Part shown: positions 1 through 64,000 of the stretch, piece by piece
Layout of the letters: every line of letters starts with the position of its first letter
How positions within the stretch are numbered: the stretch's first letter is position 1
Source of the DNA: Candidatus Thiodiazotropha sp. LNASS1
Lineage (GTDB): Bacteria > Pseudomonadota > Gammaproteobacteria > Chromatiales > Chromatiaceae
Reading direction: 5' to 3'
NCBI RefSeq assembly: GCF_964212655.1
Contig: NZ_OZ156465.1
Coordinates: 1,736,001-1,800,000 of the forward strand
Length of the DNA stretch: 64,000 bases
Translations under genes and position numbers: made by a program
Notes under the pieces: model-generated
What the model was told of the DNA's origin: nothing
Seen by the model: only the letters and a program-made list of their open reading frames with translations
Database searches by the model: none

Positions 1-1840
1 ATTGGTTGAGGAAAAGTTTCCCCATTATTTCGATGACACGGGAATAGGCCTTCCAGGCCGTACTCTCTTCACCTTCAATTGCATAGGTCTGCACCAATAG
101 CTTGATCCATCCGAATTGAAACAGTCTTTCTATCGCAATGGATACCGATTTATCCGACAACTGAGTACGTATGTAGCTTAAGACCTCACGCTCCGCCGCA
201 ATATACTGCTCATCCTTTTCACAGTGTTCAATTGCAAGCTGACGATTGCGATGAAATTTCTCGAGCTGAGTATGTTTTAGAGCCTCGAGTGCCTGTGTCA
301 CTTCAGAAACGCTGGTCAGCTTGTTGCAATCAATAGCATCAAGAAGTTGAGATATCTTCGCCATTTCCCTGATCTGTGCCATTTGATTCCCCATCGTGAG
401 ATAGGGGGCCAGGGACTCTATCGTGGCCAGCAGTTGCCTGACGGGATGTTTACTGTTCTCCAGTAACGAGGGATCATTCACTACTTCCTGAATAATCTGA
501 ATCTCCATCCGGTTCAGCAGATCCTTCAACTCCGCCGGTACAAGTGGATCATCACGCAGTGAAGAAACCAGTTCCTCCCCGGTAGTGACCGCAGCACTAA
601 CCAGTGGATCAAGTTTTTGATTATCGGATGACTGACTCTCCAGTTCATATTCGAGCTGTTTGAGGACTGACGAGCCAAACCTCAGTGGCAGTTTATTGAG
701 GGATTCTATAACCTGGTTTTTATCAATCCTTGCAACATTTGATCCCGGATCGTTCCGGTCAGTATGATGCTTCACATCGAGTAGTGTGGATAGATGTTGT
801 ATAACCTTACCCACATTTGGATGGAATATCTTTTTCGCCTGAAGACTTTGATTGGTGCTGACCTGGTATTGTGAAGTGAAATCGATTCCTTTCTCCTTCA
901 GTAGCTCAACGATTTCTTCGTATAGACTATCGAGCCCTTTCAGGACAGTCCCATGAAATACACTCAGTATCAGGTGAAAACAGTTGATTTCCAAATCGAA
1001 CCTGCCCAATGCATGTTTCAACGCATTGAGCAGACTGATCGGTGAGAGAGGATTGTTCTCATCCTTGATCGTATGTTCTGTCAGATAGGTGAGTGATGTT
1101 TCTATGTGGTAGAGGTCACGTGCCAATTCCGTCTCACTCTGCCTGGCTATATCGTTGATTACAACCCAGTGATCGATCTCAACCTTCTCAACCAGTTCAA
1201 GTTCCTGGTTAACCTCCGTCGAGGGAGCCCGGGTGACACTAACCAGGCTGACCAACTCATCAAATGACTTTTCTACCTGTCCGAAAAAGGCTTTTGAAAT
1301 CTCAGTTTGTTCTCTTTCCAGTGCTGTCATCATCAGAATCAGTGTTGATTCCTGTTGACTGCTCTGGGGTTCATTGGCGCGCGCCAGCAAGGCCTCTTTT
1401 GACTGAGTGAAAAAAGACCTCAGCAGCGGATTGAGGTAATCGAGCAACCGGCTCTGTAGTGCTTCTATCATTGGCGTCACTGCCGCCTTATCGATAGATG
1501 CCTGTTCTATGTGCTTGTTCTCTCGTTGAGACTGAAGATAGGTATATAGCGCCTCGGCTTCCTGATGATCAATTATGCTGCCACCCACTCCATGATCATG
1601 TTTATAGACTAAGGAAACACGCACCTGTTTGGAGGCAAAGCTAAGCACCGCATCCATACGATCAGATTCTGCGATGTAACCATCGGGCAGCAGTTCATCC
1701 AGCCTCTCGTCATCACACTGCAGATAGATACCACCTTCGGAAAAGTTACAAATCCTGCACTCCTCGAAGGTCTGCCCCCGAAAAGCCAGATCTGCCGACA
1801 GATCGATCTCCAGCCGTTGATGCCTTCTACGGTTATTCAT
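1..1840 (-). CDS. PilZ/DUF1631 family protein, C-terminus cut by window edge
   Basis: The frame is open from an ATG at 1840 to the window edge, giving about 613 residues without a stop. The N-terminus (NRRRHQRLEIDLSADLAFRG, then CNFSEGGIYL) has the RxxxR and D/NxSxxG pattern of a PilZ cyclic-di-GMP-binding domain. The rest is a long helical, leucine- and glutamate-rich region typical of DUF1631 proteins, which carry such an N-terminal PilZ domain in gammaproteobacteria. No signal peptide is seen, so it is probably cytoplasmic. A cyclic-di-GMP effector role follows from the PilZ domain; the function of the DUF1631 part is not known. An upstream ATG at 1844 runs into a stop after three codons, so 1840 is the start. 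It fits with the two GGDEF/EAL proteins in the window. Confidence 0.85.
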   Translation of the reverse strand, partial: MNNRRRHQRLEIDLSADLAFRGQTFEECRICNFSEGGIYLQCDDERLDELLPDGYIAESDRMDAVLSFASKQVRVSLVYKHDHGVGGSIIDHQEAEALYTYLQSQRENKHIEQASIDKAAVTPMIEALQSRLLDYLNPLLRSFFTQSKEALLARANEPQSSQQESTLILMMTALEREQTEISKAFFGQVEKSFDELVSLVSVTRAPSTEVNQELELVEKVEIDHWVVINDIARQSETELARDLYHIETSLTYLTEHTIKDENNPLSPISLLNALKHALGRFDLEINCFHLILSVFHGTVLKGLDSLYEEIVELLKEKGIDFTSQYQVSTNQSLQAKKIFHPNVGKVIQHLSTLLDVKHHTDRNDPGSNVARIDKNQVIESLNKLPLRFGSSVLKQLEYELESQSSDNQKLDPLVSAAVTTGEELVSSLRDDPLVPAELKDLLNRMEIQIIQEVVNDPSLLENSKHPVRQLLATIESLAPYLTMGNQMAQIREMAKISQLLDAIDCNKLTSVSEVTQALEALKHTQLEKFHRNRQLAIEHCEKDEQYIAAEREVLSYIRTQLSDKSVSIAIERLFQFGWIKLLVQTYAIEGEESTAWKAYSRVIEIMGKLFLNQ

Positions 1841-2338
1841 TCATTGGTCCGCTGCAAAGGTTACTCCCGGTAAAACAATAACCTTTTGATTTCCAGATTA
1901 TTCCATTATCGGCGATCGGTTGTAGAGCTTGAAATTATAATGGTGATAATTTGTTAAAAGTGTTAATTCCCGCATAACCCCTGTTAAACACATGTCAGGA
2001 TGAAATGCAGGGCATATACCGTCTTAAGGACAAGATCACGAACCGATTCATACGCTTAAGAAGCCTTTGAATAATTTAGAGATTTACCATCATACAGATA
2101 AAATGCCATTCCAGATCATCATATGTAATTGAATAATAGGAATATAGTTATTTTCAAAAACCTTTTTCCATGCTTTGTAATTGTTATGATCGGTAGAAAT
2201 CAGCGATTCCTTAGGCCTCATTTATGTCCAGCAATGCAGAAGGATTGTGGCGCAGTAAAGCTGCATAAGCGATGGATAACGCCGCTGGATAGATATAAAG
2301 GCTTGGCAGTGACAATCAAATCAGCGATAACAGGCCTC
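1841..2338. other. Intergenic region downstream of mrcB and upstream of the PilZ/DUF1631 gene
   Basis: About 500 bases without a convincing gene. It must carry the promoter of the PilZ/DUF1631 gene; a perfect TATAAT on the minus strand lies at 1934-1939, but no good -35 box is placed before it. No hairpin with a T-run was found after mrcB. Short open frames over 2129-2544 are antisense to mrcB or lack family features. Confidence 0.5.
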
Positions 2339-4663
2339 TTAGTTGAAAAAGCGCTGAAACCAGAGAATTCCATCTTCGACCACTGATCCAGAGCGGGCAC
2401 AAGCTGCCCGGGATGCCGGACCGCTACCACTAATGAAAGGATATTCAAGGACTTGGGGACATCCCTCTCCCAGAAGTCCGGTTTCGGGATCAATCGCGAG
2501 CATCTCCACACCCACCGGCAGATTCTGCTGTAATGACGAGACACCTATACCATTCATCAAGCCGGCCCAGATCCGCATGGCACCGCTGGAACCTGTCAAT
2601 CCAGTCGGTTGGTTGTCATCGCGTCCGACCCAAACGACTGCGGTATGTTTCTGGTCAAATCCGGCAAACCAACTATCGCGTAAATTATCCGTAGTTCCAG
2701 TCTTTCCCGCCACGTCCACTTCACCCGGCAACAGCCACTGGAGCGCCTTGCCCGTACCGCTACGGGTCACTTCGTTAAGTGCATGCCGCAGCAAATAGAC
2801 CGCCCGGCTATCCACCCTTGACTCAACCGTCAGCGGGTATCGCGAGAGTGGCGTACCCTGTGCATCAGTCACGTCACGGATCGATTTCAGGGTAGCGCCA
2901 TATCCGCCATTCGCCAGTGTCTGGTACATCTGGGTCATCTCCAGGGGCGAGAGGGAGACCGCACCCAGAAGCAGCGACGGATAGGAATGGAGCGGACGGC
3001 GTATCCCCAGCCTGTATAGATTGTCGATTACCGATTCAAGTCCGACAGAAAGACCGAGACGGACCGTTGCCTGATTGAACGACTCTGTCAGCGCCTGCTC
3101 CAGCGTCACCCCTTCATGACTCTGATTATCATAATTACCAGGGGTCCAGATTTCACCGTTCATTCCCTTGATCTGGATCGGACTGTCATCGAGCGGTGAA
3201 AGCAGGTGATAGTCTCCTGACTGAGACAGGGCTGTGAGGTAGACGGCGGGTTTGATCAGTGACCCAACCGGTCGTACCGCATCCAGGGCGCGATTAAAAC
3301 CTGCGTAGCGCGGGTTTCTGTCTCCCACAACAGCCAACACCTCCCCTGTCTCCGTATCTGCCAGGGTGAGCGCCCCTTGAAGGGTGCCGGCTTGGATGCC
3401 CTGTTTACGCTCCAATTCACTTAGCTGCTGTGACAATGCCTGTTCGCCACGCTGCTGGAACCAGGGATCAAGAGTGGAGAAAATTCTTAAACCACCGGCA
3501 CTTAAATCCTCCTCTTGATAATCTCTGCGTAACTGGCGTTTGACCAGATCCATAAATGCCGGACTACCTGAGCTGTGCAGGCTGCCCTGCTCTACCCCCA
3601 AGGGCTGGCCCCTTGCCGAATCTGCCTGTTGCGGACTGATCACACCCTGGTCCGCCATCAGCTGCAGGACCAGACCCCGTCTCTTTTTTGCCTGCTCCGG
3701 GTGACGTCTCGGATCATAGGCCGAAGGCCCTCTGACCAGGGTGACTAGCAGCGCCATGCGAGGCAGGTCCAACTCATGCAAGGGTCGATTGAAGTAGAAA
3801 CGACTGGCCAGGGCAAAGCCATGAATTGCCTTTCCCCCTTGCTGTCCCAGATAGACCTCATTTGCATAGGCTTCAAGAATCTCATCCTTGCTGTATCGCA
3901 TATCCAGTATCAGAGCCATCGCGATTTCATTGATCTTTCGCCACAGAGTACGTTCCAGGCTGAGGAAGTAGTTCTTCACCAACTGCTGCGTCAGTGTACT
4001 GCCACCCTGCACCACACGCTTCGCGGCCAGGTTGGCCCACAGCGCACGCCCGATCGCCATCAGATCGATGCCGATATGCTGATAGAAGCTGCGATCCTCC
4101 ACCGCAATCAAGCCCGCCACCAGTAAATCAGGCAGCTCCTCTCGTATCAGCAGAATACGGTCTTCACCTTGCGTCGAGGAGAGACTGCCGATGAGTCTCG
4201 GCTCAATACGATAGTAACCGATCGGATCTCCGTTACTCGCCCGCTTCAAGGTACGCACAACCTGCTTATCCAGAACAACTTCCAGATAGTCGCTTGGACG
4301 ATCGATATCGGGAAAATGAAACGGGCGCGTGCGTATAAGATAGCGTCCGCGATAGCTGGAGTACTCTCCGGGCCGATCAGGATGTTTAACCCGTCGATAT
4401 CCCAGTCCGTCGAGCGTCTGTTGCAGATGGCTGGTAGCCAAATAGGCACCCGGATAGAGGTCCAGGGTTCGGCTGTATACCTTGGCGGGCACATCCCAGC
4501 GACGTCCCTGAAAACGATTTTGCACGACCTGGTCGAGATAGAGGAGATATAGAATTACCGCCAAGAGAAGAGTGACTATCCCAAGCAAAAACCATCGCTT
4601 CCATCTTTGATTTCTACTGCGATTGGACTTGCTTATTCCCCGTTTTGCACGCTTCTTCGTCAT
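2339..4663 (-). CDS. mrcB: Penicillin-binding protein 1B (bifunctional murein transglycosylase/transpeptidase)
   Basis: Class A PBP of 774 residues that polymerises lipid II glycan chains and crosslinks peptides at the periplasmic face of the inner membrane. A basic cytoplasmic tail (1-23) is followed by one membrane helix (about 24-43) and a UB2H-like region (about 60-150), the docking domain for LpoB in Escherichia coli. The glycosyltransferase domain shows EDRSFYQH with catalytic Glu189, and GGSTLTQQL at about 220-228. The transpeptidase domain has S468-L-I-K471, S528-F-N530 and K654-T-G-T-T, so all three catalytic motifs are intact. UB2H together with the overall length favours PBP1b over PBP1a. 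It is transcribed alone, divergent from the downstream cytochrome. Confidence 0.95.
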   Translation of the reverse strand: MTKKRAKRGISKSNRSRNQRWKRWFLLGIVTLLLAVILYLLYLDQVVQNRFQGRRWDVPAKVYSRTLDLYPGAYLATSHLQQTLDGLGYRRVKHPDRPGEYSSYRGRYLIRTRPFHFPDIDRPSDYLEVVLDKQVVRTLKRASNGDPIGYYRIEPRLIGSLSSTQGEDRILLIREELPDLLVAGLIAVEDRSFYQHIGIDLMAIGRALWANLAAKRVVQGGSTLTQQLVKNYFLSLERTLWRKINEIAMALILDMRYSKDEILEAYANEVYLGQQGGKAIHGFALASRFYFNRPLHELDLPRMALLVTLVRGPSAYDPRRHPEQAKKRRGLVLQLMADQGVISPQQADSARGQPLGVEQGSLHSSGSPAFMDLVKRQLRRDYQEEDLSAGGLRIFSTLDPWFQQRGEQALSQQLSELERKQGIQAGTLQGALTLADTETGEVLAVVGDRNPRYAGFNRALDAVRPVGSLIKPAVYLTALSQSGDYHLLSPLDDSPIQIKGMNGEIWTPGNYDNQSHEGVTLEQALTESFNQATVRLGLSVGLESVIDNLYRLGIRRPLHSYPSLLLGAVSLSPLEMTQMYQTLANGGYGATLKSIRDVTDAQGTPLSRYPLTVESRVDSRAVYLLRHALNEVTRSGTGKALQWLLPGEVDVAGKTGTTDNLRDSWFAGFDQKHTAVVWVGRDDNQPTGLTGSSGAMRIWAGLMNGIGVSSLQQNLPVGVEMLAIDPETGLLGEGCPQVLEYPFISGSGPASRAACARSGSVVEDGILWFQRFFN

Positions 4664-4872
4664 ACTCGTTTACAGTTCTATAGACCGAATCCAATCGCTC
4701 GTAATCTGATGAGGGCGGCCAACTGACTATTACGTAATCTATTGGAGACTACCCCGGTATGCCGCATCCTCATGCTTTAAATTCCTAAAATCTCAATACG
4801 TGAATCAAGTCTCAAAAATCTTGGCCGCTATGTTGATTTGAAATGTACATGATAGCAGGGAGTTGAAACCAG

Positions 4873-5556
4873 ATGCGATCCGTAGTTCCGATTATAAATT
4901 GGCTGTTGACAATCACACTCATCGCGATTGCCACAATGCTGATGGGTCAGAATGCAATGGCGAATGACATGGAAGAGGATATAAAACTGCGTAAAAGTCT
5001 TGAAAGCCGCATTGAAGCGATAGCAAACAACGGCAAACTGTACAAACAGATGGTCAAGGAGGGGCGTGAAAGGACAATATTATGCAATTCCTGCCACGGT
5101 AAAGACGGTATAGCAGTACAACCGCTTGCGCCTAACCTGGCCGGACAGAATCCGGTCTATCTCGTTGATCAGTTCCAGCGTTTTGGCGATGGCAGGCGTA
5201 ATGATTATCTGATGAGCAATCTGGCCAAAACCTTCAGCTTCGAAGACAAGATAAAGATCGCTCTCTACTATGGAGACATGGAAATGAAACCCTCAGGCGG
5301 TGGCAACAGCTCGCTGCTTGACGAAGGTAAAAAGATCTTTAAGGATGCCTGCGTCAAATGTCATGGTGAAAATGGACGCGGCCAGGAAGGTTATGCCCGT
5401 CTTGCCGGTCAACGCCATGACTATGTTGTTAAAATGCTGAAAGAGTTTCGCGACCGTACCGGCAAGCGAACCAATGTCTGGATGTCCGGTGTTGCAATAC
5501 GCCTTAGCGACAGAGATATGGATGCGGTGGCAACCTACCTGGCGAACTTGAAATAG
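4873..5556 (+). CDS. Secreted dihaem cytochrome c (c4-like)
   Basis: A 227-residue exported protein with an N-terminal signal peptide (hydrophobic 8-24, probable cleavage after AMA at about 30). It has two class I cytochrome c domains with haem motifs C71-N-S-C-H75 and C160-V-K-C-H164, each followed by a glycine-rich KDG or ENG segment. Two tandem domains of about 90 residues resemble cytochrome c4, a periplasmic electron carrier feeding terminal oxidases or taking electrons from sulfur or nitrogen pathways. The partner cannot be read from the context, since mrcB is divergent and the next gene is convergent. The start follows an AGGGAG-like ribosome site about 10 bases upstream. Confidence 0.85.
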   Translation: MRSVVPIINWLLTITLIAIATMLMGQNAMANDMEEDIKLRKSLESRIEAIANNGKLYKQMVKEGRERTILCNSCHGKDGIAVQPLAPNLAGQNPVYLVDQFQRFGDGRRNDYLMSNLAKTFSFEDKIKIALYYGDMEMKPSGGGNSSLLDEGKKIFKDACVKCHGENGRGQEGYARLAGQRHDYVVKMLKEFRDRTGKRTNVWMSGVAIRLSDRDMDAVATYLANLK

Positions 5557-5598
5557 GTCCGGTTCATATCCATGAATGGGCTAAGCTTCAGCCATGCC

Positions 5599-6312
5599 CT
5601 ATTTGTTTGATGCTTCTCTGCAATCATAGGCACACTTAAACCTCTTTTCCGTCAATGGGAACTGTACAAGACGCAGTTTAAGATAGGCATATAACTCCCC
5701 CAGCCAGGCAGGTCCGTTCTCTGTCACCATTATCTCCCTTTGGCGGAAATCATACGGGACGATGAGTACAGCTGAGTGTTCCAAACCCACTTTTGCAACC
5801 AGCTTGAAAAGCTCTTCGATATAGCGATTGCCGATTGCCAGACAACCCGCTGACCAAGCACTGCCATGAATAAAGATATTCGAGCCCGGTGCCACCCGGC
5901 CCTCTCTGGTCGCATTCAGCCAATCAAACCCGTTCGGATAGTTGAGTTTCATCGACAGATGGAAATGACTATTGGGATTGAGCTCGGTAATGCGATAGAA
6001 ACCTTCCGGTACCTGCTTATCCCCTTCACGCAGCTTGGGTCCCACACCGCCGCTGGCCGCGAAAATGGCATAGTCGTGGATAAACTGCCACTCATCGTGC
6101 TGAAAAGCCCACAACTCGAGTCGCCGACTCTCTTTCAATGCAATCAGCTGGATCCGTTGAGGCGGGTATTCGACTCCGGCCTGTTCAAAACGTGTTTTCA
6201 GACGCCGCTCGACACCGACACTCAAATGGTCCAGCGCTGCTTCGAGCTCGGAATCCTGAGAGGCCCAGGCACTGTTCAACATCAGCACAAGCAGCAGCAG
6301 GAGCTTTCTCAT
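5599..6312 (-). CDS. L,D-transpeptidase family (YkuD) protein
   Basis: About 237 residues from an ATG at 6312 that overlaps the amidotransferase stop as ATGA. A longer frame exists upstream, but the overlap and the signal peptide (RKLLLLLVLMLNSAWA) support this start. The catalytic signature is complete: H149-G followed by S155-A-G-C157, with the nucleophilic cysteine. Enzymes of this family make 3-3 crosslinks in peptidoglycan or attach proteins to it in the periplasm. The gene is the last of the sortase-target, sortase, amidotransferase series, so it may share their regulation. The ErfK/YafK-like subgroup is more likely than the large LdtD type because there is no separate peptidoglycan-binding domain. 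Confidence 0.85.
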   Translation of the reverse strand: MRKLLLLLVLMLNSAWASQDSELEAALDHLSVGVERRLKTRFEQAGVEYPPQRIQLIALKESRRLELWAFQHDEWQFIHDYAIFAASGGVGPKLREGDKQVPEGFYRITELNPNSHFHLSMKLNYPNGFDWLNATREGRVAPGSNIFIHGSAWSAGCLAIGNRYIEELFKLVAKVGLEHSAVLIVPYDFRQREIMVTENGPAWLGELYAYLKLRLVQFPLTEKRFKCAYDCREASNK

Positions 6313-7028
6313 GCCTGACCCTGCCTCGCCAGTACGCGCTCTACCCATCTGCCATAAATAAGATCGGAGATTTTATGCAACGTCTCAATCCGCTGGTCAA
6401 TTGAGGTCAGTATAGCCTCTGCTGACTGACTACAATCCGAATCGAGCAACAGATCGCTTCCATATCGCTCTATCCAGTTCTCTACCATTTCCCGGGTCAT
6501 CTCGAGATGAAACTGCATCCCCAAATGATCGCCCATGACAAATCCCTGCTGATCAAAACAGTTGCTTTTCAACAGATGCCTGCTTTGCGCTGGTAGCGTG
6601 TAGGTGTCCGCATGCCAATGAAAGGCAGTGAACTGTTCCGGGATATCCCATAACCAACCGTCATTGCCATGTTCGACCAGCGTATTTACGGGATGCCAGC
6701 CAATCTCCATTCCCCTGCCACGGGTTATCTCGCCTCCCAGCGCCCGACTCATAAGCTGAGCACCGAAACAGACCCCCATTACGGGTATATCGAGATCGAA
6801 GGCCTTGCGGATCAACTGAAGTTCCCCATCAATCCAGGGCAACTGATCGTTGACGCTGACACCGGCCCCCATAAAGACCAACGCGGAGACATCATGCGTC
6901 TTTTGCGGGATGGGATGATCCTCATCAATGCAGACCATCTCCCAGGGGATGGAGCGTGCCTGCAGATAATCACCCAGATAGCCGGGGTGCTGACAGACGA
7001 GATGGCGAAAAATCCGGATAGGCTTCAT
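6309..7028 (-). CDS. Class I glutamine amidotransferase (GMP-synthase-like, standalone)
   Basis: A 239-residue standalone glutaminase-type protein. The nucleophile elbow is GVCFGAQ with Cys87, and the remaining triad residues are His174 and Glu176 in MQFHLEM. These enzymes release ammonia from glutamine for an acceptor or act as gamma-glutamyl hydrolases; the acceptor is unknown here. The N-terminus (KPIRIFRH) is typical of the family, so its 59-base overlap with the 3' end of the sortase gene appears real. It also overlaps the L,D-transpeptidase start by four bases, placing it inside the sortase operon. It has no signal peptide and is presumably cytoplasmic. Confidence 0.88.
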   Translation of the reverse strand: MKPIRIFRHLVCQHPGYLGDYLQARSIPWEMVCIDEDHPIPQKTHDVSALVFMGAGVSVNDQLPWIDGELQLIRKAFDLDIPVMGVCFGAQLMSRALGGEITRGRGMEIGWHPVNTLVEHGNDGWLWDIPEQFTAFHWHADTYTLPAQSRHLLKSNCFDQQGFVMGDHLGMQFHLEMTREMVENWIERYGSDLLLDSDCSQSAEAILTSIDQRIETLHKISDLIYGRWVERVLARQGQA

Positions 7029-7668
7029 TCAGACTTCTAATTATGTAGTGACTCAACATCGATTCTAACCCGAATGTCTGTCTCGATTCAGCTTCTGCCC
7101 ATACCAGATAACGTGACTCGCCACCTGGTAGAAGGCCATCAAAAGGATAGCAGGTCACCAGTAGCAATCCGTGCCCCCCCTGATTGGACATCAACCATTT
7201 CTCCTGCTGATGAACAATTGCAGTAGCGGCGACACGATAGATAACTTTACCGGTACCCGGGGTATCCACAACCAAGCGGTCTCCATGCCTCAATTCCTTG
7301 AGAAAGTGGAAGTGAGTATCCCTGTGACCGGCTATGAGGCTTGCTCCAGCGTTACCCGGCCGAGCTGTCTGCATGGCCCAACCCGGCCCGAATGCCAGCG
7401 TACGGCCGCTGACACCCGCCAGGATATAGCGTTCGACACCCAGCCTGGGCACCTCCAGTCGAGCTACCGGCCAGGTATCGGCCCAGGGCCAGGGAGGGAT
7501 GTTATCTTCATGAGAGACTGTCTCATCCCAGGCAGCCGCAATCAGTCCCTCCGCCAGCCAGGCCTTTGCCTCAATCCACATCCCCTCTGCAAGCAGGTAA
7601 AAAGCGAGCAGAAACAGCGCCTGAGACAATCGGGTGATGGTCAGAACATTACTGATCAAGGTCTTCAT
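6970..7668 (-). CDS. Marine-proteobacterial class GN sortase
   Basis: A 232-residue membrane-anchored sortase. An N-terminal hydrophobic segment (about 14-28) precedes the beta-barrel catalytic domain. Catalytic residues are visible: H115 in AGHRDTHF, C173 in LVTCYPF and R186 in GESRYLVW. Sortases cleave an LPXTG-type signal and join the target to an amine on an envelope acceptor. In Gram-negatives this type occurs with one dedicated target, here the adjacent vWA protein, whose stop codon overlaps this start as ATGA. The sequence runs about 40 residues past the catalytic arginine, and the last part overlaps the next gene. Confidence 0.93.
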   Translation of the reverse strand: MKTLISNVLTITRLSQALFLLAFYLLAEGMWIEAKAWLAEGLIAAAWDETVSHEDNIPPWPWADTWPVARLEVPRLGVERYILAGVSGRTLAFGPGWAMQTARPGNAGASLIAGHRDTHFHFLKELRHGDRLVVDTPGTGKVIYRVAATAIVHQQEKWLMSNQGGHGLLLVTCYPFDGLLPGGESRYLVWAEAESRQTFGLESMLSHYIIRSLNEAYPDFSPSRLSAPRLSG

Positions 7669-9827
7669 TCAACCAATAGTGAACCTGACCGCCCCCTGGT
7701 CTTGAATCGTCCAAGTACGATCCAGAACAGCAGCAGCACGCTCCCTGCACATAACAGCAGCGGGGCTGGTGATGCGGTTTGCGGTAACCGACCGAAGACC
7801 GACTCGGCATGCCAACCAGCAGGCAGGTTGACCGGCATCATACCCCCCACCATGCCTTCGCTATGGGGACGGGCAACCGGCTTTTCCACCGCCACAAGAC
7901 TTGTATAGGGGGAGACGATCTGATGTTTCAACGCCAGGTCGACCACACGCTGTCGTTTCATCTCCTCAGCCAGTTCATTGTCCGGCATTGCCATCAGACC
8001 TGCTATGCGCTGCCTGGCCCAGAGGGTGTGGATACCCGTCGCCCGTCCATTGGCCTGTATCTCAACGCTCTGTTTCCAGGTCTTATTGCCTCTTCTGCCT
8101 TCGAGGGCCAAACTGCCATTAAGCCGTTCCCCTTTAAGGGATATCATCAATGGCTCGCTCAAATAGAGGTCAGGCAATCGTTGCGGTTCCACATCAATAT
8201 TACCCGGACCCTGCCACATAACACTGATATGACTCATGGCAGGAGACCCGAGTTTCTCAAACAGGCCCTGCATTCGACTTGCCACTTCATTCAAATCACC
8301 GATATAGGTAAAACTACCGCGTCCAAATTTTGCGGCACGTTGCATGAAGAGCGTATTCGGCGCCGATCCGATACCCACTGTGAAGAGACGGCTTGCACCC
8401 AAGCGTTGACGTATCAGGTCGAACAATGCCTGCTCATTCCCGACACTGCCATCGGTGAGAAACACTATCTGGCGTAGCCGAGTCTCTTCATTCCTGTTGT
8501 TTAGGGCTTTCTCAAGTGCCGGGTACATCTCCGTACCACCCTCCGCGTGCATGGAGTCGATGAAGCGGAATGCCCGACTCCGTGTGGATTCGCTGGCCGG
8601 CCGCGGTGAGGAAAACAGCATCCGACTGCGATTATTGAAACCGATCAGGTTGAATCGGTCTGTCGGTTGCAGACCGGCTATTGAGAGTCTCAGGGCAGCC
8701 TTCGCCTGTTCCATCGATGGGCCATGCATCGAACCTGAATGATCGACCACGAATATTACGTCACGATTCAGCCCCGTTTCGTAGTGTTCCGGTGCAGGAG
8801 GCAGAATCATCAGCAGCGCATACTCTTCATCCTGCCATCGATCGGTGAACAGCACGCTCCTCGGCGCGAAACCCGGCTGAAGTCGCCAACTCAACAGGAA
8901 ATCCCTGTCTGCGGGCACTTCCCCATCGCCTAGCCGCAGATGAACCACACCCTCACCGTCCACCCTTTCCAACATCGGGTGGTAGTGGCTGGTGACGGCC
9001 TGCAGTGGCAGACCCGCATCGAGTCTTACCCTCAGGGAAACCGGATTGATCGATCCATTGCGGGGGTCCATGACCGGCGGTGTGATCTGGCTTGCATCCT
9101 CGACCTGATCGGTATCCAATGCCCACCCGGTATGGGTGTGAGCTGTCGGGGTGTCTGACGAAAGCGGCTTGCCGGGTATATATCGTGGGGCGATCACCAA
9201 CGGCAGGCGCAGTTCAAAACGGCGCTCCATATAACGAGCCTGTTGTTGAAATTCGATCACGATCCGAATCTCTTCGCCGGGGGCTATATTGCTTAGGGAA
9301 GCAGAGAACATATTGGCCCGCTGCTGTTTCAGGAGACTTGCACGTTGACCGTTATCACGGGCCTTCCGATAGATCTTTATTGCCTTTCCTTTCTCCTCGA
9401 TCCGCCCCTCGATAACCCGTTCACCAATCTGCATCTGAAGCCGCTCGACTGCCGATGTTTCAGGTAGTGGAAACTGATAAACACCCTCCATCCACGATTG
9501 GCTGGGATTCTTAAAAAGGTGCTCAACACGAATCCTGGCCAGCATACCGGTAACATCAATCTGGACATCGCTTTTTAACATCGGAGCCTGCTGCAGCAAT
9601 TGACCATCTAATGATCTCAGCTGTAACTCGGCGGCCGCCTTATGCAGGCCGTCAGCCGCAGCATCACTCCAACCAAAAACCAGTAAAATCAATAATAATC
9701 CACCGGATAATCCGGTAAATACCGCTGCCAGCAACGTCAATACCAGATCACGAATAAATATCCTGTTGCTGAAGCAGTCGGCTCTCCCTTCCCCTGCCGA
9801 GGTATTAACAGCGTTTTTTTGCAGCAC
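7665..9827 (-). CDS. Sortase target protein with VIT and vWA domains and an LPQTA sorting signal
   Basis: A 720-residue surface or periplasmic protein and the dedicated substrate of the neighbouring sortase. It has an N-terminal membrane or signal segment (about 27-52), a VIT domain (about 70-215) and a von Willebrand A domain (about 355-530) with the metal-binding motif D362-H-S364-G-S366. The C-terminus is a full sorting signal: LPQTA at 681-685, a hydrophobic helix and a basic tail (RFKTRGR). VIT/vWA proteins with such tails are the known targets of marine-proteobacterial sortases and resemble inter-alpha-trypsin-inhibitor heavy chains. The start is a GTG preceded by GGAGG seven bases upstream. 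It probably mediates adhesion or protein contacts, but its ligand is unknown. Confidence 0.93.
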   Translation of the reverse strand: MLQKNAVNTSAGEGRADCFSNRIFIRDLVLTLLAAVFTGLSGGLLLILLVFGWSDAAADGLHKAAAELQLRSLDGQLLQQAPMLKSDVQIDVTGMLARIRVEHLFKNPSQSWMEGVYQFPLPETSAVERLQMQIGERVIEGRIEEKGKAIKIYRKARDNGQRASLLKQQRANMFSASLSNIAPGEEIRIVIEFQQQARYMERRFELRLPLVIAPRYIPGKPLSSDTPTAHTHTGWALDTDQVEDASQITPPVMDPRNGSINPVSLRVRLDAGLPLQAVTSHYHPMLERVDGEGVVHLRLGDGEVPADRDFLLSWRLQPGFAPRSVLFTDRWQDEEYALLMILPPAPEHYETGLNRDVIFVVDHSGSMHGPSMEQAKAALRLSIAGLQPTDRFNLIGFNNRSRMLFSSPRPASESTRSRAFRFIDSMHAEGGTEMYPALEKALNNRNEETRLRQIVFLTDGSVGNEQALFDLIRQRLGASRLFTVGIGSAPNTLFMQRAAKFGRGSFTYIGDLNEVASRMQGLFEKLGSPAMSHISVMWQGPGNIDVEPQRLPDLYLSEPLMISLKGERLNGSLALEGRRGNKTWKQSVEIQANGRATGIHTLWARQRIAGLMAMPDNELAEEMKRQRVVDLALKHQIVSPYTSLVAVEKPVARPHSEGMVGGMMPVNLPAGWHAESVFGRLPQTASPAPLLLCAGSVLLLFWIVLGRFKTRGRSGSLLVE

Positions 9828-9962
9828 ACCGCACCTCCCCTCTGATCCGCGACTGCCGAGGTGGGATTACCGATCCGACAGGCACCCAACGGAAACTATT
9901 GCCGGTGGGTTTCTCTGGAGAGCTGTAGAAAAACTCTTCACTCAGGGGCTGCCGACGGAACC

Positions 9963-10655
9963 TCATGACTCTTCGCCCTTGACCAAAGTAAGCTGGACCA
10001 TTCTGTCGTATGCCATTCCCTCAAGATCCTGTATGGGATAGCGTGCTTCCGCCTTACCGACATAGTGGACTTCCATCCGATCTTCCGGTAATCCCGAATC
10101 CACCAACAGATTGGCGACGGCATCCGCCCTTTGTTTGCTGAGGGCCTTGTTATAGTCGTCACTTCCCCTCGCATCGGTGCCTGCACGAATCTGCAGCTTC
10201 AACCCAGGGAAGGCCTGCAACATGACAACCAGGGCTTTAAGTTGGTCGCCGATCCCTGCTTCAATCTCGGCACTGTCACTACGAAATCCAAGGCAAAATG
10301 TATACCCCTGCTGCATTGCCTCGACTCTGGTAGATTGCAATGCTCGCTGCCGCTGATACAGCGCCTGGTGTTCTGCGGCAGCCAACTGTTCTCTCTGCTG
10401 CATGATCTGGACCGCCGACAATTCTGAGTCCATTGCATCGACCTGATCTTTCCGCACCGCCAGTTCTCCGGCCATCGCACCACCGGTCAGACCCAAAACA
10501 ACCCCAGGCGCCCCACCGAGGAGAGTACCCACCACCACCCCGATCATGGAGCCGGTGAATACACCTTTTTCCACCTTTTGGTCCCGCGCTTGCGCCACCA
10601 GCGGGGATTGAAACAGAACACTGAAAATTGCCATTGCCACTAACGTTTTCTTCAT
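9963..10655 (-). CDS. pdsO: Sortase-associated OmpA-family protein
   Basis: A 230-residue exported protein with signal peptide KKTLVAMAIFSVLFQSPLVA. It has a glycine-zipper-like segment (about 30-70: GSMIGVVVGTLLGGAPGVV), a coiled glutamine-rich linker and a C-terminal OmpA peptidoglycan-binding domain (about 120-228). Conserved OmpA features are GTDARGSDDYNKALSKQRAD and a late GxAxxRYPI-like segment. This architecture next to the target and sortase fits PdsO of the proteobacterial dedicated sortase system. It likely links the outer membrane or sortase product to peptidoglycan. A 135-base gap separates it from the target gene. An AGAGG ribosome site lies eight bases before the ATG. Confidence 0.85.
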   Translation of the reverse strand: MKKTLVAMAIFSVLFQSPLVAQARDQKVEKGVFTGSMIGVVVGTLLGGAPGVVLGLTGGAMAGELAVRKDQVDAMDSELSAVQIMQQREQLAAAEHQALYQRQRALQSTRVEAMQQGYTFCLGFRSDSAEIEAGIGDQLKALVVMLQAFPGLKLQIRAGTDARGSDDYNKALSKQRADAVANLLVDSGLPEDRMEVHYVGKAEARYPIQDLEGMAYDRMVQLTLVKGEES

Positions 10656-10948
10656 TTTCTGAACCTCTTAATGTTGACCCAGCGTGCCCTCCTTGGCGAA
10701 CCCGTCCACTCCTGTGCTGCGCCGGTTTACGGTACTACCGACAACAATTCCAGTTCAGTCAGATGGCAATTTGCTCACCAAAATGGGGCCGGATGGAGGC
10801 AGAAAGTGGCGACAATCTGTCAACCTGAGAGTAGTATTGCAGTGAGTGGTGGGAATTAACCAATGGACAGTTGTGTTTTGAGCTAAAGTAATTATTTATG
10901 GATGCCGCAAAGCTGTAGGTAAACGCAAGGAATCTCCCGTAATCAAGA

Positions 10949-11371
10949 ATGAAAACTGCCTACTTCGCATTTTTTCTCGGATTGATGATATGTTTCAGCG
11001 AAACGGCACACTCGGTCGACCTCGTCATCAATCTTGACGTCACCCAAGAGACGCTTTCACGCCATACCTTGCGCTCCATATTCAGCATGCGCAAAACCCA
11101 ATGGTCGGATGGCAAACCGATTCATGTCTTCGTGATGGGCGACAAGAGTAATCTGCATAGGCGCTTCACCAAACAACTGCTTGGCCTGTTTCCCCATCAA
11201 TTACGCCGTGCCTGGAACAGACAGATCTACTCCGGTATGGGGCAGGCGCCCATCAGAGTGGGATCCGAGAGGGAGATGCGGATAAAAGTTGCAAATACTC
11301 CCGGGGCAATTGGCTATCTTTCTGAAGGATATACTAATGAGCATGTACGGACGATCAGAATTGAAAAGTAG
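10949..11371 (+). CDS. Small periplasmic PBP-like (phosphate ABC substrate-binding-like) protein
   Basis: A 140-residue secreted protein with a signal peptide (about 1-22, ending TAHS). The mature part has the fold pattern of a truncated PstS/PBP-like domain: LRSIFSMRKTQWSDGKPIHV, then a helix and a closing APGAIGYLSEGY-like strand. Full-length PstS proteins are more than twice as long, so this is a single-lobe member. Such short proteins often precede a porin and a sensor/GGDEF protein, as here, and probably act as ligand-binding or sensing partners rather than transport components; no ABC permease is nearby. Its 3' end overlaps the porin start by 35 bases. Confidence 0.75.
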   Translation: MKTAYFAFFLGLMICFSETAHSVDLVINLDVTQETLSRHTLRSIFSMRKTQWSDGKPIHVFVMGDKSNLHRRFTKQLLGLFPHQLRRAWNRQIYSGMGQAPIRVGSEREMRIKVANTPGAIGYLSEGYTNEHVRTIRIEK

Positions 11372-12542
11372 CCGGACTGTATATCTGTTCGCACTGTTCT
11401 GCGTGCTTGGCTGGGAATCATCGGCTGCCGAAACTGACGTATTTGAAGGTATGTTCCAAATCCATGGTTTTTTAACCCAAGCCTATGTCAAGACAACTGA
11501 AAATCAATTTTTCGGTGACAGTCAAGACGGTAGTTTTGATTTTCGCGAATTGGGTATCAACGCATCCTATCGGATGTCACCAAAGATAATGCTGGCAGCA
11601 CAGATACTCTCCCGTAAAGCCGGTGAAATGTATGATGGCTCTCTCGACTTGGACTATGCGCATTTCGATTACACCCTTCATATGAACGAAGATGATCGTA
11701 TCGGCTTTGTACTTGGTCGCAGTAAAAATACCTTCGGATTCTATAACGACACTCGTGATGTGGCTGCAACCCGTCCAGGTATATTTATGCCCCAGGCTAT
11801 ATACTGGGACCGGGTACGAAACATGGTACTCTCAAGTGACGGAGGACAGCTGTATGGCGAAACCCAATCAGAGACCCACCTTTTTCAGTTGAGGCTGATC
11901 GGTGGTACAACTCCCATCGATGAAAATGTCGAGAACACCTATCTCAACCCGAACCTGAACCCGAAAATGGACAATGATGGCATCACACTGGGAGGGAGAT
12001 TGCTTTACGAATGGGATGGGGGGCGCTTCAGACTGGCTTTTAGCACTGCTTCGTTGACGCTGGATGCAAAGACGGACCTGTTCCCACCCGGTAAGATCAA
12101 GATCGATTATCGGGTATTATCCGCACAATATAATAACGGTCCTTGGAGTCTCACCATGGAATACATGGAAGAACCGATTGATTATAAGGATTTCAACGGC
12201 CTGCTGGACGTGGCAGATACAACCGTGGATGGCTATTATTTTCAAGGCAACTATCGTCTTGATGCAGATTGGGAGCTTTTTGCCCGCTATGAGGAGAGCC
12301 ACTATAACAAACACGATAAAGAGGGTAAGAAAAGCAGCGCCATACTTGGCCCTCCGGAGCATACATTTTTCAGTGAATTATGGACACTGGGGATACTCTG
12401 GGAACCTACTGAACAGCTGATGCTACGCGCAGAGTTCAGTCAGATCGAGGGCGCGATTTTCCTTTCCAACCTGGAAAATACACCCGGCACCACTGAACGG
12501 GACTGGAATCTGTTTTCCTTGCTTGCCTCATACAGTTTCTGA
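11337..12542 (+). CDS. Outer-membrane beta-barrel porin-like protein
   Basis: About 401 residues from an ATG at 11337, chosen because GAAGGA lies seven bases upstream and a signal peptide follows (TVYLFALFCVLGWESSAA). The mature protein alternates aromatic and polar residues as in a beta-barrel (for example YRMSPKIMLAAQILSRKAG and WELFARYEES) and ends in phenylalanine (ASYSF), the usual BAM signal. It is not a trimeric porin I can name; it resembles the uncharacterised porin-like proteins encoded beside small PBP-like proteins and GGDEF sensors. It overlaps the preceding gene and lies nine bases before the GGDEF/EAL gene, so the three are probably co-transcribed. Confidence 0.78.
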   Translation: MSMYGRSELKSSRTVYLFALFCVLGWESSAAETDVFEGMFQIHGFLTQAYVKTTENQFFGDSQDGSFDFRELGINASYRMSPKIMLAAQILSRKAGEMYDGSLDLDYAHFDYTLHMNEDDRIGFVLGRSKNTFGFYNDTRDVAATRPGIFMPQAIYWDRVRNMVLSSDGGQLYGETQSETHLFQLRLIGGTTPIDENVENTYLNPNLNPKMDNDGITLGGRLLYEWDGGRFRLAFSTASLTLDAKTDLFPPGKIKIDYRVLSAQYNNGPWSLTMEYMEEPIDYKDFNGLLDVADTTVDGYYFQGNYRLDADWELFARYEESHYNKHDKEGKKSSAILGPPEHTFFSELWTLGILWEPTEQLMLRAEFSQIEGAIFLSNLENTPGTTERDWNLFSLLASYSF

Positions 12543-12551
12543 ACAATCACC

Positions 12552-15470
12552 ATGGATTCAATCAAAAACAAGCCTGAACAGGATCGCGGTAACGCACAAT
12601 CCGACAAGGGTTTATTTCTCAGCCTTAAATGGAAGGTGGTACTACTGTTCAGTCTGGTTCTATTTATCATCAATGCCGGCCTGGCCGGCATGGGCTATCT
12701 GCAACAGCGCAAGTTATTCGATACCTATCAAGCACAGATACTTGACCAACATCACCGACAGGTCAGGTCACTTCTGGAATCCAGCATTTATAGACTGGAG
12801 CAGATAGCTTTGATGATTCCCGCATTGTCTGAAGCCGTGACAACTTCTAAAAAGTTAGCCTTAACGGAGAAACTGGAAAGATTTTTCAGGCACAGCGAGA
12901 CGACACTGCAAATTGACTGGGGGCTTGAAGAAGCAGCCTATTACAGTAGTGACAACAAACTGCAATTCAACTGGCAGACCGGTGCACTTGATGACTCATT
13001 TTTAGAACTGGTCAAATCAGTCAATCGTCTTGAAATACCTTCCAACACTATTTACTGCGATATCCGTTGCAGTCAATATGTTGCCGTACCTCTGTTGGAC
13101 AGAGGCCAGCATGCGGGCGTATTGCTGGTAGGACAATCATTGGCTGACGTGATTATAGATTTCAATGAACTTGCAAAAGCTGACGTAGCCATCGTAAGCC
13201 GCCCAAAACAACATGAACAGTTACAAGGCAGAAATCGCTACCTGACCAACTGGCAGCGATACATAATCGCGTCAAGTAATTTAGACCGTTTGATACCCCT
13301 TTTGCAGTCTACTGCCGACGCAATCGAAATGGAAAAACTGTTACATAACAGATACACAACGATTTCGGATGGAGATCATTTTGCTTTAAGTTTGATTCCC
13401 GTGAGCAGTGACATATCCGTATTTTCTGCTGACTTCATAATAGCCAGCAACATTACTCCGGTTGTCAATCAAATCCAGCAGGCGACCACTCAATCAGTGA
13501 TTATCGGCATTATCGGCTTCTCAGTATCCGAACTGCTATTGGCACTGTTCCTCTGGCAGCCTATGAAGCGACTGTTGATGATTTCTGACAGTCTGCCTCT
13601 ACTGGCCAAAAATGCATTTCGTGAAGTAAGAGACAAACTCTCTGTCAAGCATCCGGATCGATATAGGGACGAGATTGACATTGCCGGCGAATCAGCCATC
13701 CAACTGACGTACACTCTGGAAAGACTTCATAACGAGATCAAAACCAACACTGACAATCTTATAAAACGCGGCGAAGAGTTAGCGGTAGAACGTGACTTTC
13801 TCAATACCATAATGAACAGCGCTCAGGCGATCATCCTGACACAGAACTGCAATGGCGCCATACTCACCATCAATACCGAAGGGGGAGACTTCATCGGGAT
13901 CAGGAATTATGAGCGCGGTACCCGCCATTTCTGTGATCTCTTTATGAATGTTGAGGATATTAAAGAGATGAAACATGTTATGTTGCGACTGCGTGACGGC
14001 ATGATCAGCTCATATCAACACGATGCGGGCTCTCTATCTGCAGATGGTCGAAACAGAACCATTTCCTGGGTTCACTCTCCATTGACGGGTATAAACGATG
14101 ACAATGAACCCGTCATACTCTCAGTGGGGCTGGACATTACAGATCGAGAGGTTGCCGAACAACGACTTGCCTGGATGGCCAGTCATGACCCCTTGACCGA
14201 ACTCTATAATCGGCGCAACTTTCAGGTCGAATTCGATAAAATACTGACTCTCGCGGAACGTTATCACCATAGTACGGCATTGATCTTTTTCGATCTTGAC
14301 CAATTCAAATACATTAATGACACAAGTGGTCACCAGGCCGGCGACGCCCTATTACAGATCGTTGCCAAAAAGCTGCGGGAAATCACCCGCAGTACCGAAC
14401 TGCTCGCTCGCCTGGGTGGAGATGAATTCGCCATAGTAATACCTGAAACCGATATACCGGGCGCAACACAATTCGCTGACAAGCTGTTGTCTGAGCTGAA
14501 GCAGATCACGATACCGCTGAAAGGCCATAGTCATCGCATATCAGCAAGCATCGGCATCGTCACTTATCCAGAACATGGTAGCAATTCCGATCAGTTATTG
14601 TCGAACGCCGACCTTGCCATGTATCAAGCAAAGGAATCCGGCAGAGATCAATGGCATATCTTCTCCAGCCAAGATCAAACTCACGAGGAGATGAAAGCAC
14701 GCGTAACCTGGAAAGACAAGATTGAGCAAGCCTTGGCTAAAGACAACTTTATTCTGTTTTACCAGCCCATCATGGAGATAGCAAATGGCACTATCTCTCA
14801 CTACGAAGTTTTGATCAGGATGATCGAGAGTGATGGCACTCTTGCACTACCAAGTGAATTTATCCCTGTTGCTGAACGGACAGGACTGATTCATCAGATC
14901 AACCATTATGTATTACGCACATCGATTCAACGATTGTCCAGCCTGAACAAGGCAAGTCATGACATCACTCTCTCGATCAATCTTTCCGGGCGTGTTATTG
15001 ATGACCCAGAACTGCTCACACAACTGACACATCTTCTTAACTCCAGTGGCATCAATCCGGAACGACTGGTTTTTGAGCTGACGGAGACAGCGGCACTCGC
15101 CGATGTCAACGCGGCGATCGATTTAATGAGTGAACTTCAGGCGCTTGGCTGCCGCTTTGCCCTGGATGACTTCGGAGTCGGGTTCTCATCATTTTACTAT
15201 CTCAGAGAACTACCATTGGATATAGTCAAGATCGATGGCTCATTCATTAAGAACCTGACCACGAGCACCAAGGATCAGGTTTTCGTCAAGGCTCTGACCG
15301 AAATGGCGAGCGCACTCGGTAAGGATACAGTCGCTGAATTCGTTGAGGATGAGGCAACGCTTAAACTATTGACAGAGCTTGGTGTCGCTTATGCCCAAGG
15401 ATATTACATTGGCAGGCCATCCCCGGAAATCCCTGTCACTACCACACTGCCTTCATCGATATCTATATGA
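12552..15470 (+). CDS. Membrane sensor with PAS, GGDEF and EAL domains
   Basis: A 972-residue inner-membrane cyclic-di-GMP enzyme. A first helix (about 24-44) and a second (about 315-335) enclose a periplasmic sensor of about 270 residues. A HAMP/linker, a PAS domain (about 415-530), GGDEF and EAL follow. The GGDEF signature is intact (G622-G-D-E-F626), but the inhibitory RxxD site is changed to RSTE. The EAL motif reads E752-V-L; the metal-binding D872-D873 and the KIDGSF lysine are kept, so phosphodiesterase activity is plausible. The usual late AEGVE motif is AEFVED. It is the third gene of the PBP-like/porin cassette, which suggests that the periplasmic partner feeds a signal into cyclic-di-GMP levels. 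Confidence 0.92.
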   Translation: MDSIKNKPEQDRGNAQSDKGLFLSLKWKVVLLFSLVLFIINAGLAGMGYLQQRKLFDTYQAQILDQHHRQVRSLLESSIYRLEQIALMIPALSEAVTTSKKLALTEKLERFFRHSETTLQIDWGLEEAAYYSSDNKLQFNWQTGALDDSFLELVKSVNRLEIPSNTIYCDIRCSQYVAVPLLDRGQHAGVLLVGQSLADVIIDFNELAKADVAIVSRPKQHEQLQGRNRYLTNWQRYIIASSNLDRLIPLLQSTADAIEMEKLLHNRYTTISDGDHFALSLIPVSSDISVFSADFIIASNITPVVNQIQQATTQSVIIGIIGFSVSELLLALFLWQPMKRLLMISDSLPLLAKNAFREVRDKLSVKHPDRYRDEIDIAGESAIQLTYTLERLHNEIKTNTDNLIKRGEELAVERDFLNTIMNSAQAIILTQNCNGAILTINTEGGDFIGIRNYERGTRHFCDLFMNVEDIKEMKHVMLRLRDGMISSYQHDAGSLSADGRNRTISWVHSPLTGINDDNEPVILSVGLDITDREVAEQRLAWMASHDPLTELYNRRNFQVEFDKILTLAERYHHSTALIFFDLDQFKYINDTSGHQAGDALLQIVAKKLREITRSTELLARLGGDEFAIVIPETDIPGATQFADKLLSELKQITIPLKGHSHRISASIGIVTYPEHGSNSDQLLSNADLAMYQAKESGRDQWHIFSSQDQTHEEMKARVTWKDKIEQALAKDNFILFYQPIMEIANGTISHYEVLIRMIESDGTLALPSEFIPVAERTGLIHQINHYVLRTSIQRLSSLNKASHDITLSINLSGRVIDDPELLTQLTHLLNSSGINPERLVFELTETAALADVNAAIDLMSELQALGCRFALDDFGVGFSSFYYLRELPLDIVKIDGSFIKNLTTSTKDQVFVKALTEMASALGKDTVAEFVEDEATLKLLTELGVAYAQGYYIGRPSPEIPVTTTLPSSISI

Positions 15471-15614
15471 TCCAATCCCTCTGGCTCTCCTGATTCTTAT
15501 ATGTTTTGAAAAAAGCCGCCATGGTGATAAAAATGGGTTGATACCTTGAGTGTTTCACTCATTCCAATAAAACGTTCATAATCCCCATATCTGAGAACTG
15601 AGTATACAGGATGA

Positions 15615-16316
15615 TTGATCAACGTGGTTAGAAAGCAGATAGCCATCATTGAGGATGAACAGGTTATTAGGGAAAACTATATTGACTACCTAAGCCGGCA
15701 GGGTTATTCGGCAACTGGTTATGCCACGCGTCAGGAGGCTCTGACAGCGTTCAACAAACGCTTGCCAGACCTTGTCATCCTCGATATCGGGCTGGCGGAT
15801 GACATTGATGGAGGATTCGAGCTATGTCGCGAACTGCGCAACCGGTCTAATACCCTGCCAATCATCTTTCTGACTGCACGCGACAGCGATTTCGACAGTG
15901 TTTCAGGCCTCAGACTCGGCGCTGACGACTATCTCACTAAAGATATCAGTCTTCCTCATCTGATTGCCCGGATAGGCGCACTGTTCCGCCGTATCGACGC
16001 CATGCAACAAGAACAGCCGAGCGAATCTCAGCTGATTCGGGGCGATCTGCAACTTGATCGTGACCGGCTCACAGCACACTGGAAACAGAACCCGGTCAAC
16101 CTCACAGTCACCGAATTCTGGATGCTGCATGCCCTGGTCCGTCATCCCGGTCATGTTCGAAGCCGGGATCAATTGATGGAGGAGGCCCATATCTATGTTG
16201 ACAGTGCCAGTATCACAACCCATATCAAGCGTATTCGGCGAAAATTCCAGCTGGTGGACAGTGACTTCAGCCTTATTGAATCGGTCTATGGTGCCGGCTA
16301 CCGCTGGACCCAATAG
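15615..16316 (+). CDS. pdsR: Dedicated sortase-system response regulator (OmpR-type)
   Basis: About 230 residues: an N-terminal receiver domain (acidic pocket in IIEDEQ, phosphoacceptor Asp in LVILDIGL, switch Lys in YLTKDIS) and a C-terminal winged-helix DNA-binding domain ending VYGAGYRW. The overall sequence and the paired kinase fit PdsR, the regulator of the proteobacterial dedicated sortase system encoded at 5.6-10.7 kb. No ATG is available in frame; the start is either TTG at 15615 or GTG at 15624, since the ATG at 15611 reaches a stop after six codons. The kinase gene begins about 90 bases downstream. Confidence 0.82.
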   Translation: MINVVRKQIAIIEDEQVIRENYIDYLSRQGYSATGYATRQEALTAFNKRLPDLVILDIGLADDIDGGFELCRELRNRSNTLPIIFLTARDSDFDSVSGLRLGADDYLTKDISLPHLIARIGALFRRIDAMQQEQPSESQLIRGDLQLDRDRLTAHWKQNPVNLTVTEFWMLHALVRHPGHVRSRDQLMEEAHIYVDSASITTHIKRIRRKFQLVDSDFSLIESVYGAGYRWTQ

Positions 16317-16404
16317 CGCCACCGCAGAACCGGCGTCGATATCGATCTGTCGAATGCAACGAGAAAAAGCAATCGGTTCACCGTGACACCAGTATGGTAT
16401 TCAG

Positions 16405-18474
16405 ATGCCTCAAAAGATGAATCTGCCTTTCACCCAAACACTACGATTCAAACTGCTGCTTGCATCATTCAGTCTGATTCTGATTCCTTGGGCAGGCTAC
16501 CACTATTTGTTTGAAATGGAGGCTTCGCTTCGCCAGGCACAAGAGGCCTTACTACTTAACAGGGCCGAAATTGTAGCCAATATGCTTGCAACAAACAGCA
16601 ACAACTGGCTGACTGGCACGACCTCAGAAAAGGTGATGCATAATAATTCCCTCTATGTTCATCCGCTCGCCAACTCCCCAGACCTTGATGGCTATGATGA
16701 AGATTGGCTTAGCCTGAAATCTCAATCCCGCCAGTTCAGGGCCAGTGCGACAACCCCTGATGCAGTCAGTTTTGAGTGGCTTGCAGGATTTCAAGGCGAA
16801 TATATTTATCTGATGATTGAGGTCAGGGATCAGACCTTGATCTATCCTCAGTCGGAGCGGATCCTGAGTGTCGGTGATCACCTGATACTCGCGCTCCCGG
16901 GTCCATCAGGAGAGAGCAGAAAATACCGCCTTGGCACCCCGGCTCCAGGCTGGGTCAACGTGGTTGAGTACGAAAACAACCGCCAACAGACAGCCATCCG
17001 GGGTGAATGGCAGGAAACTGCCCATGGTTACCGGGTTGAACTGCAGATACCCCGCTTAATGACTGACGGACATCTCTCCCTGGCAGTCGTCGACATCGAT
17101 ATACCCCAAGCAAAACCCGTTGGGATTGCCTCCACTTCAGGTTGGAATAGCAACCAAAACCTCTCCCGGCTGGTCATGCCTACCATTCAGGTAGACAGGC
17201 TTCTATATGGTCTGGAAGAGAAAAATCACCGTTACACGATTCTTAACAGACAGCGTCAGGTTATAGGAAGGTATGGATCGATTCAAACGTTCATCAAAAC
17301 GAATCACACCCTGTTAAGTCGTCTGATCTCTTTACTCTCGCCCTCTGCGGAAGAGGCAGGGTTAGACGCCAGGGAGGGTATGGGAAAACTGGATGGCCCG
17401 GAGATTCGTCGATCACTCTCGGGTGAAGGGGCGATCTATCGATATAACATCACCGGTTCGAAGTCAATGATCCTCTCAGCTGCGCATCCGATTGAAATTG
17501 ATCAAAATACTGTTGGCACAGTGGTTGTTGAACAGAGCACTCAAATGATACTGCTGTTACAACAGAGTGCACTCGAGCGACTATTTCTCATAAGCCTGAT
17601 ACTGTTCATCATCACAGGAGGATCACTGCTCTTATTCGCCTCCTCCCTGACTCGCCGTATCACCCGACTCAGCCATAAATACAACCGGGCTGTCAGTCCG
17701 GATGGCCGGATCATAGAAGAGGTCCAATCAGGCAAAGACAAGGATGAACTGGGTGAACTTGATCGGAGTTTCAGTGCCGTACTAAAGCGTTCTGTCGCAT
17801 ATACAGGCTATCTTGAATCCATGGCAGCGAGACTAACCCATGAATTCCGTACCCCATTGACTATGGTTCAGGGCTCTTTGGAGAACCTCCAAAATGATAG
17901 TGACACTTTCCAGAAATCACCCTATATCGAACGAGCGCTTGATGGTACACGAAGACTCAATTTAATACTCACACGCATACGCGAGGCCACTCGACTAGAA
18001 CAATCACTACAGAACAGTGAAAAAGAGAAAGTCGATATCACTGCCTTTTGTAAATCCCTGTGTGACGGTTACGCTATTACCTACCGGTATATTGATTTTG
18101 AGTGCCGTGTACCGGCCTATCCCATTTGGATCCATATATCTCCAGACCTGATCAGTCAGGCAATGGATAAACTGATCAGCAATGCTATCGATTTCCACCA
18201 ACCGAATACCGCCATACAGATCATACTGGACGACACGAACAGCAAAGCGCTCGACATTAAAATTAGGAATCTAGGTCCACAGCTTGCCGAAAGTGATATA
18301 CCCAAACTATTTCACAATATGGAATCGAGAAGAAAAGGCAACGATAACCAGATCCATCTCGGTATAGGGCTTTATCTAGTACGCTTGATAGCTGAGTTTC
18401 ACCGAGGGGATGCATGGATGAACAACGAAACTGACGGTGTCTGTTTTGCAATCACCCTTCCATATACAATTTAG
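16405..18474 (+). CDS. pdsS: Dedicated sortase-system sensor histidine kinase with a CBM9-like periplasmic domain
   Basis: A 689-residue membrane kinase. One helix lies at about 14-32 and another at about 392-415, enclosing a large periplasmic region. Residues about 90-240 (LDGYDEDWLSL, then EYIYLMIEVRD and YRVELQIP) resemble family-9 carbohydrate-binding/DOMON sandwiches. HAMP, the dimerisation helix with THEFRTPL and phosphoacceptor His479, and an HATPase domain (N-box DKLISNAIDF, G-box HLGIGLYLV) follow. It fits PdsS, the kinase that regulates the sortase target. The ligand may be a glycan, but this rests only on fold resemblance. Confidence 0.83.
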   Translation: MPQKMNLPFTQTLRFKLLLASFSLILIPWAGYHYLFEMEASLRQAQEALLLNRAEIVANMLATNSNNWLTGTTSEKVMHNNSLYVHPLANSPDLDGYDEDWLSLKSQSRQFRASATTPDAVSFEWLAGFQGEYIYLMIEVRDQTLIYPQSERILSVGDHLILALPGPSGESRKYRLGTPAPGWVNVVEYENNRQQTAIRGEWQETAHGYRVELQIPRLMTDGHLSLAVVDIDIPQAKPVGIASTSGWNSNQNLSRLVMPTIQVDRLLYGLEEKNHRYTILNRQRQVIGRYGSIQTFIKTNHTLLSRLISLLSPSAEEAGLDAREGMGKLDGPEIRRSLSGEGAIYRYNITGSKSMILSAAHPIEIDQNTVGTVVVEQSTQMILLLQQSALERLFLISLILFIITGGSLLLFASSLTRRITRLSHKYNRAVSPDGRIIEEVQSGKDKDELGELDRSFSAVLKRSVAYTGYLESMAARLTHEFRTPLTMVQGSLENLQNDSDTFQKSPYIERALDGTRRLNLILTRIREATRLEQSLQNSEKEKVDITAFCKSLCDGYAITYRYIDFECRVPAYPIWIHISPDLISQAMDKLISNAIDFHQPNTAIQIILDDTNSKALDIKIRNLGPQLAESDIPKLFHNMESRRKGNDNQIHLGIGLYLVRLIAEFHRGDAWMNNETDGVCFAITLPYTI

Positions 18475-18606
18475 TGCCCCGATTGCAATCGAGATGGTGG
18501 AATTGACAGTAAGAACGCATGCACTGAACAGATGTCAAAAATATTGTAAATTCCGCTAGGGCTATCATCCTGTCATGCCCTATTGGAAGCAACGGGAGTT
18601 AATATT

Positions 18607-18849
18607 ATGAATATCCAGCTGATCACAGATTTCTTTATGTGGTGCACACTCATCAATGGCGGTCTGCTGATTCTGTGGACACTGTTTATTCTTTTTGCAC
18701 CTGAACTGGTTTACAAAACGCAGAGTCGCTGGATTGCAATCTCCAGAGCGAATTTTGATCTGCTGATCTATCTTTTCCTGGGTATTTTTAAGCTCTTCTT
18801 TATTTTCTTTAACCTGATTCCATTCCTCGCACTGCTGATCATCGGTTGA
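18607..18849 (+). CDS. Small two-helix membrane protein (DUF6868-like)
   Basis: An 80-residue inner-membrane protein with hydrophobic segments at about 6-29 and 50-79, separated by a short loop (VYKTQSRWIAISRANFD). The pattern NIQLITDFFMWCTLINGG and the final LALLIIG match the DUF6868 family of unknown function. The ATG at 18607 is chosen over a TTG at 18583 because GGGAG lies eight bases before it. It follows pdsS with a 130-base gap and may be independently transcribed. Confidence 0.7.
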   Translation: MNIQLITDFFMWCTLINGGLLILWTLFILFAPELVYKTQSRWIAISRANFDLLIYLFLGIFKLFFIFFNLIPFLALLIIG

Positions 18850-18921
18850 TCATGGCCGTCGAGCGTAGTGAGCAGAGATACTGGGTTTACCAAATACGCC
18901 TTGAGAAACGAGTAAGTTCAT

Positions 18922-21003
18922 TCAGCCTGCCGCCGGTACATCGATGTGTTTTACCAGAAAATCGGTGAATGTTGCCGCTGCCATCGGCCGTCCGATGTAG
19001 AAACCCTGGGCATAGTCACAGCCACTCTTGTGCAGAAACTGCCATTGCGCCTTGGTCTCCACACCTTCCGCCACCACCTTGAGGCCAAGGTGGTGGGCCA
19101 TGGCGATGATTGCCTCACAGAGCGCTGCGTCTTCAGTGTCTGTGGTTACATCGCGTACAAATGATCGATCGATCTTGATCTTGTCCACAGGAAAACGCTT
19201 CAAATAGCTCAGTGACGAGTAGCCGGTCCCAAAATCGTCAATGGAGATGCCGATGCCCTCCTCACGTAACGCCCCTAAACGCGCACCAGGTTTCCGGTGT
19301 TCGTCCAGAAAGACACTCTCGGTAATCTCAAGGAAGAGCCTGGATGAGAGATGCGGCTGGTGCTTCATCAGATCAAGCATCTTTTCCAGAAAACCCTCAA
19401 ACTGGAATTGGACAGTGGAAACATTGACCGAGAGCAATTCCATCTTCAACCCTGCCCGGTCCCAAAGCTTTAGATCCAACGCAGCCTGCTGCAGTACCCA
19501 ATCGCCAATGGGCACAATCAGACCGCTCTCTTCAGCCACCGGTATAAATTGATCCGGCCCCACACGACCCTGGTCGGGCGATCCCCATCGGATCAAGGCC
19601 TCAGCGCCCACAATCTGACCATCAGCGATATCCACAATGGGTTGGTAGTGGAGTTGAAACTCATTTCCGCGTAGAGCGTTACGCAGGGCTGCACCCAGTG
19701 AGACCCGCCCCTCCGCCACTTTATTCATCTCCCAGGTGAAGAAACGGTAGGTATTGCGTCCCTCAGCCTTGGCCTGATACATGGCAGTGTCCGCATTCTG
19801 CAACAGCATGCCTGTGTCACTGCCATCTTGAGGATAGAGCGTAATACCGATACTGGCGGAAACATGGGTCTCCTGTCCACCAAGGTCGAACGGCCGTGAC
19901 AACTCGGTCAGTATGGAGCTAGCCACCCTGGCAACAGCCTGCCCCTCACTGATAATGGGTAAGATAACCGTAAACTCGTCACCACCCAGTCTGGATACCG
20001 TATCCATCTCTCTGACACACAGCCGCAGCCGCCGCGCCGCCTCCTGCAGCAGTTGGTCGCCTGTAGCATGTCCCAGGGCATCGTTGACATACTTGAAACG
20101 ATCAAGATCGATAAAGAGCAGTGCAAGAATGGAGTGTTGCCGCCGGGCAAAGGCCAGAGCCCGACCCAGCCTGTCCAGGAAGAGATTCCGGTTTGAGAGG
20201 CCGGTTAGCGAGTCAAAATTAGCCTGCTGCCAGATCTGATCCTCATAGTCCTTGCGCTCCCGGAACCGCTGGCGACTGCGCCTGCCGTAAAAACCGATGG
20301 CACCGACACCCGACAGCCAGATCAGCCCCAGGCCCAGCTTGATCTCCCGCTTTTGCCCGGCATTCGAGGCGAAGTATTCTTTCATCGGAACGGATATACC
20401 TACACCCCCTCGTATATCCCCCACCTGATACCCCTGATTATGGTGGCATTTTAGACAACCCGCCTGTGCCTCCATGGGACGTATCAAGCGCAGGTAGGGC
20501 TCGCCGTTGATATCGGTGAGCTCGAACTGTTCCTTCTCTCCGCGCTCGAAAGATTCCAGGGCCGCCCGCTCCCACTCGTCCGGCGCATTTTCCGGATTGA
20601 GAGGCTTGATGCTGGTGATTCTCCCTTTGACCCCATAGAGTTCAGCATAATCCTCCATCATCTGGCGCAGCATATAAGCGGGATTCAGTAACGTCAGCTG
20701 GCGGCCGGAGGGGGTTACCAGATCACGCTCAGGGATGTGGTCCAGGAGGGGGCTGGGTTGCGTACGCTCAGTCACAGGCACGTAGACCCCTCCATGGGTG
20801 GTTGCCCAGACACGAAAGGCCTGGTCCTTGTTGAAGTTGTCGATCGCCTCCTGACGAGCCAGCTCCAACATCTCGGCATCCTCATTGCTCATCGCCCATA
20901 GGAGCAGAAACAGTACCAGTAGTGTCCAACCGAAAAAGGCCACCCATAGCTGAATCCGCAACCTGGCTTCATCGCTTTGGACGAGAGGGATCGATTGATT
21001 CAT
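18922..21003 (-). CDS. Haem-binding (Tll0287-like/DUF3365) GGDEF-EAL protein
   Basis: A 693-residue membrane-bound cyclic-di-GMP enzyme. The first helix (about 18-37) is followed by a periplasmic DUF3365/Tll0287-like domain with C183-L-K-C-H187, a covalent c-type haem site, and a second helix at about 222-239. GGDEF is intact (340-344) with the RxxD inhibitory site R331-E-M-D334, so a regulated cyclase is possible. The EAL domain has E467-A-L and D588-D589, with KIDRSF, so phosphodiesterase activity is also possible. The haem placed outside the membrane suggests redox or gas sensing. The gene stands alone. Confidence 0.93.
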   Translation of the reverse strand: MNQSIPLVQSDEARLRIQLWVAFFGWTLLVLFLLLWAMSNEDAEMLELARQEAIDNFNKDQAFRVWATTHGGVYVPVTERTQPSPLLDHIPERDLVTPSGRQLTLLNPAYMLRQMMEDYAELYGVKGRITSIKPLNPENAPDEWERAALESFERGEKEQFELTDINGEPYLRLIRPMEAQAGCLKCHHNQGYQVGDIRGGVGISVPMKEYFASNAGQKREIKLGLGLIWLSGVGAIGFYGRRSRQRFRERKDYEDQIWQQANFDSLTGLSNRNLFLDRLGRALAFARRQHSILALLFIDLDRFKYVNDALGHATGDQLLQEAARRLRLCVREMDTVSRLGGDEFTVILPIISEGQAVARVASSILTELSRPFDLGGQETHVSASIGITLYPQDGSDTGMLLQNADTAMYQAKAEGRNTYRFFTWEMNKVAEGRVSLGAALRNALRGNEFQLHYQPIVDIADGQIVGAEALIRWGSPDQGRVGPDQFIPVAEESGLIVPIGDWVLQQAALDLKLWDRAGLKMELLSVNVSTVQFQFEGFLEKMLDLMKHQPHLSSRLFLEITESVFLDEHRKPGARLGALREEGIGISIDDFGTGYSSLSYLKRFPVDKIKIDRSFVRDVTTDTEDAALCEAIIAMAHHLGLKVVAEGVETKAQWQFLHKSGCDYAQGFYIGRPMAAATFTDFLVKHIDVPAAG

Positions 21004-21300
21004 GGACTTCCTAATCCACCTTGGGTTATTTCAATAATGATCCTGGATAAACACTGACTTTATCGGCAGATATTCAGTAAAACTTAACGTGAACAGAACA
21101 TGTCCACTTAGTCACAGAGGGAAATCAGACAACTCTGTGCACCCAACCGATTCGGCCACACGGGATCGAATATGAAACCATGGGTTATCTGGTGCTAGGT
21201 GTCTGTTTTAATGCTATTTAATGATCTGTGGATATAGACCTTCGCTAGCGTTACTCTGTGTCATATCGACTCGGTTCGCTACGCTCAACGGCTTAATGAC

Positions 21301-22089
21301 ATGGCAGGCATTTTTATCAGTTATCGACGGGACGACAGCCAGGGGTTTGCCGGCCGGCTGGCGGACGACCTGACCGAGATATTGGGCTCCGACCTGGTAT
21401 TTCGCGATGTGGAGATCCCGGTCGGCCACGATTTCAGCTTAATCCTGAACCGTGCAATTGCTGCCTGTGATGTGTTGCTGGTGGTGATCGGCAGGGACTG
21501 GCAGACCACATCCCACAACGGTGCCAGGTCGCGGCTGTTTGAGCCGACCGATTGGGTACGGGCAGAGATCAAGGCGGCATTTGAACAAGGTAAACGCATC
21601 ATCCCGATCCTGGTCGGGGGTGCCAAAATGAGCACCGCGACGGAACTGCCAGCGGATATCTCTCAACTATCGAAAATCCAGGCCTTTGAAATGAGCGACC
21701 GTCGTTGGGATGAGGATATCGAAAATCTGGTGCAGTTGCTGCAAAGGGAAGTACCCGAACTGGCCAGTTCAGTGTCCTCACGCCATGGGCCGGCCGATTC
21801 ACCTGCGCAGGTGTTGCGTGAACTTGGTCACCGGGTTCTAGATGAAGTCAGACAACAGAGAACACCCCAGGCCACATCAAGGCGTACTGCTCATAGGCGG
21901 TGGCTGCGACCTGTCATGGCAATTGGCGGATTCCTGAGAAAACTGGCCACTACGGTTTTCGTCATAGCCATGGTCTATATAGGTTTCCGATTATTCGGTG
22001 ATGCCGCGGTATTGGAACAACTCGATCGCTTAGAAGCCCGTTTGCTAGTCGGCTGGGATAGACTGCTTGGCTATCTCAACATTCAATGA
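21301..22089 (+). CDS. Membrane-anchored TIR-domain protein
   Basis: A 262-residue protein. Residues 1-145 form a TIR domain: FISYRRDD at the start, box-2-like FRDVEIPVGHDF, and D84-W85-V-R-A-E89, where the glutamate matches the conserved NADase position of bacterial TIRs. A polar linker and one hydrophobic segment (about 215-235) follow, so it is probably tethered to the inner membrane with the TIR in the cytoplasm. Family members consume NAD+ in anti-phage defence or act in signalling. No STING, Thoeris or nuclease partner is next to it, so a defence role is not shown by context. The final ATG gives no strong ribosome site. Confidence 0.85.
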   Translation: MAGIFISYRRDDSQGFAGRLADDLTEILGSDLVFRDVEIPVGHDFSLILNRAIAACDVLLVVIGRDWQTTSHNGARSRLFEPTDWVRAEIKAAFEQGKRIIPILVGGAKMSTATELPADISQLSKIQAFEMSDRRWDEDIENLVQLLQREVPELASSVSSRHGPADSPAQVLRELGHRVLDEVRQQRTPQATSRRTAHRRWLRPVMAIGGFLRKLATTVFVIAMVYIGFRLFGDAAVLEQLDRLEARLLVGWDRLLGYLNIQ

Positions 22090-22190
22090 TTCCAATCCTC
22101 AACAAGCTTAGCAGGGTAAACCCGGTAGTTTCGATGCGAGGCCCTGATTAGTTGATGTTTGAATTGCAGTCAACGCACCACTTCACAAAA

Positions 22191-22224
22191 AATGTAACCC
22201 GATATGTCGGGTTATTTTACATTC
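22191..22224 (+). terminator. Hairpin downstream of the TIR gene
   Basis: AACCCGA (22196-22202) and TCGGGTT (22207-22213) form a 7-bp stem with a TATG loop, extended by AATGT/ACATT outside a small bulge. An A/T-rich segment follows (ATTTTAC), not a clean T-run. It is a likely transcription terminator for the TIR gene or a symmetric regulatory site. Confidence 0.5.
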
Positions 22225-22384
22225 AAAAGACCAACTATTTTCATCGACCTTTATAAGCCACTGATACGTAGTTAATACTAAAAAATGGCATATTTATTGT
22301 ATGAATTAAATGATTATAAAAATGAGTAGTACATCGAATTAACACCGCGGATTAGAGTCCGACAACCGATAAGGAGCAGTTTTG

Positions 22385-23596
22385 ATGCAATTTAAATGGA
22401 TGGCTGTAGCCCTTCTTGGCGCAATAACAACACACTCTCATGCGACGCTAATTTTCAACGACGGTAATACCCACCAAATCAGTGGCCCAATCTTCGAAGA
22501 TGTACGCTTGGAGAATGGCTCTGACCTTGACATCATCCATGGCGGTTCCATTCATACGCCAGCCGACCAGCCCGCAATTTTTATCGGCATCGGGGCCGCT
22601 TCGACGATCACATTATCCGGGGATGCCACGGTGACAGGCGGGATCGACTATGAGGTTTGGGGCAGCGATGAGGATGCCGTCATCGCCAACGACAATGCAC
22701 AGATTGTTGGCCAGGGTGAAAAGTTCAGCGGGCATGGCCGGGGTGCGGTGTCGGGCTCAAGAAGAGTAGAGGTAAACGGCAATGCCAGGCTCGAAGGTGC
22801 CGACAACGGTACCCAAGGCGGTCATGCCATCGACAACACCTCTTCCGGTGCGCAACTCGCTTCCATTCACGGTGGCGAAGTGATCGGTGGAGTAGGCGGA
22901 CAAACCGGCGGCAACGGTATCGACGGCTGGATTGAAACCATCGGCTTGGATATGTCTGACGGGATTGTGCGGGGAGGCGACGGTGGCAGTCAGGGAGGTC
23001 ACGGAATCACTACCTTCGGCACAATCTCCGGCACGATTTCAGGGGGCATGATCAGCGGCGGCAACGGAGCCAGTGGTGGAAATGCGATTCAATCACAAGA
23101 TGGCACAGACCTCGATATTTCAGGTGGCATATTTCAGGGTGGTAACGGGGGTCTCTACGGCGGCGATGCCATAAACAGCATTGGCTTTCACAGTTCAACC
23201 ATCTCCGGTGGATACTTCGATGCCGGCGCCGGAGTTCTGGATGACGGCTGGTTATTGCATCTCTCCGGCATTGGACATTGGGGCATTGCCGGCGGCTTGT
23301 TTGGTTATAACAATATCGGTAATGGTTTCGGCATATTCAATAATGCGACTGTCGATATTCACGGTTGGGACCTTCAACTAACCGACAATTTATTGACCGG
23401 TTACCTCTTGGACGGCAGCTGGATTGAGACACCCGTATCACTGGCGTACAACGAATTTGCACCGCTAGGTAATTTGAATATCTTTAACCATCAGAACGTC
23501 AGGGTTCCGGAACCCGGGAGCCTTATGCTGTTGGCGATCGGATTGGCGGGAATTTGGGGTACCAAGCGAAAAAAGAGTGTCAGCGCCAGCCTCTGA
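22385..23596 (+). CDS. PEP-CTERM protein with glycine-rich repeats
   Basis: About 403 residues from an ATG at 22385, with GGAG eight bases upstream. It has a signal peptide (about 1-21), a glycine-rich central region and a C-terminal PEP-CTERM tail: VPEP, a hydrophobic helix (about 379-393) and the basic patch KRKK. Such tails direct proteins to exosortase, which removes the anchor during export. No exosortase gene lies in the window. The centre holds five related units of the form GGxGGxxGGxxI at 25-40 residue spacing, consistent with a beta-helix. It is probably a matrix or surface protein. Confidence 0.85.
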   Translation: MQFKWMAVALLGAITTHSHATLIFNDGNTHQISGPIFEDVRLENGSDLDIIHGGSIHTPADQPAIFIGIGAASTITLSGDATVTGGIDYEVWGSDEDAVIANDNAQIVGQGEKFSGHGRGAVSGSRRVEVNGNARLEGADNGTQGGHAIDNTSSGAQLASIHGGEVIGGVGGQTGGNGIDGWIETIGLDMSDGIVRGGDGGSQGGHGITTFGTISGTISGGMISGGNGASGGNAIQSQDGTDLDISGGIFQGGNGGLYGGDAINSIGFHSSTISGGYFDAGAGVLDDGWLLHLSGIGHWGIAGGLFGYNNIGNGFGIFNNATVDIHGWDLQLTDNLLTGYLLDGSWIETPVSLAYNEFAPLGNLNIFNHQNVRVPEPGSLMLLAIGLAGIWGTKRKKSVSASL

Positions 23597-23728
23597 TAAG
23601 AACTATTGACACCGCTCCGATGAATTCAATTTGGTGTTGATGACAAAACCAGTCAAGAACAGCCTGGATGTTGAACGTGTGTAGTGATGAGAAAGGTGAA
23701 CCGATAATGATAAGGCGGTTCTATACTT

Positions 23729-23929
23729 TCACTCCCGTTCTTCTATCCAGGCAGCCTGTATCGCTTCCAGGACCCTTTCTCCGGAATGGTGGGGATCGTC
23801 ATCAAAATCGTCGAGGGCAACGACCCAATCACGTAAATCGACGAAATTGAGAAAACGCGGATCAGCATCGGGGTGCTTCTCATCCAGCGCTATGGCGATG
23901 TCCAGACTTTCGGTCCACTTCAAACCCAT
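23729..23929 (-). CDS. iscX: Fe-S cluster assembly accessory protein IscX
   Basis: A 66-residue acidic protein with the IscX pattern (LKWTESLDIAIAL, then FVDLRDWV and EAIQAAW). IscX binds IscS and iron and tunes cluster assembly. It is the last gene of the isc operon, 15 bases after fdx, which is its usual place. Confidence 0.95.
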   Translation of the reverse strand: MGLKWTESLDIAIALDEKHPDADPRFLNFVDLRDWVVALDDFDDDPHHSGERVLEAIQAAWIEERE

Positions 23930-23944
23930 TGCTGCCTCCTCTCG

Positions 23945-24283
23945 TCAATGATGCTCAGCAACCATATTGATGGTGTATTTTGGGATTTCAATCACCAGAT
24001 CCTCATCACCAACCACCGCCTGACAACTGAGACGTGATTCAGGTTCCAGCCCCCAGGCCTTATCGAGCATATCTTCCTCTGTCTCTTCCGCCTCTTCAAG
24101 GGAATCGAAGCCCTCGCGAATGATGACGTGGCAAGTGGTGCAGGCGCAGGATTTCTCACAGGCATGTTCGATCTCTATGCCGTTCTGTAGGGCTGCATCA
24201 CAAATCGTGGTACCGGGCTCAGCTTCGATAACCATGCCTTCAGGGCAGATCTCTTCATGAGGTAAAAATATAATACGTGTCAT
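23945..24283 (-). CDS. fdx: ISC-type 2Fe-2S ferredoxin
   Basis: A 112-residue adrenodoxin-like ferredoxin. Cluster ligands are C42, C48, C51 and C87, with a further cysteine at 46. It supplies electrons for persulfide reduction during cluster synthesis on IscU. It lies eight bases after hscA in the standard operon order. Confidence 0.96.
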   Translation of the reverse strand: MTRIIFLPHEEICPEGMVIEAEPGTTICDAALQNGIEIEHACEKSCACTTCHVIIREGFDSLEEAEETEEDMLDKAWGLEPESRLSCQAVVGDEDLVIEIPKYTINMVAEHH

Positions 24284-24291
24284 ACCGCCGC

Positions 24292-26163
24292 CTATTCGAA
24301 TTCATCCACCTTGTGCCCTGACATGGCCTGTTTAATACTCTGATTCATCCGTCGTTCAACATAGAATCCACAGACACTTTCGAGCTGCTCAATGGCCCCT
24401 TTAATCACCTTTTGATCATCGGCCCGGGCAACCGATTTCAATGCACCGAGCGCTTGCTCCACCTGCTGACGCTCATCAGAATCGAGTAAACGATCGCCGT
24501 CCTCGGTCAAAGCCGCCTCCAGCGCCTCAATCACCCTATCCGCCTCCACCTGCTGCTCGCGCAGGCTGCGCAGTTGTTTATCCTCGCCGGCATGTTCAAT
24601 GGAGTCTCGCAACATCGATTCGATCTCATTGTCGGTCAATCCATATGAAGGCTTGACCTCGATGCTGGACTGTACCCCGCTGCTCTGCTCCACTGCGCTG
24701 ACATTCAACAGGCCATCCGCATCAACGGCAAAGGTCACCCGAATCCGTGCAGCACCAGCCACCATGGGTGGTATTCCACGCAGTTCAAAGCGTGCCAGTG
24801 AGCGACAATCAGCGACCAGCTCCCGTTCCCCCTGCACTACATGGATCGCCATGGCGGTCTGGCCGTCTTTAAAGGTGGTGAACTCCTGCGCTCTCGCCAC
24901 CGGTATGGTGGTATTGCGGCTGATCAGCTTTTCACTCAAACCGCCCATGGTTTCTATTCCGAGGGAGAGTGGAATGACATCCAACAGCAACATCTCACTA
25001 TCCGGTTTGTTGCCGGCGAGAATATCGGCCTGGATGGCGGCGCCAACAGCTACCACGCGATCGGGATCGATCTCCACCAGCGGTTGTGTCGCGAACAGTT
25101 CGCCCACCTTCTCGCGAACCCTCGGCACTCGAGTCGATCCACCAACCATGACCACCTCTTGTACCTCATCCGCGCTGATCCCTGCATCCCGCATCGCCCT
25201 GCGGCAGGCTATCAGGGTCTTTTTGACCAATGGATCGATCAGTTCATTAAACGTCGACCTCTGCAGTTTTCCCTGCCACTTGTCGCCTCCGTCCAACCCA
25301 ACACTCACGAGGGCCTCTTCGGCTTCTGTCAGTCTCTCTTTGGCTGTGCAACCTGCCAGCATGAGGCGTTTCATCTGTGCATGATCGGCATCATGTCCAA
25401 TCCCGGCCTGTTGCATGATCCACTCAGCCACCACGCGATCGAAATCATCGCCGCCAAGCGCCGAATCCCCTCCCGTGGCCATCACTTCGAAGACGCCCTT
25501 ATTGAGCCTCAGGATTGAGATATCAAAGGTGCCGCCTCCCAGATCATAGATGGCATGCACGCCCTCAGCACCTTTGTCCAGACCGTAGGCCACGGCGGCC
25601 GCTGTCGGTTCGTTCAACAGGCGCAATACGTGTACTCCCGCCAATTTTGCGGCATCCTTCGTGGCCTGTCGCTGGGCTTCATCGAAGTAAGCCGGCACAG
25701 TGATCACTACACCGCTCAACTCACCACCCAGTGTCGACACAGCCCGTTTTGCCAGTACTTTGAGTATTTCTGCCGAGACCTCAACAGGGCTGACCTCTCC
25801 CGCCACCGTCTCGATGCGCGGTACGCTGGTGCGCTCCTGTACGAAGCGATAGGGAAGCCGGCTCCCCAGGGTTTTGATATCATCGATCCCGCGCCCGATT
25901 AGCCGCTTCGCCGATGAGATTGTATTCAATGGGTCATCCGTCTCGGTCTGTTTCGCTTCATGGCCCACCTGCACTGAGCCCTGTTGATACCTCACCACGG
26001 ATGGCAACAGATGACGCCCCTCTTCGTCGGGCAGGGTATCGGCCGTGCCGCTGCGTACAGTCGCCACCAGGGAATTGGTGGTACCCAGGTCGATACCCAC
26101 AGCCAGGCGGTGTTGATGAGGTGCCTGCGCCTGGCCCGGTTCTGAAATCTGCAGCAGTGCCAT
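24292..26163 (-). CDS. hscA: Hsp70-type chaperone HscA
   Basis: A 623-residue specialised Hsp70 that works with HscB to release clusters from IscU by recognising its LPPVK motif. The nucleotide-binding domain begins [11 protein letters not shown] (about 22-32) and contains [12 protein letters not shown] and [11 protein letters not shown]; the substrate-binding domain and helical lid follow. Length and position between hscB and fdx separate it from DnaK. It shares the transcript of hscB, 23 bases downstream. Confidence 0.97.
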
Positions 26164-26186
26164 CTATCTCTCTTCCATCCGATAAG

Positions 26187-26735
26187 TCAATTCAACTCAT
26201 CTTCCAAATCAGCTTCAACGCTCTCTGCTTCGGTGTGCAACTTCTGCAAAAAGCGCATTTTTCGCAAAATCTCGCGGGCGGCTTGCAACTGCTCTTCCGT
26301 CGGCGTTTCAAAATAGACGGCCAACTGAGCCACCAGGCTATTGATCTGCTTATTGATCCGGCCACGCAGGTTCATGATTGCCTGGTAGGGATCGGCATGT
26401 CCCCGAATCTCTTCCAGCTCTTCCCTCAATTCCATCTGCTGCATGAGAAAGGCCATATCCTGGGTTGATTCATTCAGGGTATCCATCTCGATACCATGCA
26501 ACAACAATAGATAACTACCGCGTGCAATTGGGTCTTTGAGTGTTTCAAATGCCTCATTGATGAGTGCTGCACTCTGTACCGACAGTCTCCGCTCCTGTTC
26601 GGTTGCATTGGCAAAACGATCAGGATGAATCACCCTTTGTAACTCGCGATAGCGCTCGGATAGCGAGTTGCCGTCAACAATATAGCTAATCGGCAAGCCA
26701 AAAAGATCAAAGTAGTTTTTCGAAAAATCCAGCAT
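26187..26735 (-). CDS. hscB: J-domain co-chaperone HscB
   Basis: A 182-residue protein with an N-terminal J domain carrying HPD at 37-39 and a C-terminal three-helix IscU-binding domain. It delivers IscU to HscA and stimulates its ATPase. The N-terminus (LDFSKNYFDLFGLP) is a few residues longer than in Escherichia coli, but no later start codon precedes the conserved NYFDLFGLP. The start codon directly follows a strong hairpin and T-run, with no recognisable Shine-Dalgarno sequence in between. Confidence 0.95.
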   Translation of the reverse strand: MLDFSKNYFDLFGLPISYIVDGNSLSERYRELQRVIHPDRFANATEQERRLSVQSAALINEAFETLKDPIARGSYLLLLHGIEMDTLNESTQDMAFLMQQMELREELEEIRGHADPYQAIMNLRGRINKQINSLVAQLAVYFETPTEEQLQAAREILRKMRFLQKLHTEAESVEADLEDELN

Positions 26736-26740
26736 ATCGA

Positions 26741-26772
26741 AAAAAACGGCTGCCTTAATAAGGCAGCCGTTT
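26741..26772 (-). terminator. Terminator-like hairpin between iscA and hscB
   Basis: On the minus strand AAACGGCTGCCTT and AAGGCAGCCGTTT form a perfect 13-bp stem with a 3-base loop, followed directly by further T residues (seven Ts in all after GCCG) and then the hscB ATG five bases later. This is the form of a Rho-independent terminator inside the isc operon. It likely lowers readthrough from iscRSUA into hscBA-fdx-iscX or protects the upstream mRNA end. Confidence 0.8.
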
Positions 26773-26794
26773 CATACCCTTTTTCAACCCATTC

Positions 26795-27118
26795 TTAGAC
26801 GTTGAAACTCTCGCCACATCCACACTCGCTTTTCGCGTTTGGATTATTGAATTTAAAGCCTTCATTGAGGCCTTCGCGGGCATAGTCGACTTCAGTGCCA
26901 TCCAGATAGACAAGACTTTTGGGATCGATCACCACCTGGACTCCCCGGTCTTCAAATACCTGGTCGTCCTCCTGTAGCTCATCCACAAACTCCATCTCAT
27001 AAGCCATGCCGGAACAGCCTGAGGTACGCACGCTCAGCCGTATCCCCAATCCTTTGCCACGACTGGCGAGATACGCCTGAACTCTATCGGCAGCCGCTTC
27101 TGTAATCGTAATGCTCAT
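26795..27118 (-). CDS. iscA: A-type Fe-S carrier IscA
   Basis: A 107-residue A-type carrier with the three conserved cysteines C35, C99 and C101 (SGCSG and CGCGES region). It accepts iron or clusters and passes 4Fe-4S clusters to targets. It lies 35 bases after iscU, and the strong hairpin described at 26741-26772 follows it. Confidence 0.96.
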
Positions 27119-27153
27119 GTCTGCTACTCATCGAGATTGCTACACCATACCGT

Positions 27154-27537
27154 TTACTTTGTCTTTTTATCGGAAAAGTCTTTGATCGCCGCTTTTATAG
27201 CATCCTCCGCCAATACAGAACAATGCACCTTCACTGGCGGTAGCGCCAACTCTTCTGCAATATCGGCATTCTTTATCTCCTGCGCCTGCTCCAGGGTTTT
27301 CCCCTTGACCCATTCAGTCAGCAGGCTACTGGAAGCGATCGCGGAACCACAACCATAGGTTTTAAAGCGGGCATCCTCGATGACCCCGTCATCGTTGACC
27401 TTTATCTGCAGCCGCATCACATCACCGCATGCTGGCGCGCCCACCATTCCGGTTCCCACACTGGTGTCATCTTTATCAAAGCTGCCCACATTACGCGGGT
27501 TTTCGTAATGATCAAGAACCTTTTCACTGTATGCCAT
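27154..27537 (-). CDS. iscU: Fe-S scaffold IscU
   Basis: A 127-residue scaffold protein with ligands C37, D39, C63 and C106 and the HscA-recognition motif LPPVK at 99-103. It assembles 2Fe-2S clusters with sulfur from IscS. The gene lies 33 bases after iscS. Confidence 0.97.
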   Translation of the reverse strand: MAYSEKVLDHYENPRNVGSFDKDDTSVGTGMVGAPACGDVMRLQIKVNDDGVIEDARFKTYGCGSAIASSSLLTEWVKGKTLEQAQEIKNADIAEELALPPVKVHCSVLAEDAIKAAIKDFSDKKTK

Positions 27538-27570
27538 GATCTACAACCTCTGAATGACGTTGAGCGCGCA

Positions 27571-28785
27571 CTAGTGCGCTGCCCATTGAATTGATTTCAG
27601 ATCGACGCCGTCCTTGAACATCTCCCATAGGGGCGACAGTTCGCGCAGTCGCTCCACTTCTGTTTGAATTTTCTTGATGGCGTAATCCACCTCTTCCACG
27701 GTGGAAAAACGACCAAGGGTAAAGCGAATGGAACTGTGCGCCAATTCATCCTCCCGGCCCAAAGCCCGTAACACATAACTCGGCTCCAGGCTTGCCGAGG
27801 TACAGGCAGAACCCGATGAAACTGCAAGGTCCTTGAGCGCCATGATCAGGGACTCGCCCTCAACGAATGCGAAACTGACATTCAGGTTTCCTGCCAGCCG
27901 CTGATCTTCATCACCATTCAGATAGACCTCTTCAATATCGCTGATACCGGCCCAGAGTCGATTGCGCAGGCCCAGGATCCTTTCGTTCTCATTCGCCATC
28001 TCTTCACCTGCGAGCCTGAAGGCTTCACCCATGCCGACGATCTGGTGTGTCGCAAGGGTTCCGGAACGCATGCCGCGTTCATGACCACCGCCATGCATCT
28101 GGGCCTCCAGGCGCACCCTCGGCTTACGCCTGACATAGAGGGCACCAATACCTTTCGGTCCATAAATCTTATGTGCCGAGAATGACATCAGGTCCACCTT
28201 CTGTCGCTGCAGATCGATCGGCACCTTACCGGCACTCTGGGCGGCATCCACGTGAAACAGAATCTTGCGATCGCGGGTCATCTCACCGATCGACTGGATG
28301 TCCTGAATCACGCCGATCTCATTGTTGGCATGCATAATCGAGACGAGAATGGTGTCATCACGCAGTGCGGCTTCCAGTTTGGCCAGGTCTATCAGACCGT
28401 TGGGTTCGGGATCGAGGTAGGTCACCTCATAATCGTGACGTTCAAGCTGTCGACAAGTATCCAGTACTGCCTTGTGCTCGGTCTTGCAGGTGACGATATG
28501 GCGCCCCTTTTTGGCGTAGAAATCCGCCACCCCCTTTATCGCCAGGTTGTCGGATTCGGTTGCCCCCGATGTCCAGACAATCTCCTTGGGATCGGCATTC
28601 ACCAGACCCGCCACCTGACGCCGCGCCGAGGTAATAGCTTCGTCGGCAGTCCAGCCAAAGGCATGGGACCGGGATGCGGCATTACCGAAATTGCCATCCG
28701 GCGTAAGATAGCTGCACATGATATCTGCAACACGGGGATCCACCGGCGTTGTGGCCGAGTAGTCCATGTAGATGGGTAACTTCAT
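27571..28785 (-). CDS. iscS: Cysteine desulfurase IscS
   Basis: About 404 residues from the ATG at 28785, chosen because GGAG lies six bases upstream and the product then begins [15 protein letters not shown] like Escherichia coli IscS; an ATG 15 bases earlier is also possible. It is a PLP enzyme that takes sulfur from cysteine. The PLP lysine lies in [12 protein letters not shown], and the active-site loop [14 protein letters not shown] carries the persulfide cysteine. It supplies sulfur to IscU and to tRNA thiolation. It lies 24 bases after iscR. Confidence 0.97.
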
Positions 28786-28809
28786 CTCAAACTCCGACAT
28801 CGTTCGTCA

Positions 28810-29313
28810 TCAGGCGCCAGCCAAGTCACCTGATCCATCCACTAATGATGAGACATCCAACCCCGGTTGCTCCTGATTGGGGTGATCCTGACGGTCCGCC
28901 ACTTCCCGCACAGCCTGACGGTCCATCAGATCCTGCAGACTGATTTTATTGAGATAACCGTAAATCTGATTACTGAGATCCGACCACAGATCATGCGTAA
29001 GGCAGCGCTCATTGTTTTGGCAATTGTGCGCTCCGTTACAGCGGGTTGTGTCGATATTCTCATCCACTGCAGAGATTACCTCACCGACAAAAATCTCATC
29101 TGCTCCCCTGCCCAGGCTATAGCCGCCGCCGGGACCACGCACACTGGCAACCAGCGATTTTTTGCGCAAACGAGAAAACAACTGTTCCAGATATGAGAGT
29201 GATATGCCTTGGCGCTGAGCGATGTCGGCAAGGGTTATGGGGCCCTCCCCGTAGTGGAGGGATAGATCCAGCATGGCTGTCACTGCGTATCGACCTTTTG
29301 TGGTAAGCTTCAC
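28810..29313 (-). CDS. iscR: Fe-S-responsive Rrf2-family regulator IscR
   Basis: A 167-residue Rrf2 regulator with a winged-helix DNA-binding domain and 2Fe-2S ligands C92, C98, C104 and probably H107. With its cluster it represses the isc operon; the apo form activates other targets. It is the first gene of the operon and has its own promoter just upstream. The C-terminal tail is longer than strictly needed and low in conservation. Confidence 0.96.
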
Positions 29314-29344
29314 TTCATGAGCTCCGTGAATATTTCCAATCGCT

Positions 29345-29372
29345 AATATACATTCCCAAGCAAATTAGTCAA
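29345..29372 (-). promoter_or_regulatory. iscR: Candidate sigma-70 promoter of the isc operon
   Basis: On the minus strand TTGACT (29372-29367) and TATATT (29350-29345) are spaced by 16 bases, about 30 bases before the iscR ATG. The sequence between the boxes is A/T-rich, the position where IscR normally binds its own promoter; I did not identify an IscR box with certainty. Confidence 0.6.
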
Positions 29373-29388
29373 GATTATCCCACCCGGT

Positions 29389-30291
29389 TTATTCGGTGGT
29401 TTTCTCTTTCTCAGGAACCTCTTCATCAAGTTTTTGCAACTCCTCAGCTGTCGAGACAATCTCGCAGGAATCCAATGCGGGCAGATTGGTCTCCTCCTCA
29501 TCCACGCCAAGCCGTTTCATGGCTTCACACATCGACTCCATTTTCTTGTCCATTACATGGATATGGTCAAGCATGCAGTTGATGGCGTGCGCTACGGGAT
29601 CCGCGGCATCCTTGGTCGCTCCATAGGCATCGAAACCTATCTTTTTGGCAATCTTCTCCCGGTGGCCTTCCCGCTCCGGCTTTCTGGCGGTGATCAGCTT
29701 TCCCGGAACACCCACCACAGTTGAACCGGCAGGTACATCCTTCACCACCACCGAGTTGGAGCCGATTCTGGCGTCTTCACCCACAACGATCGGCCCAAGA
29801 ACCTTCGCCCCCGCACCAACAACCACGTTGTTTTCCAAGGTTGGGTGGCGTTTTCCCTTTTCCCAACTGGTACCGCCCAATGTGACGCCGTGATAGAGGG
29901 TACAGTCATCACCGATTATGGCGGTCTCTCCGATGACCACTCCCATACCGTGATCGATAAAAAAGCGCCTGCCGATAACCGCTCCCGGATGTATCTCTAT
30001 GCCTGTGAACAGCCTGGCGATATTGGAGATCACCCGGGCAAGCCACTTCAAGCCAATACCCCATAGGGCATGGGCGAGTCGGTGAAAGACAATCGCATGC
30101 ACACCTGGGTAGGTAGTGATAATCTCGAAGGTATTACGTGCTGCAGGATCCCGATCGAAAACGCTCTGGATATCCTCTTTCCAACGAGAGACTTTATGTT
30201 CACCTGTTTCCAACTGCCTACCTACGCTTGCGAGAAAAAAATCCGGTGCCACATCCTTAATGGTGGCATGAGGGTAGGAGATTATCCACAA
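29389..30291 (-). CDS. cysE: Serine O-acetyltransferase CysE
   Basis: Up to 300 residues; it makes O-acetylserine, the acceptor for sulfide in cysteine synthesis. The core starts near [18 protein letters not shown], followed by hexapeptide-repeat turns of a left-handed beta-helix ([26 protein letters not shown]). There is no ATG before the conserved core. In-frame candidates are TTG at 30291, GTG at 30252 and TTG at 30213, so the start is uncertain and the last is closest to the usual family N-terminus. The acidic C-terminal tail (about 240-300) exceeds the usual length. Its place before iscR links cysteine supply to cluster synthesis. Confidence 0.92.
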
Positions 30292-30357
30292 TCCCGCACA
30301 AAATACTAGGGTATTTTTCTATGGACCTATGATGGGTGCCGGAATCGGTCGCATATG

Positions 30358-31083
30358 TCAGCGCCGCATCGACTTCCGTCCCTGCATGGCACTGAGGATC
30401 CCACGCATGATATTGATTTCATCCTTATCCGGCCTGGCCCGTTGAAAAAGGCTACGTAGTCGACGTAGCAGCTTCTGCGACTGGCGCGGATCAGTAAAAC
30501 CGATATCCTCAAGGGCCTGCGCCAGATGCTCGTGAAAGCCCTGCAGCATGTCAGCGGTCGCCAAATCCCTCTGAGTATCGGACTTGACAGTCGGATCCTG
30601 TTGTTGGGCAAGGTAGACCTCATAGGCCAGAATCTGAACCGCCGCACCCAGATTGAGTGAGCTATAGTCCTCATTGGTCGGGATATGGACAAGAAATGTG
30701 CAACGGTCAAGTTCACTATTGGTGAGACCCGATCGCTCTCGCCCAAATACCAGGGCAACATCCCCCGACCTGGCCTCCTGTACCAGCTTGGTGGCCGCCT
30801 CCCTGGGGGTCACGATAGGCCAGTCGATGCTTCGGGTACGGGCGCTGGTACCCACCACAAGACGGCATCCGGTCAAAGCTTCATCGAGGGATCCCGCTAC
30901 GCGGGCGTTATTCAACAGATCATCGGCCCCCGAGGCACGGGATGTCGCTTCCTGATGAGGATAGTGCTGGGGTGTTACCAGGTGGAGTTGCCGCAGCGAC
31001 ATGTTCTTCATGGCGCGGGCAGCCGCCCCGATATTGCCGGGATGGCTTGTATCCACCAGCACGATACGGATGTTTTTCAACAT
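30358..31083 (-). CDS. trmJ: tRNA (cytidine/uridine-2'-O-)-methyltransferase TrmJ
   Basis: About 241 residues from the ATG at 31083, where the product begins LKNIRIVLVDTSHPGN like Escherichia coli TrmJ; a TTG 30 bases upstream is less likely. It is a SPOUT methyltransferase that modifies position 32 of the tRNA anticodon loop with SAM. The knot motif appears as LVFGRERSGLTNSELD, and the SLNLGAAVQILAYEV segment follows. It is divergent from suhB and precedes cysE, as in other gammaproteobacteria. Confidence 0.94.
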   Translation of the reverse strand: MLKNIRIVLVDTSHPGNIGAAARAMKNMSLRQLHLVTPQHYPHQEATSRASGADDLLNNARVAGSLDEALTGCRLVVGTSARTRSIDWPIVTPREAATKLVQEARSGDVALVFGRERSGLTNSELDRCTFLVHIPTNEDYSSLNLGAAVQILAYEVYLAQQQDPTVKSDTQRDLATADMLQGFHEHLAQALEDIGFTDPRQSQKLLRRLRSLFQRARPDKDEINIMRGILSAMQGRKSMRR

Positions 31084-31533
31084 AGACGAATAAAAATCCT
31101 GATACTTCCCCAATCAAGTGGGAAATAAACCGCGATAAAACCGGCCACAAATGGACGCCATCACCGCCAATAGGCGCAGATTGTACACTATTAAAGATAA
31201 AGTCGAACAATGACTTACAACCATGATGCTATGCGTTTTTTTACAATCCTGAAGAGATTGGCTACAACGGAGGTGAATAGGGAGACGGCTAGTGCGCTAT
31301 CCATTTACAGTGTCAAAGTATTTGCGACATTTGCGGTGGTTGGCGTTCATTTGCGGCCTAATCAATGGTTCTTTGTTAATTGCCTGGTTAGTCAATCAAT
31401 CCACCCGAACTGGTGAAGAGCCAAAATCCTTATACGATAATTTTTTAGGGTTCTCCTGAATTCTTCAGAAATGCCGGCGAAATCAGTATGAAATAGTTTA
31501 ACCTCCTCGCTACTTGCTGTATCCTCGCGGCCC
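31084..31533. other. Divergent promoter region between trmJ and suhB
   Basis: About 450 bases between the two divergent starts. A 68-codon open frame at 31210-31416 has no family features and no good ribosome site, so it is not called. No clear hairpin or repeat was seen; promoters for both genes must lie here. Confidence 0.5.
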
Positions 31534-32331
31534 ATGAATCCGATGCTCACCATTGCCGTACGCGCCGCCCGCGAGGCCGGACGTATCATCACCCGTAACT
31601 TCAACCGGATCGATCGCCTGACGATCAGCGATAAAGGCAGTAACGACTTCGTCAGCGAAGTCGACCGGAATGCAGAAGCCGTGATTATCAATCTGCTGCG
31701 TGAGAAATATCCACATCACGCCGTTCTGGCAGAGGAGAGCGGCAAGCAGGGGGCTGACGACTACATCTGGATCATCGATCCACTGGATGGCACGACCAAC
31801 TTTTTGCATGGTTTCCCCCAATTCGCGGTATCCATCGCCCTCAAGATCAAAGGTCGCCTGGAGGTCGGTGTCGTCTACGACCCGGTCAGTGAAGAGATGT
31901 ATACCGCTTGCCGTGGTGAAGGCGCGTTGCTGAATGACAAAAAGATCCGGGTCTCCGGCCGCAAAGGGCTCAATGGAGCCCTGCTGGGTACCGGTCTGCC
32001 CTATCGGGACTTCAGATTCACCGACAACTATATGGGCATGCTCAAGGCGCTGATCAAGGATAGCGCGGGTGTGCGTCGTCCAGGCTCTGCCGCACTCGAC
32101 TTCGCCTATGTGGCTGCCGGCCGAATGGACGGTTTCTGGGAGCTCGGTCTGCGTGAATGGGACTTTGCCGCAGGGGCGCTCCTGGTCAGAGAAGCGGGGG
32201 GACTGGTGACGGACATCGGTGGTGGCGAACGCTATCTTGAAACCGGTAATGTCATCGCCGGAAACATCAAGGTCCACAATGCCATGCTGAAATGCATCCT
32301 GCCTCATCTTGACAGCAAGCTGACCGCTTGA
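31534..32331 (+). CDS. suhB: Inositol-1-monophosphatase family protein SuhB
   Basis: A 265-residue Mg2+-dependent phosphatase. Metal ligands are E67 (LAEESG), D82 and D85 in WIIDPLDGTTNF, and the late WDFAAGALL aspartate. In Escherichia coli SuhB also joins the rRNA antitermination complex. The divergent arrangement with trmJ is conserved across gammaproteobacteria. Confidence 0.95.
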   Translation: MNPMLTIAVRAAREAGRIITRNFNRIDRLTISDKGSNDFVSEVDRNAEAVIINLLREKYPHHAVLAEESGKQGADDYIWIIDPLDGTTNFLHGFPQFAVSIALKIKGRLEVGVVYDPVSEEMYTACRGEGALLNDKKIRVSGRKGLNGALLGTGLPYRDFRFTDNYMGMLKALIKDSAGVRRPGSAALDFAYVAAGRMDGFWELGLREWDFAAGALLVREAGGLVTDIGGGERYLETGNVIAGNIKVHNAMLKCILPHLDSKLTA

Positions 32332-32674
32332 AAGGCGATTGCAAATCGCTCGATGTATGTGCGAGAGAGAGCCAAATCGGGTAAAAAAAACAGCGGCATC
32401 CATACAGCGTAAATCCGTTAATAGAGTCCGGTTTCATCGCCCTGGTGCCTGTTGGCGCTGGTTTAATCGTCCCTATAAACTGCAGCTGTAGATTTGCATC
32501 AGCCTGTTAATTCCCATCCTCAAGAATCCGGTTCACAGATTCAATCAAACCACCTGAAAGCCCCTCAAGATTAGCCAAACGTAACCGTTAGCTGGTGTGA
32601 ATGCACTGAAAAAAACAGTGCCTCTGCAAGAACTGATTATTGCTTAGTAACGCTATTCATACGGAACGGCGAAG
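32332..32674. other. Intergenic region after suhB
   Basis: About 340 bases with no convincing gene. GCACTG (32603-32608) and CAGTGC (32616-32621) flank a run of seven As and may form a short hairpin or operator. No T-run terminator for suhB was seen. Confidence 0.4.
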
Positions 32675-32869
32675 ATGGAAAAAGACCCAAGAAAGAGAAA
32701 AAAACTGAGTGACCATGCCCTGGAAATGATCATGCGTGACGTATTGCACGGTATGCGGGAGTTTTCACTTGAAATGCAAGCGGATACGGCAGTTGCAATG
32801 GCTTCCACGGATGACCATGGATTATCCTCGGACAGTATTGAAAGCGTACTACGATCGAAAAAGAGATAG
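32675..32869 (+). CDS. Small hypothetical protein
   Basis: A 64-residue open frame with a basic N-terminus (KDPRKRKKLSDHALEMIMRD) and an acidic, serine-rich second half. It has no signal peptide or membrane segment, and I do not recognise the family. It lies between suhB and secF. The ribosome site is weak (GGCGAAG directly before ATG). Confidence 0.4.
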   Translation: MEKDPRKRKKLSDHALEMIMRDVLHGMREFSLEMQADTAVAMASTDDHGLSSDSIESVLRSKKR

Positions 32870-32892
32870 CCCCCTGAAACGGAGGCCATCAC

Positions 32893-33831
32893 TCAAGGCA
32901 CCTCTTCCTGAGCGCCATCATCCTCTTTCTTCACCGGCATCAGATCCGCACGGCTCACACCCATGAAAAGCACTGAACTACTTGCAACATAGATTGAAGA
33001 GTACGTGCCGATCACCACACCCACGATCAACGCCAGGGCGAATCCATGGATGATCTCACCACCAAACAGGAACAGTGCGGCCAAAACAAGCAGGGTGGTG
33101 CCTGAAGTTATCAGGGTTCGGGAAAGGGTTTGGTTGACAGATGTATTGATGATGCTCACTGCCTCGCCCTTGCGGATCTTTCTGAAGTTCTCCCGAATGC
33201 GATCAAATACGACGATGGTATCGTTGAGTGAATAACCGATAACCGCTAATACGGCAGCCAGGACCGGAAGATCGAACTCTACTTGGAACAAGGCAAAGAA
33301 ACCAATCGTGATCAGTACATCATGCACCAGGGCGATCACTGATCCAACGGCAAAACGATACTCGAATCGCAATCCCACATAGATCAAGATGCCGATCAAG
33401 GCATACAGCATCGCCAGACCACCATCCTCGGTCAGTTCATCACCCACCTGAGGGCCGACGAATTCAACCCTGCGCAGATCGACATTCGGATCGATCGACT
33501 GCATGGCAGTAAAGGCGCGATCGCTGAGTACCGCACTCTCAATATCTTCTCGGGGCGCCAATCTGACCAACACATCCTTGGAGGTACCGAAGTGTTGAAT
33601 CACCGCATCACCAAAGCCGTCCTTGGCCAGCGCCTCGCGCACAACCGGTAGCTCTACCGCCTGTGGATATCCGACTTCCACGAGAGTACCGCCGGTGAAA
33701 TCAATCCCCAGATTGAGTCCGCGGACGATGATAGCGCCCAGTGAGATCAATAGCAGTATGCCCGACAGTACCAGTGCAAGATTGCGCTTGCCCATCAAGT
33801 CGTAACGGGCCTCTTTGTTTAAGATCTGCAT
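32893..33831 (-). CDS. secF: Protein translocase subunit SecF
   Basis: A 312-residue inner-membrane protein with six predicted helices. The N-terminal periplasmic start shows LGIDFTGGTLVEV, and the RND-type core shows NDTIVVFDRIREN. With SecD it uses the proton-motive force to pull proteins through SecYEG. It lies 11 bases after secD. Confidence 0.97.
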   Translation of the reverse strand: MQILNKEARYDLMGKRNLALVLSGILLLISLGAIIVRGLNLGIDFTGGTLVEVGYPQAVELPVVREALAKDGFGDAVIQHFGTSKDVLVRLAPREDIESAVLSDRAFTAMQSIDPNVDLRRVEFVGPQVGDELTEDGGLAMLYALIGILIYVGLRFEYRFAVGSVIALVHDVLITIGFFALFQVEFDLPVLAAVLAVIGYSLNDTIVVFDRIRENFRKIRKGEAVSIINTSVNQTLSRTLITSGTTLLVLAALFLFGGEIIHGFALALIVGVVIGTYSSIYVASSSVLFMGVSRADLMPVKKEDDGAQEEVP

Positions 33832-33842
33832 AACAAGATTCC

Positions 33843-35696
33843 TTATATCGCCAGCGCTTTTACGCGCTTACGGCCATAGATCAGATTGATCACCGAACGT
33901 GTACCGATGATAGCGGTAAACATAGAGGTACAGATGCCGATTGCCAGCGTGACCGCGAAACCCTTGATCGGTCCGGTACCAAAACTGAACAACACCACGG
34001 CCGCGATAAGGGTGGTGATATTGGCGTCAATGATGGTGGAGAAGGCCTTCTCATAACCGGCCTGGATACTCGCCTGGGGCGAGTTGCCGTTGGCAATCTC
34101 CTCACGGATTCGTTGGAATATCAACACATTCGCATCCACCGCCATGCCAACGGTGAGCACGATGCCGGCGATGCCAGGCAGAGTCAGGGTCGCCTGCAGC
34201 ATAGAGAGAATCGCCACAATCAGCACAAGATTCATGACCAGCGCCAGATCGGCTACCAGACCGAAAATGCGATAGTAGATTGCCATGAATACCATTACCA
34301 GAGCCAGCCCGATCATCACCGATTTAAAACCCTGGTCGATGCTGTCCTGTCCCAGGCTGGGGCCGATTGTCCGCTCTTCGACGATCTCGATAGGTGCTGC
34401 CAGGGCACCTGCCCGAAGCAACAATGCCAGGTCCCTGGCCTCTTCCGTGGTATCGAGCCCTGTGGTCTGGAAACGTCTGCCGAAGGGTTCCCTGATGGTG
34501 GCGATGGAGATCACCTCCTCGACCCGTTTCTTCACCTTCACCGGTTCACCATTCACTATCCGCGTGGTGGTGCGGTTCTCGATGAAAACCACCGCCATCG
34601 GCTTGCCCACATTCTCATTGGTCATGCGCCGCATGCGCTTGGCGCCAACACCGTCCAGGCTGACGAAGACCGCTGGTTGGCCCGTCTGTTGATCCAGACC
34701 CGATGAAGCATCGACAATCTGGTTACCGGTGACGATCACCCGTTTTTTCAACAATACCGGTTGACCATCCCGCTCGTGATAAAGGTTGGAACCAGGCGGG
34801 ATACGTCCATTCACCGCATCCTCCACACTATGCTCGGTGTCAGCCAATCGATATTCAAGCGTCGCGGTAGCTCCCAGGATCTCTTTCAGCTTTGCCGGAT
34901 CCTGCGCACCGGGCAGTTGGACCACAATCCGCCTGATTCCCTGTTGCTGTATCAAAGGTTCGGCGATACCCAGCGCATTGACTCGATTACGCAATGTGGT
35001 GATGTTTTGCTGCAGGGCGAACTTCTGCACCTCCTGCCTCTCTACCGGAGAGAGTGAGACAAGAATCAGGAATGCATCCCCCTCATCAATACTTTCGAGA
35101 TTCAGGGATCGAAACTCATTACCGATCAGGTCCGATGCCTGATCTCGTTTCTCCGGATTATTGAATTTAACGACAACCTGTTCATTCTCACGGCTGATAC
35201 GGATATATCGCAGCTTGTTCTCCCGCAGCAAGGTTCTTATATCGCTGCTGTAGCGTTCCGCCGCCTGCTCGATCGCTGCCTCCATATCCACATCGATGAG
35301 TACATGGATACCGCCTCTGAGATCGAGTCCGAGATACATAGGCTCAGCCCCCAAGCCGACCAGCCAGTCGGGCAGATCAGGAGAGAGTGTTAAAGCCGGG
35401 GTATAGTTCTCGCCAAGTTCAGCGGCTATCCGGTCCATTGCCTTGAGTTGATCCTCAGAGCTCAAGAATCGTACCAGCAGCTTGCCGTTTTTCTGCGCCA
35501 TACCCTTGGCCGTGATACCCACTTTGTCCAGCGCCTGCTGCACCCGTGATTCGGTCGTCTGATCTATAACGGCATCACGCTGTGCGGAGATTTCCATTGA
35601 AGGGTCCTGGTCGAACAGGTTCGGCAAGGCGAATAATCCGCCTAGCAGGACCACGAGCAAAACCATTAGGTTTTTCCAAAGTGGGTATTGGTTCAT
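33843..35696 (-). CDS. secD: Protein translocase subunit SecD
   Basis: A 617-residue inner-membrane subunit. An N-terminal helix (about 8-25) is followed by a large periplasmic P1 region containing LGLDLRGGIHVLIDV and a C-terminal five-helix RND core with GMAVDANVLIFQRIREE. It forms the SecDF-YajC complex with the flanking genes. Confidence 0.97.
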   Translation of the reverse strand: MNQYPLWKNLMVLLVVLLGGLFALPNLFDQDPSMEISAQRDAVIDQTTESRVQQALDKVGITAKGMAQKNGKLLVRFLSSEDQLKAMDRIAAELGENYTPALTLSPDLPDWLVGLGAEPMYLGLDLRGGIHVLIDVDMEAAIEQAAERYSSDIRTLLRENKLRYIRISRENEQVVVKFNNPEKRDQASDLIGNEFRSLNLESIDEGDAFLILVSLSPVERQEVQKFALQQNITTLRNRVNALGIAEPLIQQQGIRRIVVQLPGAQDPAKLKEILGATATLEYRLADTEHSVEDAVNGRIPPGSNLYHERDGQPVLLKKRVIVTGNQIVDASSGLDQQTGQPAVFVSLDGVGAKRMRRMTNENVGKPMAVVFIENRTTTRIVNGEPVKVKKRVEEVISIATIREPFGRRFQTTGLDTTEEARDLALLLRAGALAAPIEIVEERTIGPSLGQDSIDQGFKSVMIGLALVMVFMAIYYRIFGLVADLALVMNLVLIVAILSMLQATLTLPGIAGIVLTVGMAVDANVLIFQRIREEIANGNSPQASIQAGYEKAFSTIIDANITTLIAAVVLFSFGTGPIKGFAVTLAIGICTSMFTAIIGTRSVINLIYGRKRVKALAI

Positions 35697-35748
35697 CGTA
35701 CTTTCAAAATGTTAAAACTATGTAAGAAGCGGTTTGACTCAATATCGA

Positions 35749-36081
35749 CTAGAGTTCTTTCAGGGAACCTTTCGGTAACACCGAGTCAACGGCCTGTCGG
35801 CGGATTTTCACCGCGGTTCCATCAGATACCTCCAGCAAGAGAAAGTTCTCGCCAAGATCGGTAATCTTCCCCGCCATGCCACCGGTAGTGACGATTTCAT
35901 CCCCCTTGGCCAGGGCCTCAACCATCTTCTTATGCTCTTTCTGGCGCTTCACCTGGGGACGAATCATCAGAAAGTAGAGTACAGCGCCGAAAATAACCAG
36001 GGGCAGCAACCCGGTAATTGCACTTGCTTGTTCGGTAGCGGCCGGCGCCTCCGCCAAGGCATCAGATATAAAAAAACTCAT
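35749..36081 (-). CDS. yajC: Preprotein translocase subunit YajC
   Basis: A 110-residue protein with one membrane helix (about 24-42) and the family core RPQVKRQKEHKKMVEAL and DEIVTTGGMAGKI. It associates with SecDF. It is the first gene of the secDF set here. In related genomes tgt directly precedes it, but here tgt is about 25 kb away. Confidence 0.96.
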   Translation of the reverse strand: MSFFISDALAEAPAATEQASAITGLLPLVIFGAVLYFLMIRPQVKRQKEHKKMVEALAKGDEIVTTGGMAGKITDLGENFLLLEVSDGTAVKIRRQAVDSVLPKGSLKEL

Positions 36082-36444
36082 TTCAACTAACCTCTCATTC
36101 GGGCCAAACAGTATCCGTCAGGCAGATCATGCCCGGTGATAAAATCAGCGGCCGATTATGACACAGAAGGGGAAAATTAGCAGGCTTAAGTGATGTATTG
36201 GAATAATTCCATCTTATCAACTGCGCACTGGTGCAGCAAAGCTGCTGCCTGGTAATGCAAGTCACCTGGTTAGCAAACAAAATCAGCGCTTTAGGGTGGG
36301 ACCCTGACTCACCTGTGAGGGCTGGATAGCATGGCGAGTATTCGGGATTGGCTTGTCCTCACGTTTCTGAGTGGAACCCAAGCGAAATGCAGGACAATGA
36401 ATGGATACTCACACAGGAGCATGGGATTCAGCGCCAAAAAACAG
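36082..36444. other. Intergenic region between yajC and the DUF3570 gene
   Basis: About 360 bases. It marks the left edge of the segment inserted between yajC and tgt. It must hold a new promoter for yajC-secDF. I see no tRNA, no integrase attachment repeat and no clear terminator; CTCACCTGTGAG near 36309 is a small palindrome. Confidence 0.5.
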
Positions 36445-37617
36445 TCAATACCAGACCGAGAGATAGGCTTTGATCACATTGGCTGTAAATGAGTAGAGAG
36501 GCTCCTCACCGGCGACACCGCCGCGGGTTATATTGCGAAAATCGTCATACTCGAATCGAATCAGGTCGAGTGAGAAGTTGAGGCTGCCATTGTCTATAAA
36601 CTGCCACCTCTCAGGATGAAAATCATAACTCACAGTGAATCCGAGGGTGTGGCTTTGAAATGTACTCAACTCCTTGTCCCGTGCCAGAAAATTCTGCTCG
36701 TTCACACGTGAGAAGAGATCGCTGTAGAAATCGGCTGCGTTCTGAGTGTAGTAGCGATAACGGACATCGACCACCCAGTCTTTCTCCAGGGGGTGGGTAT
36801 AGGCGAATTCCACGTTGTTGGCACTGATACCCCAGGTATCGTTGAAGTAGCGATATTCACCGCTCAAGGCGGCACGGTAGGGAAGATAATATTTCAGGCG
36901 CAAGGCCAGGGCGTTACTGGTGCGTGTACTTGGATACCTCTCGGGTTGAAAGCCGTATCCATTCTCACTGAGTGGATCGAGAAATCGATAGGAGCGATAG
37001 GGATTGTTCAGGTAGCCCTCGTCGGTAATTGTCTCCCAATCGATGTCGAGAATGCTCTCTTTGGTCAAAATCTGGCTGACACCGATACGGTAATTCTGCC
37101 GCTTCAGTGACTCTCCGAAATCCCTGTCTCCATTGCGGCTGATATCATCATTGCCCACCGCATACCCGAGTGAGACGGTTGTGAGGTCACCGAACATATC
37201 GTGACTGATGGAAAAGCTGCCGGTCTCGGCTTGGTAGTCGCTCTCATCACTGCTGGTTAGCGCCAGGCTCATCAAGGTCTTATTGTGCAGATAATCCAGC
37301 GCCAGGCTGGTTTCCGTACGCTCCTCGGTATAGGGCGACGCCATGCTGACCACATCCACCGAGGCGCTTGAGATGGAATCGATATAGTAGTTGGCATTCA
37401 GTGACACATTGCCGGAAAAGGACTTGCGCACCAGGATCGATGGCCCATCCACTTCGACACCACCGCCATCGTAACGGTGATACATGATATCCGCTCTGTC
37501 TTCAGGAAGAACCGTAGCCTGCAATCCCGCACTGCACGTTAACAGCAGCACTATTTGCAGACCGAAAAGGCCCCGCTCTGATATCAGCCATGAGAAAACC
37601 GAAGTGCAACCTCGCAT
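36445..37617 (-). CDS. DUF3570 outer-membrane beta-barrel protein
   Basis: About 390 residues from the ATG at 37617, 10 bases after the DUF4266 stop; an upstream in-frame extension would overlap that gene and is rejected. A signal peptide (FGLQIVLLLTCSAGLQA) precedes LPEDRADIMYHRYDGGGVEV, the hallmark start of DUF3570. Many alternating strands and a terminal aromatic (LSVWY) indicate an outer-membrane barrel. DUF3570 is usually encoded with DUF4266, a thioredoxin and ApbE, and all four occur on this island. The function is unknown; a link to extracytoplasmic flavin or redox chemistry is inferred. Confidence 0.85.
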   Translation of the reverse strand: MRGCTSVFSWLISERGLFGLQIVLLLTCSAGLQATVLPEDRADIMYHRYDGGGVEVDGPSILVRKSFSGNVSLNANYYIDSISSASVDVVSMASPYTEERTETSLALDYLHNKTLMSLALTSSDESDYQAETGSFSISHDMFGDLTTVSLGYAVGNDDISRNGDRDFGESLKRQNYRIGVSQILTKESILDIDWETITDEGYLNNPYRSYRFLDPLSENGYGFQPERYPSTRTSNALALRLKYYLPYRAALSGEYRYFNDTWGISANNVEFAYTHPLEKDWVVDVRYRYYTQNAADFYSDLFSRVNEQNFLARDKELSTFQSHTLGFTVSYDFHPERWQFIDNGSLNFSLDLIRFEYDDFRNITRGGVAGEEPLYSFTANVIKAYLSVWY

Positions 37618-37627
37618 GGTCGTGAGA

Positions 37628-37855
37628 CTAGTTACAGCCACATCCCCCTCCGCCTCCGCCCTCGGCGCCACGTGCCGCCTCGCGGGTCTGATAGACATGG
37701 TGTCGGTAGGCGCTCGCGACAGGGTCGCGCTCAAAACTCATGATCGGATCGGCCAGATGGGCACGCTCATAGGGTTGTACCCATGGCTCGATACTGCACC
37801 CTGCAGTAGCGAGAACGGATAGAGAGAGCAAAAACCTGCAGGTTCTGTATAACAT
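37628..37855 (-). CDS. DUF4266 small lipoprotein
   Basis: About 75 residues from an ATG at 37855. The lipobox is LATAGC, so the mature protein starts at a lipidated cysteine. The family core PWVQPYERAHLADPIM follows, and the tail is GGGGGCGCN with two cysteines. DUF4266 proteins accompany DUF3570 barrels, here 10 bases upstream of one. A redox or metal role for the cysteine tail is only a guess. Confidence 0.88.
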   Translation of the reverse strand: MLYRTCRFLLSLSVLATAGCSIEPWVQPYERAHLADPIMSFERDPVASAYRHHVYQTREAARGAEGGGGGGCGCN

Positions 37856-37876
37856 CGTTTTCACTTCAATCAATGG

Positions 37877-38392
37877 TTACTCACGCAACAGCTGACGAAT
37901 CTGTTGCTGGTACTCTTCCTCATATCCGGGTTTATATCCCTTATGGAGATAACGTATCCGTCCATCCCTATCGACCATGAAGGTGCTTGGCATCGCTTTA
38001 ACCTGATACTGTTTACTCACTTTGCTACGGTCATCATAGAGAATGGGAAAACTCACCGGGACGTCACTCAGCATCTTATCGGCTGCGGCCCTGTCTTCAT
38101 CCACATTCACGCCCAACAGTGAAAAACCCAGGGATTGGTAGCGATCGAACAACTGCTGCAACAGTGGCATCTCCTGGCGACAGGGACCACACCAGGACGC
38201 CCAGAAATTCACCATCACTACCTGCCCTCGCAGTTCACTCAGCTTTATATTCACACCCTCTCGACTCTTGAGTGTGAAATCCGGTGCCATGGATGGTTGC
38301 TTGGCTGCAACGGCATATCCGCAAGCCAACAGCAATAGACCGGCTACGATAAACTGATGCAATCGGAATTGAATTAGGCGTTTACTCAACAT
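37877..38392 (-). CDS. TlpA-like periplasmic thioredoxin
   Basis: A 171-residue exported thioredoxin with an N-terminal hydrophobic segment (about 13-29) and the active site WASWCGPC. The TlpA/ResA-type core continues with LGVNVDED and AMPSTFMVDRDGRI. It probably reduces disulfides in apocytochromes or in the neighbouring cysteine-bearing proteins. GAGGGA lies seven bases before its ATG. The DUF4266 start is 21 bases after the stop codon. Confidence 0.92.
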   Translation of the reverse strand: MLSKRLIQFRLHQFIVAGLLLLACGYAVAAKQPSMAPDFTLKSREGVNIKLSELRGQVVMVNFWASWCGPCRQEMPLLQQLFDRYQSLGFSLLGVNVDEDRAAADKMLSDVPVSFPILYDDRSKVSKQYQVKAMPSTFMVDRDGRIRYLHKGYKPGYEEEYQQQIRQLLRE

Positions 38393-38402
38393 CGCTTTTC
38401 CC

Positions 38403-39065
38403 TCAAAAGAAGTATGTCAGGCCACCGTGCAGCTCGAAGTTGTGAATTGTCTTCGTCTCCCCCAGCAGGTCTGACTCGAACATGTGATCCCTGACATCGA
38501 GATGCAGGGTCAGCCAGTCATTGATCAAGAGTCGATACCCCGCACCGACATTGACCGTGAACTCATCGTCTCCGGCAAAGCGTGTGCTGCCGATTCCGGC
38601 GATCAGATAGAACTGGCTGTTATAGGCATATTTACCACCCAGAAACACCTCTCCGGGAAGCAGATTGTATCCGGCGGAGAGGTTGTAATAGGTGAAGTCA
38701 CGGTCATCGTCGGCGAGCAGCTGAACATCGCCGCCCAGCTGTTCGAAACTCGTCTCCTTGGCCTCGGTCGTGCCGATCGCCGCCTCAACGAAAATCGATT
38801 CCGTAAGGTGATAGGCGAAACGGGCGCCGAAGACGCCGCTGGTCCCGAAATCCTCTATGTTCATCAAACCGGCATAGATCCCAATCTCGAAATCCTCTGT
38901 ATCGATCTCGGGTTCCACAATCTCCCTGCGTGCAATCTCAGGCTCAATAAGCAGATCCTCACGCAGCCCCTCTCCGATAGGCTCAGCGGCTATACACGGC
39001 GGCATTATCAGGGCCGTCAGAAGTGACGCGATGCTCAGAAAAAGAAACCGAGTCCGATTTTCCAC
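38403..39065 (-). CDS. Outer-membrane beta-barrel protein
   Basis: A 220-residue secreted protein with a signal peptide (about 1-27). An acidic N-terminal stretch (LIEPEIARREIVEPEIDTED) leads into a small barrel typical of OmpW/OMP_b-brl proteins, ending in GLTYFF. The start is a GTG with GAGGAA eight bases upstream, inside the preceding gene, which it overlaps by 31 bases. Its role is unknown; the operon suggests it works with the SH3-barrel protein. Confidence 0.78.
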   Translation of the reverse strand: MENRTRFLFLSIASLLTALIMPPCIAAEPIGEGLREDLLIEPEIARREIVEPEIDTEDFEIGIYAGLMNIEDFGTSGVFGARFAYHLTESIFVEAAIGTTEAKETSFEQLGGDVQLLADDDRDFTYYNLSAGYNLLPGEVFLGGKYAYNSQFYLIAGIGSTRFAGDDEFTVNVGAGYRLLINDWLTLHLDVRDHMFESDLLGETKTIHNFELHGGLTYFF

Positions 39066-39796
39066 TGGTCAAATTCCTCATTGTCTTCACGACTGGTGAA
39101 TGCGGTGTAGTGGCGAAACTCTCCGCGCAGAAAAAAACGCCGCGTCAGATAGACACGCAGGCCGGCGCCGACATGGGCCGTAGTGTCGGTACGATCCTCA
39201 GCCTGAACCAATGTCGACTTGGGCTCGGTGCGAATCACACCCCCTCCCAATGTGAAAAACGGACTATAGGTCCATTCGGGAAAGGGCTGAGACAGCAGGT
39301 TGACATCAAACAGGTATTCGCTTGAGAAATCACCCAAGGCTTGAGACAGACTGAGCTCAGCGGAGAGATTTTCATTGAACGAGTAACCACCATATAAACC
39401 AAGCAGTGTGGCGCCCTCCATGTCGCCGCCATAAAAACCGAATTCCCATTCCCGGTTCCTGAAATCATCCTGTGTATAGCCGACCAGCTTAAGCCGCTCA
39501 CCATCCGCGGTTTGAGTCTGGCGCATCTGCTCCAAGCTGACCCAACCAGAACGACCGCGACGCGTGTAAACCTGAAACCAATCCGTACGACGCTTTCGAA
39601 CCTCGACCCACTCCATCCTTTCCACGACGTATACGATGGGATAGGAACGCCCCGGCCCGGTGTGCATTTCAATATAGGGGGCTGTCACCTGAACCCGTTG
39701 ATACTCCTCTTCTCCCGCACTGGTTGCAGGTATCAGCCAGATCAACAGCCAGCTCGTCCACAGATACCGCTTTAACCTAAGAAGTCTCAAACTCAC
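39035..39796 (-). CDS. SH3-domain outer-membrane beta-barrel protein
   Basis: A 253-residue exported protein. After the signal peptide, residues about 30-90 form a bacterial SH3 domain (APYIEMHTGPGRSYPIVY, then GRSGWVSLEQM), followed by an eight-stranded-type barrel ending GLGFFF. SH3b domains often bind cell-wall peptides, so this could join the outer membrane to peptidoglycan. The start is a GTG overlapping the preceding stop (GTGA). Confidence 0.8.
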   Translation of the reverse strand: MSLRLLRLKRYLWTSWLLIWLIPATSAGEEEYQRVQVTAPYIEMHTGPGRSYPIVYVVERMEWVEVRKRRTDWFQVYTRRGRSGWVSLEQMRQTQTADGERLKLVGYTQDDFRNREWEFGFYGGDMEGATLLGLYGGYSFNENLSAELSLSQALGDFSSEYLFDVNLLSQPFPEWTYSPFFTLGGGVIRTEPKSTLVQAEDRTDTTAHVGAGLRVYLTRRFFLRGEFRHYTAFTSREDNEEFDQWKIGLGFFF

Positions 39797-42432
39797 TCAT
39801 CCAGTGGTGCCATGAAAGGGTCATTGTAATATTGTGCGCCTATATCGAGCCATTCAGCTATCAGTCTTTTCTCCGCGTCACTCAGATAACCCGCATGCAC
39901 GCCACCGGGATCAAACAGCCCAAGGAAGCGGCCATTATTCGCCGAGCCCGCCTCCATCGAGGCTCCTCCCGGCACCGGCACCGGTGCATCAGGCAGTGGA
40001 ACAGGATTGCCCGATCCATCCAGGACCAGCTCACCGTTGTCATCGGTTTCATACAGCGGTTGGCCGTTTTCATCCGTTTGCGGCACCAGAATATCAACCA
40101 GAATACCGTCCACGACCTGCTGCAGATTATCCGGTACAAGCAACTCCCGATAGGCTGCGAAGTGGTCCGGCTCATCTTCGGATGGACCATCACTCAGATC
40201 CAGCTGGGCATCCGGTAACACGGTCACCCCATTGTCATCCGTGTCATGGCAGAGCGTACAGGTATGATCGTCGACCTGGGTATTGGAGGCATCGAATACC
40301 GGTCGTGGCAGCGACCATAACGGATGGATATGCTGTTCGTAATGTATGATGGAACGACAGAACACATTCCAGCTGCCGCTACAGGCAGCGTCACTCAGGG
40401 GCGACTCCGTCTCCAGGTCCGCATACCGATAGCTGAATTCCGTATCAGGCTCTCTCATGGCCGGATCCGTCCAGACATCGGTGAACAGCAGGTCCAAGGT
40501 TGGATCACAAGCGCCGGCTCTGCATTGCAGACGGTTGCGTGTCTGCGCCATGGTCTCTCCGAAATCGCTCCACAGCTCCGGATTGGCATTCGGGAATGGC
40601 AGACCGCTACCTGTACTGCCGTTATAGATACTGGGTGGCGCGGCACTCAGTCTGCCATGGGGAAGCGGGTTGTCAGCAGCATGGCAGCCACCGCAACTCA
40701 CGACCTCTCCCGGCCTGAACTGGAGCCAGAAGCCATGAGGTTGATCGATGCGTCGTCCATTCGCATCGAGTATGGCGAAACTGACGGGAACATTCGCCGG
40801 CACCTTCACCTGCACGGAACCATCGGGTTCGATCGGCGCATAGCCGATCACCTCACGCATACCGAACTGCGCGGTCGCGCCAAACGCGCTGTTTGAAAAC
40901 TCGAGCACATCATCATCGGGGATGGTCACCTGCTTGATGAGGCGCAGAAACCTTGCCGGACGTTGATCCGACCGGGTCTGGGCGGGATCGGCCAGGGTTG
41001 GTATATCGGGATCGGCCTCATCCACGCCGTCCAGATCGTAGACACTGCGTATATGCAGCAGGCCGGCCTTGTCCGACACCAGGGCCGGGTCAAGATCGAT
41101 ACCCGCTGTTTTGTCATGTCGGATCGTCGGAACGGCACGCGCCACAGCGATCACCGCATCGGTGTAGATGACACCCTCTTGCGGTTTGACGATCGGTTGT
41201 TGGGTCTGCGTATCTCCATCGTAGATATAAAGGCTGTAGAGCGGCGGCGCCGCTTCGGTATCAGGATTGGCAAGACGCTCATCGGTGCAGGGAACGATAA
41301 TATCATCCTCCAACGCACGGCACTGGCTCCAGCTGATCACCATCCGATCCGTTCCATCAAACAGCGGGTAGGCGCTGCGCAACTGTCCACCGCTCGACAG
41401 ACTGCCATCGGTGGTGACCTGAAGCGTGGTCGCCTGGGTCTGCGCCGGGCCTGTCAGGCCCGTGTTTTCCCATGTGGGCTGATCATTATCCACATAGTTG
41501 GCGCTGTCTATATAGACCAGGTCGCCACCCTCATCGGTACCGTCGAAGGGTAACAGCAACGCCAGAATACGACCATCCGGCATCTCGATCGGGCGCAAGA
41601 ACTGCACCGTACCACCCCCGGTTCCCGAATCATGACTGTTCAATCCATACAACAGCTCCAACTCGGTGCCATCCGGATTCATGCGATAGAGATGGATGGC
41701 ATCGTTGCCGTCCGCATTGTTCCAACGACTGAACACAATCTGACCATCGGCAAGGACGCTGGGAGAGAAGTCATGGCTGCGATTGAACGAGATCTGGGTG
41801 ATATCGGTACCATCGCTGTTCATGACATGGAGAACCATGGCCGGCTCATCAACCGATCTCTCCATGGCGAGATACTGGGGTTTGCCCTCGTCCAGCAGCC
41901 GCGCCTTGGCAAGCCGTTGCCTGGTGGAAGAGAAAACGATACGCCCATCGGGCAGATATTGAGGGAAGCGGTCGTGACCATCTTCGGCAGTGATATCCGA
42001 GACAATGACACGTCTCAAAGATTGACTTGGAATGTCGTACTCCCAGATATTCCATGTCGGCTGATCCTCTGGCTCGGCATCCTCGATAAGGGGCAGCCTG
42101 AGGGAGAACAGCAGCTTGCTACCATCGAACGAGGCACTGACATCACGCACATCACCTTCACCCTCGGTTACCGATCCTGTCAGGTTGACCTCCTCGGCCC
42201 CCCCTGCGGCGTAATCCTTCAGATAGAGGTCTCCACCCGCCTCGCTGACCTGACTGACACGGATATCCGTATTGGTTGTCTCAGTAATCGGCCGCTTCAC
42301 ATAGGCAACAGGGTAATCCACGACAACCGGATCCTGCTCCTGGCTGCTGCCACTGCCGCATCCCTGTAAACCGAGGATGAACAAGGCAGCGAATAGGCCT
42401 GGCAACGTCGTCATGGCGGCAACCCGTTTCAT
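39793..42432 (-). CDS. HzsA-like lipoprotein with TolB-type repeats and two c-type haem motifs
   Basis: An 879-residue probable outer-membrane lipoprotein with lipobox LQGC. Residues about 40-400 contain beta-propeller repeats of PD40/TolB type (GRIVFSSTR, MNSDGTDITQI, GQIVFSRWN, MNPDGTEL). The C-terminal half resembles HzsA, the hydrazine synthase alpha family, with haem sites C580-G-G-C-H584 and C725-T-L-C-H729. True hydrazine synthase is unlikely, since its partner subunits and anammox genes are absent. It may be a surface electron-transfer protein. It is followed by the SH3-barrel gene with a four-base overlap. Confidence 0.85.
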   Translation of the reverse strand: MKRVAAMTTLPGLFAALFILGLQGCGSGSSQEQDPVVVDYPVAYVKRPITETTNTDIRVSQVSEAGGDLYLKDYAAGGAEEVNLTGSVTEGEGDVRDVSASFDGSKLLFSLRLPLIEDAEPEDQPTWNIWEYDIPSQSLRRVIVSDITAEDGHDRFPQYLPDGRIVFSSTRQRLAKARLLDEGKPQYLAMERSVDEPAMVLHVMNSDGTDITQISFNRSHDFSPSVLADGQIVFSRWNNADGNDAIHLYRMNPDGTELELLYGLNSHDSGTGGGTVQFLRPIEMPDGRILALLLPFDGTDEGGDLVYIDSANYVDNDQPTWENTGLTGPAQTQATTLQVTTDGSLSSGGQLRSAYPLFDGTDRMVISWSQCRALEDDIIVPCTDERLANPDTEAAPPLYSLYIYDGDTQTQQPIVKPQEGVIYTDAVIAVARAVPTIRHDKTAGIDLDPALVSDKAGLLHIRSVYDLDGVDEADPDIPTLADPAQTRSDQRPARFLRLIKQVTIPDDDVLEFSNSAFGATAQFGMREVIGYAPIEPDGSVQVKVPANVPVSFAILDANGRRIDQPHGFWLQFRPGEVVSCGGCHAADNPLPHGRLSAAPPSIYNGSTGSGLPFPNANPELWSDFGETMAQTRNRLQCRAGACDPTLDLLFTDVWTDPAMREPDTEFSYRYADLETESPLSDAACSGSWNVFCRSIIHYEQHIHPLWSLPRPVFDASNTQVDDHTCTLCHDTDDNGVTVLPDAQLDLSDGPSEDEPDHFAAYRELLVPDNLQQVVDGILVDILVPQTDENGQPLYETDDNGELVLDGSGNPVPLPDAPVPVPGGASMEAGSANNGRFLGLFDPGGVHAGYLSDAEKRLIAEWLDIGAQYYNDPFMAPLDE

Positions 42433-42753
42433 CTGTAGCTAGCTTCCTCCGGGAAAACTGATCGAACCGTGTCTGATCAACCCATCTGTGGTTAACCATG
42501 GATATGTCATCGAACACCATTCAAAACAAGCATTGACTCGTGCTATCGACTAATAAAATCATGGACTTGAGAGTCTACCTCATCGAAGTCGCCAATCAGT
42601 GCGCGAGTTCACACACTGTTAAAACAGAAGTCACGTATTCACCACTTTGGATTGACAAAAACAGGGAAAGATATAGAAGGAAAGAGACGGTAAACAAAGA
42701 CTCGAAGGATGCTTCGAGATTAGTCTAAAGATGGATTTAGGGGCACCTTCATC
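42433..42753. other. Divergent promoter region
   Basis: About 320 bases between the HzsA-like gene and the plus-strand haem-protein gene. A 62-codon open frame at 42540-42728 has no family features and is not called. The region must drive both sides of the haem-protein cluster. Confidence 0.45.
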
Positions 42754-43947
42754 ATGTCATTTCAGGGCCAATACAGAGATAGTATTTCGATTCCTAGAAA
42801 GCCACGGCCGTTTTTTATTCTGATTCTGCTATCTCTCTTCACCGTCACCGTATCGGCAGGACCACGTGAACAGGCCAAACGCATGCACGACCGGATAGCC
42901 GGGGTACCACCAGGCACTGAAATCCTGGCACAAATGGTCACTGAAATCGAAACCAACGGCGATCCATTGGCAGCTGCCATGATCGCCACAGAGCATCCCG
43001 ATTTCTACAATGTCACACTGAAGAACTGGGCCACTCCCTGGACCAACGAGGAGATGACACCCTTTGCTCCGCTGAATGACTACAGCGCCACTGTGATCGG
43101 AATGGTAAGGGATGATGTTCCTTTCAACCAGTTACTCTCTGCAGACATCCTCTATATCGGCAGCAACGCACCGGCCTACTCCAACAGCAATAACGACCAC
43201 TATGAGGCGATGGAGACCTTGGGCCTGAACCTCAAGAATGAGCTGCAGCAAACCACCCAGTCGAGTGTGACCGGGCTTCCGCCGGAGGGAACCGCAGGTG
43301 TCATCACCACCCGTGCAGCCGCAAGGGCGTTCTTTATCGATGGTACGAATCGAGCCATGTTCCGTTTCACCATGCTCAATCACCTATGCAAGGATCTTGA
43401 ATTGATCAAGGACCCGACACGGGCCTCCGACCGGATCCGCCAGGACGCCACTCGCAGCCCCGGAGGGGATAGCCGTGTATGGTTCAACAACTGCTTGGGA
43501 TGTCATGCCGGCATGGCCCCCCTGGCACAGGCCTATGCCTATTACAACTACGAATATACCGATGATCCGGAAACCGGCCGCCTCGCCTACACACGTGATA
43601 GCGTGCAACCCAAGTACCTGATCAACAGCAGCGTCTTCAAGGACGGCTATGTCACGACGAATGACGATTGGGATAACTACTGGCGGGAAGGCCCCAATTC
43701 GGTGCTGGGCTGGGACCCGAATCTGCCAGGCTCCGGTGCAGGCGCCAAATCGATGGGCGAGGAACTTGCCAACTCCCATGCCTTTGCAGAATGCCAGGTC
43801 AGCAAGGCCTTCCAGGCAGTCTGCCTGCGCCCCGCTGTGGACAGCGCTGACCGAACCCGCATCGCGGAGATCACCAGCAGTTTCAAAACCGATTACAACA
43901 TGAAACGCGTGTTCGCTGAAGCCGCGGTCTATTGCGCAGGGGATTGA
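42754..43947 (+). CDS. Secreted monohaem-motif protein of unknown family
   Basis: A 397-residue exported protein; hydrophobic segment about 20-34 with a likely cleavage site before GPREQAKR. A single c-type haem site C247-L-G-C-H251 is followed by AGMAPL. The rest (AAAMIATEHPDFYNVTLKNWATP and similar) is not one I recognise with confidence. It lies immediately upstream of the LamG lipoprotein (four bases) and is divergent from the HzsA-like gene, so the three haem proteins form one cluster. Confidence 0.75.
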   Translation: MSFQGQYRDSISIPRKPRPFFILILLSLFTVTVSAGPREQAKRMHDRIAGVPPGTEILAQMVTEIETNGDPLAAAMIATEHPDFYNVTLKNWATPWTNEEMTPFAPLNDYSATVIGMVRDDVPFNQLLSADILYIGSNAPAYSNSNNDHYEAMETLGLNLKNELQQTTQSSVTGLPPEGTAGVITTRAAARAFFIDGTNRAMFRFTMLNHLCKDLELIKDPTRASDRIRQDATRSPGGDSRVWFNNCLGCHAGMAPLAQAYAYYNYEYTDDPETGRLAYTRDSVQPKYLINSSVFKDGYVTTNDDWDNYWREGPNSVLGWDPNLPGSGAGAKSMGEELANSHAFAECQVSKAFQAVCLRPAVDSADRTRIAEITSSFKTDYNMKRVFAEAAVYCAGD

Positions 43948-43951
43948 TTCA

Positions 43952-46402
43952 GTGATCAAGCAGAAAAACGCACTACATATCACCCTCTCCCTGTTTGCCG
44001 TCATCGGACTGCAAGGCTGTCAGGATGGAGTGAGCACCGAGAGTCTGCAACCCACCACGGTCACCACCAGCACCTATACAGGGCCGGCCGCGCGCACCTC
44101 CGATATCCAGGGTTTTCGGATCAGTGTATGGGAACCCCTGCGTGGGGAAAACCGATGCGGCTCCTGTCACAACACGGGAGGTCAGGCGCCTCAGTTCGTG
44201 CGCGAGGACGATGTCAATCAAGCCTATGAAGCAGCCAATCCCCATGTCAACAGAGAGGAGCCGGATCAATCATCACTGGTCACCAAGGTTGCGAATGGGC
44301 ATAACTGCTGGGAGGCCAGTGACACCGCTTGTGCCACTATCATCACCAGCTATATCGAATCCTGGGTTGGCGATGGATCCGGTGGTGGACGACAAATCGA
44401 ACTCGAGCCGCCGCCGAACAAGGTGGTCGGCGAAAGCAAATCATTTCCCGATGATTCCAGCCTTTTTGCGACCTACGTGCACCCGTTGCTGACGGATTAC
44501 TGCGCCGAGTGTCATGTCGAAGATGCGGCCGCCCCCCAATCACCCTACTTTGCCACCGCCGACAGCGCAATTGCCTATGCCGCGGTAAAGACCTCGATCG
44601 ACCTGGATACGCCTGTCAATTCCCGCCTTGTGCAGCGTCTCATCGAACTCCACAACTGCTGGGATGATTGTAGTGACAATGCTCAGGAGATGGAGAGCGC
44701 CATCGATCAAATGGCCGGCAACATTTCGCCAACCCCCATCGATCCGGACCTGGTCATTAGCCGGGCCCTGAGCCTGCCTGAAGGAACAGTCGCCAGCGGA
44801 GGCAGTCGGCAGGAAAATGATGTCGTCGCCCTGTATGAGTTCAAGACAGGTAGCGGCAACATCGCCTACGACACCAGCGGCGTCGACCCCGCGATCAATC
44901 TGAGTATCAGCGGCAATGTCACCTGGGTTGAGGGTTGGGGTCTGGACTTCAGCGACGGTAAGGCCCAAGGCAGTACCGGCGACAGCAGTAAAATAGCCCA
45001 ATTGGTTCAGGCCACAGGAGAGTACACCATAGAGGCATGGGTAGTCCCCGCGAATGTCACTCAGGAGGGGCCCGCTCGGATCATCAGCTACTCCGCCGGT
45101 ACCGACGTGCGCAACTTCACCCTCGGCCAAACACTCTACAACTACAACTATCTGCACCGCTCCAGCACAACCGATGGCAATGGCGAACCGGCCCACTCCA
45201 GTGCTGACGACGATGAAGATCTACAGGCAACGGAACAACACGTGGTGGCTACATTCGATCCCGAAAATGGGCGACGCCTCTATGTGGATGGGGTGTTTAC
45301 CGATGATCTTGACGAAACCGAACCCGGCAATCTGAATGACTGGGATAACAGCTACGCCCTGGTACTGGGAAATGAGGCCTCCAGTGACCGTCCCTGGACG
45401 GGCAAGATACGTCTGTTGGCGATCCACAACCGAGCGCTGACGGCGCAACAGATCAAACAGAATTTTGACGCTGGCGTGGGTGAGAAATACTTCCTGCTGT
45501 TCAATGTCACCGATCTGGTCAATCTGCCACAGAGTTATGTGATGTTCGAGGTCAGTCAGTACGACAACTACAGTTATCTGTTCCGTCAGCCTAAATTCAT
45601 CAGCCTCGATGAAGGCGTGCTGCCAGGCTCCATTCCCCTTGAGGGCATGCGTATCGGCATCAATGGCAAGGAAGCGGCCGTCGGTCAAGCCTACTCACGC
45701 TTGGCAATCACCATCAATGACAGCGAATACACCGCCAATGGTCAACGGCTATCGAATATGGCAACCACCATACCCTCGGAAAAGGGCGCCGAGAACGATC
45801 AGTTTTTCCTGACATTCGAGCGGTTGGGGACACATACCAATGTCTATTCGGAACCGGCGGTGCTGCCACCGGCTGAGCCGGCGGATGGCGAACCCGCGCC
45901 GCTGATCGGTTTACGCACCTTTGATGAGATCAATGCCACCATGTCGTCCCTGACCGGCGTCAATCCCACCCTGGAGGCGGTGCAGACCACCTATACCACG
46001 ATCAGGCAGCAGCTCCCCTCATCGGAAGACGTCAGTGGCTTCCTCTCATCCCATCAGGTGGCGGTATCGCAACTGGCGATTGAGTATTGCAGTGCCCTGG
46101 TCGACGACACGGCTTTGCGGGCCGGGCTGTTTCCCGGTTTCGACTTCAACGCGAACGCCAATGATATTCAGAGTTCCACCTGGCAGAGCCAGGTAGTTGC
46201 TCCATTGATGAACCGCTTCATGGGTGAACAGCTGACAACCCAACCCTCACCATCGCTTGTCGAGGGTGAACTGATGAATCTATTGACAGGCAGTGTGGGT
46301 CTGGCCCGATGTAGCGGCGGTTGTGATGCGGACCGTACCGAAAAAGCGACCAAGGCAGCCTGTGCCTCACTACTCGGCAGCGCTGTCGTGTTGCTCCAGT
46401 AG
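43952..46402 (+). CDS. LamG-domain lipoprotein with two c-type haem motifs
   Basis: An 816-residue lipoprotein with lipobox LQGC. Two repeated N-terminal modules carry C69-G-S-C-H73 and C184-A-E-C-H188, each followed later by an H/L-NCW cysteine motif. Residues about 290-515 form a LamG/concanavalin-like domain (VALYEFKTGSG, then YTIEAWVVPANVT and RLYVDGVF). Such domains bind sugars or proteins at surfaces. The start is a GTG with GGGGA nine bases upstream. A C-terminal region of about 300 residues is unassigned. Confidence 0.8.
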   Translation: MIKQKNALHITLSLFAVIGLQGCQDGVSTESLQPTTVTTSTYTGPAARTSDIQGFRISVWEPLRGENRCGSCHNTGGQAPQFVREDDVNQAYEAANPHVNREEPDQSSLVTKVANGHNCWEASDTACATIITSYIESWVGDGSGGGRQIELEPPPNKVVGESKSFPDDSSLFATYVHPLLTDYCAECHVEDAAAPQSPYFATADSAIAYAAVKTSIDLDTPVNSRLVQRLIELHNCWDDCSDNAQEMESAIDQMAGNISPTPIDPDLVISRALSLPEGTVASGGSRQENDVVALYEFKTGSGNIAYDTSGVDPAINLSISGNVTWVEGWGLDFSDGKAQGSTGDSSKIAQLVQATGEYTIEAWVVPANVTQEGPARIISYSAGTDVRNFTLGQTLYNYNYLHRSSTTDGNGEPAHSSADDDEDLQATEQHVVATFDPENGRRLYVDGVFTDDLDETEPGNLNDWDNSYALVLGNEASSDRPWTGKIRLLAIHNRALTAQQIKQNFDAGVGEKYFLLFNVTDLVNLPQSYVMFEVSQYDNYSYLFRQPKFISLDEGVLPGSIPLEGMRIGINGKEAAVGQAYSRLAITINDSEYTANGQRLSNMATTIPSEKGAENDQFFLTFERLGTHTNVYSEPAVLPPAEPADGEPAPLIGLRTFDEINATMSSLTGVNPTLEAVQTTYTTIRQQLPSSEDVSGFLSSHQVAVSQLAIEYCSALVDDTALRAGLFPGFDFNANANDIQSSTWQSQVVAPLMNRFMGEQLTTQPSPSLVEGELMNLLTGSVGLARCSGGCDADRTEKATKAACASLLGSAVVLLQ

Positions 46403-46470
46403 GATAAAGATCTAATGGATCAGGAATACGCCCCGAACAAGCAGCCTGTGTGGCTAACGGTAAAGAAATC

Positions 46471-48042
46471 ATGCGCAGAAAAGTGAAGAACCTCTCTCCC
46501 GATGTCCCATTGCTATATCCGGATCATCCGCGCCCGGTGACGCGTCGGGATTTTATCCGCCAGGGTCTGATAGCGGGATTGGGCGCCGTCACCACCCCTT
46601 CACTGTTCGGCCTGTTCGCCAACCCCGGCGAAGCCAGGGCCGCCCTCTCATCCGATCTCGAGGCCCTGAAAAATATCTGCGGCATAGATACCCTTGGCGG
46701 TGGCAAGATCCCCTTTATCTGTTTCGATCTCGCGGGCGGGGCCAATATCGCCGGCTCCAATGTGCTGGTGGGCGGCGAGGGAGGCCAGTTCGATTTTCTC
46801 ACCACGGCCGGTTACAACCGTCTCGGCCTGCCAGGAGACATGGTACCGCCCATTACCAATCCGGATACCGGCCTGAGCGACTTCATCAATACCGAACTGG
46901 GTCTTGCCTTCCATTCGGACAGTGCCTTCCTGCGCGGAATTCTGGAAAAGGTCTCGGCAGGCAATCGGGCCAGTATCAATGGCGCCATGATCCCGGCCCG
47001 ATCGGAAAACGATACCGGCATCAATCCGCACAATCCCATGTACGCCATCAACCGCTGCGGCGCCGACGGTGAATTGTTAACCCTGATAGGATCACGCAGC
47101 TCGGATTCCGGCGGCAATTCAGTGGCGCCCGCGGATCAGATTGACCCGACGGTCCGTCCCACCAAGGTCGATCGGCCCAGCGACACCACCGGCCTGGTTG
47201 ATACCGGCAAGCTTGTAGGCCTGCTCGATCAGTCCGACGCCGTTGCCGTGATGGAGGCGATACAACGTATCTCCGACATGAAACTGAATAGCGTAAACAC
47301 CGGTATCAGCACCGATGACGTGGTCAAGGAACTGATACGCTGCGGATACGTCAAGAGTGCCGACCTGGTCGACCGTTATGGCGATCCGGCCGCCCTCGAT
47401 GTCACTGCCGACCCCGATATCATCGGTCCGATCTTCACTCAGGCGGAGTTCGACAATGACGGTGAATTCCGCAAGACCGCATCGGTCATGAAACTGGTTA
47501 TCAACGGCTATGCCGGTGCCGGCACCATCACCATGGGTGGCTACGACTACCACACCGGCAACCGTGCCGTGGGCGAGATCCGCGATCTGCGCGCCGGACG
47601 CTGTATGGGGGCCTGCCTGGAGTATGCCGCGCGTCTCGGCATGCCCCTGATGCTGTATGTCTTCAGTGACGGCTCGGTCTCGAGCAACGGCACCATCGAT
47701 AACTCCGCGGATGGGCGTGGCAAGGGAGTCTGGACCGGTGACAACCAATCCACCGCCGCTTCTTTCTTCCTGGTCTACAACCCGGGGGGTCAACCCTTGC
47801 TTGCGGGAGCTTCAGTGGATGATCAGTTGCGTCATCAGCAAATCGGCCACTTCTCCGCCGATGGGGCGGTGGACAACGGTTCCAGCCCGGCCGCCAACAA
47901 TGTCAATCAATTGGTGCTGACTGTGGCGCTGAACTATCTGGCGCTGCATGGCGAACAGGGGCAGTTCAACACCCTGTTCGGTACCAGTCTCGGCAATACC
48001 GCCATGCTGGACAGCTTGACCGCGTTCAATCCAATCGTATAA
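46471..48042 (+). CDS. Tat-exported DUF1501-like protein
   Basis: About 523 residues from an ATG at 46471; a GTG at 46450 is an alternative, and neither has a good ribosome site. The N-terminus has a twin-arginine signal (TRRDFIRQG with a hydrophobic core, LIAGLGAVTTPSLFGLFA). The body resembles DUF1501/alkaline-phosphatase-superfamily proteins, which often pair with cytochrome-like proteins in secreted modules. Tat export suggests folding or cofactor loading before transport. It is the third plus-strand gene of the haem cluster. Confidence 0.72.
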   Translation: MRRKVKNLSPDVPLLYPDHPRPVTRRDFIRQGLIAGLGAVTTPSLFGLFANPGEARAALSSDLEALKNICGIDTLGGGKIPFICFDLAGGANIAGSNVLVGGEGGQFDFLTTAGYNRLGLPGDMVPPITNPDTGLSDFINTELGLAFHSDSAFLRGILEKVSAGNRASINGAMIPARSENDTGINPHNPMYAINRCGADGELLTLIGSRSSDSGGNSVAPADQIDPTVRPTKVDRPSDTTGLVDTGKLVGLLDQSDAVAVMEAIQRISDMKLNSVNTGISTDDVVKELIRCGYVKSADLVDRYGDPAALDVTADPDIIGPIFTQAEFDNDGEFRKTASVMKLVINGYAGAGTITMGGYDYHTGNRAVGEIRDLRAGRCMGACLEYAARLGMPLMLYVFSDGSVSSNGTIDNSADGRGKGVWTGDNQSTAASFFLVYNPGGQPLLAGASVDDQLRHQQIGHFSADGAVDNGSSPAANNVNQLVLTVALNYLALHGEQGQFNTLFGTSLGNTAMLDSLTAFNPIV

Positions 48043-48161
48043 CTGGACACAGGTCTGCCAAGAAGCCGCTGGTATATGCCGGCATCTTGCATGGCTGCCA
48101 TTCATCGGCCGAATTGATTAGAATCGCCGATCTGTAACTTCACCACCACCCACGAGGCGTA

Positions 48162-48992
48162 TTGAGCAGGATGGAGCGACTGGCTCATGATTACATCGTC
48201 TGGAATGCTGACCCGACACTTCTCTCATTTGCCGGGCTCGATATCCGATGGTATGGCGTATTGTTCGCCACCGCCTATCTCTTGGGATACCAACTAATCC
48301 ATTGGATCTACCAGCGTGAGGGACGCGACTCTCAATCCCTTGAGCGACTTTCACTCTACCTGGTGATCGGCACAATTGTCGGCGCTCGGTTGGGGCATTG
48401 TCTGCTCTATGATCCCACTTACTATCTAACTCACCCATTGAAGATACTCGCCATCTGGGAGGGAGGCTTGGCGAGCCATGGCGGCGGACTGGGCGTCATG
48501 TTGGCCCTCTACCTGCATAAGCGTCAGACAGCGGAATCCTACCTCTGGTTACTGGACAGGTTCGCTATCCCCACCGCCCTGGCCGGGGCCTTCATTCGCC
48601 TGGGCAATCTGTTCAACTCGGAGATCTATGGCATGGAAACCTTGCTGCCCTGGGCGATTGTATTCGAGCGTATCGATAATCTACCGAGACACCCGGCCCA
48701 GCTCTATGAGGCCATCGCCTACGCCATCGTTTTCCTTCTCTTATTGACCCTTTATCGACGCAGCGATAGCACCGCTAAACCGGGATTCCTATTTGCCGTC
48801 TTCCTGCTTACGGTATTCAGCACAAGGTTCGCCATCGAGTTTGTCAAAGAGAAACAGGCGACCTATGCCATCGACCATTGGATAAATACAGGCCAATTAT
48901 TGAGCCTTCCCTTTATCCTGGCGGGATGCGTGTTGCTGATTATTGCCCTGAGACCCCCAAGGCATCAAAGCGTCGTACATAGGCCAGATTGA
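48162..48992 (+). CDS. lgt: Prolipoprotein diacylglyceryl transferase
   Basis: Up to 276 residues with about seven membrane helices. It transfers diacylglycerol to the lipobox cysteine of prolipoproteins. The Lgt signature is present at about 142-157 (GAFIRLGNLFNSEIYG), with the conserved SHGG at 105-108. Starts at TTG 48162 or ATG 48171 are both possible. It sits among at least five lipoprotein genes, so it may be an accessory copy serving them; whether another lgt exists cannot be seen. Its 3' end overlaps the convergent DUF3187 gene by 53 bases. Confidence 0.93.
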   Translation: MSRMERLAHDYIVWNADPTLLSFAGLDIRWYGVLFATAYLLGYQLIHWIYQREGRDSQSLERLSLYLVIGTIVGARLGHCLLYDPTYYLTHPLKILAIWEGGLASHGGGLGVMLALYLHKRQTAESYLWLLDRFAIPTALAGAFIRLGNLFNSEIYGMETLLPWAIVFERIDNLPRHPAQLYEAIAYAIVFLLLLTLYRRSDSTAKPGFLFAVFLLTVFSTRFAIEFVKEKQATYAIDHWINTGQLLSLPFILAGCVLLIIALRPPRHQSVVHRPD

Positions 48993-49950
48993 TCATGAAA
49001 TCAGGCACTGAATCGGTGGTGAGATTTTCGCCGATTGAGATATCGATGCGGTGGGAGTCCGCTTCCAAGTGAATCGATCCCCCAACCGTCAACATCAATG
49101 CAGTACCCCCGAGCTGGTCCAGCTTGCTGTCGTAATGTGAAGAGTGGGCATCGACCTGCGCCTTGAGATCCAACCAGCTCATTGGCCGCCAACCCACTCC
49201 CAGGGCGCAAAAAAACACAACATCCCGCTGCAGATCCTGCAACAGGTCAGCCTTACCTTTCAGCAGGAGACCCGCTTGGCCATAGATATCCAGAGGCCAT
49301 TGCCACAACATTCGTTGCTCCGAGCCGCTTGCCCACAAAGCCAGATCCGCTGCTCCACTGCCCAGCAGCGCATCAGCGTCTCCGCTGGGCAGTTTAAGGC
49401 TTGCATGGAGCGCCAATCGCCTGCCACTGTCAGCAGCTACATCCACCGCATGGGAGAGCGTGAGCACTAGATCCCCTACTCCACTCTTTTTCCGGTCGAC
49501 CAGTATCTGCTCGCCCCGGTCGTTTTCATAGCGAAAAACCAAACGATTTCTGGACCAGTCATTGCGATCGGAATTGGACAATCCAAAAATATCGTGCCAA
49601 TTTTCGATCAGGCCATCCATCAAACCTTCACGATGAGTCAGGAAAGGCAGTTCGATACCGAACTGCCAGTCCTCCGCAATCCCCCGCTTCCATATCAACG
49701 CCAACCGGTATGTTTCCCCATCCAGCCTGATCCGTTCACCATCCGAGTCGCTCTGTATGGAGTTGTTGGCGATATCCGCAGTCAACTGCAGATAAGAATC
49801 GTTGTGCGCCAACAGATGGGATGAGGCCATAGCCGGTAAACCGTAGATGAGGGTGAAGGGGTTCATATTGCGCACATGGAACGGATCGACATTTCCACTG
49901 TCCGCTTGTGATGGGAGAGAGAGCAGCCCAAACAGGGCGAGGTAATACAT
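48940..49950 (-). CDS. DUF3187 outer-membrane protein
   Basis: About 336 residues from the ATG at 49950, where a signal peptide begins (YYLALFGLLSLPSQA); a TTG 84 bases upstream is less likely. The mature start DPFHVRNMNPFTLIYGLPA is characteristic of DUF3187. Alternating strand segments (for example DWQFGIELPF and RRLALHASLKLPSGD) indicate a beta-barrel. The function is unknown. It is convergent with lgt and overlaps its end. Confidence 0.82.
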   Translation of the reverse strand: MYYLALFGLLSLPSQADSGNVDPFHVRNMNPFTLIYGLPAMASSHLLAHNDSYLQLTADIANNSIQSDSDGERIRLDGETYRLALIWKRGIAEDWQFGIELPFLTHREGLMDGLIENWHDIFGLSNSDRNDWSRNRLVFRYENDRGEQILVDRKKSGVGDLVLTLSHAVDVAADSGRRLALHASLKLPSGDADALLGSGAADLALWASGSEQRMLWQWPLDIYGQAGLLLKGKADLLQDLQRDVVFFCALGVGWRPMSWLDLKAQVDAHSSHYDSKLDQLGGTALMLTVGGSIHLEADSHRIDISIGENLTTDSVPDFMINLAYVRRFDALGVSGQ

Positions 49951-50283
49951 ATTCCGCAGGATGGCTATCAAGATCGTTCCTCGGCATCTATCGACAGGCA
50001 TCCAACACAAAGACAGCCTGTACACTCTGTTCAATAAACAATAATCATTTATAATTCAGCCACATATCAGCCTAAATTGACCACTAGTCTTTAGCTGATC
50101 CGAGCACTATCATTACAGTGCCCGCTGTGTGGCGAATAAGATTCACATAACCTATCATGATGTTTGGGCATAAAATACCAACTTTACATTTCAACCTGTG
50201 ACTATGATCGCAAACGCAACGCATTAATTCATATAGATTTATTGTTTCATGACGCTGCTTAAAATGATCTGGGAATCAATATC

Positions 50284-50811
50284 TTGAAGACATTAATCCG
50301 AAATGCACTTCTGCTGCTTTGCTGCCTCGGTTTTTCTCTCTCTGCCGAGCCTTTGAGTGATAAGGGTAAGGGCCTTGACACACAGGTTGAGGATCTGAAA
50401 AAGGCTGTGATCGAGCTCAATCGAGAACTCTTCATCCTGGAGGAGGAGCTGCTGTTCCCAGGCAATACCCAGGTATCGATCTTCCTCTCCCTGGATATCG
50501 GCAACTATTTTAAACTTGACTCTGTGCAATTGCATATAGACAACAAGGAACTCACCAACCATCTCTATACCGAGCGGGAGGTGAAGGCACTGCAACGGGG
50601 TGGCGTACAACGCCTCTACCTGGGGAACATCAAGTCGGGTGAACATGAACTGGTTGCCTTCTTCACAGGAGTAGGCCCGAAGGGAAGAGATTACAAACGG
50701 GGTGCGACTGTCAGCTTTAGCAAAGGGATCGGCCCTAAATACCTGGAGCTGAAAATCGTCGACAGTGTCGCCCTGCAACAGCCGGACTTTGAAATCCGGG
50801 AGTGGGAGTAA
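50284..50811 (+). CDS. Secreted protein of unknown family, first gene of the TPR/ExbBD/AgmX operon
   Basis: A 175-residue exported protein starting at a TTG (no ATG in frame), with signal peptide LIRNALLLLCCLGFSLSA. A short coiled coil (about 30-56: VEDLKKAVIELNRELFILEEE) precedes a compact beta-rich domain (NTQVSIFLSLDIGNYFKLDS). I do not recognise the family. It overlaps the frame of the next gene only at its end, with a likely co-translated start. Confidence 0.72.
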   Translation: MKTLIRNALLLLCCLGFSLSAEPLSDKGKGLDTQVEDLKKAVIELNRELFILEEELLFPGNTQVSIFLSLDIGNYFKLDSVQLHIDNKELTNHLYTEREVKALQRGGVQRLYLGNIKSGEHELVAFFTGVGPKGRDYKRGATVSFSKGIGPKYLELKIVDSVALQQPDFEIREWE

Positions 50812-50816
50812 TACGG

Positions 50817-52658
50817 GTGCTATCCGGCCTGACCTCCCGCATTCTTCTCACGCTCTCACTCGCCACCCCTCTCTGCACAACTGCGGATATTACTACCGGC
50901 GAGCCTGAGGAACTGCGTGACCTGCACTATGGCGATGCCCTGTTTCAGCTCTATCAGCAGAACTATTTTCCCGCTATCGTTCGCCTTCTTGCCGCCAGAA
51001 AACAGGGATTGATGCAGGCCTATGCGGATGAACCCGAGTTGCTACTCGGCGGACTCTATCTGGCCTATGGCATGCCGAATACGGCAGAAGCACTGTTCAA
51101 CAGAATTCTGCAAAACAGCAAATCTCCAGAAGTGTTGAACCGCGCCTGGTTACAGCTGGGCAAATCCCGCCATCGCCGGGGTAACATGAAGGCTGCAAAA
51201 AGCGCTTTAAACCAGATCGATGAAAATCTGAAGCCTGAAGCCAATGACGAAAAGCACCATTTAAGCGGCCTTATCGGCTTACTGCAGAAAAATGAATCTG
51301 ATGCGCTCGCTGACCTCAACAAAATTTCACAGCAAAGCGAATGGACACTGTATGGCCGTTACAATCAGGCCATCGCTTACCTGCGCAACGATCAACCGGA
51401 GAAGGTATTGGCCTTGCTGCAGGAGATCGGTAGCGGGATTGATGAAAATGATGACAATGAGGAAAAATCCATAAGGGACAGAGCAAATCTTGCCTTGGGT
51501 TACCTCTTCTTGGAGCTGCAGCAACCGGCAAATGCACAACAGGCGCTACAACGTGTCCGTCTCAACAGCCCAGCCAGCAGCCAGGCGTTGTTGGGTTTGG
51601 GATGGGCCTCACTCCAACTTGGTGAGCAGGAGCGGGCGCTGCCCCCCTGGCAACTCCTCGCTGAACGCAATGCCAGTGATCCAGCTGTGCTGGAGGCAAA
51701 GCTCGCTATTCCCTATGTACTCTCCCAACTGGCGGCCGAACAGCAGTCGTTGCAGGGTTATCGCGATGCCATCACAACCTATGACGCCTCTCTCACTCAA
51801 CTGGATCAGCTGCTCAGCCAAGTAAGAGATGACGAGTTCCCTGACAATCTGCTAGTCGATAACGACACGGGAATCGATTCACCAAAGCGCTCGCTGTTGT
51901 CCTATCTTCTCTCCGGCAATGCCTTTCAGGAACGACTGCAGGACTACCGCGACTTGGGCCACATGGAGAATAATCTTCAGCAGTGGCGGGAAAAAATCAG
52001 TTTATATCGCACAATGCTCAGTAACCAATTGGTGGCATATAATCAGAAACTGCCTCGTGTTGATGAACACCTGAAAGGAGAGAATCTGAAACAGGTCGTT
52101 GACAGAAAAGAGCAGTTGAAGAGACTCTACGAACAGGTTGCAACAACAGAAGAACCGCCATTTGCCCTTGCCAATCGGCAGGAGAAAGCCTGGATTGAGC
52201 GAATCAATAAAATCAAACGGATCATTAAACAACACGACACTGGCGGACGGCTGGCGCCTCAAAAAGAGATGGCGCGTTTGATGGAAGGTATTCTCACCTG
52301 GCGGATAGCCACTGAACATCCCGCCAGAGTCTGGTCATTGAAGAAACAGATGATCGAGTTGGAACAAAACATTGAGACGGCACATCAAAAGGAGAGCGAA
52401 CTAGCCAAGGCCCGCGCCGAGGCCGAGGGCCGATTCGATGCGTTCTCCAGCCGTATCGAACAACTCGAGAAGACTCTGCCGGGGCTTCATAGGCAGGTGA
52501 AGGCATTACGGCAAGACGAGACTGAGCTGTTGCGGGAGATGGCACTTGAAAGACTCGAACAACGGCGCAGCCTGATCAACAACTATCTTGTCCAGGCCAG
52601 ATTCGGCGTCGCCAACCTGCTGGATATCAGCAGCGCAAGAGCAGGGGGGGAGAAATGA
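50817..52658 (+). CDS. TPR-rich periplasmic protein
   Basis: About 613 residues from a GTG at 50817, preceded by GGGAG at the correct distance. It has a signal peptide (SRILLTLSLATPLCTTA) and helical tetratricopeptide-like repeats (about 40-320), then a long coiled coil (about 500-600). It probably forms a periplasmic scaffold. Its stop overlaps the next start (ATGA). No enzymatic motif is seen. Confidence 0.75.
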   Translation: MLSGLTSRILLTLSLATPLCTTADITTGEPEELRDLHYGDALFQLYQQNYFPAIVRLLAARKQGLMQAYADEPELLLGGLYLAYGMPNTAEALFNRILQNSKSPEVLNRAWLQLGKSRHRRGNMKAAKSALNQIDENLKPEANDEKHHLSGLIGLLQKNESDALADLNKISQQSEWTLYGRYNQAIAYLRNDQPEKVLALLQEIGSGIDENDDNEEKSIRDRANLALGYLFLELQQPANAQQALQRVRLNSPASSQALLGLGWASLQLGEQERALPPWQLLAERNASDPAVLEAKLAIPYVLSQLAAEQQSLQGYRDAITTYDASLTQLDQLLSQVRDDEFPDNLLVDNDTGIDSPKRSLLSYLLSGNAFQERLQDYRDLGHMENNLQQWREKISLYRTMLSNQLVAYNQKLPRVDEHLKGENLKQVVDRKEQLKRLYEQVATTEEPPFALANRQEKAWIERINKIKRIIKQHDTGGRLAPQKEMARLMEGILTWRIATEHPARVWSLKKQMIELEQNIETAHQKESELAKARAEAEGRFDAFSSRIEQLEKTLPGLHRQVKALRQDETELLREMALERLEQRRSLINNYLVQARFGVANLLDISSARAGGEK

Positions 52659-55489
52659 GGCTGTCACTCTCGATTTCTCTACTCGGCATCGCACTCTCTG
52701 GGTGTGCAAACCTGCCGATGTCAGGCAAATCGAAATCCGATGAACCCACCCTTGCGGATATTCAAAAGCAACCGATAAAGGTCGAAAAACAGGCACTCAC
52801 CCCCACTGACCGTAACGAAGTTATAGAAAATTATCGTGCCATCCTGGAATTGAATCCCGATCAACGACTCAACAGTGAAGCGACCCGTCGTTTGGCGGAC
52901 CTCGAACTGGAGCGCAGTGAAACCAAGCTGTTGCAATCAACGGACGAGCCTGTCCCCAGCGATGCAGAGTTATCCAAGTCGATCAAATTGTATGAATCCT
53001 TGTTGCGTAAGGATCCAAACTATGCCTCACGGGACCTGGTGCTGTATCAACTGGCCAGGGCATATGAGCTGAAAGGTGACATAAACACCATGATGCTGAC
53101 CCTGCGCGCCCTGGTCACACAACACCCCGACAGCCCCTATTGGCAGGAAGCACAGTTCCGACGTGGCGAACATTTTTTCGTCGTACAGCAGTTCAACCGC
53201 GCCGAATCGGCATACAAAGCCATTCTTCAGCAACGCAAGGAGACACCCTACTACGATCGGGCGCTTTTCAAACATGGCTGGTCACTGTTCAAACAGCGAA
53301 ATATCGAACAGGGACTCGATTCATTCACACAGCTACTTGATCGAAACCTGAAAGAGAAGCGGCAGATTGATGTCGGTAAACTCTCTCCTGCAGATCAGAA
53401 GCTGCTGAAAGAGACCATCAGAGTCATTAGCCTGACCTTCTCTGAACTCGGTGGCGCAAAGCGTATCAGCCGATATTTCGACAATAAGGGTCACCGGAAC
53501 TATGAGTACATGATCTATCAGGGACTGGGTGACCTCTACCTTAAGCAGGAACGTATCCAGGATGCGGCAGACGCCTATCTGGCCTTCGTGGACCTCTCCC
53601 CGGACCATCCCCAGTCACCGCGCCTGTCAGTAAAGGTGGTCGACATCTATACCGAGAATGGCTTCCCGAGACGCGCCATCGAAAGTAAAAAATCATTTGT
53701 CCAACACTACGCCGTTGGGAGTGATGCCTGGAACAAACAGGATGGAAAGAATCAGGCCTGGTTGAATCAGCAATTGAGGAACTATCTGAAGGAGCTTGCT
53801 GAATACCACCATGCATTGGCCCAGGAATACAAAAAAAGCAAGGATAGGAAAATCGCTGCACAGCAGACAAAACAAGGCGCCGAAGCTGCCCGTTGGTATC
53901 GGTTGTACCTGGATACATTCTCCGATGATCCGACTGCGGGTAGCATCAGTTTCCTGCTCGGTGAACTGCTGTTCGAATTAAAAAAGTATCCTGAAGCCGT
54001 CATTGCCTATGAAGACAGCGCATACCGTCTGCCGGCCCATGACAAACAGGCTGAAGCGGGCTATGCCGCCCTCCTCGCCTACGCCGCTCAGAGTAAACAG
54101 CTGCCGGAAGACAAACGGGAGGCTTGGCGCCGGCAGGGTGTCGAGAGCGCCCTGAAATATTGCGACATCTTTCCCAAGGATCCACGCAGAGCCTCGGTAT
54201 TGACAGAGGCGGCCGATCAATTGCTACAACTCAACCAGGTAGGACGCGCCCGGGGCGCCGCGCTACAGGTCGCCAATCAAACCCCGCCTGCCGCGAAAAA
54301 ACTGCGGCGCACTGCCTGGACAATAGCCGCACATGCCGCGTTCGAGCAAAAGGATTACCCGGCTGCTGAAACCGCCTATCAACAGGCACTGAAGCTGCTA
54401 CCCGGCAAGGCCAAGGAGAAAAAACTTCTTGAGGAGAGGCTGGCTGCAAGCATCTACCAACAGGGTGCGGCATTACGCTCCCAGGGCAATCACAAAGGGG
54501 CGGCTCAAGCCTTTATGCGTATCGGTAAGCAGGCACCGAAAGCAGAGATATTGTCCACTGCAGAATATGATGCCGCCGCCAGCCTGATCGCTGCAGGAGA
54601 CTGGGCCGGTTCGGTTAAAATCCTCGAATCCTATAAGGCCAAATACCCGAAAAGCGAGTTGATACCGGAGGTCAACAGTAAACTGGCTGTCGCCTACATG
54701 GAGACCAAGCAACCACTTAAGGCGGCAGCGGAACTGGCGACTCTGTCCACCCAGGCATCATCCCCCGAATTACGCCGCGAGGCCGGCTGGCGCTCTGCGG
54801 AATTGTATAACAAAGCGGGCAAAGAGAAACAGGCGATTGCCGCTTACAAAAGCTATATCAAGGCCTTTCCGGCTCCGGTTGAACAAGCGATGGAGGGAGG
54901 ACAAAAACTGGTTGAGCTTTACCATAAGAGAGGTGAAAAGGGTAAACGTGACTGGTGGCTGAAAGAATTGATCAAGATCGATGCAGGTGCTGGAAAGCAA
55001 CGCAGTGACCGCACGCGCTACCTGGCGGCTCAAGCGTCTTTGCAACTTGCTGAGGCAAACATGAAGCGTTTCCAGGGTATTAAGCTGAAGGCGCCACTGG
55101 AGAAAAATCTGAAACGTAAAAAGCAACAAATGCAGACTGCCATCAGCGCCTATAAAAAGGCAATCAAGTATGGTGTGGCTGAGGTCACGACCAGTGCCAC
55201 TTACAAAATCGGTGAAATGTACCGACAGTTCGGGACAGCCCTGATGGAGTCCGAAAGACCGAAGGGATTGAACACGGATGAATTGGAGCAATACGAGATC
55301 CTGCTGGAAGAGCAGGCCTTTCCGTTTGAAGAGAAAGCGATCTCGCTCTACGAATCAAATATCGAAAGAGTGTCCAGCGGCATCTATGACGAATGGGTAA
55401 AAAAGAGCTTCAATGCACTGGCAAAACTGTTACCCGGGCGCTATGCAAAACAGGAGAAGCGGGAGGCGTGGATCGATGCAATCAATTAG
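52655..55489 (+). CDS. Large TPR lipoprotein
   Basis: A 944-residue lipoprotein with lipobox LSGC. Nearly the whole length is helical TPR/Sel1-like repeat, for example YQLARAYELKGDINTM and YKAILQQRKETPYYDRALF. Such proteins act as outer-membrane or periplasmic scaffolds; in gliding-type and TonB-type machines they link energised inner-membrane complexes to the surface. It overlaps the upstream gene by four bases and the next start by 14. Confidence 0.82.
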   Translation: MRLSLSISLLGIALSGCANLPMSGKSKSDEPTLADIQKQPIKVEKQALTPTDRNEVIENYRAILELNPDQRLNSEATRRLADLELERSETKLLQSTDEPVPSDAELSKSIKLYESLLRKDPNYASRDLVLYQLARAYELKGDINTMMLTLRALVTQHPDSPYWQEAQFRRGEHFFVVQQFNRAESAYKAILQQRKETPYYDRALFKHGWSLFKQRNIEQGLDSFTQLLDRNLKEKRQIDVGKLSPADQKLLKETIRVISLTFSELGGAKRISRYFDNKGHRNYEYMIYQGLGDLYLKQERIQDAADAYLAFVDLSPDHPQSPRLSVKVVDIYTENGFPRRAIESKKSFVQHYAVGSDAWNKQDGKNQAWLNQQLRNYLKELAEYHHALAQEYKKSKDRKIAAQQTKQGAEAARWYRLYLDTFSDDPTAGSISFLLGELLFELKKYPEAVIAYEDSAYRLPAHDKQAEAGYAALLAYAAQSKQLPEDKREAWRRQGVESALKYCDIFPKDPRRASVLTEAADQLLQLNQVGRARGAALQVANQTPPAAKKLRRTAWTIAAHAAFEQKDYPAAETAYQQALKLLPGKAKEKKLLEERLAASIYQQGAALRSQGNHKGAAQAFMRIGKQAPKAEILSTAEYDAAASLIAAGDWAGSVKILESYKAKYPKSELIPEVNSKLAVAYMETKQPLKAAAELATLSTQASSPELRREAGWRSAELYNKAGKEKQAIAAYKSYIKAFPAPVEQAMEGGQKLVELYHKRGEKGKRDWWLKELIKIDAGAGKQRSDRTRYLAAQASLQLAEANMKRFQGIKLKAPLEKNLKRKKQQMQTAISAYKKAIKYGVAEVTTSATYKIGEMYRQFGTALMESERPKGLNTDELEQYEILLEEQAFPFEEKAISLYESNIERVSSGIYDEWVKKSFNALAKLLPGRYAKQEKREAWIDAIN

Positions 55490-56123
55490 TATCCATCCAC
55501 GCATACGGACAGGCATCAAACTTGTCTCGGGAATCTTCTGCATTATCCTGGTTCTTTCTGGTTGCAGTACCACCACTCCCGCGATTAAAGATGATACCAG
55601 CACTGCTAATAGCGAGACTCGTCCTCGCCAGCCGAGCAGCGCCGATCCACAACTGCAAAAGCGCTTCGATGCGGCTGTCGCACTGATGCGTCAGGATAAA
55701 GTCGACAAGGCGAAACTGAACCTGCAGGCACTGATCGATCAGAACCCGCGTTTGCCCGGCCCCTATATCAATCTGGGTATCATACAGCTGAATGAAGGTG
55801 AACCGGCCAAGGCCGCAGCATCTTTTACCACAGCCCTTGAACTAAAACCGGACAGCCTGCCTGCCCGCAATCAACTGGGTGTAGCACTCAGGATGCAGGG
55901 GAAGTTTCAGGAGGCAGAAAAGACCTATCACACGGCCCTGGAAATCGAACCCGATTACCTGCTCGCTCACCGTAATCTAGGGATTCTTTATGATCTCTAC
56001 CTGAGCAAACCCGAACAGGCGCTGGAGCACTATAAGCGATGCCAGGCATTGGGTGATTCGAACGAAAAAGAGATTGCTGGCTGGATCCTGGATCTCGAAC
56101 GACGCATTAACTCATCAAAATAG
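55476..56123 (+). CDS. Small TPR lipoprotein
   Basis: About 215 residues from an ATG at 55476 with GGAGG about eight bases upstream; a longer in-frame extension is rejected. The lipobox is LSGC. At least three TPR units are clear, including PYINLGIIQLNEGEPAKAAA and ARNQLGVALRMQGKFQEAEK. It is probably the third scaffold protein of the operon. Confidence 0.82.
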   Translation: MQSISIHPRIRTGIKLVSGIFCIILVLSGCSTTTPAIKDDTSTANSETRPRQPSSADPQLQKRFDAAVALMRQDKVDKAKLNLQALIDQNPRLPGPYINLGIIQLNEGEPAKAAASFTTALELKPDSLPARNQLGVALRMQGKFQEAEKTYHTALEIEPDYLLAHRNLGILYDLYLSKPEQALEHYKRCQALGDSNEKEIAGWILDLERRINSSK

Positions 56124-56135
56124 CGGAAAGCGGAT

Positions 56136-56423
56136 ATGATGAATAGGCTACATAAAAGAGTGATGATGATAGCAATGACTGTGTTGTTGCTGTCGTCACA
56201 TAATCTGCATGCGGAACAGCGTCTCGACCTGGAGGGCACAGCCATCTTCGGCAACAAAGAGTCGCCGAATATACTCTATGTTGTGCCCTGGCGTTCGGCC
56301 AAGCGCCTCACCAATATGATGCCCCCAGAAACAGGTCGCAGAGATGAGCTGTTTGCTCCGCTGGACCGTGATGTATTTCGCAGACAGATCGATTGGTACC
56401 AGACATTTAGTGAAAAACCGTAA
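56136..56423 (+). CDS. Small secreted hypothetical protein
   Basis: A 95-residue protein with a signal peptide (about 8-26, ending LHA) and a conserved-looking core (LEGTAIFGNKESPNILYVVP, PLDRDVFRRQIDWY). The family is not recognised. It lies between the TPR and ExbB genes and is probably co-transcribed. Confidence 0.65.
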   Translation: MMNRLHKRVMMIAMTVLLLSSHNLHAEQRLDLEGTAIFGNKESPNILYVVPWRSAKRLTNMMPPETGRRDELFAPLDRDVFRRQIDWYQTFSEKP

Positions 56424-56554
56424 AGAATCTATTGCTTGGTGCCGCATGACTGAAACAACCCGACTTCTTGCATCAGATGTGTGTTTTTTATCCACCACTG
56501 GATGCATGTATTTACAGTAAACCGATATTCAGGTGTTAAACAACGGAGAATCCT

Positions 56555-57208
56555 ATGGAGCTCATCGACCCCATCATCCGATTTTTTCAGGAAGGCGGAC
56601 TCTTTATGTACCCTATCCTGCTGATCTTTGCAGGGGGCGTGGCGATAGCCATCGAACGCTGGGTCTTTCTCACCATACAGACCGGCAGCAACAAGCGCAC
56701 CTGGAGAAGGGTCCTGCCCCATCTCAATGACGGCGACTTCAAGTCCGCCATGGAGACCGCCAACAAATCCAAGACCGCCATCGGCACCATGTTGACCTAC
56801 GGCCTGGCACGGGCACGTACCGCAAGGCGCCGGGACGATGTCGAAGTGGCCATGGAGGAGGGATTGATGGAGGCGATCCCGCGGATGGAAAAACGCACCC
56901 ACTATCTCAGCACACTCGCCAACATCGCTACCCTGCTCGGCCTGTTGGGCACCATCATCGGTCTGATTCAGGCCTTTACCGCCGTCTCCAACGCCGATCC
57001 CGCGGAGAAAGCGGACCTGCTGTCAGCAAGTATCTCGGTAGCCATGAACACCACCGCCTTCGGATTGATGGCGGCCATCCCCCTGTTGCTGGTCTATGCC
57101 CTGCTGCAGAGTAAGACCACCGCCATCGTCGACAGCCTGGAAATGGCCTCAGTGAAATTCCTCAATATCTTCAGCGAACAGGCATTCAGCACACGGAGCA
57201 AGGCATGA
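56555..57208 (+). CDS. MotA/TolQ/ExbB-type proton channel protein
   Basis: A 217-residue inner-membrane protein with three helices (about 16-34, 112-134, 160-183). The family core THYLSTLANIATLLGLLGTI is typical of ExbB/TolQ/AglR. With ExbD partners it converts proton flow into motion or force. GGAG lies eight bases before the start. The stop overlaps the first ExbD gene (ATGA). Confidence 0.93.
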   Translation: MELIDPIIRFFQEGGLFMYPILLIFAGGVAIAIERWVFLTIQTGSNKRTWRRVLPHLNDGDFKSAMETANKSKTAIGTMLTYGLARARTARRRDDVEVAMEEGLMEAIPRMEKRTHYLSTLANIATLLGLLGTIIGLIQAFTAVSNADPAEKADLLSASISVAMNTTAFGLMAAIPLLLVYALLQSKTTAIVDSLEMASVKFLNIFSEQAFSTRSKA

Positions 57209-57723
57209 GAGAACGGCTGAGGCGCCATCGACACGGGGAAGAGCTGAACATTACAGCCTTCCTCAACCTGATGGTGATCCTGATTCCCTTTTTGTTGATC
57301 ACCGCCGCGTTTTCCAGGTTTTCCATTATCGAGCTCTATCTGCCCCCGGCCAGTGAAGGCACCCTGAAGGCGATCAAAGAGCTTCAGCTGGAAGTGATCA
57401 TCCGCCCCGACAGCCTCGAAGTTGCGGATCGGGAAGGCGGCCTGATCAGACGTCTGAAGAACACCCCGGATGGTTACGACGTAAAAGGTTTGAACGAGCT
57501 ACTGGTTCAGATCAAGGTACGCTTTCAGGATAAACGCAACATCTTCATCCTATCGGAACCGAATACCAAATACGAAACCATGGTGCAGGTGATGGATGCC
57601 GTACGCATGACAGAGAACTTGGAAGCCGGAACCGTCGTTCAGTATGAATTGTTTCCCGATATTGCGTTGGGCGATGCCCCGCCGGTAGCCGCGCAGAAGC
57701 AGGACGAAGGTAACGCATCATGA
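57205..57723 (+). CDS. ExbD/TolR-type protein lacking the membrane aspartate
   Basis: A 172-residue protein with one membrane helix (about 17-36) and a periplasmic domain. The position of the proton-carrying aspartate in ExbD (consensus PFIDVM) reads AFLNLM here, with Asn21. It is therefore unlikely to carry protons by the usual route and may be structural. It overlaps both neighbours by four bases. Confidence 0.88.
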   Translation: MRERLRRHRHGEELNITAFLNLMVILIPFLLITAAFSRFSIIELYLPPASEGTLKAIKELQLEVIIRPDSLEVADREGGLIRRLKNTPDGYDVKGLNELLVQIKVRFQDKRNIFILSEPNTKYETMVQVMDAVRMTENLEAGTVVQYELFPDIALGDAPPVAAQKQDEGNAS

Positions 57724-58232
57724 AGATGTCACGCCGGGCAAAACGCATGGATCGTCATCATCGGCGAAACAAAGGCCATGCCGTACTCAACCTGGTCTCC
57801 CTGATGGATATCTTTACCATCCTGGTCTTCTTCCTGCTGGTCAATTCCGGTGAGGTTCAAGTGCTACCCAACGCAAAGGCATTGAGCCTGCCCGAGTCGG
57901 CGGCAAGCTTGAAACCCCGCGAGACCTTGGTGGTGATGGTCAATCACAATGAAATCCTGGTACAGGGCCACCGGGTCATGGATCTTGCACAACCCTTGCC
58001 CACCGGTACCACGCTGCCCGCCTTGAAGAGCGAACTGCAGCGTCATGCGGAGAGATCCAAAACGAGTAGCCTGGAACCCTTCAGAGGCAAGATCACCATC
58101 ATGGGTGAGAAAACGATTCCCTATACCCTGCTGAAGCGTGTCATGGCAACCTGCGCCGAGTCTGAATATCCCAACGTATCCCTGGCGGTATTGAGAAAGA
58201 ATGAAAAGCCCAATGGAGGACAGCCGCTGTGA
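57720..58232 (+). CDS. ExbD/TolR-type protein with the membrane aspartate
   Basis: A 170-residue second ExbD. Its membrane helix (about 23-42) holds SLMDIF with Asp30 at the proton-carrying position. The periplasmic domain follows. Together with the Asn variant it probably forms a heteromeric stator with ExbB. It overlaps the AgmX/TonB gene by four bases. Confidence 0.9.
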   Translation: MKMSRRAKRMDRHHRRNKGHAVLNLVSLMDIFTILVFFLLVNSGEVQVLPNAKALSLPESAASLKPRETLVVMVNHNEILVQGHRVMDLAQPLPTGTTLPALKSELQRHAERSKTSSLEPFRGKITIMGEKTIPYTLLKRVMATCAESEYPNVSLAVLRKNEKPNGGQPL

Positions 58233-59200
58233 GCGCCTCCTATCGACACTCCACCTATCTACCCTGGTACACGGCATCCGCCGACGAGCGGCGATTTCAG
58301 ATCATTGCCCTGGTGGTACTCATCATTGCACTGCTTTCAGGCACCATTGTACCGATGATCGAGCTGCCGGAAAAAGAGCGCTTCAAGAAACAGACCCTGC
58401 CGCCCCGGTTGGCGAGACTGATCCTTGAGCAGAAGAAAGAGCCGCCGAAACCAAAGAAGATCGTCAAGAAGAAGCTGCCGGAACCCGAGAAGAAGAAACC
58501 GGAGAAGAAGAAGCCGGAAGAGAAGAAGAAACCCGAACCGCAAAAGCCGCCGGAAAAGCAGGTGGCGAAGAAAAAGCCGACTAAAGAGGACGCGCGTAAG
58601 AAAGCGGCAAGCGCGGGCCTGCTTGCCTTTGCCGATCAATTGGCGGACCTGCGCGAAGAACAGATCGAATCGAGTGTCAAGGGTGTACAGAAACTATCGA
58701 CCACCGGTAAGAAGACATACCGCAGCCAACGTTCGATCATCTCGTCCGGTGTCGCCAGTGGAAGTGGCGGGATCAATACCGCAGCCCTGAGCAGTGAGAC
58801 GGGAGGCGCCGGACTCTCGGGACGTCGAACGACCGAGGTGCAGAGTAGCGCCATCAGTGAGGAGACAAAAGCGGCGGCCCGTGGAAAGGGCAAAGGCAAG
58901 AATTTCAAAGGGAATCGTACCCGTGAAGAGATACAGGTGGTCTTCGATCAGAACAAAGGGGCTGTCTACGCGCTCTACAATCGCGCCTTGCGGAAAGACC
59001 CCACACTGCGCGGCAAGGTAGTGTTGGAGTTGACGATAACACCTGCCGGAAAGGTAACCAAGTGCGTCATACTTTCATCCGAGTTGAACGATACAAAACT
59101 GGAACGTAAGCTGGTGTCACGTATCAAGCTGTTTAAGTTTCCCGCCAAGGACGTAGATACCGCGGTGGTCTCCTATCCCATCGATTTTCTGCCCTCTTGA
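58229..59200 (+). CDS. TonB-like protein with AgmX/PglI C-terminal domain
   Basis: A 323-residue protein starting at GTG. A cytoplasmic start and one membrane helix (about 23-44) are followed by a lysine/proline/glutamate-rich spacer (about 66-125), as in TonB, which can span the periplasm. The C-terminal domain (about 222-323, EIQVVFDQNKGAVYALYNRA, then KVVLELTITPAGKV) matches the AgmX/PglI domain known from Myxococcus gliding. It is the final gene of the operon and the likely output of the ExbB/ExbD motor. Confidence 0.88.
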   Translation: MSASYRHSTYLPWYTASADERRFQIIALVVLIIALLSGTIVPMIELPEKERFKKQTLPPRLARLILEQKKEPPKPKKIVKKKLPEPEKKKPEKKKPEEKKKPEPQKPPEKQVAKKKPTKEDARKKAASAGLLAFADQLADLREEQIESSVKGVQKLSTTGKKTYRSQRSIISSGVASGSGGINTAALSSETGGAGLSGRRTTEVQSSAISEETKAAARGKGKGKNFKGNRTREEIQVVFDQNKGAVYALYNRALRKDPTLRGKVVLELTITPAGKVTKCVILSSELNDTKLERKLVSRIKLFKFPAKDVDTAVVSYPIDFLPS

Positions 59201-59372
59201 TGCATCGATTATCCACCTGCAACAGCATTTCGCTTTGCAGGCGGTTGATGATTTCTGGTTTACTCAACAACCACTAGTCAAATGGCGAACGGGCTGAATA
59301 AAGCAAGCCGCAAACGAACGCTATTCACCGCAAAAAGCGCAAATATATCCGCTATGGAATTCCGAAAAAAAT

Positions 59373-60365
59373 ATGTGGAATATTCTTAATCACCTCCCGC
59401 TATTGATAGCGGTCTCCTGTTGCGCTCTGTTTCAACCGCTGCACGCAGCCTGGATCAGCGGAGAGGAGGCGATCATGGGTACCAAGGTTAACGTACAACT
59501 CTGGCACCTGGACAAGAGAGAGGGCGAAGCGGCGGTTCAAGCAGTCATTGAGGAGTTTCAACGCCTGGATCACAAACTGAGCCCCTATATCGAACACAGT
59601 GAACTGGCTATCGTCAATCGTGTGGCTGCAAGCAAACCTGTAGTGATTTCGGAGGAGTTCTACCGCCTTCTCGAGGCCTCCCTCGAATATTCTAAGCTGA
59701 CCAAAGGCGCTTTCGATATCACCTTCGCCTCGATTGGGCACCGTTACGACTATCGTAAGGGAATAAAGCCAAACAATTCGACGATCGACCGTACCCTGCC
59801 CCTGATTGACTACCGCAATATTAGACTGGTCGCGGATAACCGCACGGTCTCGTTCGAGAAGCCAGGCGTGCGCATCGACCTCGGCGGCATCGCCAAAGGC
59901 TACGCCGTCGACCAGGGCATCGAACTGCTGCGGCAGAGAGGCATTGAACATGCACTGATCAGCGCCGGCGGAGACAGCCGCCTGCTGGGCGACCACCGTG
60001 GCAGGCCATGGCATATCGGCATCCAGGCGCCAAGGGATAAAGCACGCATGGCCGCCATGCTACCCCTTGTCGATAACGCCATCTCCACCTCAGGTGATTA
60101 CGAACGCTTCTTCGAACGCGACGGCATACGCTACCACCATATCATCAGTCCCAAAACCGGACGTTCCGCCGACACCCTGCAAAGCGTCACCATCATCGGC
60201 CCCAATGCAACACGCACCGACGCCTTATCCACCAGCGTCTTCGTGCTTGGCGCTGAAAAAGGAATGGCGCTGATCAATCGTCTGCAGGATGTCGATGCCG
60301 TGATCATCGACAAAGATGGGAAGATGAATACTTCGGATGGCTTTGCAGATGCGGATTCACAATAA
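59373..60365 (+). CDS. apbE: FAD:protein FMN transferase
   Basis: A 330-residue exported ApbE-family protein. After the signal peptide (about 5-26) it shows the family motifs DLGGIAKGYAVD, ISAGGDSRLLG and HHIISPKTGRSAD. It attaches FMN to Ser/Thr of secreted proteins using FAD. It probably belongs functionally with DUF3570, DUF4266 and TlpA at the other end of the island. No obvious flavinylation motif (DxxS/TGAT) was found in the island proteins I read. Confidence 0.92.
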   Translation: MWNILNHLPLLIAVSCCALFQPLHAAWISGEEAIMGTKVNVQLWHLDKREGEAAVQAVIEEFQRLDHKLSPYIEHSELAIVNRVAASKPVVISEEFYRLLEASLEYSKLTKGAFDITFASIGHRYDYRKGIKPNNSTIDRTLPLIDYRNIRLVADNRTVSFEKPGVRIDLGGIAKGYAVDQGIELLRQRGIEHALISAGGDSRLLGDHRGRPWHIGIQAPRDKARMAAMLPLVDNAISTSGDYERFFERDGIRYHHIISPKTGRSADTLQSVTIIGPNATRTDALSTSVFVLGAEKGMALINRLQDVDAVIIDKDGKMNTSDGFADADSQ

Positions 60366-60808
60366 ACCTTGCACCGGATTTATTGAATGATTTTCGCGAA
60401 TCCTAAACATCATAGATAAAAGCACAGTTACGGATTACATATCACAACGCATTAACAAAAAGATGCATACCCTACACCTGACCCGAGTGATCGCCCTTAC
60501 AGCAGGGACATAGAAAGAAATGTCAAAACTATGGATTCAGAAGAGCTTGTTGAGATAATGAGCGGAGAAGGAGAACAAATTCTGACTGAGGAGGAAGAAG
60601 CATGGTCGCAGGAACCAATCCTTCCGGTGTGTTTTTCTCACTATATCACTCAATTGAAATTGAGCCCGTAGGGTATGGCACTGTAATTACCTTATTTCAA
60701 GTTCCGCCAGATCCTAAATATTAGATTGAGCTTTGTAGCAGTGAAGATATAGAGGTACATCAAAATGCAATATAAAAACTCAGCACATAACGATGGGCTA
60801 CACCGATC
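60366..60808. other. Intergenic region after apbE
   Basis: About 440 bases. It contains an acidic 46-codon open frame at 60531-60671 (EELVEIMSGEGEQILTEEEE, then AWSQEPILPVCFSHYITQL), too short and isolated to call with confidence. No hairpin terminator was noted. Confidence 0.4.
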
Positions 60809-61417
60809 ATGAAAAACATTACATTTTCTCTTTCTTTGATAGTCACTACATCGTTAATGTTTACCGCCTGTGGCGGTGATGTCGAACCACCTCATCGAAA
60901 CCCTTCACAACAACAGTTCACCCAACCACCGCAAGCCATTTCGCTGCCACTGAAAAATCCGAGCTTCGAACAATCTGATCAATACCTAGAAGGCTGGGGC
61001 TTTTCCCAGCATGCGGGAGAACAGGCGTACGCAGTATCCATCGACACAGCTGACAGTACCGATGGCAAAAACAGCTACCGTATCGAACGCAAGCTGGTTC
61101 AGGCCTGGGGGATGATCTATCAATGGTTACCGCTTGATAATGCCACGGGAAAATCCATCATACTGACCGCCATGATCAAAAGCGAAAACCTGGGTCCGGA
61201 TGGATTCGACATCAATCTGGTGTTTCGAAAAGCCAACCGAAAAGTCATTGGAAAGATCGGTACAGAAGCAATTACAGGCACCAATAACTGGCAACGGATT
61301 GTAGTTACAGGCGTTATCCCTGCCGATACGGCTCATTTGCAGATTACAGCAGTGTTAAATGACGCTGGTACTGCTTGGCTGGATGATGTTCGGGTTAGCA
61401 TCACCGATGAGAATTGA
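60809..61417 (+). CDS. Lipoprotein with a carbohydrate-binding-like domain
   Basis: A 202-residue lipoprotein with lipobox FTAC. Residues about 45-200 form a beta-sandwich resembling CBM4/9 (LKNPSFEQSDQYLEGWGFSQ, then AWLDDVRV), so glycan binding is possible. It is the last gene of the island before tgt and is not clearly tied to an operon. Confidence 0.75.
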   Translation: MKNITFSLSLIVTTSLMFTACGGDVEPPHRNPSQQQFTQPPQAISLPLKNPSFEQSDQYLEGWGFSQHAGEQAYAVSIDTADSTDGKNSYRIERKLVQAWGMIYQWLPLDNATGKSIILTAMIKSENLGPDGFDINLVFRKANRKVIGKIGTEAITGTNNWQRIVVTGVIPADTAHLQITAVLNDAGTAWLDDVRVSITDEN

Positions 61418-61504
61418 TGCCCAGCTGGGGTATCAACTCCAATTAGCTCTCGATAGTTATTAGTCTACCAAGCAATGTGTAGATGATGCATATACTAGGG
61501 CCTG

Positions 61505-62650
<1,146 letters not shown>

Positions 62651-62719
62651 TCAGAGGCGAGCCGGATCACCGGACTTTGTTAAATTTTGTGATGGCATTG
62701 GGGTTTTCCCTAATCAATC

Positions 62720-62748
62720 TTGACAGTCCCATAATTATATTAGAAAAT
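62720..62748 (+). promoter_or_regulatory. Candidate promoter for an intergenic small RNA
   Basis: A perfect -35 box TTGACA (62720-62725) and GAAAAT (62743-62748, 4 of 6 matches to -10) are spaced by 17 bases. The predicted start, near 62755, falls just before a hairpin. Confidence 0.5.
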
Positions 62749-62754
62749 GTTTAT

Positions 62755-62841
62755 GTGCTGATCATTTATCAGCATTTTTCACTCCTCCATCCTCCTTTGG
62801 TGGATATATTCAGCGCGGCACCCCTGCCGCGCTTTTTTTTT
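62755..62841 (+). ncRNA. Candidate small RNA between tgt and queA
   Basis: About 87 nucleotides. A perfect 7-bp hairpin TGCTGAT/ATCAGCA (62756-62774) is followed by a C-rich single-stranded stretch (CTCCTCCATCCTCC, 62782-62795) that could pair with Shine-Dalgarno sequences, a TCCTCC/GGTGGA stem and a strong terminator. It is transcribed opposite to tgt and queA. Structure and promoter are inferred; no family is recognised. Confidence 0.5.
62812..62841 (+). terminator. Strong Rho-independent terminator
   Basis: AGCGCGGCA and TGCCGCGCT form a 9-bp stem with a CCCC loop, followed by a run of nine Ts (62833-62841). The T-run is on the plus strand, so it ends plus-strand transcription, although the neighbouring genes are on the minus strand. 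Confidence 0.9.
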
Positions 62842-62842
62842 A

Positions 62843-63880
62843 TCATCTTGATTCCCCTGCAGGTGTCAGGAACATCGCATCACCATAGCTGAAAAAACGG
62901 TAACGTTTTTCAATCGCATGCTGATAGGCCTTCATGATGCGATCATATCCGGCAAAGGCCGCCACCAGCATCAGCAAGGTGGACTGGGGCAGATGAAAGT
63001 TTGTGATCATTGCATCGACACTGCGAAACCGGTAACCCGGTTTGATGAAGAGTCGGGTATCACCCTGATAGGGCTCAATCGTTCCGTTACCCGAGGCCGC
63101 CTCAAGACTCCGCACGCATGTCGTGCCGACAGCCACCACACGCCCCCCCCTTTCGCGTGAGTCAACAACCTTTTGGCAGACTGCTTCGTCAACCTCAATA
63201 TACTCCCTGTGCATGATATGCTCATCCAGGTTGCTAACCCTGACCGGCTGGAAGGTTCCGGCACCCACATGCAGGGTCACAGTCGCAAGATCGACCCCCA
63301 TATCCTTGAGTCTATCCAACATTTCATGGTCGAAATGCAAACCCGCGGTGGGTGCGGCCACCGCACCGGGCTTCTGTGCAAAAACAGTTTGGTAACGCTC
63401 TACATCGACTGGTCTGTCACTACGATCGATATAAGGAGGCAATGGCATATGACCGTGCTTATCCATCACATGGTAGAAGTCGTCGGTCATGGTTCGAAGC
63501 AAATACAGATTGCCTTCTCGTCCCGTGACCTCCACTGTGTGATCACTGTCGACCAGTTTAATTCTAGAACCGGTCTTGGGTGTTTTACTGGTGCGAATAT
63601 GTGCCATCGCCAATCCCGGCTCCAGGATACGTTCAATCAATATTTCGACCTTGCCACCGCTCAATTTATTTCCATAGAGCCGTGCGCGCATCACCCGCGT
63701 ATCATTCAGCACCAACAGATCCCCAGGCTGTAGTAGTGAAGGAAGATCAGTGAACATCAGATCCTTCGGCCCCGTCTCCCCCTGTAACAATCCAAGCAGG
63801 CGACTTCCGCTACGTTGCGTATGCGGAAACTGAGCGATAAGCTCCTCGGGTAAGTGGTAATCAAAGTCGGATAGCTGCAT
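62843..63880 (-). CDS. queA: S-adenosylmethionine:tRNA ribosyltransferase-isomerase QueA
   Basis: About 345 residues from the ATG at 63880, where the product begins QLSDFDYHLPEELIAQFP like other QueA proteins; a longer frame starts at 63922. It converts preQ1-tRNA to epoxyqueuosine. The motifs GLHFDHEML, VGAGTFQPVR and TNFHLPQSTLLMLV are present. It precedes tgt in the same direction with a 225-base gap that contains the candidate small RNA. Confidence 0.96.
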   Translation of the reverse strand: MQLSDFDYHLPEELIAQFPHTQRSGSRLLGLLQGETGPKDLMFTDLPSLLQPGDLLVLNDTRVMRARLYGNKLSGGKVEILIERILEPGLAMAHIRTSKTPKTGSRIKLVDSDHTVEVTGREGNLYLLRTMTDDFYHVMDKHGHMPLPPYIDRSDRPVDVERYQTVFAQKPGAVAAPTAGLHFDHEMLDRLKDMGVDLATVTLHVGAGTFQPVRVSNLDEHIMHREYIEVDEAVCQKVVDSRERGGRVVAVGTTCVRSLEAASGNGTIEPYQGDTRLFIKPGYRFRSVDAMITNFHLPQSTLLMLVAAFAGYDRIMKAYQHAIEKRYRFFSYGDAMFLTPAGESR

Positions 63881-64000
63881 AGCGCGCGGATAGTAGCACG
63901 TCACGTGAATGCGGTGAATCATTCACTTTTCCGCAATCTGGCATTATTATCAACCATTGGCCTTATTCTGAGTAAGGATTAGGGAGACATTCAGAGCCTC

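Follow-up and report, generated by a model that had tools for sequence, protein, structure and literature searches.

The Agl-Glt core, made up of the Group B genes aglRQS, gltC, gltD, gltE, and gltG, has figured in the literature since 2011 as a conserved gammaproteobacterial machine without a known role (Luciano 2011, PMC3169522; Wartel 2013, PMC3858216). Luciano 2011 (PMC3169522) argued that the core by itself does not power motility. In Myxococcus, the Nfs and Glt machines move surface polysaccharide, and AglQ and AglS of the gliding machinery each carry a membrane Asp (PMC9389320). A different kind of locus, gene clusters with ApbE, DUF3570, DUF4266, and thioredoxin, is described by Meheust 2021 (PMC8238504), which also reports that 25 DUF3570 clusters include VIT1 iron transporters. 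A search of the open-licence literature revealed no paper that joins a motor core and a redox module. In the window, i.e., the whole 64,000-nucleotide stretch of the clam symbiont Candidatus Thiodiazotropha sp. LNASS1 analyzed here, the two stand together in the interval between tgt and yajC (36082-61504), which contains 22 likely genes. An earlier note on this DNA had described the interval but had not seen the identities of its genes, namely a known orphan motor complex and a redox module.

The claim that a block of about 25 kb parts tgt from yajC was confirmed by comparison with other genomes. The tgt-yajC gap is 23.8-29.7 kb in all 12 Ca. Thiodiazotropha genomes with both genes on the same contig; in the remaining 10 of 22, the genes lie on separate contigs or tgt has no match (G006). 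In other genera, the gap is below 1.5 kb in 59/64 same-contig genomes (22/24 genera) among the matches listed, and the five exceptions show a gap of at least 446 kb. This count leaves aside G027 (14% contamination, two yajC matches; gap of about 204 kb), the inclusion of which gives 59/65. Gap counts come from the best 150 of 192 genomes with a tgt match and the best 148 of 199 with a yajC match, and the 35 of 111 genomes in which both genes were placed but on separate contigs stand outside them. Family matches in the window reproduce the flank order queA, tgt, yajC, secD, secF, and suhB, trmJ, cysE, iscR, iscS, iscU, hscB, and hscA likewise follow the order given in the note. The flank genes keep their order and, except for suhB (31534-32331), which lies on the plus strand opposite to its neighbors, also their orientation. 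A minus-strand ORF at 31510-32403 was rejected as a gene, as it has no family match and represents the antisense shadow of suhB. The description of nearly all block genes as secreted, lipidated, or membrane-bound also holds: 17 of the 21 block genes examined satisfy a simple rule on N-terminal hydrophobicity, compared to 3/13 flank genes. The four that fail (the SH3-barrel protein, the Tat protein, Lgt, and a 95-aa protein) appear exported or membrane-bound by eye, and DUF4266, the 22nd gene and outside the hydrophobicity test, has a lipobox judged by eye.

The first module, from p175 to the transducer gene, is identified by homology as an Agl-Glt core complex. As described for this core outside Deltaproteobacteria, all its genes lie in one region (50284-59200, plus strand), with one TolQ, two TolR, a TonB-like protein with an AgmX/PglI domain, and three TPR proteins clustered. 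It begins with p175 (50284-50811), an exported protein conserved in relatives for which profile searches returned no family. TPR618 (50802-52658) matches TPR families and is a possible GltC counterpart (GltC model, 17.6 of 450 bits), the lipoprotein TPR236 (55413-56123; TPR_1, 69.5 bits) may correspond to GltE (46.8 of 225 bits), and TPR944 (52655-55489; TPR_6, 77.4 bits; lipobox) is the putative GltD counterpart by elimination, the GltD model having no match listed for the three TPR proteins. Ahead of the motor genes lies the 95-aa exported protein (56136-56423), which has no Pfam family and is present in 18/21 region sets. The motor genes encode an AglR-type TolQ/ExbB protein (56555-57208; PF01618, 98 bits) and two TolR/ExbD subunits, TolR1 (57205-57723; PF02472, 50.5 bits) and TolR2 (57720-58232; PF02472, 55.9 bits). 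Unlike in the Myxococcus gliding machinery, only TolR2 keeps the membrane Asp. It does so in 42/42 loci, whereas TolR1, in a departure from the Agl-Glt core, lacks it in 42/42 and has Asn (36/42) or Ser (6/42) at this position; some of these 42 loci come from the same genome. The GltG-type TonB-like transducer (58229-59200) matches the AgmX/PglI C-terminal domain (NF033768, 74.9 bits, cutoff 40) but only the C-terminal half of GltG (positions 334-645 of 650; 60.9 bits against an equivalog cutoff of 650). Existing NCBIfam models recognized none of the Group A proteins GltA, B, F, H, I, J, and K in the block beyond a weak match of the GltJ model, a GltG paralogue, to the same transducer (37.4 of 450 bits). 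By homology, this module resembles Myxococcus Nfs and Glt in encoding a putative proton-driven motor and an envelope-spanning transducer; unlike the described core, it is joined to a redox module.

This second module comprises nine redox genes with periplasmic and outer-membrane products and is accompanied by ApbE. Six of the nine lie on the minus strand, beginning with the outer-membrane type protein DUF3570 (36445-37734; PF12094, 143.6 bits, cutoff 25). Its listed TTG start overlaps DUF4266 and is probably too far upstream. DUF4266 (37628-37855; PF14086, 84.2 bits, cutoff 27) is a small lipoprotein whose C-terminal CGCN is kept in 69/69 relatives, and it is accompanied by an exported TlpA/ResA-type thioredoxin with a CGPC motif (37877-38392; PF00578, 106.9 bits). 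The outer-membrane barrel OMP1 (38403-39065; TIGR04565, 169.5 bits, cutoff 60) is followed by OMP2 (39035-39796), with an SH3-like domain and a barrel (PF13505, 48.3 bits, cutoff 28.7; below cutoffs, SH3_3 with 26.9 bits against 27 and TIGR04565 with 41.7 bits against 60). The presence of ApbE (59373-60365, plus strand; PF02424, 283.3 bits), DUF3570, DUF4266, and thioredoxin recalls the clusters of Meheust 2021 (PMC8238504). In contrast to those clusters, there is no DsbD among the scanned proteins of the block, barrels, hemes, and a motor are joined to the set, and the [ST]GA[ST] flavinylation sites of DUF3570 are degenerate: the window protein has SSAS and SMAS instead and none of the canonical form, one canonical site is present in 33/84 loci, and two in 0/84.

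Five conserved heme sites are spread over three exported proteins of the redox module. The HZS-alpha-like lipoprotein (39793-42432, minus strand; PF18582, 61.8 bits, cutoff 26.6) has two CxxCH motifs in the window member and in 69/69 relatives, matches PDB 5c2v (E 5e-15), and shares its beta-propeller, middle domain, and two heme sites with hydrazine synthase alpha and its non-anammox relatives (PMC12758564). However, it scores just 49.8 bits on the equivalog model, against a cutoff of 800, no further HZS subunit family was found among the scanned proteins of the block, and the host is not an anammox bacterium. Hydrazine synthesis was rejected on the bit score, the protein being no more than an alpha-subunit relative. 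On the plus strand, cyt397 (42754-43947), an exported mono-heme protein, keeps a single CxxCH in the window member and 75/75 relatives. Its family matches PSD2 in 15/15 members at E<=1 (best 1.3e-5) and PSCyt3 in 9/15. The position of this PSD2/PSCyt3-like protein near Tat and LamG proteins is reminiscent of the planctomycete PSCyt/PSD gene pairs (PMC5615132), although the window member, unlike those proteins, falls under the Pfam cutoffs (PSD2, 12.6 bits against 25.8). The LamG-domain lipoprotein (43952-46402; PF13385, 78.5 bits) has two CxxCH, kept in 74/76 relatives, and a PDB search yielded weak matches to a sialidase lectin domain and nothing else. The ninth member, Tat530 (46450-48042), is a Tat-exported 530-aa protein of an unnamed family with invariant twin Arg 32-33 and 67-82% identity across 16 relatives. 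Family profile searches gave no confident family for Tat530, and neither its profile nor that of cyt397 brought up a specific PDB match. For a possible link of Tat530 to DUF1501, an hhalign comparison scored 31.6 (P 0.0055, probability 6.7%) over an alignment that takes in the Tat signal common to both, with controls of up to 23.3 for 20 column-shuffled profiles and up to 20.5 for eight other families.

Genetic coupling of the two modules is well supported. All nine redox genes are present in 65/80 relatives' loci, with one order and strand in 65/65. In a class sample of 370 genomes, Tat530 was detected in 52, the AglR type in 88, and both in 48 (Fisher 5e-31, kinship uncorrected), and 22/24 same-contig pairs lie within 25 kb, in several layouts. 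An order sample of 210 genomes gave 33, 34, and 32, respectively. AglR was present in the fetched flank of 14/80 loci. From the other 66, 39 genomes were checked, and 39/39 do have AglR, 11-20 kb from Tat530 in 29/29 same-contig pairs; the other 27 loci mostly represent short contigs or close relatives of the window. This genome set and that of the class sample share at least four genomes with identical coordinates and are not additive, and some of the region-set loci, including the 21 region sets, come from the same genome. Not every genome follows the pattern: four Tat530-positive class genomes had no AglR in the search (two of them, G249 by a fragment), G053 and G054 carry the motor genes on another contig than the redox genes, and 349 and 52 kb lie between Tat530 and AglR in G288 and G437. 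Hosts include named isolates of Alteromonas, Paraglaciecola, Shewanella, Microbulbifer, and Endozoicomonas. That the modules stay together in many marine bacteria hints at the job of the motor machine. The tight linkage offers a concrete hypothesis on what the core does in many hosts, makes this open question testable, several hosts being named isolates, and ties the unnamed families Tat530, cyt397, p175, and the 95-aa protein into one system.

We favor, with a probability of roughly 0.55, an inherited two-module machine that was relocated as a unit and whose motor and redox set work together on an extracellular substrate. AglR and the two different TolR subunits would form a proton-driven motor, the GltG-type protein would carry force across the periplasm, and the TPR lipoproteins would hand it to the outer membrane. 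There, it may drive assembly, opening, or surface movement of a complex in which heme proteins, thiol proteins, and possibly flavin proteins oxidize or reduce the substrate. Gene content, the conserved heme and thiol motifs, linkage, co-occurrence, and relocation are observed here; we infer contact between the modules, the direction of electron flow, and the substrate, most likely a surface glycan, which is favored by the LamG domain and by the polysaccharide-moving Myxococcus relatives. In a bolder version, which we consider rather improbable, the gammaproteobacterial Agl-Glt core would, in a sizeable fraction of its hosts, power a mechano-redox machine as a proton-driven trans-envelope transducer that physically gates or moves an outer-membrane heme, thiol, and flavin complex, so that inner-membrane mechanical work powers surface redox chemistry through an asymmetric motor with one proton-carrying TolR of two.

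The second module could instead chiefly conduct electrons across the outer membrane, with metals, minerals, or some other acceptor or donor outside the cell as the partner and the motor energizing just assembly or metal uptake. This possibility, which we find doubtful but deserving of attention, is suggested by the five heme sites, by the thioredoxin, CXC lipoprotein, ApbE, and DUF3570 barrel, and by the VIT1 transporters in 25 DUF3570 clusters of Meheust 2021. However, the block contains no large multiheme cytochrome and, by family scan, no metal transporter family, and the LamG domain and PSD2-like protein point to glycan instead.

That the two are independent envelope systems, linked since both suit the same marine lifestyle, appears unlikely. 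The core occurs without Tat530 in 40/88 AglR-positive class genomes and, in 8/8 AglR-only regions read, stands without redox genes bar one weak thioredoxin match; conversely, a bare cyt397-LamG-Tat530 trio exists without the core nearby. The reverse dependence is nevertheless strong, with AglR in 48/52 and 39/39 Tat530 genomes, and proximity persists through several rearranged layouts. Core-only genomes, the bare trio, and the degenerate flavinylation motif are counted as evidence against a coupled machine. That the symbiont uses the block for gliding or another form of motility is very improbable despite a motor and transducer homologous to those of Myxococcus, as GltJ at 37.4 of 450 bits is the only trace of Group A by NCBIfam and the core alone, following Luciano 2011 (PMC3169522), does not drive motility.

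The block is old and inherited, and it was relocated rather than freshly acquired. Its GC content (53.6%, compared to 52.5 +/- 2.3% across 13 genome stretches) and codon distance (1.42, compared to 1.44 +/- 0.27 for random gene sets) are ordinary, in line with native genes having been relocated long ago; the distinct composition that would have supported the earlier note's insertion was not found. The note's statement that no integrase, tRNA, or transposase marks the edges of the block was borne out for tRNAs in the whole window and for integrase and transposase families among 20 block ORFs scanned. Absence from close relatives proved true outside the genus only, as 12/12 congeners have tgt and yajC separated, and the suggestion of an old insertion or lineage trait is supported by sister genera that keep tgt beside yajC. 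These genera carry the same genes at other loci in the same order and mostly still linked, not scattered across the genome. Neither of the two outcomes that the note named as refuting its reading was thus observed. Both modules may have moved as one unit into the tgt-yajC junction in an ancestor of Ca. Thiodiazotropha. A recently acquired foreign island, suggested by the fact that no other genus has the block at this position, is ruled out, as nearly as can be said, by the ordinary composition, by edges with no common 12-base repeat and no tRNA, and by a distribution covering all 12 congeners with a Tat530 tree that mostly tracks taxonomy. Tat530 had no match in a plasmid collection.

Three further genes complete the block. 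A 202-aa lipoprotein (60809-61417, plus strand) was present in 0/9 congeners read. The prolipoprotein diacylglyceryl transferase Lgt (48162-48992, plus strand; PF01790, 227.7 bits) and the exported protein DUF3187 (48940-50034, minus strand; PF11383, 171.6 bits) are additions within the genus, found in 7/9 and 9/9 congeners read, respectively.

The motor genes of the tgt-yajC block form an Agl-Glt-type core (50284–59200) consisting of p175, TPR618, TPR944, TPR236, an exported 95-aa protein, TolQ, two TolR subunits, and a TonB-like protein. The TonB-like protein carries an AgmX/PglI C-terminal domain (74.9 bits, cutoff 40). Its match to GltG covers only the C-terminal half of GltG and scores 60.9 bits, far under the equivalog cutoff of 650. 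A section of Wartel 2013 (PMC3858216) describes the Agl-Glt core complex as occurring alone in many Gammaproteobacteria. The 95-aa protein (56136–56423) belongs to no family and precedes the motor genes in 18 of 21 region sets; a section of Luciano 2011 (PMC3169522) speaks of an additional core gene, which may be either this one or p175, the first core gene. The membrane Asp position is occupied by Asn or Ser in TolR subunit 1 (57205–57723) of 42/42 loci, some of them from one and the same genome, and by the Asp itself in subunit 2 (57720–58232) of all 42. In Myxococcus both subunits have the conserved Asp, according to part of a review (PMC9389320), whereas in the block's motor only TolR subunit 2 does. 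The two subunits are unequal in this respect, which suggests that the motor is asymmetric. In a heterodimeric axle, just one of the two could carry protons.

The redox module (36445–48042) comprises nine genes. DUF3570, DUF4266, a thioredoxin, two barrels, and a di-heme propeller resembling HZS-alpha are encoded on the minus strand, followed on the plus strand by the mono-heme PSD2/PSCyt3-like protein cyt397, a LamG di-heme lipoprotein, and the Tat-exported 530-aa protein Tat530; apbE lies nearby (59373–60365). Scanning a Tat530 alignment against GTDB genome contigs yielded at least 548 relatives; the analysis was continued with the best 80 loci. All nine redox genes were present in 65 of these 80, with identical order and strands in 65/65. 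Two heme motifs were found in 69/69 HZS-alpha-like proteins among the best 80 loci and in 74/76 LamG proteins, one motif in 75/75 cyt397 relatives, and a C-terminal CGCN in 69/69 DUF4266 relatives. HZS-alpha relatives lacking key residues are known from Planctomycetota and Desulfobacterota (PMC12758564, in part). Tat530 of the window shares 67–82% identity with 16 relatives, and its likeness to DUF1501, slightly above shuffled and other-family controls, is too slight for naming it. Where the two [ST]GA[ST] sites of DUF3570 shown in a section of Meheust 2021 (PMC8238504) are expected, the window has SSAS and SMAS, and one perfect site occurs in 33 of 84 loci. As the window's sites are degenerate and both are perfect in none of the 84, flavinylation of this DUF3570 is uncertain despite the presence of ApbE.

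The two modules are strongly associated. Among 210 genomes of the order, 33 contain Tat530, 34 a copy of the TolQ/ExbB-type motor protein AglR with more than 50% identity, and 32 both; the corresponding numbers for a class sample of 370 genomes are 52, 88, and 48 (Fisher p 5e-31, uncorrected for kinship). By hand count of the tables, these 48 genomes span 26 families. Where both genes share a contig, they lie within 25 kb of each other in 22 of 24 class genomes, the other two distances being 52 and 349 kb. In 39 genomes picked because AglR was missing from the 10-kb flank of the Tat530 locus, a copy (52–66% identity) was always found elsewhere, 11–20 kb away in all 29 same-contig cases and on a different contig in the other 10. 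One Paraglaciecola, one Alteromonas, one Shewanella, and one Endozoicomonas genome have the core on the side of DUF3570, and two genomes (G368, G581) show further layouts. The modules stay close together despite these rearrangements, which speaks for a common function.

The modules are nevertheless separable, the core accompanying the redox module nearly always but not the reverse. AglR was found without Tat530 in 40 of the 88 AglR-positive class genomes, and all eight such core regions that were read contained no redox genes except for one weak thioredoxin match. The same search found four class genomes with Tat530 and no AglR match. Furthermore, five genomes (G281, G288, G334, G437, G511; loci L191–L194, L197) have a bare cyt397-LamG-Tat530 trio, with 45–53% Tat530 identity and no barrels, thioredoxin, or motor genes nearby. 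The trio may represent the minimal form of the redox module.

Each module alone has close published relatives. We found no paper joining the two in the open-licence literature, and no paper on DUF3570 or DUF4266 there besides Meheust 2021, whose main text, in the sections available, mentions neither gliding nor ExbB. GltG is likewise absent from the available sections of a study of force transducers in the periplasm published in 2025 (PMC12204202). Figure S1 in the supplement of Luciano 2011 may show neighbours. Beyond the observed parts, conservation, linkage, and co-occurrence of the modules, we propose that GltG and the TPR lipoproteins would transmit the pull of the motor to partners in the outer membrane, of which the two barrels are possible candidates, while the heme, thiol, and flavin proteins would oxidise or reduce a substrate outside the cell. 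The main rival explanation is that the redox module acts as an outer-membrane electron conduit. Our first guess at the substrate is a glycan, based on the LamG domain, on the Myxococcus relatives that move surface polysaccharide (Wartel 2013, PMC3858216, in part), and on the linkage of PSCyt genes with carbohydrate-binding domains in Verrucomicrobia (PMC5615132, in part).

Candidatus Thiodiazotropha are lucinid-clam symbionts, and the genome studied here, a single contig of 4.75 Mb, is assigned to them by the named relatives of its Tat530, among which Ca. T. endolucinida is the nearest row (98%). The block (36082–61504), which the earlier note described as a 25-kb envelope gene island, is bordered by queA, tgt, yajC, secD, and secF together with suhB, trmJ, cysE, and the isc genes; their claimed order holds, but suhB is on the plus strand, contrary to the orientation claimed. 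Among the matches listed, tgt and yajC are 23.8–29.7 kb apart in 12/12 genus genomes with both genes on one contig, whereas outside the genus 59 of 64 counted same-contig genomes, representing 22 of 24 genera, have them less than 1.5 kb apart and the other five at least 446 kb apart. The contaminated genome G027 (gap about 204 kb) was excluded; with it, the count is 59/65. The distinct composition that the earlier note proposed to look for was not seen: GC content is 53.6% versus 52.5 ± 2.3% for 13 genome stretches, codon-use distance 1.42 versus 1.44 ± 0.27 in 300 randomly drawn gene sets (45% of them reach 1.42), and the dinucleotide value 17 versus 8–32. The block edges share no 12-base repeat and, in line with the claim that no tRNA marks them, there is none anywhere in the window. 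Due to the genus-wide gap, the ordinary composition, and the lack of edge repeat and tRNA, the block is old within the genus and compositionally not foreign, which bears out its description as an old insertion or lineage trait.

The same cassette fills the interval in nine other genus genomes read across. DUF3187 is present in the block of all nine and Lgt (48162–48992) in seven (not G013 and G015), and the 202-aa lipoprotein adjoining tgt (60809–61417) in none. Among loci L034–L041, the Tat530-Lgt stretch is about 4–6 kb longer than the window's in G001, G003, and G009, and the ApbE-tgt stretch about 5 kb longer in G004. In genera g36 (G095, G097, G098) and g24 (G060), the DUF3570-to-ApbE cassette lies elsewhere with order and strands kept, without Lgt and DUF3187. 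In G063 (g27) it continues past the contig end, with AglR on another contig. The tgt-yajC distance is 0.2–0.4 kb in six g36 genomes, G053, and G063. G054 (g20) has the redox half beyond suhB, on the opposite side of the sec genes, and in both G053 and G054 the AglR, TolR, and GltG genes are on a separate contig. The branching of 82 Tat530 rows in a maximum-likelihood tree agrees largely with taxonomy, with the genus adjoining g36 (support 98/92). The most parsimonious scenario has the genes inherited within the family and moved once, into the tgt-yajC junction, before diversification of the genus, the move probably having run in that direction.

Two taxon labels in the Tat530 set look doubtful: the Tat530 of L087, a locus assigned to Polarisedimenticolaceae (Acidobacteriota), does not differ from that of G053 in the window's family, and L144, labelled Klebsiella pneumoniae, forms a long lone branch. 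In the window itself, a minus-strand ORF (31510–32403) overlies suhB (31534–32331, plus strand); we rejected it as a conserved gene because its tblastn matches in relatives arise solely from suhB conservation. The left flank encodes a VIT/VWA protein (7665–9827), a TIR-domain protein (21301–22089), and a PEP-CTERM-motif protein (22382–23596).
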